Assembly: GCA_948144175.1 (NCBI GenBank)
Contig: CANXME010001997.1
Location: 1 to 64,000 of the forward strand
Reading direction: 5' to 3'
Length of the DNA stretch: 64,000 bases
From: Closterium sp. NIES-65
Taxonomy: Eukaryota; Streptophyta; Zygnematophyceae; Desmidiales; Closteriaceae
In this document: piece by piece, positions 1 to 64,000 of the stretch
How positions within the stretch are numbered: the stretch's first letter is position 1
Layout: each line of letters opens with the position of its first letter
Made by a program: the position numbers and the translations under genes
The notes under the pieces: model-generated
The model's input: the letters and a program-made list of their open reading frames with translations, nothing else
Database searches by the model: none
What the model was told of the DNA's origin: nothing

Positions 1-403
1 AACCAACTAGCTCTGGGTGAAGACCAATCGACTCTTACGGACTCATCCGAAGGCAGAGCTGAGAGCGAGTGACCTACAGCCAGAGGAGTGGCCTGTGCTG
101 AGGGAAGCCGAAGCACTGAAGGACCTGCTGCACCATGTGTGACTGAGTCAGGGTAATGGTGCGGCGTGCTCTGTCCCGGGTGATCTGCAAGCCAAGGTAG
201 CTGGGCAGTTCACCCAGGTCTGTGCACGTGTGTGTCTCTTCTGCAGCTCCGACTTCACGTCGGCGAGAGCCTCAGTGTCAGCAGTGGCAAAGACCAAGTC
301 GTCGACGTACACATGGATGTAGAATGGTGGCAGCGAAGTGTCGGTGCGTAGAAACAGCGACGGGTCAGCAGTAGAAGGAGCGAAACCAAGTGCCGCAAGA
401 GTA
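1..403 (-). mobile_element. El2 copia retrotransposon, RT fragment left of the El1 insertion
   Basis: Read on the minus strand, this stretch encodes the middle of a Ty1/copia reverse transcriptase. It includes the palm motif VYVDDLVF (complement of about 318-341) and the downstream GLQITRDRARRTITL segment, closely matching El1 bases 6240-6660. It is the continuation of the minus-strand element that resumes at 7660. The two pieces are separated by El1, and the 5-bp sequence GAGTA is present at both breakpoints (399-403 and 7660-7664). The rest of the element, including its RNase H and 3' LTR, lies left of the window. Downstream of the palm the frame appears disturbed, so I treat it as non-functional. 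Confidence 0.85.
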
Positions 404-534
404 TGTCAGAACATTATAGCTTACTTATTTGTGTAGGCTATAGTGGGGTATCCCATAGGGGTACAACCCAATTAGGGTTTCATATTTGTACTCACTTCAT
501 TCATAGTACACACATTCTCGTTCTTTCTTTCACA
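404..534 (+). repeat. 5' LTR of El1 (131 bp)
   Basis: It starts TGTCAGAACATT and ends TTTCTTTCACA. It matches 7528-7659 except for C/T at LTR position 21 and one missing G in the run near position 57. At 131 bp it is unusually short for a copia LTR, and no clear TATA box is visible. El2's LTR (13098-13224) shares blocks such as TGTAGGCT, TAGTGGG, AGGGTTT and TTGTACTC, so the two are related families. Confidence 0.95.
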
Positions 535-546
535 TGGAATCAGAGC
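535..546 (+). other. Primer-binding site of El1 (tRNA-iMet-like)
   Basis: TGGAATCAGAGC follows the LTR directly. It differs by one base from the TGGTATCAGAGC typical of plant copia elements primed by initiator tRNA-Met. Confidence 0.8.
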
Positions 547-547
547 A

Positions 548-1421
548 GGTTCCCTCCTAGGGACTGCTTCTAGGGCCCACCGAAGCGCGCCCCGAGGCGC
601 GTTTTTTTTCCTTTTTTTTTTCGCGACCCGTTGTGTCGCCCCCAGCGGCCCGTCGCGCCGCCCTTCCCTTAGCGGCCCCGCCGCCCTTCGATCGCGGCTC
701 CGCCGCGCTTCCTTAGCGGCCTCGCCGCCCTTCGATCGCGGCCCCGCCGCCCTTCGATCGCGGCTCCGCCGCCCTTCCTTAGCGGCCAGGCCGCCCTCTG
801 CTAAGCGGCCCGCCGCCCTTCGATCGCGGCCCCGCCGCCCTCTGCTAAGCGGCCCCGCCGCCCTCTGCTAAGCGGCCCCGCCGCCTTGCTCACGCGGCCC
901 CGCCGCCCTCTGCTACGCGGCCTCGCCGCCGCGTCGCCCGTGCACCTGCCCGTGCACCCGCCCGTGCACCTACCCGTGCGGCCGCCAGTGCAGCCGCCCG
1001 TGCGCAGCCTACGAGCCGCCCCAGCCGCCCGTGCATCGCCCGTGAGCCGCCCCAACCGCCCGTGCAGCCGCCCACGAGCCGTCCCAGCCGCCCGTGCGGC
1101 CGCCCGCGAGACGCCTGCGCCGCCCGAGCCGCCCGAGCCGCCCGAGCCGCCCGCGAGACGCCCGCGCCGCCCGAGCCGCCCGAGCCGCCCGCGAGACGCC
1201 CGCACCGCCCGAGCTGCCCGAGCCGCCCGCGAGACGCCCTCGCCGCCCTCGCCGCCCGAGCCGCCCGAGCCGCCCGTGCCGCCCGAGTCGCCCGAGGAGC
1301 CGATCTTCTGCTCCTGTGAGGCTCCTACTGCTCCTGGGCCGGCGCAGCTACTGTGCTGCCGTGTTGCTGTGTCGTTGTGCTACCCGACTCTTCCTGCCCG
1401 GTGAGACTGTCAGCTGCTACA
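548..1421 (+). repeat. Long GC-rich, repeat-built 5' leader of El1
   Basis: The 874 bases between the primer site and gag are very GC-rich and made of degenerate tandem repeats. About 610-900 repeats GCGGCCCCGCCGCCC and GATCGCGGC-type blocks. About 1080-1290 repeats a 9-mer CCGCCCGAG broken by GCGAGACGCC. Proline/arginine-rich reading frames exist on both strands here but are products of the repeat. I read the tract as untranslated leader; El2 has a similarly GC-rich but different leader at 12521-13085. Confidence 0.6.
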
Positions 1422-2475
1422 ATGGCCACCCCCAGTGTCCTGACTTTTGACGCTGAGGGTCGCGCCATTGACTTTGCAGTCTGGATTGAGGACCTGCAGT
1501 TGTACTTACTGTGCGATGCGATCGATGAGGTTTCTCTCTTTGACTTTGTCTCTGGCGCTGTCCCTGCCCCTCCTGCTGATGCTGACCCCACTGTTCGCTC
1601 CAAGTGGGCCACACGCGATGCTGCTGCACGTCTTGCTGTGCGTCGCCACCTCCCTTCCTCCGAGCGTGCACACTTTAGTCAGTGCAAGACCGCTCAGGCC
1701 TTGTACGACGCTGTAGTTGCGCGCTACTCCTCCCCTTCCACTGCTACACTGAGCCGCCTCATGCTACCGTACCTCTTCCCTGACCTTGCTGCCTTTCCCA
1801 CAGTCACTGACCTCTTTACCCACCTTCGCGCTGGTGACACTCGCTACCGAGCTGCGCTTCCTGCTGCCTTCCTCGCCGAAAACCCCCTCCCATGTACATC
1901 ACCCTCTACTTTCTAGTCATCCGTCTCCCTGAGTCCCTTCGTGCTGTTAGGGGACCAGTTTCTCTCTGTCTGTCCCACCACCCTCACTGTCGACCTCCTT
2001 GAGAAGTCCCTGCTAGCGGCCGAGAAGAGCATAGTCGCTGTAGGGGCCTCTCGTGGTGACCCGCGCATCCCCATCTTTGAGGGGTGTTCTCCTTCCCCCC
2101 TGCTACCTCTGTCGCCTCTGCTGCTGCGGCCGACCTCGTTGGTTTAGAGTCGGTCGGTGCGGCGTCTGCCCCAGCGGTAGGCGCCGCTCTGGCAGGAGCA
2201 AGGGGGGCAAGGGAGCGGGTGGAGCTAGCGGGGGCGGTGGCGGAGGAGGTGGGGGCGGCGGGGGGAGTGGGGGTGGCGGTGGGGGTGGAGGCGGGAGTGG
2301 AGGTACTGGTGGCGGCGGTGGAGGCGGAGGTGGCGGCGGAGGTAGTGGCGGAGGAGGCAGTGGGAGCGGCGGGGGCGAGGGTGGCGGTGGCGGCGGTGGC
2401 GGCGGAGGCGGGGGTGGCGGTGGTGGAGGTGGTCGGAGTGGCTCGTCCCAGAGGAGCGGCACTGGGGGTGGTCAG

Positions 2476-2510
<35 letters not shown>

Positions 2511-3253
2511 CTCTCGCGACGTCCCCGGCCCCTCAGCAGTTCCGTGAGTGGTACTCGCAGCGTCAGCGTGGTGGGGCGTTCGGTCCCTGCACCTACGTCT
2601 TTCGCACCGGCGACCGCGCGGGTGAGCAGTGTGGGGGCACCCACACCGCTCGCCGCTGCTTTGCCCGCCTGACTGACGCTTGGCGCCAGCAGTTTCCGGA
2701 GGCCTCTGAGATCCCCCGCTGGGGAGAGCTGTCTAGGGCTGGTGTAGCTGTGTTTGATCTTGACTTTGATGCTATCCTTGCTGCCATGTATGCTGTGACT
2801 GTTAGTGATGATGGTGACTGTTACCGGTGCTTTCCGCCCGACCCGGGCATTGGTACTGCTGTGTCAGGTGCCAGTGAGGCTGCTGCTCTAGGTACTAGTG
2901 CGTCTGTGCTCTCAGGTGCTAGTGAGTCTGCCCTCTCAGGTACTGTGTCGGCGTCTGCCTCCCACACCTTCACCCTTGACTCTGGGGCGTCTCGCTCCTT
3001 CTTTCGGGACCGCACCACTCTCACGCCGCTTAGTCGGCTGGTTGCGGTGTCCCTGGCTGACCCCTCTGGGGGTCCTGTCCTGTCTCGCTTCTCCACGGTC
3101 CTCCCGTGTCCGGCGGCTCCCTCTGGCACCCTGACTGGTCTTTACCTCCCCTCGTTCTCTACGAACCTGGTGAGTGGTGCTGACCTACAGGATGTGGGGG
3201 TCCACCAGTTCACCTCCTGCTCGTCAGCGGGTGACACACTGCACAGAGGCTAG
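1422..3253 (+). pseudogene. El1 gag and aspartic protease, frameshifted
   Basis: The start ATG at 1422 gives MATPSVLTFDAEGR, matching the El2 gag start. Residues 1-155 are a copia gag (UBN2-like) domain. Alignment with El2 shows frame breaks near 1890, 1945, 2180 and 2500, the last inside a CAG run that flips a Gln run to a Ser run. A poly-glycine tract (about 2220-2440) precedes a conserved Cys/His segment (CTYVFRTGDRAGEQC then H and C, about 2590-2665). The retropepsin motif LDSGAS is at about 2977-2994, followed by FRDRTTL and LPSFSTNLVS. The frame ends at 3253 where El2 continues, so the gene is broken. Gag packages the RNA and the protease would cut the polyprotein. Confidence 0.85.
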
Positions 3254-3309
3254 CACAGGTCGCCACCTGGCTACGTTTTACACGTCAGCCAGGGTCGAGC
3301 CTGTACACA

Positions 3310-4491
3310 TTGACCACTGCTTCTCCTCCCGGTGCTGAGTCTGGTAGAGTCCCTTCGTCTGGTCAGGTGTTTGCTGCAGCGTCCAGGTCTGGTCCTGAGT
3401 CTGCCCCCTGTTCGTGTCGCCGTCTGTCTCACGAGACTCTCCTCTGGCACCACCGCCTTGGCCATCCCTCTCTGCTTCGGCTCAGAGGCATGGCCTCCCG
3501 TCTTCTTGTGTCTGGTCTCCCCCGGTCCCTCCCTCCCCTTCCTCAGGGCCCTGGCCCTGCCTGTGTCCCCTGTGTCGAGGGGCGCCAGCGTGCTGCCCCT
3601 CACTCCTCCCAGTTTCCTCCGACAGAGGCTCCGTTGCAGACGCTTCACATGGACGTGTGGGGCCCTGCCCGCGTCCGTGGACTCGGTCACGAGCGCTACT
3701 TCCTGTTAGTGGTTGACGACTACTCGCGTTACACCACAGTCTTCCCCTTGCGCAGCAAGGGTGATGTCACTGAGGTGCTGATCGACTGGATCCGCGCAGC
3801 TCGTCTCCAGCTCAGGCAGAGCTTTGGCTCGGACTTTCCTGTGTTGCGTCTGCACTCGGACAGAGGCGGAGAGTTCTCCTCTGCCCTTCTGCGTGCCTTC
3901 TGTCGTGCGCGAGGCATCCGCCAGACCTTCACGCTTCCGGACTCACCGCAGCAAAATGGGATTGCAGAGCGCCGCATTGGCATGGTCATGGACGTCGCTC
4001 GTACGTCTATGATGCATGCGGCTGCCCCCCATTTTCTGTGGCCGTTTGCGGTCAGGTACGCGGCGCATCAGATCAACCTCCATCCCAGGGTCTCCAGGCC
4101 GGAGACCTCCCCAGCCCTGCTGTGGACGGGGAAGGTTGGCGATGCGTCGGCGTTCGGAGTCTGGGGATCTCGGGCGTTTGTCCGCGACTTGTCTGCGGAC
4201 AAGCTGTCCCCCTCGCGTTGCTCCCTGCGTCTTCCTGGGGTTCCCCCCGACGCCCCTGGGTGGCAGTTCTACCACCCCACCTCTCGACGTGTTCTGTCCT
4301 CCCAGGACGTCACGTTCGACGAGTCGGTACCCTACTACCCGCCTCTTCCCCTACCGCACTCCTTCCCTTCCCCCGCCCCCGCTCTTCTTAGTACCAGGTC
4401 CCCCCCCGGTAGACCCCCTCCCCCCTCAGGGTCCTGCCCCTTCAGGTGTGTCCCAGGTAGACGCGGTCGAGCCTGTCGAGGTCACTGGTGA
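3310..4491 (+). pseudogene. El1 GAG-pre-integrase and integrase, frameshifted at its end
   Basis: The zinc-binding HHRLGHPS motif with CVPCVEGRQ (about 3450-3585) is the GAG-pre-integrase domain. The catalytic core follows with WGPARVRGLGHERYFLLVVD, HSDRGGEFSS and SPQQNGIAERRIG, supplying the D, D and E of the DDE triad. The core is followed by FLWPFAVRYAAHQIN and the WQFYHPTSRRVL segment typical of copia. The correct frame changes near 4330, after which translation of the rest of this frame is meaningless. Integrase would insert the cDNA copy. Confidence 0.85.
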
Positions 4492-4735
4492 CTCTGGTGC
4501 TGCTGCGGAAGCTGAGCCTGGGGGTGCTGAGCCTGGGGGTGCGGAGTCTGGGGGTGCTGAGCCTGGGGGTACTGAGTCTGGGGGTGCTGAGCCTGGGGGT
4601 GCTGAGTCTGGGGGTGCTGGGCCTCGGGGTGCTGCGACTGGGGGTGCTCCGCCTAGAGGGGCCTTGCCTGAGGGTGCTGAGCCTGGAGGTTCTTCGCCTG
4701 GAGGTTCTCCGCCTGGAGGTGCTTCGTCGCGCCGA
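4490..4735 (+). repeat. 15-bp tandem repeat encoding GGAEP/GGAES pentapeptides in El1
   Basis: About 15 copies of a 15-bp unit, consensus GCTGAGCCTGGGGGT, encode alternating GGAEP and GGAES pentapeptides between the integrase and RT. El2 has the counterpart at about 9270-9500 in antisense. The linker continues into Gly/Ala-rich sequence up to about 5080 (El1). Confidence 0.8.
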
Positions 4736-5255
4736 GAGCCACTCTCCCCACAGGAGCTGCGTGAGTGGTTTGCCCGGCGCTGGAGGCGTACTGCTGGTGC
4801 TGGAGGTTCTTCGGCTGCAGAGGGTGCTGCTGCCGCGTGTCCCGGAGGTGCTCGTGTCGTGGGTGCTGGAGCTGCTGGGCCTGATGGTTCTCTTGGAGCT
4901 GGTGCTGCTGAGGGTGTTGGCGCTGAGACTACTGCTGGCGGTCCGACTGGCAGTGCTCCTGGTGCTGCTGGGAGTTCTAGTACTGCTGGAGGTGCTGCTG
5001 GAGGTGCTGCTGGAGCGGGTACTCCTGCTGGGGGTACTGGTGCTGTCCCTGCTGTTTCTGGCGTCGCCACGCGGCCCCGGCCGTACTTCGTTCCGCTCCT
5101 GCAGCAGGTTCTTGGTCTTACACCTTCTCCTGGTCCTCCTCCGCCTCCCTTAGAGGGTCTACAGCCTGTCCAGTCCAAGTCACAGGTACAGCCTGCCTCC
5201 CCTTTGCCTGCTCCTTCTCCCTACGCTGGTCCGACTGGAGGTCTTACTGAGCGTC

Positions 5256-7315
5256 GTGAGCCTGCGTCTCGTCCTGCGTCGCCTGTTCGTCCTGCACGCA
5301 CTAGTGGTCGCGGTTCGCGTCAGCGTCCTCCTCCCCGTCCCTGGCACGCACCGGATGTCTCTGTGTCCGTCCACTGCTCCTCTGCGTGCCCCTTTGCCTT
5401 CTCCTCCTGAGTCCTCTCTTCCTGCTCTTGCCGACCCGGAGTCGGACTCTCTTCGTGCTGCCAGTCCCACTGTCACGCGTCTCCTTCCTACTGCTGTCAC
5501 TGACCCTACCTTCGAGTCTTCTGCTGCGTCTGCCCTTGTCACTGAGCTTGTCGACTTTGCAGCGCGCTGTCGTCTAGACTACGCTGCTAGTCTTGTCGCT
5601 GAGTCTGAGTCTGCCTGTCCTCCGTCCGTCGGGGGTGAGTGTGCCCTAGGCACGGACGTCCTTGAGGACAGGCAGGAGGAGTTCCAGTGTCTGGCCGCCG
5701 CTTCACCTCATCTCGCGTCTGTACTGCTCGCCCCTGAGGGAGACCCGGATGCACTAGACATCCCGACTCCGCGCTCTTACGCGGAGGCGATAGAGGGTCC
5801 CTACTCCTCTCAGTGGCAGGCAGCTATGGATGCAGAGATGGCTTCCTGGAAGTCCACAGGCACCTACGTTGACGCTGTTCTCCCTCCTGGGGCGAACATC
5901 CTCAGTGGCATGTGGATTTTCAGGGTGAAGCGGCCGCCTGGTTCTCCGCCTGTCTTCAAGGCGCGTTACGTGGCTCGTGGCTTCAGTCAGCGGCAGGGAG
6001 TTGACTACTTTCAGACCTTCTCCCCCACCCCGAAGATGACCACTCTTCGGGTACTGCTGCACGTTGCTGCTCACCGTGACTACGAGCTGCACTCTCTCGA
6101 CTTCAGCACTGCTTTCTTGCAGGGCAGCCTGCACGAGGAGATCTGGCTGCGTCGCCCGCCTGGCTTCACTGGAGTCTCCGGCGTCCGGTCTACGGTCTCC
6201 GCCAGGCGCCACGTGAGTGGCACGACACACTGAGGACTACGCTGGCGGCACTTGAGTTTGCTCCTTCTACTGCCGACCCGTCTCTGTTTCTGCGCACCGA
6301 CACCTCTCTGCCGCCGTTCTACATCCTCGTGTACGTCGACGACTTGGTCTTTGCCACAGCTGACACTGCTGGACTCGCCCACGTGAAGTCCGAGCTGCAG
6401 AAGAGACACACGTGCACTGACCTGGGTGAACTGCGTAGCTACCTTGGCTTGCAGATCACCCGGGACAGAGCACGCCGCACCATTACCCTGACTCAGTCAC
6501 ACATGGTGCAGCAGGTCCTTCAGCGCTTCGGCTTCACGTACTCCTCGCCTCAGGCCACTCCTCTGCCTACTCGTCACTCGCTCTCAGCTCTGCCTTCGGA
6601 TGAGTCCGTAGAGTCGAGTGGCCCGTATGCAGAGCTTGTTGGCTGCCTCATGTACCTGATGACCTGCACACGACCTGACCTTGCATACCCTCTTAGCATT
6701 CTCGCACGCTATGTTGCTCCTAGGAGACACCGACCAGAGCACATGGCTGCAGCGAAGAGGGTGTTGCGCTACTTGTGCAGTACGTCGGGCATGGGGCTAG
6801 TGCTTGGAGGGCGCAGTCCAGTGGTCCTCACAGGGCACGCGGACGCTTCTTGGGCTGACGACCAGGCTACGCAGCGGTCGTCACAGGGTTACACCTTCAG
6901 CCTTGGTTCCGGCTCTGTTTCGTGGCGGGCTACCCGCTCGTCTTCTGTTCTCGGCTCAAGTTGTGAGGCTGAGATCTACGCCGGGGCTATGGCTGCTCAG
7001 GAGCTTCGCTGGCTCACCTACCTGCTGACCGACCTTGGAGAGCCGCCTCGTTCTCCTCCAGTCCTGTACGTAGACAACAAGGCCATGCTGGCCTTGTGTC
7101 GAGAGCAGCGACTGGAGCACAGGACAAAGCACATTGCTCTCCGCTACTTTCTTGCTCGTGAGCTACAGCAGCGTGGACAGTTGCGACTTGCGTACGTGGC
7201 CTCTGAGGCCAACACTGCTGATGTCTTCACCAAGGCACTTGCGCCTTGTGATCATCAGCGTTGCTGCACGCAGCTGGGTCTTGTGCCTGTCTTGCCTCAC
7301 TTGCTCACTTCTTGA
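5256..7315 (+). pseudogene. El1 reverse transcriptase and RNase H, one frame break
   Basis: The RT begins at about 5740 with IPTPRSYAEAIEGPYSSQW and continues through KARYVARGFSQRQGVDYFQT, SLDFSTAFLQGSLHEEIW and, after a deletion and frame break near 6175, the YGLRQAPREWHD segment. The palm motif VYVDDLVF is at about 6331. RNase H is recognisable by the DASWADD, SSCEAEIYA, LYVDNKAML and KHIALRYF blocks. The frame from 6329 to the TGA at 7313-7315 is intact. RT copies the RNA and RNase H removes it; with the break near 6175 this copy cannot make a whole enzyme. Confidence 0.88.
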
Positions 7316-7527
7316 CCTTGTTTGTACCTTGACATATATATACTCTTGCTCTTGTTTGCTTGACTCTTGTATATCTCTATATATGATCTTGCATGTGAAC
7401 TGGCCTTGTGGCCCTTGAACTTGTGCTCGGAATGTGTGGTGACTTTGTGATCCACCCTGAGCTTTGCTTTGCTTTACTTGACTGGTCTTGTGACTCCTTG
7501 TTCTCCCCCACTTTGCCTATGGGGGTG

Positions 7528-7659
7528 TGTCAGAACATTATAGCTTATTTATTTGTGTAGGCTATAGTGGGGTATCCCATAGGGGGTACAACCCAATTAG
7601 GGTTTCATATTTGTACTCACTTCATTCATAGTACACACATTCTCGTTCTTTCTTTCACA
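7528..7659 (+). repeat. 3' LTR of El1 (132 bp)
   Basis: It starts TGTCAGAAC and ends TTTCACA, preceded by a short purine tract (TATGGGGG, 7519-7525) that may serve as polypurine tract. The base after it starts the target duplicate GAGTA (7660-7664). Confidence 0.95.
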
Positions 7660-7668
7660 GAGTAGTCC

Positions 7669-8198
7669 TCAGTGTGTCGTGCCACTCACATGGTTCCTGG
7701 CGGAGACCTTAGACCGGCCGCCGGAGGCTCCACTGGGTACCAGGAGGAAACGACCCAGTGAAGCCAGGAGGGCGGCGCAGCCAGATCTCCTCGTGTAGAC
7801 TGCCCTGCAAGAAAGCTGTGCTGAAGTCAATGGAGTGAAGCTCGTGCAACCTGCAGCAGTACCTGAAGAGTGGTCATCTTCGGGGTGGGGGAGAAGGTCT
7901 GAAAGAAGTCTACTCCCTCTCGCTGATTGAAGCCTCGAGCAACGTAACGAGCCTTGAAGACAGGCGGAGAACCCGTCGGCCGCTTCACCCTGAAAATCCA
8001 CATGCCACTGACGATGTTCGCCCCAGGTGGGGGAACCTCGTCGACGTAGGTGCCTGTGGACTTCCAAGAAGCCATCTCTGCGTCCATGGCTGACTGCCAC
8101 TGTGAGGAGTAGGGGCCCTCGATCGCCTCAGCGTACGATCGAGGAGTCGGGATGTCTGGTGCATCCGGGTCTCCCTCAGGGGCAATCAGCATGGACAC
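7669..8198 (-). pseudogene. El2 reverse transcriptase N-terminal part, broken
   Basis: The minus strand encodes IPTPRSYAEAIEGPYSSQW, VDEVPPPGANIVSGMWIF and KARYVARGFNQREG, matching El1. The frame breaks near 7827, with a small deletion before the SIDFSTAFLQGSLHEEIW segment. A TAA stop (complement of 7709-7711) replaces the tyrosine codon of the conserved YGLRQ motif. The rest of the RT lies across El1 at 403-1. Confidence 0.85.
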
Positions 8199-8584
8199 GA
8201 GATGGGGCGCAGCGGCTGCAAGAAATCAAGGTCCTCCTGTCTATCCTCAAGGACGTCCGTGCCTAGAGCACACTCACCCCCGACGGACGGAGGAAAAACA
8301 GACTCAGACTCAGCAACAAGACTGGCAGCGTAGTCTAGACGACAGTGAGCAGCAAAGTCGACAAGCTCAGCAACTAGGGCAGACGCAGCAGCAGACTCAA
8401 AGGAAGGGTCAGTGACAGCAGTGGCCAGGAGACGCGTGACAGTAGGACTGGCAGCACGAACGGAGTCAGACTCCGGGTTAGCAAGGGCAGGAAGAGAGGA
8501 CGGGGGAGGAGACGGCAGAGGGACACGCTGTGGAGAAGTGGAGGGACGCAGTAACCTCCGGTGTGTGCCAGGGACAGGTGGCGG

Positions 8585-10624
8585 TTACTCACGTGGTATA
8601 CGGCGGCTAGCACGAGCAGTACGAGCAGGTGATGCCAGACGGGACACAGGCGACACAGGACGAGACTCAAGCTCACGTCGCTCTGTAAGACCGCCTGTCG
8701 GACCAGTGTAGGGAGGAGGACCAGGAAGCGGCGAGGTAGGCGGTAGCTGTGATTGCGACTGGACAGGCGGAGGACACTCTACGGAGGGGGGAGGACTAGG
8801 AGGAGGCAGCTGACCAAGAACCTGCTGAAGGAGTGGAACGAAGTACGGCCGGGGCCGTGAAGTGCCGCCAGCAGCAGCAGAGACAGCACCAGAACCTCCA
8901 GCAGCTCCAGCAGACCCCCCAGTGGCTCCAGCAGCACCTCCAGCACCTCCAGCAGCTCCAGCAGAACCGTCAGCACCTCCAGCAGCACCAGCAGAACCGC
9001 CAGGAGCTCCAGGACCTCCAATCGTGGTAGCGTCTCCAGCGGGCGGTACCTCAACACCAGGAGCTCCACTCCGGAGGCTGCAGCGCCGAGCGTACCACTC
9101 ACGTAGTCGCTGAGGGGAGGGAGGCTCCGGCTGCGACACGGCACCCGCAGGACGACTAGCCCCAGCTCCAGCAGAAGACCCAGCTCCAGGAGCCTCACGA
9201 CGAAGGCTGCAACGCTGGGAGTACCACTCACGCAGCTGCTGTGAAGAAGGAGCGCCAGCAGGCGCAGCACGGTCAGTCTCAAAGCCCCCAGCCTCAGTCC
9301 CTCTAGGCACAACACTCCCAGTCGCACCACCTCCAGGCTCAGCACCTACAGTCTCCGCACCCCCAGACTCAGCACCCCCAGTCTCCGCACCCACAGTCTC
9401 AGCACCCCCAGTCTCCGCACCCCCAGACTCAGCACCCCCAGTCTCCGCACCCGCAGTCGCAGCACCCCCAGGCTCAGCACGCTCAGTACCTCGCACAGGA
9501 CCAGAGTCAACAGCTACCTCGACAGGCTCGACCGGGTCTACCTGGGAAACACCTGAGGGAGCAGCACCCTGGGGAGGCAGGGGGTCTAACGAAGCAGCAC
9601 TTGGCATGAGAAAGAGCGGCGGAGGGGGGAGCGGGGCAGTGCGGTAGGGAAAGAGACGGTAAAAGGGTACCGACTCGTCAAAGGTGACGTCCTGAGAGGC
9701 GAAGACCCGGCGCGAGGTGGGGTGGTAAAACTGCCAACCAGGCGCGTCAGGGACAAAGCCAAGGAAGACACAGGGAACGGCATGGGAGGAGAGCTTGTCC
9801 GCGGACGTATCGCGGACAAAGGCTCGACATCCCCAGACTCGGAACACCGACGCATCGCCAACCTCCCCCGTCCAACGCAGGGTAGGCGAGGTCTCCGGAA
9901 CAGAGACACGGGGCCAGAGGTTGAGCTGATGCGCGGCGTACCGCACTGCAAACGGCCACAGGAAATGGGGGGCAGCTGCATGGATCATGGAGGTACGAGC
10001 GACCTCCATGACAAGACCAATGCGGCGCTCAGCAATCCCATTCTGCTGTGGAGAGGCCAAGAGCGTGAACGACTGGGTGATGCCGTGCTCCGCACAGTAG
10101 GCTGCCAAGAGGTCAGAGGAAAACTCGCCACCTCTGTCAGAGTGCAGACGCACGACTGGAAAGTCCGACTGGAACCTCTGGCGGAGCTGGAGACGAGCAG
10201 CGCGGATCCAGGGGATCAAGACATCAGGGACCTCACCCTTGGTACGCAAGGGGAAGACCGTGGTGTAGCGCGTGTAGTCGTCGACGACCAGCAGAAAGTA
10301 CCGCTCGTGGCCCTGTCCCCGGACGCGGGCGGGGCCCCACACGTCCAGGTGGAGAGTCTGCAGGGGAGCCTCTGTGGGAGGGAACGAGGAGGAGTGAGGA
10401 GCGGCGCGCTGCCGCCCCTCGACACAGGGAAGACAGGGAGGAGCAGGCGAGGGTGGGAGGGGAGGGAGAACCCTGGGAAGACCAAAGACAAGGTACCTGG
10501 AGTGCATGCCGCGAAGGCGCTGCACTGACGGGTGACCAAGGCGGTGGTGCCAGAGGACAGTCCTGTGGGACAGGGAGCGACACGAGCAGGGGGCAGACAG
10601 CTGACCTGACGCAGACGCAGACAC
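8585..10624 (-). CDS. El2 integrase and repeat-rich linker (679-codon open frame)
   Basis: An unbroken frame with, from the N-terminus, the GAG-pre-integrase motif HHRLGHPS plus CLPCVEGRQ, then the integrase core (LDVWGPARVRGQG, FLLVVDDYTRY, HSDRGGEFSS, SPQQNGIAERRIG). These supply the DDE residues. After the core come the copia WQFYHPTSRRVFASQDV segment and, from about residue 380, GGAETGGAES-type pentapeptide repeats (DNA about 9270-9500). Two QQLREWYSQR/QRLREWYARR segments and Gly/Ala-rich sequence follow. The same LREWYSQR motif occurs in the gag, so the linker contains a duplicated gag-derived block. The upstream protease is in another frame. Confidence 0.82.
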   Translation of the reverse strand: MSASASGQLSAPCSCRSLSHRTVLWHHRLGHPSVQRLRGMHSRYLVFGLPRVLPPLPPSPAPPCLPCVEGRQRAAPHSSSFPPTEAPLQTLHLDVWGPARVRGQGHERYFLLVVDDYTRYTTVFPLRTKGEVPDVLIPWIRAARLQLRQRFQSDFPVVRLHSDRGGEFSSDLLAAYCAEHGITQSFTLLASPQQNGIAERRIGLVMEVARTSMIHAAAPHFLWPFAVRYAAHQLNLWPRVSVPETSPTLRWTGEVGDASVFRVWGCRAFVRDTSADKLSSHAVPCVFLGFVPDAPGWQFYHPTSRRVFASQDVTFDESVPFYRLFPYRTAPLPPPPLFLMPSAASLDPLPPQGAAPSGVSQVDPVEPVEVAVDSGPVRGTERAEPGGAATAGAETGGAESGGAETGGAETVGAETGGAESGGAETVGAEPGGGATGSVVPRGTEAGGFETDRAAPAGAPSSQQLREWYSQRCSLRREAPGAGSSAGAGASRPAGAVSQPEPPSPQRLREWYARRCSLRSGAPGVEVPPAGDATTIGGPGAPGGSAGAAGGADGSAGAAGGAGGAAGATGGSAGAAGGSGAVSAAAGGTSRPRPYFVPLLQQVLGQLPPPSPPPSVECPPPVQSQSQLPPTSPLPGPPPYTGPTGGLTERRELESRPVSPVSRLASPARTARASRRIPRE

Positions 10625-11290
10625 AGCTGACCTGACGCAGACGCAGACGCAGCTACCTGAGGAGACTCAGTGGTCAGTGTGTACACGTCCGACCCCGGCT
10701 GCCGAGTGAAGGTAGCGAGGTGACGTCCCGTCCGAGCACACGTGCAGTGCGTCACACGCTCGTAGGCCGGGGTGAACTGGTGAACACCCGCGTCCTGGAG
10801 TGCGGAACCCGCCACCAAGTTCGTAGAGAACGAGGGGAGGTAGAGGCCAGACAGCGTGCCAGACGGGACAGCAGGACAAGGGAGGGCAGTGGTGGAGGTC
10901 GCAAGGACCGGACCCCCTGAGGGGTCAGCCAGAGAGACAGCAACCGGTCGCGGAAGCTGCTCTAGGGCAGTGCGGTCACGAAAGAAACAGCGGGAAGCAC
11001 CTGAGTCCAGTGTGAAGGTATGTAGTGCCGCAGTAGGTGCGGTGCGAGCAGACGCAGACGCACTAGCACCTAGGGCAGCAGCCTCACCATGACCTAGAGC
11101 AGCAGACGCGCTAGCACCTAGAGCTGCAGCCTCACTGGTCCCAATGCGGGTGAGGCGGAACACTCTGGTAACAGTCACCCTCAGCACTAATAGTGAATGC
11201 ATACATAGCAGCAAGAATAGCATCATAATCAAGAGCAAAGACATCAATCCCCTTCTTAAGCAGATCAGCCCAGCGGGGCAGCTCAGAGGC
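10600..11290 (-). pseudogene. El2 aspartic protease region
   Basis: The minus strand encodes ALHTFTLDSGASRCFFRD (retropepsin DSGA motif), VSLADPSGGPVLATSTT, LPSFSTNLVAGSALQDAG and HCTCARTGRHLATFTRQ, the usual copia protease-to-integrase junction. The region is in a different frame from both the gag (ends 11300) and the integrase frame (starts 10624), so the polyprotein is broken by two frame changes. Confidence 0.75.
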
Positions 11291-11299
11291 ATCAAGAAA

Positions 11300-12520
11300 C
11301 TACTCGCGCCAGGCGTCGTCGAGGCGAAAGAAACAGCGTTGCGCAGTGTGAAACCTCCCACAAGTCTGGCCAGTGCGGTCACCTGTGCGGATGACATACG
11401 GGCAGGTACCCCTTCCCCAAGACCCCCCACGCTGAGAGTACCACTCACGGAGCTGCTGAGGCGAGGGAGCCTCGCCGGGGCGCTGCTGGTGCTGCCTCTG
11501 GCCACCGCCAAACCCCCCACGCTGTACCGCTCCACCGCGCCCGCCACCTGCTCCACCGCCGCCACCAATGCCAGCACCACCGCCACCACCCCCACCACCG
11601 TCGCCGCCGCCACCACCCCCAGTGCCACCACTGACCCCCCCACCACCCGCGCCACTCCCACTCCCGCCACCACCCCCGCCCCCCCCACCTCCTCCACCGT
11701 CGCCGCCCCCGCCTCCACCTCCACCACCCCTACCTCCCTTGCCCCTGCCGCCCTTGCGTCTCCCACTAGGAGCAGACGCGGCCCCGACTCTCTCAGCTCT
11801 GAGGAAGTCGACAGCAGCAGCAGATGGAATGGAGGGGAGGAGGGGGGAGGGGGAGCACCCCTCAAAGAAGGGGGTACGGGGGTCACCACGAGAGGCACCT
11901 ACAGCTACAATGCTCTTCTCAGCTGCTAGGAGCTCCTTTTCGAGGAGGTCGACAGTGAGGTCAGTGGGGGAGAGGGCGAGAAACTGGTCCCTGACAGTGC
12001 GAAGGGAGTCAGGGAGGCGGGTGACAAGGTGGTACAGTGTGAGGTACATCGGGGGGGGGTTCTTGGCGAGGAAATCGGGGGGGAGCGCTGCACGGTAGCG
12101 GAGGTCACTGGTACGGAGGTGAGTGATGAGGTCAGCTACAGTGGCAAAGGCGGACAGGTCTGGGAAAAGGTAGGGCAGTGAGAGACGGCCGATGGCAGCT
12201 GTGGCAGGTGAGGAGTAGCGCGCGACTACTGCGTCGTACAGCTCCTTGGCGGTCTTATGCTGTCCGAAGTGCTCGCGCTCATCTAACGGTAGGTGACTGC
12301 GAGCGGCTAGGCGAGCGTGTGCATCACGGGTCTGCCACTTGGAGCGAGCAGTACTGTCAGCAGTAGCAGGAGGTGCGGGAGCAGTGCCTGACGTATGGTC
12401 ATACAGTGAGACATCGTCTTTGGCAGTGATCTGAAGGAACAGGTGAAGATCATCTAGCCATACTTCAAACTTAATCGGGCGACCCTCAGCGTCAAAGGTG
12501 AGAATGGATGGGGTGGCCAT
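11300..12520 (-). CDS. El2 gag (406 codons, frame ends early)
   Basis: The ATG (complement of 12518-12520) gives MATPSILTFDAEGRPIKFEV, the copia gag domain. HFGQHKTAKELYDAVVARYS and the LEKELLAAEKSIVAVGASRG segment follow. A glycine tract of about 90 residues (DNA about 11560-11760) comes next, then GGGQRQHQQ and SPQQLREWYSQR. The Cys/His segment that follows has C-x13-C-x3-H-x4-C spacing instead of the usual CCHC knuckle. The frame ends at 11300 by a frameshift relative to El1. It would package element RNA. Confidence 0.8.
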   Translation of the reverse strand: MATPSILTFDAEGRPIKFEVWLDDLHLFLQITAKDDVSLYDHTSGTAPAPPATADSTARSKWQTRDAHARLAARSHLPLDEREHFGQHKTAKELYDAVVARYSSPATAAIGRLSLPYLFPDLSAFATVADLITHLRTSDLRYRAALPPDFLAKNPPPMYLTLYHLVTRLPDSLRTVRDQFLALSPTDLTVDLLEKELLAAEKSIVAVGASRGDPRTPFFEGCSPSPLLPSIPSAAAVDFLRAERVGAASAPSGRRKGGRGKGGRGGGGGGGGGDGGGGGGGGGGGGSGSGAGGGGVSGGTGGGGGGDGGGGGGGGAGIGGGGGAGGGRGGAVQRGGFGGGQRQHQQRPGEAPSPQQLREWYSQRGGSWGRGTCPYVIRTGDRTGQTCGRFHTAQRCFFRLDDAWRE

Positions 12521-13085
12521 TGTGGCAGTAGGAACAGTAGCAGTAGTAACAGTAGTACAGTAGGAACAGGAACAGGAGTTGCTGCAGGTGGGGCACAGTA
12601 GGGCGGCGCGGCTCGGTTCGGGCGGCGCGGCTCGGTTCGGGCTGTGCGGCTCGGCTCGGTCTGGGCTACACGGCGGCGCGCGCCTAGGGGACGTGCGCGT
12701 AGGCGGCTGTAGCGGGCAGGCCGGGGCCGCTCGTGGGCCTTACTAGCTCGCGGGTGGCCTAGGGAGGGCGTCGCGGCGGCCTACGGGTGGCTCACGGGCG
12801 GCGCGCGGCTAGGGGGGCCGGTCGACGGGCTGCTCGTGGCGGCGTGGGCGGCTAACGGGCGGCGCGCGCTCAGAATCGGCCGCGCGCGGGCTGCTAGGGG
12901 GCGACGCGCGGGGAAAAAAAAAAAAGGCCGCGCGCGGCACTAGCGAGCCGCGCACAGGCAGCAGGAGGAGATGAGGTGCACGAGGGCGCACTAGGGGAAC
13001 GGCGCTCGAGGGCGCTAGGACGATGGGGCGCTCGAGGGTGCTTCTAACGGTGGGCCCTTAGGTGAGTCCTAGGTCTAGAACCTAA
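12521..13085 (-). repeat. GC-rich leader of El2
   Basis: The 565 bases between primer site and gag are GC-rich with short repeats (GGGCGGCGCGGCTCGGTTC at about 12600-12640) and an A12 tract at 12914-12925. No coding sequence is supported here. Confidence 0.55.
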
Positions 13086-13097
13086 GCTCTGCTACCA
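13086..13097 (-). other. Primer-binding site of El2
   Basis: On the minus strand TGGTAGCAGAGC follows the LTR directly, one base different from the tRNA-iMet site TGGTATCAGAGC. Confidence 0.8.
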
Positions 13098-13224
13098 TGT
13101 CAGAATCAGAAAGGTGTGTGAACTATGAAAAGATGGAGTACAAGTAGTAAACCCTAGTTTTGTGTACCCCCTAAAGGCTAACCCACTAGAGCCTACACAA
13201 CAACAACACATACAATGTTTAACA
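13098..13224 (-). repeat. 5' LTR of El2 (127 bp)
   Basis: Read on the minus strand it starts TGTTAAACATTG and ends TTCTGATTCTGACA. It shares TGTAGGCT, TAGTGGG, AGGGTTT, TTGTACTC and TCATAGT blocks with the El1 LTR. Its left neighbour is the primer site and its right neighbour is El3 RT coding sequence, which fixes both ends. Confidence 0.85.
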
Positions 13225-13228
13225 GAGG

Positions 13229-14665
13229 GTGCTCAGCGGGAAGTGGGTTTTTCGCCTGAAAACTAACGCTGACGGCACTATTGAGCGTTTCAAGGCACGC
13301 TGGGTCGTATGCGGGTACGATCAGCGCCATGGCATCGACTTCGATCAAACCTTCGCTCCCGTCAGTCGCCACACCTCAGTCCGGGTTCTACTCGCCATTG
13401 CCGCCGCAAAGCACCTGCCACTACGACAGATCGACGTAAAGAACGCGTTTTTGTACGCGTTGGTGGACGCCACCATCTTTGTGGAACGGCCGCACGCCTA
13501 CGGGGAAGGTGATCCCAGGGTCTGTCAACTGAAGAAGTCCTTCTACGGGATCAAGCAGGCGCCTCGCCTCTGGCAGCAGCACCTGCACAAAATTCTCCTC
13601 GAAATCGGCTTCAAGCAGCTCCCACACGACCCGGGAATGTATCGCCTTCACTTCAGTGGAGACTACATCCTCCTGATAGTCTACGTCGACGACCTGCTGT
13701 ACACGGGCACCTGCAACAAACTTCTGGATCAGTTTCAGGAGAACCTGGCGCAGCGCGTAGACATCACCATCAACCTCGAAGTGAAGCAGTTTTTGGGGTT
13801 AAACATCACTTACGCACCAAAAGCAATCCATCTGTCAGCCTCCAAGTATGCAGAGCAGCTGGGGGAACGCTTCAACATCTCTCCCGCACCACTCTCAACT
13901 CCCTACCGCAACCCCAGCACCAACTACAAAACGGATAACAAACCACTGTCACCCGCAGGGCTCCAACTGTACCAGCAGCAACTGGGTTGTCTGCTGTTCG
14001 CCTCTGTCACCTGTCGACCCGACCTTTCGTACATCGCTAGCCAACTGGCGCAGTATTCTCGCAAGCCAGTAGCTGAGAACCAGCTGGACCTGGAACGCGC
14101 CCTGCAGTACCTCAAGTCTACGCCTGACATTGGGCTCTCCTATTCCACGCTGACGACGACCTCCTTCAACCTCAACGGCTACGTGGACGCAGATCACGCC
14201 GCTGACCCTGACAATCGACGGTCCCGAACCGGCTTTGTTTTTCGCCTGGAACCAACTGGGCCAATCTCCTGGAACTCACAAAAGCAGGAGCTGGTTGCCC
14301 TGTCGTCGGCTGAAGCAGAATACATCGCCGCGACAGCAGCAGTTCGCGAAGGCCTGTACCTGCAAGAGCTGTTACAGGAAGCGAAAATTCCAACCTCGCC
14401 TACCTTTCGCCTTCACTGCGACAACCAGAGTGCCATCAGGATTGCGAACAAGCCTGGTTTCGTGAACCGCATGAAGCACATCGCACTTCGGTACTTTTTC
14501 GTCAAGAACGAAATTGACCAAGGCAAAGTTGACCTCGCCTACTGCCCGACCACTGAGATGGCAGCAGACTTCCTCACCAAGCGACTGCCACGTCAGCAGT
14601 ACAAGCACTGCTCTTACCTCACCGGAGTAGTCAAGCGAGTCAGCTCCTCCTGCGCCCAGGAATGA
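13229..14665 (+). CDS. El3 reverse transcriptase / RNase H (5'-truncated, otherwise intact)
   Basis: The open frame enters from the El2 breakpoint with VLSGKWVFRLKTNADGTIE and continues without interruption. It carries FKARWVVCGYDQRHGIDFDQ, QIDVKNAFLYALVD, KSFYGIKQAPRLWQQ and the catalytic VYVDDLLYTG. The connection and RNase H follow with GYVDADHAADPDNRRSRTGF, LSSAEAEYIAA, LHCDNQSAIRIA and KHIALRYFFVKN. It ends with TGA at 14663-14665, eight bases before the LTR. Intact coding suggests El3 was recently active before it was split. There is no start codon of its own; the N-terminal part is lost. Confidence 0.9.
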   Translation: MLSGKWVFRLKTNADGTIERFKARWVVCGYDQRHGIDFDQTFAPVSRHTSVRVLLAIAAAKHLPLRQIDVKNAFLYALVDATIFVERPHAYGEGDPRVCQLKKSFYGIKQAPRLWQQHLHKILLEIGFKQLPHDPGMYRLHFSGDYILLIVYVDDLLYTGTCNKLLDQFQENLAQRVDITINLEVKQFLGLNITYAPKAIHLSASKYAEQLGERFNISPAPLSTPYRNPSTNYKTDNKPLSPAGLQLYQQQLGCLLFASVTCRPDLSYIASQLAQYSRKPVAENQLDLERALQYLKSTPDIGLSYSTLTTTSFNLNGYVDADHAADPDNRRSRTGFVFRLEPTGPISWNSQKQELVALSSAEAEYIAATAAVREGLYLQELLQEAKIPTSPTFRLHCDNQSAIRIANKPGFVNRMKHIALRYFFVKNEIDQGKVDLAYCPTTEMAADFLTKRLPRQQYKHCSYLTGVVKRVSSSCAQE

Positions 14666-14672
14666 AGGGGAG

Positions 14673-15084
14673 TGTTACGATATGAAGTTTTATGAGTAAG
14701 GCATTCATGTATGCTGCAGGAGCCGACTCTACCGAGTACGAAGTCGAGGAGTCAGAAGAGTCGAAACGTCGCAGCAACCGCCTGACCAAGACCGGTGCAG
14801 GCAGAAACACTTGAAGTGAAAAAGGCGGGAACAGGTTCAAAACGGGTTCCCGCGCCGCACGATTTGAATTTGCTGAAATAAAGGGAATGTACCCCTTAGA
14901 GTACATGGCTAGTCTAGGTCTTTTCGTATTCCCCTGTACTCTTATATAAACTCGATGTATGCATGCTTTTATCAACTCAGTCATTTACATTCACTCTGAC
15001 CTGAGATTCAAAACTTCCGCTGCAACACTACTCTGCGATCAACCCTCAGCGATACTTCACTAAGTCCCACTTGGGATTGTAACA
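14673..15084 (+). repeat. 3' LTR of El3 (412 bp)
   Basis: It has TGTTAC...GTAACA ends (short inverted repeat) and a TATATAAACTC box at about 14944-14954, a likely promoter. It is directly preceded by a purine-rich tract. The matching 5' LTR is not in the window. Confidence 0.8.
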
Positions 15085-15507
15085 CAAACCTTCTAGGTAT
15101 GGAAACAGGTTCGGAGCCGAAGCTACATTGCCAATGAAATGTCAAGAGTTGTCGAAAGTCTCATGTACCTGAATTTTGTTTTCCAATTGGTGCTGAGGCA
15201 AAAGTGGGGGAGTGTCGCACGCCAACTTCCCTAGCCAACCAGTCCGCCTCGCCTAGAAAAACAAGGTAACTCAACTTCAAATGTTTTGCAGTTGATGGCA
15301 GAATCAAACCAGACCCTGGTTTTAAAAAACCCTACCCCAAGGAAAACAAGCTACAAGTTTATGCAACGAATGCAACAGGGTAGTACGTGTATTGTGATGT
15401 TCGAGGATGACATTCATTTACACGTCAGCAGCAGCGTCCGACAATCCCAGGGCCTGGCTTTTCAAATTGTCCCGAATTTCGTACCACAGTACCGAAGCGA
15501 AGGGGCC
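15085..15507. other. Spacer between El3 and the chromovirus
   Basis: No coding sequence, repeat or RNA gene is recognised here. It is the flanking sequence in which both elements sit. Confidence 0.5.
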
Positions 15508-15842
15508 TGTAAGGAAAACCTCTTTTTCCTTACTTCACATCTCTGCTCAACGCGTACATCACAGTCAACAACCGTTACCACTCGCGATTCTCGCATCGAC
15601 AATCCGCCCACCACTTTCGCACGTCGCATCCCGACCTCACGGCTCGGCGGGTAACCCGCGCTCCGGGCCTCCGCTTCGACACATTTTCCCAACCTCAGTG
15701 CCAGGCCCGTCGCGCGACACTCACAGCCATTAACTGTTACCACTGTAGCTTCGCTATATATTCTTCGCCCATTCCTTCGCTCATTGTACTTGTTGCTTCG
15801 ATAGTGCAATCTTCGTTCGTTCACTCAATTGCACTCGTAACA
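15508..15842 (+). repeat. 5' LTR of El4 (335 bp)
   Basis: It starts TGTAAGGAAAACC and ends CACTCGTAACA. The first 28 bp match 20722-20749 exactly. A TATATA box is present near 15755. Confidence 0.8.
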
Positions 15843-15844
15843 CT

Positions 15845-15858
15845 TGGTATTCAGAGCC
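15845..15858 (+). other. Primer-binding site of El4
   Basis: TGGTATTCAGAGCC resembles the tRNA-iMet site TGGTATCAGAGCC with one inserted T, two bases after the LTR. Confidence 0.65.
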
Positions 15859-16024
15859 TACGATCTCTTCTCGGACCGCACCCACACCTTCGCTTCCCCA
15901 CTATCTCAAATTTTGGGGGGGGTAGACGTCTCTCAGCGATACAGCACCGCCGCTCGTAGTGCTCTCTCGTAAGCACGCACGGCCACGACTGAGGCTCTGG
16001 CTGAGCTCGCCCGACACCCCCGCC

Positions 16025-17175
16025 ATGGCCGAATTCACGCTCGCCACATTGACGCAGGAGCAGCTCGACCGTCTGGTACGCCAACTCGAAGATTCGACGC
16101 TCGAAATTGCCACGCTCACAGCAGAGCGTGACGCCGCGCGTCAGCAATCCACGGTGAACACTCCAGCAGCACCACACGCACCAACAAATACACCTGCGCA
16201 ATCAGACGAGCCGATCGTCATCTCGTCCGGTACACCAACACCACACGACAGCATGGGACAGTGCTCAGGCGCAGCCAGTGATAGCGCCGCCCAACCAATG
16301 CCTGGCATGGGAGGAAACATAGGCGCGCCAAGCCCGCGGGAGCCTCGCGAAAACCGTCGGCACGTGGAATTCGCGGCGACAAGCGTCGAACAAACCTTCA
16401 TGGCGCCAATGCCACTCAAGCCGCAACGCCCGCCTTGTTTTGACCCAAGCCAACGTGGAGGTCCGACGGTTCAATCGTGGATCTTCACGATGAACGTTTT
16501 TTTTTACGCAAACTACGTCGAGTCGGACGCAGCGAAGATTCAGTATGCCGTTTCGCTGCTAAGGGGCCCCGCCATGGACTGGTGGCGAGTCATCGTGACG
16601 TCGCCACGCGCCTACGAGCCACCGTCGCAAGAGGGAGGGCCCACGGGTCCAGTTGTTACCTGGAGTTCGTTCTGTCAAACCGCCCAATACAGCACGTGGG
16701 ATGCGTGGTGCGCAGGGCTTCGGGCGCGCTTCGAGCCGATCGCGGCTTCCATTACGGCGCGTCATAAACTGCGTACTTGGCGGCAGCTTGGGTCGGTTCA
16801 AGACTAACGAGTGGTTTTCTTGCATTATGCGAGCAAGTCGGCTACATGCACGAGGCGGAGCGGATAGACCGTTACGTTGGAGGACTGAAGCCGGACATCT
16901 CGCACGAAATCATGCTACGCGGGCTCTCGAACTTCAACGAGATCCTCGCGCTCGCCGAGAAAATCGACATTTTACGCCGTCCGAGACCGGGGTCCTACTA
17001 CGGACATCGCCCTCGGGGACCGATCGAGCACGCCACTGTACACGCTGTTGCGACGAACGCAGCTGCTGCGCCGTTTAAGGGGCGCTGCTTTGCTTGCAAC
17101 AGGCCGGGCCATCGCAAGAGCGAATGCCCAGAGGAGCTAAGGCGCCGCGGAGCAGAGCAGGGAAGGGAGTCTTAG
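16025..17175 (+). pseudogene. El4 gag with CCHC zinc knuckle, one frameshift
   Basis: ATG 16025 begins MAEFTLATLTQEQLDRLV, a coiled-coil-like start. A disordered Pro/Ala segment follows, then the retrotransposon gag core (WIFTMNVFFYANYVESDAAK, LLRGPAMDWWR, FEPIAASITARHKL). The frame breaks near 16800 and continues from about 16820 (LCEQVGYMHEAERIDRYVGG). The zinc knuckle CFACNRPGHRKSEC (C-x2-C-x4-H-x4-C) is at about 17086-17127. The protein would form the particle and bind RNA. Confidence 0.85.
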
Positions 17176-17699
17176 AGGCAGGGAAACGCCAGCAGTCAGT
17201 AGAAGTTGGGCCAACTACTGACGAGACTGCCTGCTCGCCCAACCACACCGACCCTCACCGAGTCACAGTACCGATTGACGCCATCGATCGGGCTCGGATG
17301 AATAAGGAGGGTACAGCGACGGATTCCCCAGTACTGATCCACGGGAAAATACAGGGAGCAGCGGTGAAGATTTTTATTGACGGAGGAGCAAGCCACAGCT
17401 TAGTTAATACCGCAACTGCACGGAAGCTGCAACTGACACTTAACCGTTGTTTACCGGAGATAGACGCACGCTTAGTCGACGGCACGCCGCTGGCCATACG
17501 GGAGAAAGTAGAGAGGGTCAAAGTCCGCTGCGGGGGAAATTTCGGGTTTACACAGGAAATGCTCGCAACGACACTGGATGGGCACGAAATTTTATTGGGG
17601 CGTGATTGGTTGCGACGGTATAACCCGCGAATTGACTGGACGACGGGTAGCTGCACCGTGCGAATTAATGGTAACTGGGTTCAACTACCTCGCTGGTAG
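17094..17699 (+). pseudogene. El4 aspartic protease region
   Basis: The frame carries PVLIHGKIQGAAVKIFIDGG at about 17328-17387 with the active-site motif IDGGAS, where most retropepsins have D-S/T-G-A. It then has LVNTATARKLQL and the flap/end motif HEILLGRDWLRRYNPRIDW. It is a third frame relative to gag and pol, and ends with TAG at 17697-17699. Confidence 0.75.
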
Positions 17700-17768
17700 T
17701 CGCCCGAGTCTTCAACGATACACGTCAACGCCGTCACACTGAAACGGGCTGTCGCTGCTGGAGCTGAC

Positions 17769-20690
17769 GTGTACGCAGTAGACATCGCAGTAGTAGGGGG
17801 AGTAGAGCAATCGAGCGATTTCAAGAAACTGCTGGAAGCTGTACCGCCCGAATTACAGGAACTGTTGAAATGGTACTCCGGGATTTTTCTCGACGATCTA
17901 CCGGAAGGATTGCCACCTCAGCGCGCGCACGATCATCGAATCGAATTAGAACCAGGGGCACAGCCAACCGTACAGCGCCAGTTCAGACTGACACAGCCCG
18001 AGCTCGACGAGCTAAGGAAGCAGTTAGATTACCTGTTAGAGAAGAAATTCATCCGACCAAGCTCGTCACCATTCGCCGCACCGATACTGTTCACGCCGAA
18101 GAAAGACGGGGGTTTTCGCATGTGTATCGACTACAGAGCACTGAACAGGGTAACAGTCAAGTCGCGATATCCCATCCCCCGCGCCGACGAACTGATAGAC
18201 CAATTGCGAACAGCACGGGTGTTTTCGAAAATAGATTTACGGGGGGGCTACCATCAAATTCGGGTCGAACCATCGGACTGCGCCAAGACGACATTTTGGA
18301 CTAGGTCCGGGTCGTTCGAATACACGGTGATGCCTTTCGGACTGACCAACGCACCGGCAACTTTCCAGATGACCATGAACGAGGCATTTAGGCCGCTTTT
18401 AGACAAGTGTGTCATAGTTTACCTCGATGACATCCTAGTTTACAGTCGGGACAAGCAGCAGCACTTAGCGGATCTCGAAGCAGTTTTCACGATTTTAGAC
18501 AAGCATCGCCTACTGACCAAGGGTTCCAAGTGCGAGTTTTTCCAGGATAGGCTAGAATTTTTGGGGCACGTCATTTCGGAGGCTGGAGTTGAAATCGACC
18601 CAAAGAAACTGGATACGGTAAAAGCGTGGCGTCCCCCGACCAACATCACGGAGCTGTAGAGTTTTTTAGGGTTCGTTAACTATGTGCGTCGGTTCGTCCC
18701 CGACATGGCACGGTTGACTGCCCCGCTGACTGATTTACTGCGCAAGGGGGTCGTTTTTACTTGGGGGGAGAAAGAGCAGGCTGCCTTCTCTGCCCTGAAA
18801 AATGTTCTCTGTTCACCACCCGTCCTGCGCATCGCCGACCCACACCGCCCTTTCGAGGTTGTTACTGACGCGAGCGACATCGCCATCGGAGCCGTACTGC
18901 TACAAGACTTCGGCAACGGCCTACAGCCCATCGCAAACGAGTCACGAAAACTGCATCCGCCCGAGCGAAATTACCCGATACACGACCGCGAAATGCTTGC
19001 GATCGTGCATGCATTCAAAGTGTGGCGCTGCTACTTGACCGGCGCAGACGTGACAGTACGGACAGACCACCGATCACTACAGTACCTCCGCGCACAGCCC
19101 CACCTCAACCCACGACAAATTCGATGGCTCGATTTCCTCGAGTCAAATTTCCATTACACAGTCACCTATAAAAAAGGAGCCTCGAACATCGCCGACGCAC
19201 TGACCCGCCCCACTGCCCAAATCCACGCGATACTACTCGCCCAGACCAGCCCACTACTGACAGGACTATTTACCCACGGATATCAAACAGACCCATTTTT
19301 CACAGGAGGAAATTCGCAGCAGTTCGCAGCAGCCAGAGGAGTCTATTACGTAAAAGCTGGGACCGACCGCATCTGGGTACCAGGGTACACACTACTACGG
19401 GAATTATTACTACAGGAGGCACACGACGGGGTTACCTCGGGGCATTTCGGGGTAGAGAAAACACGGCAGCAGTTGCAGCGGTATTATTACTGGCCCGAAA
19501 TGTTGACCGACGTGCAGCGACACGTGGCATCGTGTCCCACTTGCCAGATCATGAAGTCCTCACGGAAGCGGCCGGCGGGACAGTTGCAGCCGATCCCACC
19601 ACTAGAGCGTGCTTCGCAGCAGGTGACGATGGACTTCGTCACGGGGTTACCGGCCGGGGCGAGTGGAAATGACGCGATCCTGGTCGTCGTCGATCGACTG
19701 ACGAAAATGGCACACTTCGCAGCCTGCAAAAAATCAATCACAGCCGAAGAAACAGCCCGCCTCTTCATCTCGACCGTCGTTCGACTACACGGGATACCAG
19801 CATCGATCATCAGCGACAGAGATACGAAATTCACCAGCAACTTCTGGCGGAACCTGTGGCAGCAATTCGGCACACGACTACAGTTTAGTTCATCGTACCA
19901 CCCCGAAACAGACGGACAGATGGAACGGACAAACCAGACCATGGAACAGCTCATCCGGGCCACGTGCGACGACCCAAACACGTGGGAACAGCAACTGCCA
20001 CTCATCGAATTCGCGTACAACAACGCCCCATCAGCTACGACCCAACAGTCACCATTTTACCTGAACTACGGACAAGACCCAGCAGTACCCATGACCCCGA
20101 ATCCTGACAACCCGGTTCCACGCGCACAACAATTCGCCGAAATCTTGCAAGCAGCACGGACCAGGGCAGCAGACGCAATTTAAAAAGCTAATATCATCGC
20201 TAAACGTAACGCCGACCGCCACCGCAGACCTATCACTTACCAGCCCGACGACTTAGTTTTGCTCGACACCCAGAATCTCCGACTGCCCGTCACCCCAAAA
20301 CTCCGCCCCCGATATTGTGGGCCATTCCGCATAAGCCACATGATCACACCCGTCACCGCCCACCTCCTCCTCCCTGCTGACTGGTACGTCAGCCCCTCTT
20401 TCCACGTCAGTCTGCTTCGCCCTTACGTCCCGTCCACGAGCCAACTGCCACGAAATCGCCCAGCCAGCATGACGCGACCACCAACTGAACCGATAATCAC
20501 CCCCGAAAAAATCCTAAGCCACCGAGTTCGCAACCCTCGAGGATCCCGACGAATCGAATTCTTACTCCGCTGGAAGGACCGTACACCCACCGAAGACAAT
20601 TGGGTCCCCCTGGACAAAATAAAAAACCACCCCGTCCTCACCGAGTACCTGCGTAGCCGAAATTTTCGGGATGTACACGCACTTTCGTAA
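17769..20690 (+). pseudogene. El4 pol: RT, RNase H, integrase, chromodomain, two in-frame stops
   Basis: One frame runs through RT (SSSPFAAPILFTPKKDGGFR, MPFGLTNAPATFQ, catalytic VYLDDILVYS at about 18417-18446) and RNase H (VVTDASDIAIGAVL). It continues through the integrase zinc finger (HDGVTSGHFGVEKTRQQL, CPTCQIMKSS), the integrase core (MDFVTGLPAG, ISDRDTKFTS, YHPETDGQMERTNQ) and the GPFRI segment. A chromodomain (EKILSHRVRNPRGSRRIEF, LLRWKDRTPTEDNWVPLD) closes it at about 20500-20680. A TAG at 18657 and a TAA at 20181 interrupt the frame where glutamine would fit, consistent with C-to-T changes. The chromodomain would direct insertion to modified chromatin. Confidence 0.9.
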
Positions 20691-20701
20691 GGAAGACCTC
20701 C

Positions 20702-20749
20702 TTAGGGGGGGGGGGGGGTAGTGTAAGGAAAACCTCTTTTTCCTTACTT
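20702..20749 (+). repeat. El4 polypurine/G tract and 28-bp remnant of the 3' LTR
   Basis: TTAG followed by a long G run (20705-20718) precedes TGTAAGGAAAACC at 20722. Identity with the 5' LTR stops at 20749. Confidence 0.7.
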
Positions 20750-21296
20750 TGTAAGAGGGCCCAACCATACACTCCCAGCCACCACTTAGGAGTCTGGTAC
20801 CTATCAATCTTCACGGGGTCAAAGACAATATGATTGAGATACAGAAGGTTTGAATGCGGTTTGATTGATTTCCTGGCGTTCCTTGAATGCAGTGTAGTAA
20901 CCGGGGTGAGGGCTGCTGCTTGAATTTGTGAAATCTATTTTTTTCCCTCTCAATCCTAAAGCTGGGCAATTATGGAAGCTCCATCAAAAGCCTCACCTTA
21001 GTTCCAAGAATAAAGACGTCCATAGCATATCTCCCCGATGATGCGCATCGATTACTGCAAAGCCCTCGCCGCCATACCGTGTATGTCGTTTCGCATATGC
21101 GCCATCTAAAGCTCGCCTATCTAGGTTACAGACGTTGACGTTCAGCTTGAGGGAATTCCGGTGTTGGCGTCAACCTGCTCGATCATGGGAATCAGGAGCA
21201 GAGGACCGTTGCCAGTTGGTCGTCACCGCGAATTGTGAACTCTCGCCATCATGGCTCCTAGGTTATCGACTTCGACATTTCCTTAATTTGACTAGG
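20750..21296. other. Spacer downstream of El4
   Basis: No gene, RNA or repeat is recognised in this 547-bp stretch. Confidence 0.5.
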
Positions 21297-21352
21297 TCGC
21301 AGCCGCGTTGGTCGCAGCTACGTTGGTCGCAGCCGCGTGAGGTCGCAGACTG
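21297..21352 (+). repeat. 15-bp minisatellite upstream of the MORN gene
   Basis: Between three and four degenerate copies of GGTCGCAGCYRCGTT lie about 200-260 bp before the MORN gene start. Confidence 0.65.
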
Positions 21353-21406
21353 GGCCGGGCCGCATCTTGATTTCTAGAACAGCCCACTTTTCATCACCTC
21401 CCAGTC

Positions 21407-21511
21407 CGACTCAGCCGCCTGTCAGTTTGACTCAGCCACCCTTCAATGTGACTCAGCGACGACTCTTTCCGACTCAGACACCCCTCAATCTGACTCATTC
21501 ACCACTCTCTC
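21407..21511 (+). repeat. Five 21-bp repeats each with a YGACTCA core, upstream of the MORN gene
   Basis: The heptamer CGACTCA/TGACTCA starts at 21407, 21428, 21449, 21470 and 21491, exactly 21 bp apart, within a degenerate unit of consensus YGACTCAGCCACCCNTC. TGACTCA is the classic AP-1/GCN4-type bZIP site. One reading frame gives a heptapeptide with TQPP at its core, so a coding origin is also possible. The array ends 43 bp before the MORN gene ATG, where promoter or 5' UTR is expected. Confidence 0.7.
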
Positions 21512-21554
21512 CACGTCACATGACAGCGGGTAGGGTTTCACTCCAATCCCTCCC

Positions 21555-24500
21555 ATGTACTCGGCAACACCAGGGTCGGGCCTACCTGTTACAGGGGCCG
21601 TTGGCGGGAGAACAGGGGCAGGATTACCCGTTACAGGGTTACCAGGCGGAATTACTGGGGGCAGCGCCACTGGGAGCACCAGCAGCACCAGCAGCAGCAG
21701 CGGCATCACCGGAGGTAGCGCCGCGTTTGCCGCTCCCTCCTCGTCCCTGCACCTCTCCCCGCCTTTTCCGCGCCCTAATGTCTCTGCAGCCAACACCAGC
21801 ACTGCCATCAGCATCACTACTGGCACCGGTGGCGGCGCGGCCAGCTCTTCTTCAGTCGTCGAGGACCAAGGCGGCGGAACCGCGACAGTTGCATCGGGTT
21901 TCTCTCCGCATGTCTTCAACATCCCGTCGGGCGGCGCGGCGGTGGGCGGAGGGACGTCCACGTGGCTGCAGGCGGACCATCCACATCACCACCAGGTGCT
22001 GATCCCGTCCGCGGCGCACAAGCGCGCCACGTTCGTCTCGTCCGAAGGCGCGCAGCTCGCGGGCGGAATAAGCGGCGGAATTGGCGGCGCGAGCGCCGGA
22101 GTAGGCGGATTAAATCTAGGCGGGGTGAATCTAGGACCTCCCGTTTCGTCTCCCACCCCCGAAGTAATCACAATCACAGTCCCGCCCGCATGGGACGACC
22201 CCGCTACAGCGTCCTCGTCTGGGATTGGTAGGCCGGGGCAGCAAACCCTAGAACGCGAGCAGCCAATCCCAGCGCAGAGCTCGCGACCGTTACCCGAAGG
22301 GCGGGCGAAGGAACCCAAAGAGAAGGACGAGAAGGCGGAGGAGGATTGGCGGAGAGGGCGCGTGAAGATTCCACCACACGATTACAGCCACGTGTCAGCA
22401 GCGTCCCAGGGGCTGTACGCGTTTGTAGAGGGACTCGGTAAGCTACCGGGACGAGCTATACATGCTATAGAGACGACGTTAGGGTTTCAGTTTTGGGGGG
22501 CGAGAAGAGGAGGCAGCAAAGGGGGAGGAGCGTCTGGGTCCAAGAGACCAGGCTTCAGACGAATCGGTTCCATCCCCAAATCCCCAACAATAACGAAAAA
22601 CATTGGCAGCTTGACTTCCCTAGCAGAAGCAGCCGCGTTATCCTCGCTCCCGGACCCCTCTATAACGAGTACACCACCATCATCAGCAACAGCAGCGGCA
22701 GCAGCAGCAGCTACACACTCGATAACGGCCTTATGGGACCACCACCATCGAGTGGACGTTCAAACCCTGAGCGCCATGCTCTTTTTCGCCCTCGTCTTGA
22801 TCCTCTGGCACCTACGGGGGTTCCGGTTCCTCTCAGTCTTCTACTGGTTTCCGCCAGACGAGGAGGATTACGAAACCCCCCCCGGGACCACCTGGGTGGA
22901 GCTGGTAGCTCTCTCTATCCTACTCCTCGGCGCTGCTGCTGCCCTCCGCTCCGCCTTCCCCCGTTTCTTCGATCGCCTGGCGCTGCTGCTGCACACCGCG
23001 TTCCCCCGCTCCCGGCTCTTAGTTAAGCGGCTGCAAAGAGTGAAACGGGTGGTGGTGCGGGCGGTGGCGGATGGTACCGGGTTTGGCAGGTTGGGAATAG
23101 GGGCTGGGCTGGGCCGAGGGGGCGGGGGAGGCGGAGGCGGAGGGGGAGGGGGGAGTATTCTCCCTTCCTGGGCGCATTACTTGCCGTTTGGGGGGCTGGG
23201 TGGGGGAGGGGGAGGGGCGGCAGCAGCGGCGGCAGCAGCAGCTGGAGCGGGGATGGGGTATGCGTCTGGCCCTCGGCCGTTCAGGCTAAGAGGCACAGGA
23301 GGCACGGGGAACTATTCTGCTCTGGATAAGAAGTTTGCGTCTAGTGGGGGCGGCAGCTGGGAGTATCTTGGGTACAGTCGTAGCGGCAGGGGCGGCGGGA
23401 GAGGGATCAGCAACAACGGCAGTGGTTCCGGTGGTGATGATGGTGGTAGTGGCACTGGTGCAGCCGGTGAGAGAGACAGAGACCGGGAGGGTGGTTCGGA
23501 TAGTGGAGGTGGGGAGGGGTCCTCCACAGCTGCTGCCGGACCTGCAGGTGCGGCAGGTCTTTCGTCTCGTAGCGCCTCCCGGGCGGCATCTGGGTGCGGG
23601 ATACACGTGTATGCCAACGGGGACCGGTACGAGGGAGAATTTTACCAGGGCAGATGCTCGGGCAGCGGAGTATACATATTTTCGGGCAGCGGGCGGTATG
23701 AAGGCGACTGGGTGGATGGAAAATACGATGGGTATGGGATTGAGACTTGGTCGCGGGGGAGTCGATATCGAGGGCAATACAGGAAGGGGCTGAGGGAGGG
23801 GTATGGGGTGTACCGGTTTTATACCGGGGATGTGTTTGCGGGGATGTGGGCTAAGGGGCAGAGCCATGGGGTGGGCGTGCAGACTTGCGGCGATGGCAGC
23901 AAGTATGTCGGGGAGTTTGCGTGGGGCGCCAAGCATGGATTCGGCAAGTATACTTTCAGGTGGGTGTGACAGCAGGGTTTGAGGTGAGAGCATTTGTTGG
24001 GGTGAGAGCAATTTATCAATAGTGATTGTTGTGGCATGACCATGATTTGACACCACCCCCACACACACTCTCTTTTTTTTTAACGTCTCCGAGCACACAT
24101 GGGCCTGGGGTGCGTAACCCCAGCAGCAAGAACCGCTGCTACAATGGTGCTCCACAGTGCAATGAAAAATTTGTTCTTTGCTTATTTCCTCTTATCTCCT
24201 ACACCAACCTCTTACCTCGACCGACTTTTTGAACTGTCCTCCAAACACCCCACACCAGGAGCGGCAGCACCTTTATGGACGCATACTTGGCTGACGCATG
24301 CATAGGTATGGGGTATGAGGGCAGGCCACTATGGTCTCTCACCCCTTTCTTTCCCCAATCACCCCCCCCACCTGAAATGGAGACACATACGCAGGAGAGT
24401 ACGTTGCCGACCGCATGCACAGGTACGGGTTTTATGAGTTCAGCAACGAGCATCGGTACAAAGTGATCCCCACTTCTCTGTTTCCCCAACCCCTCCCCAC

Positions 24501-25671
24501 CAGAAATAGAGACACATATGTAGGAGAGTATATCGCGGACTGTATGCACGGGTACGGCGTGTGTGAGTTCAGCAATGGGCACCGGTACGAGGGCAGGCAG
24601 GCATGCCACTATGGTCTCTCACCTCATTCCCCAAACCACCCCCCCTTCCCCCATCAGGAACGGCGATACCTACGCTGGGGAATATTTCGCAGATCGCATG
24701 CACGGGTACGGGGTGTATGAGTTCAGCAATGGGCACCGGTACGAGGGCGCATGGCATGAGGGGCGCAAGCAGGGCCTGGGCATGTACACCTTCCGCAACG
24801 GCGACATGCGCGCCGGCTACTGGCACCTCGGTGCTCTCGAGACCCGCAGCACCAACACCCTCCCCGCCTCGCCCACTGGGAGCGGCTCGGGTGGAGGGGG
24901 GATGATTGGGACGGTGGGGGGTGGGGGAGGTGGAGGGGTTGGGAGTGGTGGGGTTGGGGGGCCGGGCGGGGTGGGGGTTGGTGGTGGGGAGAGTGGGGCT
25001 GGGGGAGCGGCAGGTGCATTGGGTGGTGGGGCAGGGGCAGGGACAGGGGGAGGAGCGGGGATGGCGGGAGGGGTGGCAGGAGGGGCGGCAGCAGGGCCGG
25101 GAGGAGGCCCGGGAGTGTCGACAGAGTTGCTGGGAGGAGGAGGGGGAGGCAGTGGGTTGGTGTCGCCGGTACGGACTCCTTTGTCTGCTGGTGGGATGGG
25201 GCTGTCCACGCCACTAACGCCGCACACGCCGCACTCGGCCTCGTCACCCAACGCTGTCAACCACTCCCGCGTGCTTCATGCCGTTCAGGTGGGTAATTGG
25301 ATGGGTTCTCAGGTGCTTCATTCCGTTCAGGTGGCTGTCCAGGCTGATCAAGAGGGTTCTCAGGCTGTCCAGGTGGGTGCTTGGGTGCAGCATGCCGTTG
25401 AAGTGGGTGCTCCGGTGCGTTTGTAGAATGTTTCTCAGGTACTAAAGCATATTGTACCTCACCCCTTCTCAGAAGTTCCCTGCCTCTCCCCTTCCTTTGC
25501 TCTGCTTACCGTATTATTCTCCAGGAGGCACGACGGGCAGCAGCAAAGGCGGAAAATGTGTTGAGAGTGGATGACAGGGTGTCTAAGGCAGTGTCTGCAG
25601 CCAATCGAGCCGCCGTGGCTGCTCGAGTAGCAGCTGTAAAGGCCAACCAGAGAGGGTCGAATCATTCATGA
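21555..25671 (+). CDS. MORN-repeat membrane protein, plant type (about 1060 aa, 3 exons)
   Basis: Exons by hand: 21555-23959, 24658-25288, 25525-25671; all junctions are GT/AG and in phase, ending TGA. Residues 1-400 are Gly/Ser/Pro-rich and probably disordered. Two hydrophobic segments follow at about 405-430 (TLSAMLFFALVLILWHLRGF) and 447-468 (VELVALSILLLGAAAALRSA), so the protein is likely membrane-anchored. MORN repeats start at about 678 (NGDRYEGEFYQGRCSGSGVY) and continue across exon 2 (NGDTYAGEYFADRMHGYGVY, GMYTFRNGD). A Gly-rich stretch precedes the C-terminal helix EARRAAAKAENVLRVDDRVS plus AANRAAVAARVAAVKANQ, the tail I know from land-plant MORN proteins loosely named SET7/9-like. 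No SET domain or kinase domain is present. Function unknown; MORN repeats often bind membranes. Confidence 0.85.
24258..24657 (+). repeat. Three decayed tandem copies of MORN exon 2's start inside intron 1
   Basis: Copies of the exon 2 5' part with the intron end before it lie at about 24258-24330, 24384-24460 and 24507-24600; the real exon starts at 24658. Each shows the NGDTYAGEY...MHGYGVYEFSN pattern with substitutions. None has a convincing donor, and the sequence GCCACTATGGTCTCTCACC recurs between copies. They look like relics of acceptor-side tandem duplication, not used exons. Confidence 0.8.
25269..25430 (+). repeat. Donor-side tandem copies after MORN exon 2
   Basis: The exon end and donor (GTGCTTCATGCCGTTCAG then GTGGGT) recurs in altered form at about 25314-25335 and in fragments to about 25425. 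These are duplications centred on the exon 2 donor. Confidence 0.7.
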
Positions 25672-26195
25672 TTGTATGCTGCGGAAATTTGTCGTCAGGG
25701 TTGGTCAAACCACTCATTCAATGTTTGGCGCTGGAATAGTTGAAAAGAAACTGTTTTATGGTGCACAGATTCATGTGTAATTATGGATGAAGAAATACTT
25801 CCATTTGCTTAGGCTATTTGAAAGACGTGGTGTACATGATTATGCTTTCTCAAGGTTCGTCTCGTAATGGGTGAACCGGGAATCACGCGAGTGTTGGAAT
25901 GAAATCTTGGGCTGCCCGTCCCCATCCCCATCAGATTATCCTCAGGCCACAAAGGCAGGTGAACTGTACAGAACACGAGCAAGACTGCAACTGTTCACCA
26001 CCACACAATCTCATAAATCGCCGTGGCAGGCGCTGTATCCACTGCAGAACCAAATCTTCATGCCACCACCACACACCACAGCACCGCTAGCCCAATCACT
26101 TCTCCGCAGCGTCACCACCATCACCATCTGGCCTGTATGTTGACTGAACTTCCTGGAACCGCGATGACTTGTGTTTCTGTGATGTTCTGCAGTAA
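25672..26195. other. Intergenic sequence after the MORN gene
   Basis: Presumed 3' UTR and spacer; no further feature is recognised. Confidence 0.5.
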
Positions 26196-27205
26196 GGACG
26201 TGGGCCCAATCTAGTTTGATCGCCTAGATCACACGCGATCAAGAACTTCCAGGAAGCCTGGAAGCCAATTTCAGGCACTCGGGGGCAATCAGCTGATCGC
26301 AATCAACTGATTGCTCCAATCAATCAGACCCAATTTTCAGCCCGATCAGAGCCGATTTTTCCTCGATCACAGGCGATCACCTGATTGCTTGTGATCCAGG
26401 CTCCCAGCGATGCTTGCGACTAGTTACACTGTTGCTCTTACAGGGAAACTAAGATTTTCGTCAGGTGACGTCTGGTCGCCAATCTCGCTACGAAAATGCT
26501 AGGTAGATGTGTCGCGCTTAATGAGCAGGCGCTGAAAACATTCTTAAAAAAATATCACTGATCGGGCGGCTCAGGCACTGCAATCACAAGCAACCCGATC
26601 AGATCCAACCCGATCAAATCAGTCGCAAGACGTGGGCCCAATCGACTTTGATCGGATCGGATCGGGTTGGGTTGGATCGGATTGATTGTGATCGCTTTGC
26701 TCGCGCCGCCCGATCAACGCAGGATTTCCTCGGAAATTCTACGATCTTGCATGACAAGCGTGACCCCATTGGCTGGTAGTTTCATACCACCTTTGGCGAG
26801 ACCGGCGAGCCCAATGTATCATGGTAATGTCGCAAACATCGCAATGCACACTAGAAGTGCTCTAGAATTAGCTCGAATGAAGTTTGATCGGGTGGCAAAA
26901 TGATCGCTATAACATACAGTTCCCGCTAGTCTGTATGTATGAGCGAGAGATTTTAGATTTCTCAAGGTAAATGTGTAACTTTTTCGCCTGCGTCGCCCAT
27001 GTTCCCAATCACGAGCAATCAAGTGATCGCCTTTGATTGTGTATGATCATGTTTGATCGGGCTGTTTCAGGCGGTTGATCGAGCTGGAGCGATCAGGTGA
27101 TTGCGACCCTAAATGCCCGCGATTGCCTGAAATCGGCTTCCCGGCTTCCTGGAAATTATTGATTACCTTTGATCGAGCTGTTCAAAGTCGATTGGGCTCC
27201 CGTCC
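26196..27205. mobile_element. Foldback DNA element A (1010 bp, TAA target duplication)
   Basis: The left end GGACGTGGGCCCAATC... (to about 26290) matches the reverse complement of the right end (about 27112-27205). Shared blocks include GCCCAATC, TTCCAGGAAGCC and ATTTCAGGCA. Both ends are flanked by TAA (26193-26195 and 27206-27208). A 3-bp TAA duplication is typical of PIF/Harbinger elements, but the terminal bases are not diagnostic and no transposase is visible. The body is strikingly rich in GATCG and GATTG words, and a partial direct copy of the terminus occurs at about 26625. Confidence 0.6.
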
Positions 27206-27208
27206 TAA

Positions 27209-27579
27209 GGACGTGGTGCAGATCAGGAAACAAGCAAAGTTTTGGATCGCCCACTTACACAGTAGCCCCTTCTGACGTTCCCGATTCTTCCATGGTCTTC
27301 GTCCAAGTTCTAATATCGCGATATATAATGATTCTGCGAGCAGTGCTGAATTTCGACAGAGTAAGTTACTGTTCGCAACTGTCGCTAGGCCCCGCGATCT
27401 CAAACAATCTATCGATTGCGATCGATTGCGTGAGATTGGGGCGATCGATCGGGTTTTTGATCGCAATCGAGAGAATGCCCTCGATTGCATGCAATTGCCT
27501 CAAAATACCCCTGCGGCTTCTCAGAAATGGTGGATTGCCCCGATCTGAGGCAATAATCGGGCCGATTTGCACCACGTCC
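27209..27579. mobile_element. Foldback DNA element B (371 bp), abutting element A
   Basis: It starts GGACGTGGTGCAGATC and ends with the reverse complement GATTTGCACCACGTCC. The flanks are TAA on the left, shared with element A, and TAG on the right. The terminus family is the same as A, so one element probably inserted at the edge of the other. Like A, it is rich in GATCG/GATTG. Confidence 0.5.
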
Positions 27580-28571
27580 TAGCTCACTTCCCTAGCCCAG
27601 ACTTGGAGCCTGCTGTCGTTTCTCCTCTCCCGCCGAACCTGCTGCCTGCCACGCCGCTGCTCCAGCCGACCAATCGTGCCACAATCTTTGGTGGTCGCTA
27701 CTGCCGCAGTGTTCATGACTGTAGGGAGGCTTTTGGTCGCTGAAGTTGACCTTTTCGACACATGTAGGGTTCGTGTACTTGACTGTCTATTACAGTACAC
27801 CTGAATATTCTGTAACGACATTGGTTATGTCTGCGTGTACAGTATGGCCGTTATCAGCGTTGGACAATATAAAAAAAATCCACACACCTGAGCGTTTGGC
27901 AAAAAATACCATAGATTTGAAACACCCCAGCCTTTTTTTGGGGGGGGGGGGGTTTGACAAGTTTGCGAGCTAAGCCCGATCTCTCCTCTCCGCCCCTCTT
28001 CTCCCCTCACCTCACCACACTGCCGTGGCGTGGCGTGGCGTAGCCTTGTGGTAGGCACTCCATTCGTCGCCGCCTGACATCAGCCCCTCACTTTCTCCTC
28101 ACATTCCCATTTGTTCTCCCGTTTCTCAACTCGCCTTACAGAACTCACTCCAAACACAGAAGCGAAACGAATGAGCTTGCCTTTCTAGCTGGCAAGCTAC
28201 GTAAACTGTAACCTGTACGGAGCTGAACGACCTTGTTTTTTTCCCGTTCCTCATGACCCAATTCCTTCGCTTTCGTTTCTATTTGTCTGAAGTGCTCAAA
28301 ACCCTGTGTACAAAGACGTGTATGTGATTTCCATGATATTGTAGAAACTACTGGTATTCACATCACCTGATCACCAGCAGGCGGCTTTTCCAGCCTGGAG
28401 CATCTTGTTCGAGTCGTCCGATGTAGGTAGCGCTGCAAATTTCAATCTCGCTCACGAATAGAATTGCAAGGTCTTTTGATTCGCAGCATCTCTCCTGAAT
28501 TGAGCGTTTACACCGCTGGGATCACATATCGTGGACCATTTATCGAGGGCGTAGACACCGTCTTCCTGTTG
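27580..28571. other. Intergenic sequence
   Basis: No gene is recognised. It contains a T/G homopolymer stretch near 27933-27953 and short GTGGC repeats near 28022-28040. Confidence 0.45.
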
Positions 28572-29036
28572 ATGGCACTGTTTTCCGCCTGCGGCGGCTC
28601 GGCGCTTCCTTTCTTCCTAGGGCTGGGCTGTGCCACGTGTTCCTGCTCCTTCTGCACGGGTCTCGTGCTCGTCACGTGCGGCGACAGCCTCTCCTCGCCG
28701 CTCAGCGCCGCCCCCGCCGGAGCAGCGCGTGATAGAAAATCGTACGCGACGCGCAATTCCCTTAACGGATCTTATATCGGAAGCAGCGCCGCATTCGACG
28801 GGGGCTCGTCGTTTGGAGGGAGCGATCTTGTTTTCTCAGCAGAACAGGTCAGCCGTCGTGATAATGTTCCAGATTCCAGAATTACGCATGTTGCTGCAGG
28901 TCTGGAAGCCCGCAGGTCTGGAAGCCAGTGGGCGGTCCGTTGTTTCTGGCGTGCTGGAAACTATCAAACAGGTTCGCGATCTCGCCGAAGAAAATCAAGT
29001 ATTCGTGAGTTTTCGTCATGGAATTCAGCTCGTTAG
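28572..29036 (+). CDS. Possible small hypothetical gene
   Basis: An ATG at 28572 opens a 155-codon frame beginning MALFSACGGSALPFFLGLGC, a hydrophobic, Cys-rich start that could be a signal or transit peptide. It continues into a polar Ser/Gly-rich part. A possible donor (CAG before GTCAGC) near 28847 would end a first exon there. I recognise no family and no clear second exon, so this may be a chance frame. Confidence 0.2.
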   Translation: MALFSACGGSALPFFLGLGCATCSCSFCTGLVLVTCGDSLSSPLSAAPAGAARDRKSYATRNSLNGSYIGSSAAFDGGSSFGGSDLVFSAEQVSRRDNVPDSRITHVAAGLEARRSGSQWAVRCFWRAGNYQTGSRSRRRKSSIREFSSWNSAR

Positions 29037-30733
29037 CCTGACGAGGATACACGTGGCTGTTTTCTGCCATTTATCAGAACGCCTTGTGTTAACTGCACGT
29101 CGAGTTTCTTGTGCCATTGTCGCATGCCGCAACTTTTGAAACTTCTGAATATTTGATTTTGAATTGACGAATCCGATCTAAACGATCGCTAGCCGCGGGC
29201 TTGAATTGTTGCGTCCCTTTCCCATCTCGACCCCCTACCCTCTGTACTCGCTTTCCTCACCCTCCCCTTCTCCTTCCCCTTTTTCCTTCCTTCGGCCCTC
29301 CCCTTCGCACCTCTCCCTCCACCCCTCTACGCACTGTCCGCTTGCCACAGCCGTGGACAGCGGATCAATACGCGGCGTATCTCGCGCGCGCTGCCCCGTC
29401 AACAAGTCGAATGTCGCGGTTAGCAAGCGATCAACATCATTCCCATTCATTACGGTCACCAGGCGCTCTCTCCCATTCGCTGCTGTCGCCGGCCTCCCGT
29501 GCGTCGCCTCTACACTCTCCCTCGCTCCAAGCGTCGCTGCTGTCGTCGCGGCAATTCCGGTCCTTGTCGAGTTCATGAGCGTGGGGGAGCTACGACGAGG
29601 CCAACACACTGACTAGACACACGAGACAGGTACTTGGTCGCAACAGATTTCACTGCTACTAACGACCAGGATTTGATGCTTGTGAAACTGACAGTGTCTC
29701 TGAACCCGTTCGCTCTCTTCCCATCCACGCTACCCTATAAGACAGCCCTCCCCACCTCTCCCCCACTCCCTGTCCTGCCTCTCCCAACCTCGTGCACACA
29801 TTGCTCCAAGCCCCCTTGTCAGCGGCTCGGCTTTTTTTTTTATTTCTTACGTAAGTTGCTAGACTTACAATGACTTCTGAGCCAGCTATGTCCAATTGTC
29901 GCTCCTATGCTCCCAGTGACTACTGGTTTCTAATCATGCGCCTTTCTTCTGTCTCTACGTTGCTTGCAGGTTACCCCCTTGTCAATCTTGCACACTTGTT
30001 GATTGTAAGTTAAACAGCGTAGTCAGATATTTATCAATACGGCTGTATGCTATGGGCATCTTTGTAATCTATACACCAATAATGTCTTAATGAAACAAGG
30101 AACATGTACGTGGAAATGAGTCGGTTCCCTATCCCACCGATTTCTGGAAGACTAACATTCAGAATGAATGTGGTTAGTTACTGTACCCGTGGATTATATA
30201 TCTGCCAGATGTAGAGACCGTTCACCCCGTTACAATGCTTCAATCAACACAGCCCCTTCGCGGTCCTTCTGTGCAAATCAGAGAGCTTCGGGGCCAACGA
30301 TATGGGGAGCACACATGACGTTACCGTCCATTTGTCGGAGATTAAGGTTTCGTTGCCTCGGAATCTGACCGAGGCTCCGCCCAAGCGATTATCTGGAGCC
30401 CCCAAACCGAGGCCTGGAGCCAGAGAGGTTGCTTGCTGCGATTCCCTTGGGAACTCCCCGAACCTCGGGAATCCCCAAGTTTGGTCATTCAGGTATTGCA
30501 GTCAGCAATTTCATCCTAGAACTCCTCCCCACCAGGTAAATAGGCCCATACACCCTGTGGTGTGGACATTCCCTTAGTTCCTGCAGCTTCTGCATCTCGC
30601 ACTCTTGGCAACCTGAAAGCGTGAATGTCAACACCTCCGTCTCCGTGGAAGAAATACATAAATATTTATTACTACGCGCTTTCCCGTATTGTCTCTCTCT
30701 GGCAGAGAGCTTCTTTTTGCTCGTTCGCCTGCG
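29037..30733. other. Intergenic sequence and SS3 upstream region
   Basis: Nothing is firmly supported. A 55-codon frame at 29411-29578 (start MSRLASDQHH) resembles an organelle-targeting peptide but lacks any continuation. The last hundred bases should hold the SS3 5' UTR. Confidence 0.4.
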
Positions 30734-33700
30734 ATGTCGCAGGAGCTCGCGAAACCCGTTAGCCTTCTGCGAGGTAGTCCGTCCATCTCGCTGCTCACCG
30801 TTCCCACCTCGCTCCTCCGCAATGGCAATGTCGCGCGAGTCCCAACCCGAGCGCCGCGATCCGTCAGCTCAGTGCGGTCCAGGAGTAGGAACATGAGCGC
30901 AAGAGCCCTTCAGGGAAATAGCGCAAGAGCCTTTCAAGGAAATACGCATGGGGTTACTTGGGTGACTCCGTCGCTTCTTGCTGCTTCCGGCCCGTCCTCG
31001 TCCTCCTCTGCTCCCCGTCCTTCTCGCCGGCCAACCACAGCCGTCCGTGCGGGCAGTGGGATCAGCCACGTGGACGGTCTGGATCCGGAAGAGTTCAAGA
31101 ACGCGCGGATCACGGTGACGGACGACGGTATTATTTTTTCCGTGGTGGACGACGGTGAATCGGATAGGGAAAACGAGGTTCCGGAGGAGGTATGGGAGAG
31201 GGAGGAGGGGACAGAGGGGGAGGAGAGGTCGGCTGTGGGTGGTGTGGAAGAGGAGGGAAGAGATGGTGCTGTGAGTGGGGAAGACGAGACGGAGGAGGAG
31301 GAGGATGAAGGGGGAGAGGCAGCGGCGGGGGTGATGGAAGAGGCGCAGAGGGTGATGGAAGAAGCGGCGAAGCTTCTCAGCGTGGCGGAACGACCCGTGG
31401 TGGTTGATGTTGCCGTGAGTGACAGTGAGGAGGAGGACGAGGGGGAAGCGGAAGAGGATAACGAGGGGGAGGAGGAAGACGAGGAGCAAGAGGAGGACGA
31501 AGCGGAAGAGGCGGAGGAGGCAGAAGAGGAAACACTGGCGATGGGAGCAGAGGAGCAGGTGGGTGGGCGAGACGGCAAGAGGGAGGAAGAGGCGTTAGAG
31601 GCGTTAGAGGAGGAGGAGCCCCTCGTTTATGACCCACCACCGCAGGCGGACTCGAATGTGGATCTGGAGGCGACCCTTGGCGCCACTGCTGCTGGTAGCA
31701 GTGCCGTTGCTGACAGCAGCTACGGTGCCGAGGGTGGGCAGGACGGCAGGGGGGATGTAGAGGCGTTGGAGGAGGCGCCTATTTATGACCCGCCAGCGTC
31801 AGTGGATTTGGGTGTGGGTCTGGAGAGGACGCTTGGCGATGCTGATGCTGCTGGTGCCAGCCTCGTTGCGGACAGCAGTTATGGTGCTGGGGATGGCTTT
31901 GGTGCTGATGTGAGCTCCGTTGGTGATGTGAGCTACAGTGCTGATGTCAGCGATGGTGCTGGGGATGGCTTTGGTGCTGATGTCAGCTCCGTTGGTGATG
32001 TCAGCTACAATACAGGTGTCAGTTATGGTGCTGATGCGAGCTACAGTACCGATGTCAGCTACAGTGCTGATGCGAGCTATAGCACAGGCAGCAGCTACAG
32101 TGCTGGCATCAACACCAGCCTTGGCAGCAGCACTTTCGGCAACAGCAGCACCCGTGGCAGCACACTTGGTGGCACGGAGGTGGATCTAGAGGAGGAGGAG
32201 AGGCGCGTGGCAGAGCGGCTCAAGGCCCTGGCAGGGTTGGCACTGGGGGGAGAAGAGGGAATAGCAGTGAGGGGAGAGGATTCAGGGTTGGGTGAAGTGA
32301 GGAGGGAGGAGGCCGTGGGACGGCAGGAGGCAGAGCAGGCTGCAAGGATGGAGGAGATGCGTCTGAGAGCAGAAAGTGCAGCGGCTGCTGCGGTTGCACA
32401 GCAGCAGAGAGAGGCAGTAGCTGCAGCTGAAGCAGAATCAGCATCAGCAGCGACAGCAGCAGAAGCAGAAGCAGCAGCAGAAGCAGCAGCAGAAGCAGAA
32501 GAAGAAGCAGCAGCAGCAGCAGAGAGGGAGAGGGAGTTAGAGGAGGCTGCTGCGAGGGAGATGCAGGAGAGGAGCAGGCAGGAGCAGCTGCAGAGGTTAG
32601 AGGCAGAGGCAGAGGCACAGGCAGAGGCGGAGGCGGAGGCAGCAGCAGCACAAGCAGTGGCAGCAGAGGCAGCAGCTGCAAACGCATTAGCTGGAGAAGC
32701 AGCAGCAGCAGCAAAAGCACTGGCAGCGGAAGCAGCAGCGGCAGCAGCAGCACAAAGGGAGAGGGAGTTTGAGGAGGCTGCTGCGAAGGAGAGAGAGGCT
32801 GCTGTGAGGGAGATGAGGGAAGAGAATAGGCAGGAGAAGCTACGGGCACTGCAGGCAGAGCACGAGTTTGTCACAGCTAAAATGTTCTTTTGCCCTGAGG
32901 CCGGGCAGGTCCGGGCAGGCGAAACTGTGGATATTTTTTTCCACCGCCCGGCAAGCGTGCTGAAAGAAAAGGCTGGGATTTTTGTCGTAGGTGCTTTTAA
33001 CGAGTGGCAGTGGGAGCCGTTTAAGTATGAGCTGAAGCCCTCTAACGAGGTGGCAAATGACTGGTGGACGTGCAGCGTGACTATACCGAAGGAGGCGTAT
33101 CAGATGAACTTCGTTTTCCACAGCAGTGATAACGTGTATGAGAACAACGAGGGGCGGGATTTCTACATCTCAATAGATGGGGGCATGGGAGAGGATGAAT
33201 TTGAACGGTTCTTGAATGAGCAGAAGCAGAGGGAGGCGGAGGAGAGGGCAGCAGAGGAGGCGGAGAGAGAGAGGAAGGCAGAGGAGGAGAGGAGGGCCGC
33301 CCTGCTGCGAGCCCAGCAGGAGGAGGAACGGGCGACGGCCCGAGCCGTGGCTGATGAGGCTCGGCAGAGGCTTGGGCCGATATGGGAGAATGCAAGGGCG
33401 GGAGAGGAAGGGGTGTGGCGCCTGGAGGTGAAGGAAGGGGCGGAATGGGGAGGGAAAGTGGCAGGGGAAGGAGGGGGGGTTGAGAAGGGGGTGGTGGTGA
33501 GGGTGGAGTATAACCGGGCGGGTAGGCCCCTGGCAGGGGCGGGGGAGGTGTGGCTGCATGCGGGGGTGAATGGGTGGCAGGGTGGCGTGTCTGTTGTGGA
33601 GAAACTGGAGTGTGTTAATAACGAGGATGGCGACTGGTGGGCCGTGGAAGGTGCGTGGTTGATGGTGGTGGATGAAATGTTAGTGTAACTTTTTTATTAT

Positions 33701-34293
33701 CAAAAAGGACATCAGGGTGCGGACAAAACCCTCTGGTTGCATGGAAGGCTGCCTGCCTGCTAGACTGACTTTTGAGGCGACTCAAAAGTCACTTCTGATT
33801 CTCAAAAAGGACATCAGGGTGCAGAAAAAACTCTCTGGTTGCATGGAAGGCTGCCTGCCTGTCAGCCTCATACACACTCACTTCCCTCAATTCAAACCTT
33901 CCCACTTTCACCATCCCGCTGATGCAGTCACTCTGCCCCAAGCCGCTGTGGCGCTCAACCGGTTGTTTGCAGGTGGGCTATTGTTGACACGCGGGGCAAC
34001 AATAGCAGCAAGACATGGCCCCCTATTCACCCCTTCCATTTCCCCCATCCCTCTAATGCAGTCGCTCTACCACAGGACGCAGTGGCGCTCAACTGGGTGT
34101 TTGCGGATGGGCCAGTGGGGAAAGCAGGCGCGTGGGACAACAACAGCCGGCGGGACTTCGCGGGGCGGATTGGCGATGCGGAGCAGATTGAGGCCCTGTT
34201 TGAGGGCATGGCGGCGGAGTGTCTGCAACGACTGGAGAAAGAGAGGGAGGAGCGGGATGCGAAAGAGGCTGAGGAGGTGAGTGGAGAAGGGAC

Positions 34294-34326
<33 letters not shown>

Positions 34327-37300
34327 GGGGCAGAGCGGAGAAAAGTGAGGCTCTGATGGAGAAAAGTGAGGCTCTGATGGAGAAAAGGGGGAAGAGTGTC
34401 ATTATTTGGAGGAAGATTTTGGGACTAGCTCTGATGCGACTGCAGCAGGATTGGGACGCGAGGGAGTCTGATAAAGAAGGGAAGGGTAATTCGTCATGGC
34501 CAGGAGGATGTGTAGATATGGTGGGAGCCAGGCACGCGCGGTGTTCACTGGATCAACACTCTGCCTGCTCCTTCCCGTCCCGTGCCCTCCTCACGTGTCA
34601 CAAACCTCTCTGTCCGCCCATCCACAGCCAGCGCGGCGTGCAGAAGTGAAAGCAGCCATGTAGGCACGCACCAAGGCAGTGTTCCTGCAGTCGCAGGCAC
34701 ACGTGTTCTTCACTGAGCCTGCAATACCAACTCCTTTCTCCCTTCCGTTTCTCCCATCCCATCACTCACAACAGGCAGCGCGGCGTGCGGAAATCAAAGC
34801 AGCCATGAAGGCACGCACCAAAGCAGTGTTCCTGCAGTCCCAGGCACACGTGTTCTTCACTGAGCCTGCAGAACCACGAGCAGGAGAGGCAGTGCGCGTG
34901 TACTACAACCCTAGCGGCACGGCGCTGCAGGGCAGGGAGAAAGTGTGGATGCGCGGGTCGTTCAACCGCTGGACCCACCGCTCGGGGTGCTTCCTTCCCC
35001 TTCAGATGGAGCCCGCTGACAACGGCACTCACCTCGTGGCTGAAGGTGAGGGGGAGGAATCCGCTTTCCAGGCGCGTAAAGAAGATGTGAAAGCAAAATC
35101 AATGAAGTAGTGGAGCCACAGTGCTCTCAGGGTGCTTCGCTTTCAGGGGAAGCGCCCCTCCACATGCTGCCAGCTGTGGAGCATTGCCTGCAGGTTGACG
35201 TAGCGCCCCTCCACATTGCCTGCCAGCTGTGGAGCATTGCCAAGTGCACTCACCTCATGGCTGAAGGTGAGGCGGAGGAGAGGGGAAAGGACGTGATGTG
35301 TTGTTGCATTGCATGCAGGTTGACGTAGCGCCCATGTGTTGTGGCGCCCATGTGTTGTGGCGCCCATGTGTTGTGGCGCCCATGTGTTGTGGGGCCCAGG
35401 TGTTGTGGGGCCCAGGTGTTGTGGGGACCGGGCGTTGTGGGGCCCAGGTGTTGTGGGGCCCAGGTGTTGTGGGGACCGGGCGTTGTGGCGCCCAGGTGTT
35501 GTGGGGCCCAGGCGTCCCTAATCCGCCCTGGGCCATGTGGCACGTGATGCTTATGGGGAAACCAGCGACCACCCCCCTTGCTCTCTGTGTGCAGGCGCAC
35601 GGGGCGCACTTGGTGCACCATGGTGCATGATGGTGCCTCGTGAGCCTCGTGAGCCCTGGGCGCACATGGTGCACAGAGGGCTCACGAGGCTGACACGGCT
35701 GACAGGGCTGACAGGGCTGACAGGGCTGACTCGGATCACTGACGAGCCGTCTTCACTTTTTGATTGCCTGCGTGTATTCACATCCAATCACCCAGAGCAC
35801 GAAGACATAATGGGCATAATGGACATGATAGATGGGTGGTGGTGGGGAAGCAGCAACGCCTCTTGCTGTCACCCACTCCCCCTGCTTGCGCTGTGCTCTG
35901 TGCCTGTGCCCTGTGCTGCCGACTGCCTGTGTCCATTCATTTCAACCGCCAGTCCTCGTGCCTCACGACGTGTACAGCATGGACCTTGTTTTCATGAGCA
36001 GCAAAGCGACCCCACTGACCTCTCACTATCCTCCCTGCTCTGACTGATGTGCCCATTCCCCCTACCCAGTCCCCGTGCCCCACGACGCCTCCATAATGGA
36101 CCTTGTGTTCATGGACAGCAGCGACTCCTCTTACCTCTCACTATCAGCCATTCGTCATGCGTATTGTGTCCTGTGCCCCCTCTTCCCCTCCCCAGTCCCC
36201 GTGCCTCACGACGCCTACATCATGGACCTGGTCTTCATGGACAGCAGCGATCCCACCACGGCCACGCACCTGTGTGTCTGTTGATTCACTGTGTCCTACT
36301 GTGTGCCTGTTTCTATCCATCTCCCAGTCCCCGTGCCTCACGACGCGTACATAATGGACCTTGTCTTCATGGACAGCAGCGACCCCACCACGGCAACGTA
36401 TGACAACCGGGGAGGCCTGGACTACCACGTGCCCGTGGCGGGCAGCACTGCCAGGGAGCCGCCTCTCTACATCGTGCATGTTGCTCTCGAGATGGCACCT
36501 GTTGCCAAGGTGAGGGAGAAGAGGGGTGGGGCTGGGTGGAGGGAGAGGGGACTGGACTACCACGTGCCTGTGGCTGGCAGCACTGCCAGAGAGCCGCCTC
36601 TCTACATTGTCCACGTGGCTCTGGAAATGGCACCTGTTGCCAAGGTGAGGAGGAGAGGGTTGGAGGGGGGCGGAGGGGGGTGGAGAGGGGTGGAGGGGTG
36701 GCTGGGGGGGTGGGGTGGAAGAAGAAGCGGGGGTGTGGGGGGGGGATTACTACCACATGGACAGCAGCGATCCATCTACAGCAATGTATGACAACCGGGA
36801 GGGCTGGACTACCACGTGCCCGTGGCGGGCAGCACCGCCAGGGAGCCGCCTCTCTACATCGTGCATGTGGCTCTTAAGATGGCACCCTTTGCCAAGGTGA
36901 GGAGGAGGGGGAGAGGAAGTAGACCTTGGTAGGGACAGATGGGTGAGGGAGCTTTTGAGGAGGTGTTGTGAAAATGGTTAGGAGCGCATGGTCAGGCACC
37001 CATATGCCCTCATGCCCCCATGCCATTGCTTCTCCATGCCATCCCTCCGTGTCACCAGGTGGGGGGTCTGGGCGAAGTGGTGACATCACTGTCGCGAGCC
37101 ACAAGGCACTTTTAATTTCACTGACACGCAAATTAATAAAAAACTGTCACTTGTGTGTTGACTGGCACTTTTTTGTTGTCTCTGTCTGTCCTCCATGCCA
37201 TCCCTCCGTGTCACCAGGTGGGGGGTCTGGGCGACGTGGTGAAGTCGCTGTCGCGAGCCACAAGGCACTTTTAAGTTGACTGACACACTAACCAATCTAC

Positions 37301-40300
37301 CCCTCTGTCTGTCCTCCGTGCCATCCCCTCTTTCTGTACCAGGTGGGGGGTCTGGGTGATGTAGTGACGTCACTGTCGCGAGCCACAATTGAGCTGGGCC
37401 ACAGAGTGGAAGTGGTGCTGCCGAAATACGACTGCCTCAAGTATGACCAGGTGCGTTGACGGTCTGGGATGCTGGGGCTCGTGAGCTTGAACTACAAGTA
37501 TGCTTCGAGGTGCATGATTGAGTGACCTCTGAGGGAGCTGGGCCACAGAGTAGAAGTGGTGCTGCCCAAATACGACTGCCTTAAGTACGACCAGGTGCGT
37601 TGAGGATCTGGGGAGTTGGTGCATGCAGGGGCTTGGTGAGATTGAATACGGTACAATTAGGGTTTGATTTGATGTGCTGGGCCGGGTGTGGTCTGAGGGT
37701 GGAGGTGGTGCTGCGGAAGGAAAAACTTTTGAGTCGACTCAAAAGTCACTGCGGAAGGAAAAACTTTTGAGTCGACTCAAAAGTCACTGCGGAAGGAAAC
37801 CTCTGAGTTCGACTTCCTCAAGTATGTTCATGTGAGTCGGGGGGTCGAGAGCTCTTGGGCTTAGTGAGATGAGATCAATCAATGTATGTTTAGGGATTGA
37901 GAGGTTCTGAGCACCCCAATGTCTCAGGAAGCTGAGGTTGAGTATGAGCTGAGGGAAGTGGGCCATACAAAGGGTAGAGGTCGTGCTGCCCCAATACGAT
38001 TGTCTCTCTCTCTCTCTCAAGTAGGACCTGCGCAAATACAACTGCCTGCCTCAAGTGAAACCCGGTGTGCACGCTGTTACGTTTCAGTCGACCAATAAAG
38101 GCTGCCCCAAATACGACTGCCTTGAGTACCACTGGTCCCAGTACAACTGCCTGACTCAAGTACCACCCGCTGCAAGGGCGCACGCCTGTGACTGTCCATG
38201 CCATATGCCCGCAGGTGCAAGGGCTGCAGACGAGGGGTGCCTAGCAGCGGTCACGTAAAGATGTCTCGGAATCCCGTTCAATTCACACACCCACGCTGTC
38301 CTGTGCTTTGTCGCACCCGCAGGTGCAAGGGCTGGAGGCGAGGGGCGATTTCCTGTGGGGCGGCACGCGGTGGCTGGTGTGGCATGGCCGAGTGGAGGGC
38401 ATCCCCGTGCACTTCCTCGAACCTGAGAGCGGGTGAGTGCGTGTGTAGCTCCCCTTAGTGTGTTTCCGAAGCTTGCTCTGGTCATCTGGGCTGGGACCCG
38501 CGCTCTCTCTCTCTCAGTGGCTTGTGTGGCACGGCCGAGTGGACGGGATTCCCGTGCATTTGTTAGAGCTGGAGAGTGGGTGAGTCAGTCATCCCTTTGA
38601 TATGCTCTGCTCTGCAGTTTGAAAGGAAAGGGGTTGAGCCATTAACTTCACTCGTTGCATCATGGTTTGGTCATACGAGGGATGCACACTTTCTCTCCTT
38701 GTCAGATATCTCGTGCTAAGCTCAATCTCCACTCTTTTTTCCCTTTTTCTTTTGTTTCCTGCGCATCCCTCCCACCCGTTCTTCACGCGTCCCTCCCACC
38801 CAGGTTGTTCTGGGTGGGGTGCATCTACGGCCGCAAGGACGATGCTGCCCGCTTCGGCACCTTCTGCCACGCGGCCCTTGAGTTCCTGCTGCAGACAGGC
38901 CGCTCCCCGGTACGCCACACATTTCATTGCATGGCACACAGGCCGCTCCCCGGTATGCCACACATTTCATTGCATGGCACACAGGCCGCTCCCCGGTACG
39001 CCACACATTTCATTGCATGGCACACAGGCCGCTCCCCGGTACGCCACACATTTCATTGCATGGCACACAGGCCGCTCCGCGGTACGCCACACATTTCATT
39101 GCATGGCACACAGGCCGCTCCCCGGTACGCCACACATTTCATTGCATGGCACACAGGCCGCTCCGCGGTACGCCACACATTTCATTGCATGGCACACAGG
39201 CCGCTCCCCGGTACGCCACACATTTCATTGCATGGCACACAGGCCGCTCCCCGGTACGCCACACATTTCATTGCATGGCACACAGGCCGCTCCCCGGGAT
39301 CTGCTGCATTGTCACGAGGTGACTTTTGAGTCGACTCAAAAGTCACTCAAGATTTGACTCAAAAGTCACTCCAGAGTCGACTCAAAAGTCACTCCAGAGT
39401 CGACTCAAAAGTCACTCAAGAGTCGACTCAAAAGTCATCTGCTGCATTGTCACGACTGGATTCAACGAACTGGTCCTCAGCGCCAGTGGCATGGCAGCAG
39501 AGGGAGCAGTACAGCGGGTATGGGGGGAGAGAGAGGAGGGAAGAGAGAAACGCAGCCCAGCGTCATGCGTTGAGACGTCAAAGCTCCCTCTGTCTCTTCC
39601 CCCCTCCCCCTCCTCCTCCTCATCTCCCCCCTTTCCCCCCTCTTCTAGGATCTGCTGCATTGCCACGACTGGTCGTCAGCGCCAGGGGCATGGCTACAAC
39701 ACGAGCAGTACAGCGGGTACGGAGGGGAGCAGGGGGTGCATGAACCTCAGAGTTCTCTCACCCTCTCTCCCTGCCCCTCTCCATCTCCCCCCTCTTCCCT
39801 CCCCCCCACTCAGGACCTCCTGCATTGCCACGACTGGTCGTCAGCGCCAGTGGCGTGGCTGCAGAGGGAGCAGTACAGCGGGTACGGAGGGGGCAACGCA
39901 CGCACAGTGTTCACCATCCACAACCTCGAGTTCGGGCAGGACATGATTGGCCGCGCCATGGCAGCCTGCGACATGGCCACCACTGTGAGTGCTCACTACT
40001 ATGTGTGTGTGTGTGGACCGCTGGGCGGGCATGTAAGGAATGTGACTGCATTGAGTGGGCCAACGCGCGCACGGTGTTCACCATCCACAACCTCGAGTTC
40101 GGGCAGGACATGATTGGCCGTGCCATGGCTGCCTGCGACATGGCCACCACCGTGAGTGCTGTGTGGCTGTGCTGTGTGTGTGTGTGGCGCAGGAGGGAAT
40201 GTAACTCTAGAGATGAGCGATGCAGGAGACAGGAGTGCTATGGCACGATTGGCATAGTGCTCGGGGGCAGGGCATGATTGGCCGGGCCATGGCTGCAGCC

Positions 40301-43300
40301 ATGGCTGCATGCGATTGGTCACCCACATGTGCAGGAGAGTTCAGTGGACATCCAGCAGCGCAGCGCACACGGCAAAGCATCTTCTCATTTACATCAACCC
40401 CTCTCTTCATCAGTTCCCCAGGCACCCCTCCCTCTGCCTCAGGTGTCCCCCACATACGCGGCGGAGGTCAGTGGGCATGCAGCAGTGGCGGCACACAGGG
40501 CCAAGTTCCACGGCATTCTCAATGGCATCGACCCCGACCTCTGGGACCCCATGGGGGACCCTTTCCTTCCGGTGAGTGCTGCTGCTGTGCCAGTTAATGC
40601 GATGTCACCTGGTGATGGTGTTTACGTCATGCCGCTTGCATACTCTTTTTTAGAATTCTCAGAAATAGCTTTATCCTTTCCCCTCGGTGAGTGCTGCTGC
40701 CGTTTCCACAATAGCGAATAAACCATGCCGTTCACTTCATTCATGCTGATAATGCTTTTTCTCGTGCCACCATTGACGATGTTTCGTTTCTTTCACCTCC
40801 CTGTCCCCATCCCCTCCCCATGCTCTACCCATCTCCAGATGAAATATTCAGCTGCAGAGGTCGTGGAGGGGAAGCAGACAGCCAAGGCAGAACTGCGTGC
40901 CTGCCTCAACCTGCGCTCCATCCCCCCCTCCGAGAATCGGCCCCTGGTGGGAATAGTCTTATGGTTGACTGCACAGAAGGGCATCGCACTCATCAAGCAT
41001 GGGCTGTGTCTCTTCCCACCCTGTCCCCGTCCCTCCTGCTCCTTGTTTCCTGCCTTTCCTCTCTTCACCCCATCCTCAGATAAAATACTCAGCTGCAGAG
41101 GTCGTGGAGGGCAAGCAGGCAGCCAAGGCAGAGCTGCGCGCGCGCCTCAACCTGCGCTCCTTCCCCCCCTCGGAAGACCGGCCCCTGGTGGGCATAGTCA
41201 CGCGCCTCACAGCACAGAAGGGCATCGCGCTCATCAAGCACGCGCCCTTTCCCTTCCCCAACCCCTCCCTCCTGCTCCTTGTTTCCCGTCGTTCCCTTCC
41301 CCACCCCCTCCTCGTGTTCACCCCATCCCCAGATGAAATACTCCTCTGCCGAAGTCGTGGAGGGGAAGCAGGCAGCCAAGGCAGAGCTGCGCGCGCGCCT
41401 CAACCTCCGCTCCTTCACCCCTTCAGAAGACCGTCCCTTAGTGGGCATAGTCACGCGCCTGACAGCACAGAAGGGCATAGCGCTGATCAAGCACGCGCTG
41501 TGGCGCACGCTGGACAGAGGGGGACAGGTGGTGCTGCTGGGGTCGGCCCCTGATGGGCGCGTGCAGGGCGAGTTTGAGGCGCTGGCGAGGGACCTAGGGC
41601 GCTCGCATGGAGACATGGCCCGGCTCTGGCTGACCTACGATGAGCCCTTGTCGCACCTGGTGAGTGTACTTGTTTTGTGTGCGTGGGTTGTGAGGCTGTG
41701 CGTACACTCATCAAGCATGCCTGTGGTGCACTATGTTGGAGAGAGGGGCAGGCAGGTGGTGCTGCTGCTGGGGCCCGCCCCTGAGGAGCTGCGCTGGCAC
41801 AGAACTTCGGGCGTTCGCATGGAGACATGGCCCGCCTGTGGCTCACCTACGATGAGCCGCTCTCGCACCTGGTGAGTGCATGGGTTGAGTGCATGGGTTG
41901 AGTGCATGGTGTGTGATTCTGGTGAGTGCAGTGCTCTGTACGTACCTGCCTCTGGTGGTTCTGCTGGGGTCGGCCCCGATGGGCGCGTGCAGGGCGAATC
42001 TGAAGCTCTTGCGAGGGACCTGGGGCGGTCACATGGAGACATGGCACGGCTCTGGCTGTCTTATGATGGTCCCATGTCGCACTTGGTTAGTGGATGTGGT
42101 GAGTGCGTGTGGTGAGTGCGCGTGGTGAGTGCGTGTGGTGAGTGCGTGTGGTTTCTGGCTGTGTATGTGACCATGCCGACACTGTGTCCACCCTCCATCT
42201 CCCCTTCCCCACTCCCTAACCTTCGCTTCCGCCACTTCCCTTCCGCTCTCTCCCTTGCCCCACAGATCTATACAGAAAGTGACATGATTTCCTTCCCCAT
42301 CCCTTGACATGATTTCCTTCCCCATCCATTGACATGATTTCCTTCCCCATCCCTGTTCCGTCCCCCCCTCCGAGTTGCAAGGTGTTTTTGAGACTTCTCA
42401 AAAGCACCCCCTTCCTTCACCCCCCTTCTCTCCCTTCCCCCACAGATCTACGCTGCGAGTGACATGATTCTCCTCCCCTCCATCTATCACCTGACTTTTG
42501 AGGCGCCTCTAAAGCCCAAACTTCGCTTCCCCTCCTCCTTCCCCCTCTCCCTCTCCACCTCTTGCCCTTCCTCCACAGATCTATGCAGCCAGTGAGGATC
42601 TTGATGAAGCTTAAAGAGTCTTCTGCTCCTTCTCCCCCTTCACTGCCTATCCCTTTCCCCACAGATCTACGCAGCCAGTGACATGATTCTCGTCCCCTCC
42701 ATATTTGAGCCGTGCGGGCTCACCCAGCTGGTTGCGATGCGGTACGGAGCGGTGCCAGTGGTGCGCAAGACAGGCGGGCTGAGGGACACAGTGATGGACG
42801 TGGACAGTGAGGAGGACAGGCAGAGAGCGGCAGAGAGAGGCATGGAGGCCAACGGATTCTCCTTTGAAGGGGCCGATGCTGCTGGCGTTGACTATGCCCT
42901 CAACAGGTGGGCTGCTAGTGGGTGGGAGTCTTGTGTTTGTGTTCTGGTGGGTGTGATTCTTGTGACTGTGGGTTCAGTGGGTGTACGTCCAGTGGGTATG
43001 CTTCTCAACAGGTGTCTATGATGCTAGTGGGCGAAACTATAGTGTGTGTGATGCTAGTGGGCGAGACTCTAGTGTGTGTGATGCTAGTGGGCGGGACTTT
43101 AGTGTGTGTGATGCTAGTGGGCGGGACTCTAGTGTGTGTGATGCTAGTGGGCGGGACTCTAGTGTGTGTGATGCGAGTGGGCGGGACTCTAGTGTCTGTG
43201 ATGCTAGTGGGCCGGACTCTAGTGTCTGTGATGCTAGTGGACCGGACTCTAGTGTGTGAGATGCTAGTGGGCGGGACCTCTAGTGTGTGTGATGCTAGTG

Positions 43301-43963
43301 GGCGCGACTCTAGTGTGTGTGATATTTCTACGAGGAGCTCCAGTGGGCTGTGAAGTTACTGGGTATGATTCTTTTGGGCATGCTTTTAGCGGTTGTGGTT
43401 CCAGTGGCGTTATGCTTCCAGTGGCGTTATGCTTCCAGTGGCGTTATGCTTCCAGTGGCGTTATGCTTCCAGTGGCGTTATGCTTCCAGTGGCGTTATGC
43501 TTCCAGTGGACTCTGGGCATTCCATTGCATGCCTTTCCATTGTCTGAAGTGGTGCCTTATTGTATCTACGTGCATTGCAAGTACTCACCTTGTTCCCCCC
43601 TGTTTTTACTCCAGGCTCAGCAGGGCAATCTCTGAGTGGTAGGGCCTGGCATGAGGGGTGATGAAGCAGGACTGGACTGCCAATCTGATAAAGCGTGTGA
43701 TCTCTGACTGGACTTCCCTCCACGGTCCACCCAATGTGCCTCATCGCACCTCATTGGCGATTTTCACACCGCCTTCACCCCATCCCCTCCTCCCCTCTCC
43801 CCCCTCCTCTCTCCCTTTCTCCATGCCCATCAGGGCGATCTCGGGGTGGTACGATGGGAGGGAGTGGTGGCAGGGCCTGGCTAGGCGAGTCATGGAGCAG
43901 GACTGGACGTGGAACCGCCCCGCTCTTGACTACCTTGAGCTCTACTATGGCGCTCGGAAATAG
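30734..43963 (+). CDS. SS3: Starch synthase III, plastidial (about 1635 aa, 12 exons)
   Basis: Transfers glucose from ADP-glucose to starch chains in the plastid. Exons by hand: 30734-33650, 34062-34276, 34775-35045, 36328-36509, 37343-37450, 38323-38432, 38804-38909, 39814-39984, 40443-40571, 41333-41659, 42665-42906, 43834-43963; all GT/AG and in phase. ATG 30734 ([14 protein letters not shown]) opens a Ser/Arg-rich transit peptide. An acidic region (about 140-330), Ser/Tyr/Asp repeats and an Ala/Glu coiled coil (about 530-715) follow. Three CBM53 starch-binding modules follow: about 716-817 ([19 protein letters not shown]), about 919 into exon 2, and exon 3 ([15 protein letters not shown]). 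The GT5 domain has [10 protein letters not shown] split over exons 4/5, [36 protein letters not shown] and RKTGGL. The end [13 protein letters not shown] is typical of SS3. Confidence 0.93.
33651..34061 (+). repeat. SS3 intron 1: 65-bp duplication around a palindrome, and a 45-nt exon copy
   Basis: A segment at 33699-33763 is repeated at 33800-33865 with the palindrome at 33766-33791 between them. Further on, 33928-33972 is a copy of the first 45 nt of exon 2, with an acceptor before it and GTGGGC after it. Its length and phase would add 15 codons without a stop, so it could act as a cassette exon. Confidence 0.75.
34277..34774 (+). repeat. SS3 intron 2: G-run and a decayed copy of exon 3's start
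   Basis: A G run of about 28 follows the donor. An acceptor-side copy of exon 3 lies at about 34629-34725, with the same intron tail; in exon 3's frame it has a TAG (ATG TAG) where the real exon has AAG, so it is a dead copy. Confidence 0.8.
35046..36327 (+). repeat. SS3 intron 3: 16-bp minisatellite and three copies of exon 4's start
   Basis: 35328-35513 holds about 11.6 copies of a 16-bp unit (GCGCCCATGTGTTGTG and GGGCCCAGGTGTTGTG variants). At 35690-35735 there is a short CTGACAGGG array. Acceptor-side copies of exon 4 (CCCGTGCCTCACGACG pattern, [17 protein letters not shown]) lie at about 35950-36010, 36069-36130 and 36196-36270. The fourth, at 36328, is the one in phase with a donor. 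Confidence 0.82.
36510..37342 (+). repeat. SS3 intron 4: donor-side copies of exon 4, acceptor-side copies of exon 5
   Basis: Exon 4's 3' part with its donor recurs at about 36550-36650 and 36763-36905. Exon 5's first part with its acceptor recurs at 37059-37100 and 37219-37270, each ending in AAGGCACTTTTAA where the real exon at 37343 continues into coding sequence. Confidence 0.85.
37451..38322 (+). repeat. SS3 intron 5: donor-side copies of exon 5 and two palindromes
   Basis: Exon 5's 3' part and donor recur at about 37526-37600 and, more decayed, at about 37690-37835, 37945-38030 and 38100. The third-last copy is broken by two palindromes (37724-37746, 37762-37785), each flanked by the short duplicate CTGCGGAAGGAAA. 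An acceptor-side copy of exon 6 is at about 38216-38255. Confidence 0.8.
38433..38803 (+). repeat. SS3 intron 6: donor-side copy of exon 6
   Basis: The exon 6 end (TGGCACGGCCGAGTGGA... to GGGTGAGT) recurs at about 38518-38586 with about 80 percent identity by eye. The rest is pyrimidine-rich intron. Confidence 0.75.
38910..39296 (+). repeat. Nine perfect-length 43-bp repeats, each carrying the exon 7 splice donor
   Basis: Units start at 38910, 38953, 38996, 39039, 39082, 39125, 39168, 39211 and 39254. Each contains the intron start GTACGCCACACATTTCATTG and the exon end ACAGGCCGCTCCCCG, so every unit recreates the exon 7/intron 7 donor. Units are nearly identical. Short Met/His-rich frames here are by-products. 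Confidence 0.92.
39297..39813 (+). repeat. SS3 intron 7 remainder: palindrome cluster and copies of exon 8's start
   Basis: The direct repeat ATCTGCTGCATTGTCACGA (39299-39317 and 39437-39455) flanks a cluster of palindromic units (39320-39436), about five of 23-26 bp with TTTTGAGTCGACTCAAAA cores. Acceptor-side copies of exon 8 (CTGCATTGCCACGACTGG) are at about 39298, 39437 and 39655. Confidence 0.8.
39985..40442 (+). repeat. SS3 intron 8: donor-side copies of exon 8, acceptor-side copy of exon 9
   Basis: The exon 8 3' part with donor recurs at about 40058-40152 (nearly identical) and a shorter one at about 40270-40316. A diverged exon 9 start with its AG is at about 40334-40376. Confidence 0.8.
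40572..41332 (+). repeat. SS3 intron 9: two copies of exon 10's start and a donor copy of exon 9
   Basis: The exon 9 donor context recurs at about 40676-40705. Exon 10's first 160 bp with acceptor recurs at 40840-41000 and 41082-41241; the third copy, at 41333, is the one continuing into the rest of the GT5 domain. Confidence 0.85.
41660..42664 (+). repeat. SS3 intron 10: donor-side copies of exon 10, acceptor-side copies of exon 11
   Basis: Exon 10's 3' part with donor recurs at about 41750-41880 and 41955-42100, followed by GTGGTGAGTGC repeats. Exon 11's start (CACAGATCTAYGCAG...) recurs at about 42263, 42443 and 42576 before the real one at 42665. Palindromes at 42384-42405 and 42492-42514 lie between these copies. 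Confidence 0.82.
42907..43833 (+). repeat. SS3 intron 11: 30-bp and 17-bp arrays and a copy of exon 12's start
   Basis: The donor context (CTCAACAG then GTG) recurs near 43005. From about 43020 to 43323 there are about ten 30-bp units built on GATGCTAGTGGGCGGGACTC, apparently grown from the intron's first bases. From 43401 to 43510 there are six and a half 17-bp units CCAGTGGCGTTATGCTT. A decayed exon 12 start lies at about 43618-43690. Confidence 0.82.
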
Positions 43964-44139
43964 GCAGTGTCAAGGCGGGGAGACATGCCCCAGTTCTGCT
44001 CGAATTGCACCAGGCGGGGCGAGACGAAGCTGGAGGTGGATCCGCCCCGCTCTTAACTACCTCCAGCTTTACTATGGCTCGGAAATAGGCAGTGTCAAGT
44101 GGTTACTTTTGAGTCGACTCAAAAGCAGACTCGGAAATA

Positions 44140-44364
44140 GGCAGTGTCAAGTGGTTATCAATCACAATTCGAGGCAGTGTCAAGTGGTTATCAATCACAA
44201 TTCGAGGCAGTGTCAAGTGGTTATCAATCACAATTCGAGGCAGTGTCAAGTGGTTATCAATCACAATTCGAGGCAGTGTCAAGTGGTTATCAATCACAAT
44301 TCGAGGCAGTGTCAAGTGGTTATCAATCACAATTCGAGGCAGTGTCAAGTGGTTATCAATCACA
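44140..44364 (+). repeat. 33-bp array (six full copies plus a partial) grown from the SS3 stop-codon region
   Basis: Units start every 33 bp at 44140, 44173, 44206, 44239, 44272, 44305 and 44338 (partial). The unit start GGCAGTGTCAAG equals the bases right after the SS3 stop codon at 43963. Confidence 0.9.
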
Positions 44365-44392
44365 AAAGCATGCCTCTGCCTCGAATTGTGCC

Positions 44393-45209
44393 GAGAGAAT
44401 TTCTCCAGACCCGGAAACGGTGATTTGCCGTTGCACACGTAGCCTTGAATCGCTACCGTGGTCGGACAATTCGATGATAATTGCTCGAGTGGTCTTGCCA
44501 GAGGTTTCCTCTGGCATTTTTTTTTATCCGGCACATTACCCAAAACCGGTCTTTAGCCCTGAAATTCTTATGTCGAACTTGTCTCTTCCCGCGAAAGTGT
44601 GACGCACCCGGAAAGGCGTGCACGAGGGCGGCGCCGTCACTGTTCGGATACGCGACAAAATCGGCACGGTAATCTAGGCAAACAGTTGCGCTCAATTTCG
44701 GTCCATATCGTAACCAATCCGCGCATAGTTATATGATTCCCCGATCATATACTCAGTTGCACAGATGTCAGTACGCGCGACCAATTACAGAGTGCACTTG
44801 ATTGGTCGACTTTATGCGTGGGGCCTTTTCTGACCTTGCGCGTCCAATCAGACGCGGTCATGTAAAATTGTGCTCATATAAAATCGCATATTTACCTATA
44901 TGAGCGCGCATATGTGATGCTCGAATGTGTGTGTGATCTGATTTTTGTCGCGTATCCGAATAGTGACGTTGTCGCCCTCGTGCACGTCTTTCCGGGTACG
45001 CCACACTTTCGTGGGAAGAGACACGTTCGAAGTAAGAATTTCAGGGCTAAAAACCGGCTTTGGGTAATGTGCCGGATTAAAAAAATGCCAGAGGAAACCT
45101 CTAGCAAGACCACTCGAGCAATTATCATCGAATTGTCCGACCACGGTAGCAATTCGAGGCCACGTGTGCAACGTTAAATCACCGTTTCGGGGTCTGGAGA
45201 AATTCTCTC
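44393..45209. mobile_element. Mutator-like foldback element (817 bp, 9-bp target duplication)
   Basis: Inverted repeats of about 275-290 bp (44393-44668 and about 44935-45209) surround a 265-bp AT-richer core. The ends read GAGAGAATTTCTCCAGACC on both strands. The flanking AATTGTGCC is duplicated at 44384-44392 and 45210-45218. Long terminal repeats plus a 9-bp duplication are the hallmarks of Mutator-like elements. No transposase is encoded, so it is non-autonomous. It sits within the tract of SS3 exon 12 copies. Confidence 0.85.
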
Positions 45210-45306
45210 AATTGTGCCGGTGAGGCAAGTGATGGAGCAGGACTGGACTGGACGTGGAACCGCCCTGCTCTCGACTACCTTGAGCTTCACAATGGTGCTC
45301 GGAAAT

Positions 45307-45799
45307 AAACAGACCTTGTTTATGTTATTGTGCTTGGATTGGAAATATGTAGCATGCATTTTTATTACGGTCCCTGTAGTTTTGCTAGGATAGGTTTGGT
45401 TTGGTGGCTGGCATGATGGTAGCATATGCAATAGAGCATCCTCTCTATATGGTAGTTATAGTCAGCTCTAGTACTAGAACGTTTGGTAGTTCTGTAAGGA
45501 GTCCTGCGCTTGGTGCAAGAAGCCTTGTTTCTGGTGCAAATTTTGTCCGTGGTGCATCTCATTTCATCTCACTATCCTACTGATGGGAAAACGCCTCACT
45601 AAAGGGAAGATGGTCCTTCGCGTTTCTAAAAAAACCACGTTGCGCCCACTTGACTGTACACACCAACAAGGAGCGCTACCATACCAACCCATTCAGAAAG
45701 CACATCAACTCCCCATAAATAACTACAATCTAATTTCATACACGCTCTCCCGATCCCCAACGTCCAACCCGCCGCACCAGCTTTGCCATCTGACTCATC
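45307..45799. other. Spacer between SS3 and the F-box/LRR gene
   Basis: The two genes converge here. No further feature is recognised; it must hold the 3' UTRs or polyadenylation regions. Confidence 0.45.
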
Positions 45800-48568
45800 C
45801 TAGTCATCATCATCACTACCCCCCCAGCAACTGCCAATGTCGTCATCATAGTCACTGTCCACGGCATACTCATGCTCAATATCATCATCTTCAGCCCCAC
45901 TCTCCTCGTCCTCTGGTGCCTCCCCGCCCGCCTCTTCTCTTTCCCCAGCCACATCGCCTCCCTCCTCCCCCTCTTCCTCTTCCGCATCTCCACCCTCCTC
46001 TTCCTCCTCCCCCTCGCCCTCCTCTCCTTCATCCTCCTGTCTCTTGTCTCGGCGGGAGAGCAGAGGGCATTCGCTGATATTGCACTCACGCAATGTTGGC
46101 ATTTTCCGGAGAGAGGTGGGCAGCCGAGTCAGCTTCTTGCATATGATCACCTCCAGCTTCTCAAGCTTAGGCAGCCGAGTGAACGAATCTGGCAAGCTTT
46201 GCAAGTGCTTCGGTCCCAGAATAACCAACTTCTGGAGCGAAGACAGCTTCCATATGTCATCCGGAATGCGTGGGATTCCAAGCATGATAAGAGAGCAGGA
46301 TCGTAGCTTGGGTAGATTAACTAACGACTTTGGAAGCTGCATTAGCTTGTAACAATCGATAATCTCCAGCGTCTCGAGCATCTTCAGCTGCCCGAGAGAC
46401 TCGGGCAGCTGCCGCATCGAGATGAGGCTAACCAGCTGCAAGGTACGCAGCCCTGCAAGCCCCCCAAGGGTCTCGGGCAGTGCTTTGAGATGGTAGGCCG
46501 CATCAATCTTGAGCCTTTGCAGCTGCGAGAGTTGGGAGATGGAGTCAGGGAGAAGTTCAAGTTTGTACATTTCCAGCAGCTTCAACTGCGTCAGAGAGAA
46601 CAGACAGCCGAGGAATGGACCAAAAGAATCCCCTAGCACCCCACTTAGCGAACCACACCTCCGCACGTCCAACGCCAGCAGACAGGGCAGCTCAAAGAGC
46701 GCCGGAGGGAGACATATCAGGCCGCTCATCTTAAAGATCCTAACCTCCTTGAGCGCTGCCAGCCGTCCGATTCCCTCTGGCAGGACCGTTACTTTAGGGA
46801 ATTTTCCCACTTCCAGCCTGGTGAGGGAATCAACGCCAGAGAATGAAGCAGGAAGGGAGGATAAGCGTAGCATAGAATCAAGCGACAGCTCCTTGAGGCT
46901 CTTCAAGCAGCCAAATCCGTCCAGCAGCGCGCCCCTGACGCGTTTCGCGTGTACAATCTTGAGCGTTTCAAGAGATGTCAGGCAGGAGAAGGATGGGGGG
47001 AGGTGGGTGAGAACCGTGCACTCCAATAGAAGCAGATGGCGCAAGGAACGGAGACCCTTCCCCATGTTGTCTGGCAGCACTGTGAGGCACGGACAATCGT
47101 TAATCTCCAGGTGCTCGAGAGAAGACAGCTGGGACACGGAGTCGGGAAGCTGCTGCAGCTGCCTACACTCCAACAATTTCAGCTCCCGAAGAGCTATTAA
47201 CTGCCCGAATGTTTCAGGCAGGTGCGTGAGCTGTTGGAGGTCTTTCAGATACAGCTTCTCTAAAAGCACCAGCTGACCAAACTCCTGCGGCAGATGTCTC
47301 AGATTCAGAAGATGATCGAGGGAAATCTCTTGAAGAGTGGTAACCCGGGCGATGGAATCAGGTAAGGCTGTGAGACTTCGCAGATTTAGCACGAGTCTCC
47401 GAAGTGTAGACAACTGCCCGAAATCTTCAGGGAGCACTGAAATTTGTCCCATGTCAAGGGTAAGTTCAGAGAGTGCAGGCAGGCGGAGAGATACGGGAAG
47501 AGTCGTGATGTCCCTACAGTCCTTGATGAATAGAGTCTTCAGTCGCTGGAAATGCTCCAGATCCGCAATTAAAACCCGCGGGCCAAGAACTTCAACCATA
47601 GGAAGCTTGGTTGGAGTGAGCAACACAATTGGCTAAGGTTTTGGGTGCGAGTGCCAAACTCAACCAAGGTTAGGAAGGTTGAGGCAATTTGGGCCTTCTT
47701 GGCCCTCCGGTTTTAAGTCGCGCATTCCCCTCACTTGAACCATAATGAGGGTTTCAAGCGCCCCCACTCGACCGAAATCGGCCGGCGACGGAGGAAGAAT
47801 GCTGCAATGTCGGAGCTCCAGGTCGGCGAGAGAAGAGAGCTCGGTGAAAGAGGTCGGCAGCTGCAGCGTAAAACAGCGACTCAAGGAAAAACGGTTGAGA
47901 GCGGTAAGTTGCCCGAAAGATTCCGGAAGTGACGCCAAGCGGCTATGGTGGAGCTCCAGCTACGTCAAAGAAATCAGATTGCCGAAATTCTGAGGCAGAG
48001 CTTCGAGCTGATAAGTGTTGAGCACGAGCCTTTTGAGAGATTGTAACGAGGTCAGTGTGTCGGGAAGACGCGTGACTCCACTTGCCACGAAGTGCAGGGA
48101 CTTGAGGGAAGTAAGTCGGCCGATTGACGTGGGAATGGCAGCATTCTTCGAGCAGTACACATAGAGATCTTCCAGCCGCGTACACCTTTCGAACAGCGCA
48201 ATGAGACTCTTCTCGGTTACATCTCTTTTATTGGTCCAAGGTGACATCGTTTCGACATGAAGCTGGGTCAAATGGTGCCACGTGCTAGCGAGGTGAGAGA
48301 ATAAAAACTTGGAAATGGAGGTGAGGCTGCAAGAGGAAAGGATTAGCTTTTCGAGGTTAGGGAACGAGGATAGAAGTTGAACAAGCCGACGCGGATTCAT
48401 ACGGAGGCTATTGGGCAATCGGAGCTCGTATTGCACGCGGCACGCGATCCGATGCCATTGCTGGCTAACAAGTGCGTGCTCTGGCAAGCCATCAGGTCGA
48501 ACCAGAAAACGCAGGATCCGAGAAAGAATCTCCTCAGGTAGCCGCTGGATCGGTGATCCGACTGGCAT
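45800..48568 (-). CDS. F-box / leucine-rich-repeat protein (about 888 aa, one in-frame TAG)
   Basis: ATG is the complement of 48566-48568. Residues about 8-50 (IQRLPEEILSRILRFLVRP, LVSQQWHRIACRVQYELRLP) form an F-box, which recruits target proteins to SCF ubiquitin ligases. More than twenty LRRs follow, of the plant type L-x-x-L-x-L-x-x-C...LP. The tail is strongly acidic (DEGEEGEGEEEEEGGD, SDDDD) and ends with TAG. A proposed 102-bp intron (47633-47734, CAA before GTGAGG, TTAG before CCA) removes two stops and keeps the frame. One stop remains: TAG at 47960-47962, where a Gln or Glu would fit (LT-stop-LELHH). So this is a recent pseudogene, a sequencing error, or a shorter protein. The LRRs resemble those of plant resistance proteins, but no NB-ARC is present. 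Confidence 0.75.
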
Positions 48569-49691
48569 TGTGAAAGGCGGGGAAAATAAAGAATGACTAG
48601 CTGTTCAGCTTGTTGCTTCTGCTACTGAAGCAGGTATCGTCGATTAGCAAGGTCGTTGTGAGCCTGAAAGGGTCAGGGAAGGAGGACTGGTGAAATTTAT
48701 TTCTGTGGATATGAAGAAGCACATACCGCTCAACCACGCCTGTTCCTCAACCAGTGCTGTTGCTAGGTCTATCTAGTCTGGTCTGATCTGAACTCAACAA
48801 GAAAAGTGACACCGCACTCAACCGCTCGTTCTTCTCGTATCATTCCCGCCAGATGCTCCCCTCCCATGTAACACCGTACACCCTGTTTCGCGCCACACTG
48901 ACATTCGCCATATTGACAAGCCGGTTGTACTGACATCAATGCGTCCAAATTGGTCCCAGAACATAACGTATAAGCACTTTTGCCGCACGAAACCAAACTC
49001 AAAAGCACGTTTGATTTCATAAACCGTTGTCTACCGTTCTCCTTAAGTGTATTTCGGTTGCAAGCACCAGCCCGCTGAATCCAAGTACACGTGCGCACTG
49101 TAGCCGGGGCTCCCGATTGTTCAAACATCGAGAAATAGGGTGTACTTGCGAAATGGACGGCGACGCAAGCCACTACAGTATCTCGATTTGCGAGGCTCCC
49201 ACGATGCCTTCGCGAGCCCCAAATGGGTGCCCCATAATGACACGACATGGGCTTGTGTGCTTCCCGCCATAAAAGTGATGGTAGTGTACCCGTTTGTGGA
49301 TGCGATGTAATTAAAATTGTTTGAGCAGTGAGTTGTTTTTCGCAAATACGCAAGGAGTGTAACGAATGAAGGAGCCAAAATATATATTGCTTTTAAAGGC
49401 CCGAAAACACCAAGTAAAAGTTGCACCATGAAAATTAACAATGTTTGTGTATTTTGTGTACTAGGATTTTACTGTGTACTACACTATTGTTTAGCACAAT
49501 CACTATAGATACAAACATACCGTTTGCAACTAGTGTAGCGAGGCATGTACAGCGTTCAGCACAACCACTTGAAGATACACTCTTTTATGGGATACGGTAC
49601 ACCAATACAGTTGTGTCTCACAAAAAGAATGCGTCCCACTTTCTATTTTTGTGCCTGCAAAGAATTTCCTGTCTGCTGACTAACTGAAGGT
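48569..49691. other. Spacer between NIP7 and the F-box/LRR gene
   Basis: Both neighbours are on the minus strand, so this holds the LRR promoter and NIP7 3' end. I recognise nothing specific. Confidence 0.45.
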
Positions 49692-52600
49692 TCATATCTC
49701 ATCCTCCATGCGAAGATATTCACCTGCAACAGATGGTGGGTATGGGGGAGAGGGGGGGGGGTGGAAGGGAACGGAAAGCATGCGGGAGCGCAAGGTGAGG
49801 CAAGGGGGGGTGGGCAAGGTAGGGAGGGGGGGGCAGAGTTCGCAGGGCTGCAGGATGCCATAGGCATGCAGCGACAGGATTGATGTGTTCCGCACAGCAG
49901 CGCAGCAGTGTGGTGCGGTGCGGTGTGGTATGGTGCGGTGCGGGGACTTCTCCCTTTTGCATCAACAAACACCTCAATGTGGTGCACTTGTGCAATCCCG
50001 ATGAGCCCCATCTGCACCTGCCGGACCTCCACCAGGTGAACCTCCACCAGGTGAACCTCCACCAGGGGGACCTGTGTCGGCCTGGTGGAAGACAATGATA
50101 GTGTTGGGGCCCAGTCGCCAGCACTCCTTTGTGGACTTGGCTGCATTGTGGTTCAGTGCGGTGTGGTGCGGTGTGGTGAGGTGTGTCACGTGTGTCGGCC
50201 CCACCTGTGTCGGCCTGGTGGAACACAACAATGGCGTTAGGGTCGAGTTTCCGGCACTCCTGTGTCGACTTGGCCGCCACTCCAAAGCCCAGAGGCACAT
50301 CTGACATTGACAGCACCACCACTCCCTGCCATGTGGTGTAAGGGAGGGGAGGGGATAAAAGAGGGGGAAGACGGAGAGGGATGAGAGGGAAAGGGGCCGG
50401 CGGTAGGAAGGAGAGGGGCAGTGGGTGGGATCAGGTCGCTGGCGGCGGCACTCCTGTATCGACTTGGCTGCCACGCAAAAGCCCAGAGCCACGTCTGACA
50501 TCGACAGCACCACCATTCCCTGCCGTGCATGGGAGGGGAGGGGGGTGGGGGCAGGGCGAGAGAGGGGGAAGATGTGGGATGGCAGTTGGGGTTTGAGACG
50601 CTGCAGCACTTGGCTGCCACGTTAAAGCCCAGCGGCACATCTGACATCGACAGAACCACCACTCCCTGCCGTGTGGTGTGGGGGAGGGGAGGGGAAGGGG
50701 GAGGGCAGATGTAGGTTGAGGCGCTGCAGCATTGGGCTGCCACGCCAAAGCCCAGCGGCACATCTGACATCGACAGAACCACCACTCCCTGCCATGCGGG
50801 AATGGGAAGTGGTTGGTGGGAGGGAATGGGGCGATTTGGGAAGGAGGGGTGGGTGGGAGGCCTGGAAGAAGGAGCGGGCAGCGGGGCCCTGTTCAAGACA
50901 CAACAAGACCCGTTCCCATCCCACACCCTACTCATGAGCCTCACTCTACCGCACTCCAGCCCTCCCACCTGGTTCTGCTGCGGGTCTCTATTATCCCCCA
51001 GCTTCCATTTCCCATCCTCAGCCTACTATGTTGGTTGGTGTTACTTTTGGGAATTATTTTGGGGATTCTCAAAAGTTAACACCAGCATGGCTCCCATCTC
51101 CCAGGCCCATCCTACCCCAGCTCCCAGCCCCGCCCTCTCCAATCTCCCAGACCTGCCCTACCCCACCCCATCTCCCAACCCCACTCTGCGCCATCTCAGC
51201 CAGCCCACCTGGTTCTGCTGCGTGGCCTCGGTGATTAGCCCCAGCCCGCTCTTATATACCCGCCTCAAGACACACCAGGTCACGTCCCCACACCGAAGTA
51301 CTGAACCAAAAGCCCATCCTATCCCGGCCCTATGGAAATCACTTTTGAGAATTCTCACAATCACTATTGAGAATTCTCAAAAGTGATTTCCATATAGCCT
51401 CAAGACACACCAGGTCACGTCCCCACACCCAAGTACTGAACCAAAAGCCCATCCTATCCCGGCCGTACCGCACTCCATCCCAGCCCACCCACCTGGTTCT
51501 GCTGCGTGCTCTCGGTGATTCGCCCCAGCCCGCTCTTGAGCACGTGGTTGCCGTACAGGAATGACATCTCTGCTGCTGGCTTCACCCACACCTGGCAAGG
51601 AGGCGAGAAGGGAGAAGAGAAATCGCAGGGAGGGAAAGAGGGACAAATGGTGCTTGGTGATTGCCGTACAGGACAGGAATGACATCTCTGCTGCTGGCTT
51701 CACCCACACCTAGCAAGGGGAAGGAGGGGGGAGAAGAAGGTGTGGGGGGGGGGGGTGGTGGTGAGGGGTGGTTGACTGTAGGAAAGGGAGTGGCTTGGTG
51801 GTTGCCGTACAGAAATTACATTTCCGCTGCAGGCTTCACCTACACCTGCAGAAAGGGACGGGGTGGAGGAGAGGCAAAGATTGAAGGTACCAACCGACCC
51901 ACACCTGCCGGGTGGAAAAGAGGCAAAGGGGCAAGGCCAAAGACGGACCTTGCACTTGGCGTAAGCTGCGAGCAGGTTGCGAGCAGAAACGGTGATATGG
52001 AGCGTGCCATACTTGGTGAAAGAAGCCACGCCACGCCAGGCCAGGCCAAGCCACGCCAGAACAACAGCCCACACGCGCACCTTGCACTTGGCGTAAGCTG
52101 TGAGCAGGTCGAGCGCAACCTTCACACACCAGGTCAAGCCATGCCAAGCCAGGCAAGACACAAACATTGCACTTGACGCACCTTGCACTTGGCGTAAGCT
52201 GCAAGCAGGTCGAGCGCAGTGACTGTGAGACGGAAGCTGCCCGACTTGGTGAACTTGCCAATGCACGTGCCCAGTGACGCTAGGTGGTCCCGGGACACAC
52301 TTGTTGCTCTCCGCATGATGGCCTGATGAGGGGGGGGGGGGGGGGGGGGGGGTGTGACAGGTCGGGGCAGGGATGAGTGTGCTGCGAGCAAGGGTGGTGC
52401 TGCTGGTGAACTTGCCAATGCACGTGCCCAGTTATGCTGGATGGCCGCGCGATACACTCGTGGATCGCCGCATGATGGCCTAATGCGGACCCCGTGGGCA
52501 AAGATGTGCGGGGCAGATGAGATTTAGTGGGGAGATATTGTGACAGGGGGTCACGTGAAAGGTGACAAAGGATAGAGGCGCGAGGGGACACGCGAGCAAT

Positions 52601-53026
52601 GACAGTCGGGACGAGCGGCCTCGGTGAGAGGAGCTTGAGGGAAAAATAGCGAGGTCACGAGGAGGGGTACATCCCTTGAATCGCTGCAAATCTCTCAAAA
52701 CCCTTCTTATACCCTTGTAAAACCTCCGTTTAGCCCTCGCCCTCCGGCCTCTGCAATCCCCAGACAACCACCCTCAAATTTCTCTGGTAACCCGGGAAAT
52801 CCTCGCTCTCCCCGTTACCCCATAACCCTGAACCCGTAAACCCTGACCTGCCCACCTCGCTGACATAGTACACGCGTTGCTTCTGTAGTCTCAAGCAGTA
52901 ACCCCCAGTGGCGCCGCCCGGCCCTTCCGGCGCTTTACGTTCGATGAGGTGCTTGATGTTGCTGCCGATGAACTTGTGAAGTTTCTCAAACACCGCCTGC
53001 GTTTCCTTCTCGTCCAACGGCCGCAT
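49692..53026 (-). CDS. NIP7: 60S ribosome subunit biogenesis protein NIP7 (187 aa, 5 exons)
   Basis: Exons on the minus strand by hand: 53026-52856, 52322-52182, 51591-51493, 50325-50205, 49723-49692; all GT/AG and in phase, ending TGA. The protein starts [20 protein letters not shown], the NIP7 signature start. It continues [55 protein letters not shown] and [20 protein letters not shown], and ends [15 protein letters not shown]. Length fits the family (about 180 aa). The C-terminal half is a PUA RNA-binding domain. NIP7 acts in the nucleolus in 27S pre-rRNA processing for the large subunit. The exons total under 600 bp of a 3.3-kb gene; the introns consist largely of decayed exon-edge copies. 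Confidence 0.93.
49724..50204 (-). repeat. NIP7 intron 4: donor-side copy of exon 4 and a 15-bp array
   Basis: The 3' part of exon 4 with its donor recurs at about 50087-50150. At about 50025-50072 there are three to four copies of CCTCCACCAGGTGAA, which repeats the exon-end CACCAG/GTGAA context. Confidence 0.75.
50326..51492 (-). repeat. NIP7 intron 3: three copies of exon 4's start, donor copies of exon 3, palindromic insert
   Basis: Acceptor-side copies of exon 4 ([14 protein letters not shown] coding, with the AG before GGA) are at about 50461-50530, 50600-50670 and 50730-50800. Donor-side copies of exon 3 are near 50965-50990 and 51195-51255. The direct repeats 51262-51329 and 51397-51464 (68 bp, one mismatch) flank a palindrome at 51331-51394. 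Another imperfect palindrome is at 51041-51079. Confidence 0.82.
51592..52181 (-). repeat. NIP7 intron 2: acceptor copies of exon 3, donor copies of exon 2
   Basis: Copies of exon 3's start lie at about 51660-51716 and 51800-51850. Copies of exon 2's end (TTGCACTTGGCGTAAGCTG on the plus strand) lie at about 51950-52015 and 52080-52130, with a fragment at 52167. Confidence 0.8.
52323..52855 (-). repeat. NIP7 intron 1: acceptor-side copy of exon 2
   Basis: A decayed copy of exon 2's start (CCAATGCACGTGCCCAGT on the plus strand) lies at about 52407-52480. A G run of about 24 follows the exon 2 acceptor region at about 52330. Confidence 0.75.
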
Positions 53027-54689
53027 CGTCGCTCGTTACTGTAGCGAACGCCGCCTGTGTGACTGTAGCGGGTGTGCGCTTCTGTCTGGTCGTGGTTGAC
53101 TGATTTGCGTCGCGGTACGCGTTATTTTGTGCGTGAGTAAGTAGCGAAGAATGCTGTCGAAACTAGCTGCGGGGCAACGGAATGGCGTAAAGCAACAAAA
53201 GAAAAGAGAGAGTTTTTGCTTTCACAAGAATGCCGCTAGGCAAACTCTGTCCTGAGACGTTTCGTTCTGTACAAGCATCGAAGGCCAGTTACTAGTGGGT
53301 TCCAGCAGACGTGGCTATGGGGCCGATGAAATCCGCTGAGGAACATGCCTTCTCTAAAAAGGTTCTGGAGAGAGTTGGAGCTACGGGAGGGTGTGATGGT
53401 GTGGTGGGGTGCTCCTGCAATTGTCTCCAATTGCGCATGAAATGATAAAGATTACCACGTGTATTTGTTTGAGTGAGGCTCAGAACAATTCTCGTAGCGA
53501 CTCAACTGCAAACGCGTTACGATTCTTGCGGGGATGATGAATTTGACAAGAATTGGGTGGAATGAGATCGACGGCTGTAAAAGATGTAGGTAGGGCTTAG
53601 CCCAAGAATCGACGCTCCATCCCAATCCACCTCCGCCACGAAGTCTGGCGGTGGGAGGTGGTCTGGTCAGACGGCTGTGGCTGTGGGCGGTTGAACGGAA
53701 CAACCGCTGAGGTTGACGTTCCGCCAAGGTTGATGGCACCCTGGTGGGGTTGACGTCCACCCAACGTTGCCACAATTTCTCCGGGCAGCTTGAAATATAA
53801 GAGCATGCTGCGCAGATCCACCAACAACAGCACATAATTTCACTGTACACCTCCACATCGTGTATGATATGCGCACGTGAAATTCACGCGAATCTGAGTG
53901 CTTCGTGCCCCTTGAGGAAAGAAAATGTCGGCGAGGAGGAAGCACGTCAAAGCAAGCCCAAGGTTGCTTTGCATGGGCCATTCCCTCTTTCACGTCACTT
54001 CTGCGTAGAATCTCCACCGAGCACAACGTCTGGGCTCCCTCCTGTGTTCGGCAGCGGAAGCAGCACAGCACACCAAACCAGTCTACGTCGCTGCGCGCCC
54101 CCTGAGTGCCTGCTACGCCACCCCTCCGCTCCTCCCCGCGCATCCCCCATCCCCCCCTTTCAGCCAGTGCCAGCGGGATTGGGTGATGGCGGAACTGCTT
54201 GCTGACCCAGCCAAGCAGTCACCTAGGTTTTCTCCCCCCTACGTTCTGTCAGTCACCTCGATTCCTGTTCCTTGTTGGTGGCACACCGTGCCGTGAACCA
54301 TGGCTCTTGCTGGCGGCAGTTGTAGAAAAGGATCGTCGGACGAAAATTGTGTTGTCAGCCTAGTCTTCCGTGGATCTACCATCAACCGCCTTCTTTTGTT
54401 TTGCCTCTGGAAGCCTTGCGGTACAGCTGGCTCCTTGCAGATTATTGACTAGCACAGCTGGAGTTTCAATTATTCAACTATTTTCCTAGCACGATTCGGT
54501 TTAGCTTCTTGTGTCCAAGTGTTACATTCAATTCACGGTGCCTAAGATGAGTACCTCTAGTTACCGTCGTCGTCGTTTCCGATTAAGGCAATCGGTCAAG
54601 CCCTTTCAAGATTGATGCGACTTGCCACACACGGTCTTTAAGGTTATAGCCTAACTGCCTAAATACAACTTTTAGAGCGCTGACTACTG
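53027..54689. other. Intergenic region between divergent NIP7 and the PDZ-like gene
   Basis: The two genes start away from this 1.66-kb region, so it holds both promoters. Only a 22-codon frame at 54547-54615 (MSTSSYRRRRFRLRQ...) stands out, a possible upstream frame 74 bp before the next gene's ATG. Confidence 0.45.
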
Positions 54690-57600
54690 ATGGATACTCG
54701 ACAACCCAACAGACCTATCAACCGCACCGAAGTTCTGGTTGGTATCGCTGACAGCCAATGGCCTTTAACGAATCCCCACGCGCTTCTTCCAGGAGATATC
54801 ATTCTAAGAGTAGGCGACTCGGGGTCGAATCGTTCAGCATACGCTCCATTCGAGGACGGCATTAACCGCGTCAGGCGGGAGATTCTCTCATGGTCTCTGC
54901 GCGACGAGCTGAAGCAGAATCGCGTGCCGCTTCAAGTGCTTCGTGGGAATAGGTGAGAAACGGCGATCTTTAGGCCATTTGGACCTAAGAAGCTGGTGAA
55001 GGTCCGCAATCTAAGTCGATGTTTGCTGCCTTCGTGGTCTTAGTTATTAGAAGCTGTGATTGTCTTGGATCTTGATTCTAAATCAACAGTAGTCTGGAAG
55101 GCACCTTCCTCCTACTTCCGCCCATCTTACATTCGTCTTACCTCCATCTCACTTTTGATAACCTCCGTTCCACCTCCGTCCGTCCTTCCTTACGCACTAA
55201 ACACACTCATGCATTTCCGTCACCCTTCCATTCTCGCTTTCCAATCGGCGCTCTTTACGTCTTCTCCATCGTATCCTCTCTCTCCTCTTGCTTTCTCCCA
55301 ACTTCATGCCGCATCCGTCTTTCATCTCTTGCTTTCATCTCATGTTGCTTATGCTTTGTTTCAGCCGTTTAGACATCTGGGCTCGAGTCACTCCGGCAGC
55401 GGCAGCAGAAGCCGCAGCGGCTGATGCCGCAGCTGCTGAAGCCGCACAAGGAGACGTCAGTTTCGACGGCAGTTACGACGACACCACCGCAAGCTTTGGA
55501 GCGGCCAGCTACCGGCTAGCCGGCACTTTTGAAACGGATTGCAGTTACGACGCTGGCGAGAACCTTCTAGAGGGCGTCGTTTTGTCCGAGGGCCGGCACG
55601 CGCTGTTCGCGCCGCTTGCAGCGTGGACGGAGGAGAGCATTCTGCGGCTAGAACGGATTAAAGCGTACGGCGCGCTGAGGAATAACAAGCCTCGGCCAGT
55701 GGAGAAAGAGGAGCAGCGCAACAAGGAGCAGCGCAACAGGCGCGGCAATGACTTGTACTCCAAATTACCCTCTGCTAGCGTCAGGGCTCGTCGTGCGGCG
55801 GGAATCGGTTGCTGTTTCGCAGGCGGCGCGGGGTATGGGGAAGAGGCGGAAGATGGGGAAGGGGCGGAGGACTCCCTGCCGGCGCGCGAGGCTGTGGGGA
55901 AGCTGGCGGAAGGAATTGCGCGGCTAAGGATGGGATGGGCGCGCGCAAGAGATGGAGCGGAGGAGGCGGAAGGGGTCAGAGCACCGCTTCTGGCGCATGC
56001 GGTGCTCCCAGCGGAGAGGGGGGACGTTATCACGCAGGATGGCGGTCGCGGCAAAGATGAGCGGTTGAATAGGGATGGTGCTGATATGCTCAGGGATGCT
56101 CGAATTGCCGGCGAACCTTCTTCCAATTCGCGTCACAACGAGATTGAACCTGCCGACACTCCTGCCGCCCACAAAACGAGTAATTTTACTGCCAGCGACA
56201 CAGGCGCCTCCTATGGAACACGGAGCACGACAGCTGCCACGTCAGCAGGCGAGCCGCGGGTCGTGCTGCCGCACCTTTACTCTAAAGTGCCGGTTTCTGG
56301 GGAAGGCGGTAGCGGGGCAGGCTGGGGTAGGTGGGAAGATGGAGAGACATGCCTTCAGGAAGAGGAGGAAGGAGACGATGGGTACTGGCGGGAAAGAGCA
56401 GACGACGCTGGTGCTGCTGGTGATGCTGGTGATGCCGGTGCTGCCGGTGCTGCTGGTGCTGCCACTGGTGGCAGTGCTAGTCCGACGCTCGAAGAAGCGC
56501 GTGACAGGGGAGCGCGGACCAGACCGAGCTCTCCCACCCATCACACCACCAGCCCTGCTGCTTCCACTATGCCCGCGACTGACGCCGCTGCTCCCGGAAC
56601 TGGTGCTGAAGGGGAAGCGGCGGAGATGCAGGAAAGGTTGTGGGCAGGGCGGGCCATGACAGCGCCTGAAGCCAGGCTGTGGCGGGGCCACGCATCAGGC
56701 ATGCAGGCAGTAGGCATGCAAGCAGCAGGCATGCCGGCAGTAGGCATGCAAGCAGCAGGCATGCCGGCAGTAGGCATGCAGGCAGCAGGCATGCAGGCAG
56801 CCATGGCCAGCAGCATTGCAACAGATGGTGATACTTGCACAGACTCTCTCCCATCAGGCTTACCTACCTTTCTCCACTCCGGCTGCCTACCTGCCTTCCT
56901 ACCTGCCGCCCCGAACCTGCCTTCGCATGCAACGCCGGGCCCAGTTCTCAAGGTTCGGCGGCATTGTATCGCTGAGGCGGTAGAGAAGGACGACTCGGGC
57001 GGCAGCAGCAAGGGTCTGGGCGGCAGCGGGCCGGCGTCTCTGTTCACTATTCTGATCATGCCGGCTGAGAGCGGGGGGAAGAAGGAGAGTCGTCGATTCT
57101 TTGACGTCAATCACACGATCGACGTAAGTTAGGGTCGTACGAGTGAGCGTTCTCTGGTTCTTGCAGTTTGCTTCAATCTGACGGTGTTATTTGTTTTTAA
57201 GCCAGCTTGACTCAGAGTTGCAGAATAATGCTTGTAGCGTTGCAGCAGCTGTGTTGCTGCTGCAACGGAGTCTCGCTCTGTTCCAACCCAACTTTCTTCC
57301 TGACAACTCATCTCTCTTCTCATCCCCTCCCACTCCCATCTCCTGACCCGCGTTTTTTCCTCTCCAGCGTGCCCTGCGTTGGTTCGCATCAGTGCGTGCG
57401 AGCGGGGCAGCACTCGAGCTGATGAACGCCCAAACCGAAGTCCTGCCGGTGCGGCTGGGCGGCATGGACGGCGACAAGCTCGCCAAGATGGCGCAGTACG
57501 GCAAGTGGACAGTAAAGACAAACGACGAGCAGCGCGGGGATCATATCTCTGTCCTCCGTGCTGTCCGGCTCTGGCTGGTCCCGGATTCCGAGGTGGAACT

Positions 57601-57931
57601 TACCCTGGTGCTGGCTTCCGGCGGGGTAAATAACGCAGCGTGCCCTCCCGACTGGGGGTTACTTCTGGAACAAACCCCCGAGGGAGTGGTGCACGTGGTG
57701 GGGGTGAGGGGGGGGAGTCCGGCGGAGAAAGGAGGAGTAGCCATGCTGCTGAGGATGGCACGGGCGAAGAAACGGCTGCTGCTGCTGTCGAGGCTGCAGG
57801 GGCAGGTGCTGCTGCCGTCGGTGATAGCCAATGGGCAGATAGACTGTGCTGACGTGGAGGCTCTGCAGGAGCAGCTGGTGCTGCAGGCACATCTGCCGTC
57901 CATCCCGCTGCGCCTCACGTTTGCCCTGTGA
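54690..57931 (+). CDS. Unrecognised protein with PDZ-like segments (about 861 aa, 3 exons)
   Basis: Exons by hand: 54690-54952, 55365-57123, 57368-57931, in phase, ending TGA. Residues 1-87 contain HALLPGDIILRVGD, the pattern of a PDZ peptide-binding loop. Exon 2 encodes an Ala-rich start, a region with FDGSYDDTTASFGAASYR, charged low-complexity stretches, a GDAGDAGAAG run and a GMQAA/GMPAV pentapeptide repeat (56699-56810). Exon 3 encodes a globular C-terminus with GVVHVVGVRGGSPAEKGGV, again PDZ-like, ending LPSIPLRLTFAL. No protease catalytic residues are recognised. It may be a scaffold; I cannot name the family. Upstream coding exons cannot be excluded. Confidence 0.65.
56699..56810 (+). 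repeat. 15-bp coding repeat (GMQAA/GMPAV pentapeptides)
   Basis: Seven in-frame units based on GGCATGCAAGCAGCA alternate Gln/Pro and Ala/Val variants in the PDZ-like gene. Confidence 0.85.
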
Positions 57932-59130
57932 GAGGGGCTATTGGCCCGATGGTGAACATGACATGCTTCGAGTTGATTCGTGGGAAACTTCTGCTGCGTG
58001 CAACTGAAGACTGGCTTCTTTTTCAGAAGCTGTGGCGGTGGCAGCTTCTGCCTCTTTTGGGGGGGAGGAGGGGGAAGGGTTAGAGGAGGAAATTCACACC
58101 TATGATACAAGCATTTCTGATCAACATCTAGGGGCATTCACGCCTCTGGACTGGATTCCCTCGAAACCCTCCCGCGCTCCCCCATGCACACTCACACACT
58201 CCCTCGTTTATTTTCCTCGCCTTTACTCTTCTTCACTCTCTTTCTTTCTCCCTCCTCTCACCTCACCAGGTCGTCTCACCCCTCCACCACTCTCTACTCT
58301 TTTTTCTTTCTGCTTAGCCTGGTCCCCAAAACGGGCAGCCTAATCTTTTCATCACCTCCTGCTTTTGCTTTCATAAGTGGCTCCTATGCCCATCCCACAT
58401 GGATGCCCCTCTGGTGCTCCAATACAGCAAGTGTTCGAGCACTTATGAATGTAAAAGTATGAGACTGTGAAGACAAACGCTTTATTGCGCCATCCTTTCT
58501 AGCAATTTTTGTGAGTGGCTTTAGAATGCCGTTGCTTGCTCTTCAGCTAGCATATTGTTTTTATTTATCTGGGAACACAACACACTATTATGAGTACACG
58601 TTCAAAATACCAACCTACAGAACACGCGATCCTGACGGCCCAAGCAATCCAGCAAATGTATCAGTTGCTGGTTCGAGGGGTCGTATATATAATAGGGTCG
58701 GACACGGCTGTATGGGTTCTGGTCTGGTATAGCATGGATGCAGTACGGTTACGAGTTCACATCCGGTAAATCCTTGCCACCGTTCTCCGCTCTACCATAA
58801 CTACTGCCTAACTGTGGTACAGCTAAAACCCTGAAATTGCCGCCAACTGTGAATTGTGTCGCTTGACGATGCGCTGAGACACTATGCCTGAAAGCAAGAA
58901 GCAGCCAAGACGAGAAGCCGAGACCAGTCACCACAGACCAGCTCACATGCGAAGGATCTCCGAGCTGCCGTCGGCCCATGCGAAGAATTGCGACGAATGG
59001 AGTGGCGGTGAATGGAAGGCGATGAAAAGAATGGCGATGAATGGAGTGGCGACGAATGAAGCAAGGCCTAGCCTATGCCAGGCCCTTCTGGCAGTGGCCG
59101 CTACTACTCGTGAAATACACAGCATTTAAG
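57932..59130. other. Intergenic sequence after the PDZ-like gene
   Basis: No gene is recognised. GCGAYGAATGGAGTGGCG-like imperfect repeats are present at about 58985-59062. Confidence 0.45.
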
Positions 59131-59199
59131 CACGTCAGCTCACGTCACGTCTTGCCACGTGACGTCAGGCAGTGGGTCGTGCGAGCAGATACGCCACGT
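59131..59199 (+). promoter_or_regulatory. Cluster of six ACGT-core motifs before the pyrophosphatase-like gene
   Basis: ACGT occurs at 59132, 59142, 59147, 59157, 59162 and 59196. It includes a palindromic G-box CACGTG (59156-59161) that abuts a GACGTCA CRE/C-box. These are bZIP/bHLH binding cores in plants. The cluster ends about 47 bp before the proposed ATG, so it could be proximal promoter or 5' UTR. Confidence 0.45.
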
Positions 59200-59245
59200 C
59201 AGTCTGTCAGTAACCGGCCAGCGTCAGCTCGACCGCGACCGTCAA

Positions 59246-62200
59246 ATGGACGGCAGTGACGACGGCGACCGTCAAATGGACGGCAACGACGGCGGCGACG
59301 GTGACTGGAATGACGACCCGGCGCCATCAATCTCCACCACAGGTCCTCCTATCCCCGCATCGCTGCCGTCCGTTTCCATGATACCGGTGCTTTTTCAAGG
59401 AGTGAGAGTGTCGCCATGGCACGACGTTCCCCTCTATCCAGCCGACGACGAGGAATTAGGGTTGGACCCTTCGTTGGATTCGCACTCTGATTCGCACGCG
59501 CTCTCTGACTCGCCGGGTCCAGCTTCAGACCTGGTCGCGGAGTCGCTGGAATCGAGCTCGCAGCTGTCGCACGTTTCTGCGACGTCTGCGACGTCGTTTC
59601 GAATGATCTGCACGAACCCGGCAGGCAGGCGTCGCGTGCACGTGATCTCGCCAACGGACGGTCAGATCGTCGCCAGCTGCTGCGGCAATACCGAGGGATC
59701 TGCCACTGCTGCTGATTCTGCCACTGACTCTGCTGCTGCTGGGTGCAATGATGACGCGAAAGGCTTCTCTGCTACGGTGGTGGATTTCCCCTGGAACTGC
59801 GGAGTGCTGCCGCAGACCGCCACTGCCTCGTCAGCGGCGTCGCTGTCAGATGCTGACGTGTTGCTTCCTGTGGAAGCTGTGGACATTGCGCCGTCCCGGC
59901 ACTCGGCTGGAGATATTTATGAGGTGCGAGCGTGGCTGCTGCTCTTTACCAGGCTACTTGTCCTGCTCTGAACGACTTGTGTACTTTTGAGTCGACTCAA
60001 ACGCAGTCTCTCTGCACTCGAACGAGCGAGGCTGCTGCTCTTTACTTACCAGGTTACTTGTCCTCTCTGAACGATTTCTGTTCTGTCGCTTTTTTTTTCC
60101 TTGAAAATCCACTCTGTTGGCTATGATCAGATGCCGCGACAAATGCTCTCAAGTCGTCAATCCCTTGAACGCAACGCAACTGCCATCCTTGCTTTTGACT
60201 GCTTCTCTCCTCACTGCCACTCTTTAGGTTCTGAGCCCTCCTCCTCTCTTTCCATCCCGCATTGTCACCCCATCCTCCCTTTTCCCCTGCTGCCCTCCCC
60301 CACCGCCTCCCCCTGCCTCCTCCCTGCCTTCCCCCCCACCTGGTTCTTTCCCCCCCTCGCCCCACCAGGTGCACGCACATGCAGTCATCGCTATACCCAA
60401 TCCCCTCACACTATCCGTGGCATACCGCCTGGTCGTGTCTGACGTCAGCGCTGAGTCAGCACCGTATGACCTGGACGGTAATGCGCTCATGGCTGTGCTT
60501 CAGCGCGTCTGCGCTTGGCTGGAGTCAACTGACACGTGGCTGCTCTCCGGCCATGCTGACGTGGCAATGCAGGCCACTGTGGACCCTGACGAGGTGGCAA
60601 AGGTTCTGGATGAGACCCACGTGGCATGGGCTGAGCTGTACGTGCTATCTCAGCCGTTCTTGCCCGCTGCCCTCCTGCTATCACCCATACCCGAATACCC
60701 AGCACACACAGAACCCGTTCCAGCAGCAGCACCAGCAGCAGCAACACTTAACCCCACACTCACTCTTGATTCCGCGCCCTCACCCGCTCCCAGCTCCTCT
60801 CTGCCTGATACCGCCACACTCCCACACACGCTTCCACTCCCACACACGGCCCCTGCTTCTAGGCCTGGCTCTGCACCGTCCCGCACTTGTGCTGCTGCAG
60901 ACAAACCAGCATCAACACATGCGGCAGCAGCAGCAGCAACAGGAGCAGAAGCAGCAGCAGCAGGGGCAGCAGGGGCAGCAGAGGCAGCAGGGGCAGGAGG
61001 GGCAGCAGGGGCGGCAGCAGGCAGGCCAGGTGACGCCAGTTCATCGGGGAACCCTCCAGCCCTCACAAGGCGCAGCTCCACAGGAGGCCGCTCTGCCTCC
61101 AGGGCCGCTCTGCCTACAGGGGCAGCAGGGGCAGCAGCAGGGGCAGCAGCAGGGGCAGCAGCAGGGGCATCAGGGGCAGCAGCAGGGGCAGCAGTAGAGA
61201 CGCCAGGCGATGACACAAGCTCATCAGAAGCCCCTCCAGCCCTCACAAGGCGCAGCTCCACAGGCGGCCGCTCTGCCTCCAGAGTCGGCCACTCTGCTCC
61301 TCCTCACCCGTCCGCCTCTTTCCCTTCCGCGTCTCTCGCTTCCGCCCCCCACCCTTCTACCGGGTCATATATCAGTGTGCCACACAGCGGGGACGCACAC
61401 AGCAGTGGCGCATACAATGAGGGCGCACAACAGGGGGGCGCGCAGGTGGGGGGCGCGCAGGGCAGGGGCGTACACAGCGGAGGCGTACACAGCGGAGGCG
61501 TACACAGCAGGAGCGGACACAGCGGGGGTGGACAGGGGGGGGGAGGACCGAGGGGAGCCGCATCCAATGGGGGCGCACAGGTAGGCGAGAGGTGGCGAAG
61601 GGCAGCAGCAGGGGCACGATCCATGGCTGTTGGGGCGCAATCCGTGGCTGCTGCTGGTGGGGGAAGAGGAGGGGGCAGAGGGGGAATGGGGAGCGGAATG
61701 GCTGCTGGAGGGGGAGGAGGAAGGAGGGGAGAGGTTGCTGTAGGGAAAGGAGGGAGAGGAGGGAGAGGAGAGGGCGCGTTTGTGCTGAAGGGAAACATTT
61801 TGCCACAGCATGCAGCCAGCGTCACTCCTTCTGCTGCTGCTGCTGCTGCTGCTTCTGCAAGCTTTGAGCATGCAGCTGGTGCCAGCCCGGACAGTGTTAC
61901 CAGTGGTGCTGCTAGTGCTGCCAGTGATGCTGTCAGTGGTGTTGGTCTTAGACCTAGTGCTGCTACATCTTCTGCTGCATCGTCTGCTGCCACTGTCACT
62001 GCTGCCTCTGCACCATTCCCAGGGCCATACCATAGGCGGGCAGAATCGCACGGCGCCATACCGTTACAAAGCCACCGGTTACCAGCAGCAGCTAGGTCAC
62101 AGGGAGCTATTCCCTTACACCCCCCCCAGTCACCAACAGCTAGGTCACAGGGAGCAATGCCGCTACAGAACCACCGGCTACCAGCAGCAGCTAGGTCCCA

Positions 62201-64000
62201 AGGGGCTATTCCGTTAGAAACCCCCCAGTCACCAACAGCTAGGTCACAGGGAGCAATACCGCTACAGAACCTGCGGTTACAGGCACCTAGGTCACAAAGG
62301 GCTATTCCCTTACAGCCCCTTCAGTCACCATCAGGTAGGTCACAGGGACAGAGCCACCGGTTACCAGCAACACGGTCACAGGGGGCTATAGCATGTCAGA
62401 ACCCCCAGTTACCAGCAGCTAGGTCCCAGGGGGCTTTTCCGTTAGAACCCCTCCAGTCACCAGCAACTAGGTCGCAGGGAGCAATACCGTTACAGAGGCC
62501 CCACTTCCCAGCAGCTAGGTCACAGGGGGCTATTCCCTTACAACCCCCCCAGTCTCCATCAGGTAGGTCACAGGGGAGCATACCACTGCATAGCTCCCAG
62601 TTACAAGCAGCTAGGTCACAGGGCGCTGTTCCGTTACAACCCCCCCAATCACCATCAGCCAGGTCACAGGGAGCGAGACCGTTACAGAGCCCCCGGTTAC
62701 CAGCGACGCGGTCAGATGCTGCCATACCGTTACAGGGTGCACAGTTACCAGCGACAGGAAGAGGGAGGGTAGCAGCAGCAGAACAAGGGCGGGTCGCGGT
62801 GAAGGCAGCTTCTGAGTGGCTGGAGCCCGGAGGGCGACACTTCCGAGCAGCTAGTGCTTGCTTTGACTCTGCCACCCCTGTTGCTGCTGGTCCCGCTGGT
62901 TCTGCTGGTGCAGGTAGAAGGGTTGTGGTGAAGGCAGCTTCTGAGTGGTTGGAGCCCAGAGCACGGCACCACAGAGCTGCTAGTGCTGGCTTTGGCACTG
63001 CCACCACTGCTGCTGGCACTGCTGCTGCTGCTGCTGGTTCTGCTGGTTCTGCTGGTCATGCTGTTTCAAGTAGACCCGATTTTGAAGGCGTTGCTGCTGC
63101 AAAAAGAAGCGGTGTTGCTGCCTCAACCTCGAGTGCTGGCAGAGGGGCGGGATGGGCACTGACGCGTTCCATGTCAGCTCGGGAAGGGCGAGCAAGGGAG
63201 GGACGAGAAGGGGAAGGCAGAGTAAGCGACCCACGGCCAGGCAGGGACGATGAAGGGGAATCAGGGCTTAACCCACTGGTAGCCTCACCCGCGTTGACTG
63301 GGTGGAGGGGAAGAGCAATTATGGTTGGTGGGAGAACAGCGAGCTCTCGCAAGCCGAGCCTTTCTATTGGATGTGCCAGTGACCTCCTGCCGCACTCCTC
63401 GCCCCATGCTCCTCGTTCCTCAAGCCTTGGAGAAGATCACACCCCAGACAGTCACTTCCTGTACAGCCCAAACAACCACCTCATGTACAGTTCTCAACAG
63501 GTGCAACAGGCATGTGGCCGGGGCAGCAGCCTGCTGCCTGTGAGTGAGAGTGAGGTGGACGAGTTGAGCGCTGAGCCTTGCCAGAGATACGCAGGGAGCG
63601 GTGGGAGCGGCAGTGGAAGCAGCAGCTGTGGCGGTGGTAGTAGCAGCAGCAGCAGCAGCAATGGCACCGGCAGCAGTGGCACCGGCAGCAGTGGCACTGG
63701 CAGCAGTGACAACAGCAGCAGCAGGGCATACTTGCAGCATGAACGCTTACCCTCCAGGAACCCTGCTAGGATGGCAAGGCACAGCGTGGCCTGGGCTCAC
63801 GACCACCACTTCCAGCATCAGCAGCAGCAGCAGCAGCAACAGCAGAGGAGGGGTGCAGGAGTGGAAGCGCGATCTGAAGGGCACAGACCGCCACCATCGC
63901 CAGGGTCAGCTGCCCGGCACAAGGAGAGGGCGTTCCGACGTGCCAGCACTGATTTCAGTGACCGCACGGGCTTGGGCGGCTACCACACAGGCTTGGGCGG
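59246..64000 (+). CDS. Degenerate inorganic-pyrophosphatase-like protein with long repeat tail (partial)
   Basis: Exon 1 is 59246-59923 and exon 2 starts at 60369, open without a stop to the window end (over 1200 codons). N-terminal blocks align in order with eukaryotic family I soluble pyrophosphatase: VRVSPWHDVPLYPADDEE (cf. SPWHDIPL), FRMICTNPAGRRRVHV (cf. FNMICEIPKG), FPWNCGVLPQT (cf. NWNYGLLPQT), VEAVDIAPSRHSAGDIYEV (cf. GDNDPVDVVEIG) and EVAKVLDETHVAWAEL (cf. VIEETHQSWKKL). The Asp-rich metal-binding motifs (GDNDP, DEGE) are not preserved, so it is probably not an active pyrophosphatase. The tail has Ala/Gly runs, two RRSSTGGRSASR motifs, a 16-residue repeat (62040-62760), two VKAASEWLEP blocks and Ser and Gln runs. 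It could be a disordered scaffold. Homology is by eye. Confidence 0.6.
59924..60368 (+). repeat. Intron of the pyrophosphatase-like gene: donor-side duplication with palindrome
   Basis: The intron's first 57 bases (GCTGCTGCTCTTTACCAGG..., 59928-59980) recur at about 60022-60085. The palindrome TTTTGAGTCGACTCAAA (59982-60000) lies between the copies. Confidence 0.8.
62040..62760 (+). repeat. About fifteen 48-bp coding repeats (RSQGAIPLQ...)
   Basis: Each unit encodes about 16 residues, SQGAIPLQxxQSPxAR or SQGAIPLQxxRLPAAR; the two types tend to alternate, giving a 32-residue higher-order period. One unit is shortened (about 62345). All stay in frame, so selection or recent expansion keeps the frame. 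Confidence 0.85.

Follow-up and report, generated by a model that had tools for sequence, protein, structure and literature searches.

MITEs are inverted-repeat elements of high copy number that lie near genes, with fixed termini beside a target duplication of near-fixed length, and LINE and SINE retroposons combine target duplications of variable length with a constant, tailed 3' end and variable 5' truncation. In LINE-1 twin priming, each side of a single target primes a cDNA, and inverted segments of long cDNA result. Small tandem duplications are reported to arise by the fill-in of staggered breaks with 3' overhangs, through CST/Pol-alpha (PMC8355091), and the direct repeats flanking inserts at new introns of Daphnia have been attributed to staggered breaks (PMC4202315). 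Introners bring splice sites with them or recruit them, and have repeats of 3-9 bp and, in some, terminal inverted repeats (PMC9860276). The yeast mitochondrial GC cluster GC42 is a mobile palindrome of 42 nt for which its authors suspect reverse transcription (PMC4478555).

The palindrome considered here was noticed in a window of 64,000 nucleotides from Closterium sp. NIES-65, the whole stretch of DNA that was analysed, where arms reading TTTTGAG/CTCAAAA had been predicted to sit at the junctions between duplicated copies. A scan of the window gives its form as ACTTTTGAG-NNNN-CTCAAAAGT. With at most 3 mismatches, this pattern has 14 matches, against 0.01 expected from shuffles, and these fall where the original prediction had located them (Table 1). 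The six-nucleotide spacing that it had used proved mistaken: its single match in the window, with 2 mismatches, is an unrelated site at 58588, and the true centre is 4 nt long. Mapping of the SS3 exons bears out the intronic position of the copies at 33.76, 37.72, 37.76, 39.3, 42.38 and 42.49 kb, and places the 44.1-kb copy just 3' of the SS3 stop.

Direct repeats had been expected on both sides in each case. They are present at 33764, 37724/37762, 39318-39437, 44104, 51331 and 59982, but were looked for and not found at 42381, 42494 and 51046. Repeat sizes of 13, 19, 28 and 68 bp were correctly called, as was the one in the last gene (about 55-58 bp here, about 57 in the prediction); the repeat in SS3 intron 1 measures 64 bp rather than 65. 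Six of the ten window palindromes pass a test for ungapped abutting repeats, which random positions pass in 41/700 cases within SS3, 29/700 in the region and 12/700 in the window. At 37.7 kb, insert and 13-bp repeat together form a 38-bp tandem unit (period 38, 2.3 copies, 100%). The target of the 39.3-kb insertion is also present whole, once and without insert, in a paralogue (Table 1), and the functional exon copy at 39813-39837 matches it at 22 of 25 positions with 0 gaps; for the 37.7- and 44.1-kb targets, paralogue alignments in the window cover the target in part only.

Table 1. Direct repeats, palindromic inserts and paralogous sites in the window
Position	Strand	Feature	Evidence
33696-33759	+	Left copy, 64-bp direct repeat, SS3 intron	60/64 identical to 33798-33861
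33760-33797	.	38-bp insert, palindrome core ACTTTTGAGGCGACTCAAAAGT	Pattern match
33798-33861	+	Right copy, 64-bp direct repeat	Alignment to left copy
37711-37723	+	Copy 1 of 13-bp direct repeat (CTGCGGAAGGAAA), in a decayed exon copy within an SS3 intron	
37724-37748	.	25-bp palindromic insert, TCGA centre	
37749-37761	+	Copy 2 of 13-bp direct repeat CTGCGGAAGGAAA	
37762-37786	.	Second 25-bp insert, identical to 37724-37748	
37787-37799	+	Copy 3 of 13-bp direct repeat CTGCGGAAGGAAA	
39299-39317	+	Left copy, exact 19-bp direct repeat, SS3 intron	
39318-39436	.	119-bp insert: one full palindrome GTGACTTTTGAGTCGACTCAAAAGTCAC, then 23-bp tandem variants	
39437-39455	+	Right copy, exact 19-bp direct repeat	
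39648-39672	+	Paralogue of 39.3 insertion site, whole target once, no insert	24/25 identical, 0 gaps
42381-42408	.	Decayed palindrome, ACTT centre, flanking repeat not found	
42494-42515	.	Decayed palindrome, GCGC centre, flanking repeat not found	
43925-43974	+	Paralogue of 44.1 site at functional last exon	44/50 identical, 2 gaps; alignment ends inside target
44078-44105	+	Left copy, exact 28-bp direct repeat, in decayed SS3 last-exon copy 3' of gene	
44106-44129	.	24-bp palindromic insert, TCGA centre	
44130-44157	+	Right copy, exact 28-bp direct repeat	
51043-51076	.	Decayed palindrome, AATT-like, flanking repeat not found	
51262-51329	+	Left copy, 68-bp direct repeat	67/68 identical
51330-51396	.	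67-bp insert: 27-bp perfect arms, 10-nt middle, AATT type	
51397-51464	+	Right copy, 68-bp direct repeat	
59927-59981	+	Left copy, ~55-58-bp diverged direct repeat	Gapped alignment with indels, score 72
59982-60022	.	41-bp insert, TCGA-centre palindrome, one arm mutated	
60023-60080	+	Right copy, ~55-58-bp direct repeat	

A genome-wide search, as proposed with the original prediction, found 30,327 exact matches to TTTTGAG-N4-CTCAAAA in the 874-Mb Closterium assembly (tandem arrays counted), against 4 for the reversed control pattern. Direct repeats flank the palindrome within 45 bp at 100 of 117 distinct sampled places, which were chosen by pattern rather than at random, among the first listed places by contig number; at the threshold used, 17 places had none. 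When flanks were exchanged between loci, 2 of 587 passed. The sampled copies thus neither lack repeats for the most part nor carry them at the random rate, as they would if the prediction were wrong. The set was de-duplicated by 58-bp context, places closer than 120 bp to the end of a fragment were left out, and palindromes less than 120 bp apart were taken as one place and scored on the first unit. By class, the passes are 44/50 in the core listing, 29/34 in the full-length listing, 11/12 among long-arm loci and 16/21 in the general listing. In 20 fragments of the general-form listing, which hold all of the 50 listed places not sampled before minus one array of four, repeats flank 18 of 23 palindromes or arrays, compared with 4/298 random positions and 1/380 swapped flanks. 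These two nulls and that of 2/587 replace an earlier random-point null of 20.8% of 269 points, which was inflated because long arrays surround some loci. A stricter ungapped test with offsets of up to 30 bp, window included, returned 45 palindromes with a repeat, 15 without and 9 arrays; L055 is regarded as array-like because its 130-bp ungapped repeat call contains another palindrome. The 100 places, together with the one paralogue holding the whole target once, lend good support to insertion with duplication of a short piece of host DNA.

What recurs at these insertions is their middle. The centres at 50 listed places are TCGA (22), ACGT (12), GCGC (10), AATT (2) and others (4); a varying, mostly palindromic centre had been predicted, and the four self-complementary types account for 46 of the 50, though at a length of 4 nt instead of 6. 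Outside the 22-bp core, the left arm continues for a further 0-9 nt and the right arm for 0-8 nt, and the two lengths are only slightly correlated (r=0.19, n=28). At 16 loci selected for one long arm, that arm measures 29-36 nt and the opposite one 5-16 nt, an asymmetry to be expected in part because the selection used one long arm; L111 and L119 in this set are near-identical, and L106 and L115 look like paralogues. Both arms measure 19 nt at L015, a point against the two-tail reading set out below. For a transposon, this anatomy is inside out: the centres are few and fixed, and the outer ends stop at different points. Of the two origins first suggested, a mini-element making long target duplications was right as to insertion with duplication, but a conventional one with defined ends does not fit, since the outer ends vary on both sides and the centre is of few types. 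Hairpin filler in the repair of staggered breaks fits better, but at the sampled places the filler is made up of a few sequences that recur, paired head to head.

The same anatomy separates the Closterium copies from the systems described above. With MITEs they have in common an inverted-repeat structure, high copy number and copies near genes, but variable outer ends and a recurrent centre take the place of a fixed terminal sequence at the target duplication, and the duplications are far from uniform (5-95% range 16-73 bp, median 36 bp, n=80 single copies). They resemble LINEs and SINEs in the variable length of these duplications, but their constant point is internal, where a retroposon has a constant 3' end with a tail and a truncated 5' end. 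In contrast to the long cDNA of twin priming, the Closterium tails would be short, with one end of the template as their stopping point and a head-to-head join between them. Short segments duplicated by fill-in at 3'-overhang breaks are the common ground with CST/Pol-alpha duplications, and the duplicated segment does lie on both sides at the 100 places; the portion of PMC8355091 drawn on here, however, describes an exact adjacent copy and no constant junction palindrome, whereas the Closterium joins hold the same few palindromes, in a set of places chosen by palindrome. Introners are likewise short repeated inserts in genes, but they bring or recruit splice sites (PMC9860276), and the six SS3 palindrome copies sit inside larger introns. 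In Daphnia the repeats shared with the adjacent exon are 4-12 bp long and the portion of PMC4202315 used describes no common insert, unlike the mostly 16-73-bp repeats and shared insert in Closterium. GC42 is, like ours, an ultra-short palindrome in many copies, but it is mitochondrial and its target is the dinucleotide AG (PMC4478555), whereas the Closterium copies are nuclear, with long duplications (13-64 bp for those in SS3 introns) and ragged outer ends.

Our preferred reading, held tentatively and at less than even confidence, is that a single kind of insertion event, happening again and again, left these scars, with both 3' ends being tailed, joined head to head and filled in. Opposite-strand nicks about 13-90 bp apart would first produce a staggered break. 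The same short template would then be copied onto both 3' ends, from a start point that differs each time to a stop at the same template end, so that the tails would read ...GAGGTGACTTTTGAG followed by TC, or ...TTTTGAG followed by GC, AC or AA. Joining these head to head would create a perfect palindrome, fixed at its centre and ragged at its outer ends. The overhang would then be filled in, as is known from other fill-in repair, which would leave the host segment duplicated on both sides. In the version we favour, a putative reverse transcriptase would copy a short, likewise putative, RNA as far as its 5' end; a non-palindromic genomic source of TGTGTCGTGTGCCATGGTAACGAGGTGACTTTTGAGTC would be expected, as would a small RNA, capped or processed and about 40 nt long, starting near GACUCAAAAGUCACC / GACUCAAAAGUC. 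Six loci reach the 36-nt upper limit of our arm measure, most of them with AAA just upstream (by eye), and the template may therefore be longer. We hold the two-tail reading less firmly because the long-arm asymmetry is partly built by selection and because a third of junctions carry bases that the template leaves unexplained (20/56; left 9/28, right 11/28). Microhomology of at least 2 nt occurs at 11 of 36 clean junctions against about 16% expected on our own reasoning, which is suggestive only.

A more specific extension of this reading is doubtful. Dedicated Closterium machinery, telomerase-like or retron-like, may tail both 3' ends of staggered breaks from one of a small set of short templates and join them head to head, accounting for tens of thousands of copies, many with filled-in duplications, and seeding new tandem arrays; the template of the TCGA type would measure at least 36 nt plus two further nucleotides and would probably be RNA, 5'-GACUCAAAAGUCACCUCGUUACCAUGGCACACGACACA.

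A palindromic (foldback) mini-element is a possible alternative that we would not back at even odds. A short hairpin or double-stranded palindrome from existing copies would be captured at staggered breaks after its ends were nibbled, making it a mobile DNA unit whose long duplications are due to the break and not to a transposase. Such nibbling predicts a constant centre with ragged ends, and the inner TTTTGAG/CTCAAAA is common to several subfamilies. Moreover, locus-specific arms occur symmetrically on both sides at L144 (ACGTGAAAGAAGGAGTG), L139 (AAAAGTTGGG), L135 (GTAGATAGGTT), L006 (CATGC/GCATG), L087 (GTTGAC/GTCAAC) and 51330-51396, and at these sites one palindromic or hairpin donor therefore fits better than two tails; L062 is symmetric with locus-specific arms too. 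Nearly uncorrelated arm lengths count against a foldback unit, as does L009 (GAGGTGACTTTTGAGTC), where a 17-nt tail is reused in tandem on one side only. The short arms opposite the 16 long ones point the same way, weakly, given the one-arm selection.

An unlikely explanation is passive filling, in which error-prone repair of staggered breaks (template switching of a polymerase-theta-like kind) copies abundant stretches, and palindromes have won by being self-complementary and common, with no dedicated machinery. The duplications and repeats reported at staggered breaks (PMC8355091, PMC4202315) suit such a process, as do the ragged outer ends and the unexplained junction bases. For many of the window's spaced direct repeats, the spacer holds no such palindrome, which is a further point in favour. 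Against passive copying, all nine spaced-repeat rows whose spacer holds a perfect palindrome with arms of at least 8 belong to the TTTTGAG/CTCAAAA family, and at most of the listed places (46 of 50, with four centres) the tail stops at the same point.

It is very improbable that the palindromes are two terminal inverted repeats left abutting by internally deleted or excised transposons: the inner heptamer CTCAAAA resembles a conserved transposon tip across subfamilies, but the tips would face inward and the truncated inner parts would adjoin the flanking host repeats, opposite to what an insertion or a footprint leaves, and repeat lengths vary widely. Remnants of long elements of this kind in the window were considered and rejected, since every exact arm 9-mer (ACTTTTGAG or CTCAAAAGT) belongs to a palindrome, to the cluster at 39.3 kb or to the decayed copy at 51.05 kb. 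Palindromic cores do resemble linker dimers, but it is barely conceivable that they are artefacts of sequencing or assembly, such as dimers of adaptors or linkers, as the centre, the arms and the mutations vary from copy to copy, the repeats on either side have substitutions and indels, and tandem arrays with decayed units exist.

An exact 20-mer had 0 matches in viral contigs and 0 in prokaryote genome contigs, a plasmid collection searched with the LRR frame gave no match, and the array at 39.3 kb, translated and used as a protein query, gave no candidate. Palindrome peptides matched ten times in 120 proteins from an LRR search, and these matches were set aside as resembling ordinary LRR sequence. 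To our knowledge, an insertion or repair process leaving such scars matches no known family. Nothing describing such palindromes between repeats was found in the open-access literature searched, and the string "palindrom" occurs 0 times in the available portion of the Closterium genome-size paper (PMC10407611).

The host is a single-celled alga, a close relative of land plants, with about 30,000 nuclear copies of the palindrome. Even under the milder alternatives, this is a very abundant repeat family for which no description was found in the literature searched. If the two-tail reading is true, it would represent a class of insertion in which the junction, and not a pair of ends, is what recurs, and eukaryotic break repair would be able to tail both ends from a fixed template. 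Such a process would also generate local tandem duplications, lengthen introns and give rise to satellite arrays.

The palindromes named in the original prediction are present in the window, where their core, ACTTTTGAG-NNNN-CTCAAAAGT, was matched 14 times (≤3 mismatches), where dinucleotide shuffles predict 0.01; the pattern with six free bases first put forward matched only once, at an unrelated site. Local alignment of 150 bases on each side found direct repeats abutting the palindromes at 33764, 37724, 37762, 39318-39437, 44104 and 51331, another (aligned with indels) at 59982, and none at 42381, 42494 or 51046, so that the claim of a duplication beside every palindrome holds for the former sites and not for these last three. 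As the window is dense in tandem repeats (138 rows in the repeat listing), chance repeats beside palindromes are a concern. In an ungapped abutting test, 6/10 window palindromes passed, compared to 41/700 random positions in the starch synthase gene SS3, 29/700 in the region and 12/700 in the window.

SS3 proteins from two Closterium strains, Naga37s-1 and NIES-64, served to map the exons of the gene, whose start aligns with them at 92-100% (25-35% of the query covered); the best protein matches of the LRR reading frame in the window are also from Closterium. On this map the predicted intronic position was borne out for six palindromes in SS3 introns, while that at 44.1 kb falls just past the stop codon, within a decayed duplicate of the final SS3 exon. 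Three sites could be compared with copies of their target, all paralogues rather than alleles. The 39.3-kb insertion lies within a decayed SS3 exon copy, and a sister copy (39648-39672) carries its 19-base target once, with 24/25 bases identical and no gap across the target or either junction; in the functional exon (39813-39837), 22/25 are identical. The 44.1-kb site agrees with the functional last exon in 44/50 columns, the alignment ending inside the target, and the 37.7-kb site is only partially covered by its paralogous copy.

The SS3 introns at 35948-44204 are crowded with decayed tandem copies of neighbouring exon edges, and duplications of exon edges seem to arise often in this gene. 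A minisatellite with a 43-bp unit (9.5 copies, 38891-39297) stops one base short of the 39.3-kb target repeat, and another with a 33-bp unit (6.9 copies, 44139-44365) overlaps the right copy of the 44.1-kb repeat, placing both inserts at array edges. Elsewhere in the window, the AATTGTGCCG pair bounding an inverted-repeat element resembles a target duplication (10 bp) such as a Mutator-like miniature element would leave, and identical hairpins at 15508 and 20722 may be marks of two LTRs.

Coordinates of window features and of regular palindrome arrays in the assembly
Feature	Position	Detail
Exon-edge copies in SS3 introns (examples)	35948/36065/36191/36323; 36410/36545/36797; 40823/41064/41317	
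Inverted-repeat element	44393-45209	arms ~268 bp: 44393-44660 and 44943-45209; AATTGTGCCG on both sides
Copia-type and gypsy-type retrotransposon reading frames	8585-10666 and 18660-20183	
Regular palindrome array	C842:4292309-4294328	spacing 51 bp
Regular palindrome array	C21:1653906-1655371	spacing 67 bp
Regular palindrome array	C30:147760-148568	spacing 79 bp
Regular palindrome array	C16:109895-110172	spacing 64 bp
Regular palindrome array	C6:107990-108155	spacing 37 bp

Across the genome (874,075,685 bases in 2,400 contigs, the window lying on C1699), the 22-base core had 27,530 matches at ≤3 mismatches (reversed-pattern control, 0) and the general form, TTTTGAG-NNNN-CTCAAAA, 30,327 exact matches (control, 4), counts which take in tandem arrays and thus exceed the number of independent events. 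Among 50 general-form places listed, all from contigs C6, C9 and C10, centres were TCGA (22), ACGT (12), GCGC (10), AATT (2) and other (4); the 255,120 bases read, most of them chosen by TCGA patterns, held TCGA 86, GCGC 9, AATT 7, ACGT 5 and other 12.

Flanking repeats accompany most of these palindromes. They occur at 29 of the 31 single copies of the exact core found in the first 35 loci, and at 18/23 general-form palindromes or arrays (listed places not already read, minus one array of four on C10), compared to 4/298 positions drawn at random from the fragments read and 1/380 swapped-flank pairs. With all fetched loci pooled, duplicates and places close to fragment ends removed, and ≤45 bases permitted from palindrome to repeat, 100/117 places carry one (singles 80/93, arrays 20/24) against 2/587 swapped-flank pairs, in a sample picked by palindrome patterns and contig order rather than at random. 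A stricter test (30 bases) gave 45 with a repeat, 15 without, and 9 arrays. Both outcomes that would have told against the original prediction, copies mostly lacking repeats and an equal rate at random positions, are thus contradicted. Single-copy repeats have a median length of 36 bp (5-95% range 16-73 bp). Over singles and arrays together, a flanking repeat accompanies most places of each common centre (TCGA 75/85, GCGC 7/8, ACGT 6/7, AATT 6/7).

The centre of the insert is recurrent; its outer ends are not. Outside the 22-base core, the left arm runs on as (T)AACGAGGTG over 0-9 bases and the right arm over 0-8, the two lengths showing almost no correlation (r = 0.19, n = 28), with extra bases unexplained by (T)AACGAGGTG at 9/28 left and 11/28 right junctions. 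When sequence was read outward from GAGGTGACTTTTGAG, a longer source emerged; its 28-mer GTGCCATGGTAACGAGGTGACTTTTGAG has 158 plus 154 genome matches at ≤2 mismatches (control, 0). Twenty such places were fetched, of which 16 are distinct in context (two pairs of these being close copies). All 16 have a TCGA centre, a selected arm of 29-36 bases and an opposite arm of 5-16, and 14 have a flanking repeat. Six reach 36 bases, where the measure ends; by eye, most of these have AAA just upstream, and no other consensus was seen. At one locus (L009) the 17-mer GAGGTGACTTTTGAGTC occurs twice on one side.

A transposon keeps its host-facing ends constant while its interior may vary; in these inserts the constancy is on the inside, and it is the ends facing the host that are ragged. 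We favour an origin in which both 3' ends of a staggered break would be tailed by template copying, and two identical tails, each ending at the same base, would be joined head to head. For any tail sequence, such joining would yield a palindrome that is perfect and whose centre is even and self-complementary, and hence an internal constant point, while fill-in of the overhang would produce the flanking repeats. Overhang fill-in at staggered breaks is reported to yield small tandem duplications in mouse and human cells (PMC8355091). Some loci speak against tailing and fit capture of a palindromic donor instead. Arms are symmetric with locus-specific sequence at L144, L139, L135, L006, L062, L087 and window 51330-51396, and L015 has two 19-base arms. 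In L144, L139 and L135 the arms outside TTTTGAG vary by locus yet agree within it, unlike the common TCGA arm (ACGTGAAAGAAGGAGTG stands on both sides in L144), and centres are ACGT, but ACAT in L139. The short opposite arm of the long-arm loci lends only mild support to tailing, because these loci were chosen by one arm; microhomology at the outer junctions is at most a weak argument. Were the template of the favoured tailing an RNA, the tail complement, 5'-GACTCAAAAGTCACCTCGTTACCATGGCACACGACACA, would represent a short RNA at its 5' end. This RNA-sense complement of the TCGA tail (L106-L125) contains ACCATGGC, which we take to resemble a plant start-codon context, and may correspond to an mRNA 5' terminus.

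Known systems differ. The GC clusters of yeast mitochondria, mobile palindromes of ultra-short length, target AG (PMC4478555), new introns in Daphnia carry staggered-break repeats of 4-12 bp (PMC4202315), and introners have repeats of 3-9 bp (PMC9860276); as far as the available portions of these sources describe them, in none does a palindromic junction that stays constant occur together with duplications tens of bases long. The available part of a Closterium genome-size paper reports repeats of 47-64%, and the word 'palindrome' is absent from it (PMC10407611). Each family tested has a defining feature that these inserts lack, the literature search covering open-licence papers.

In some arrays the unit is repeat plus palindrome, with spacings of 45, 64 and 79 in one set and 51, 59 and 67 in another listing. 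The regular arrays tabulated above suggest that palindrome scars seed satellite DNA.
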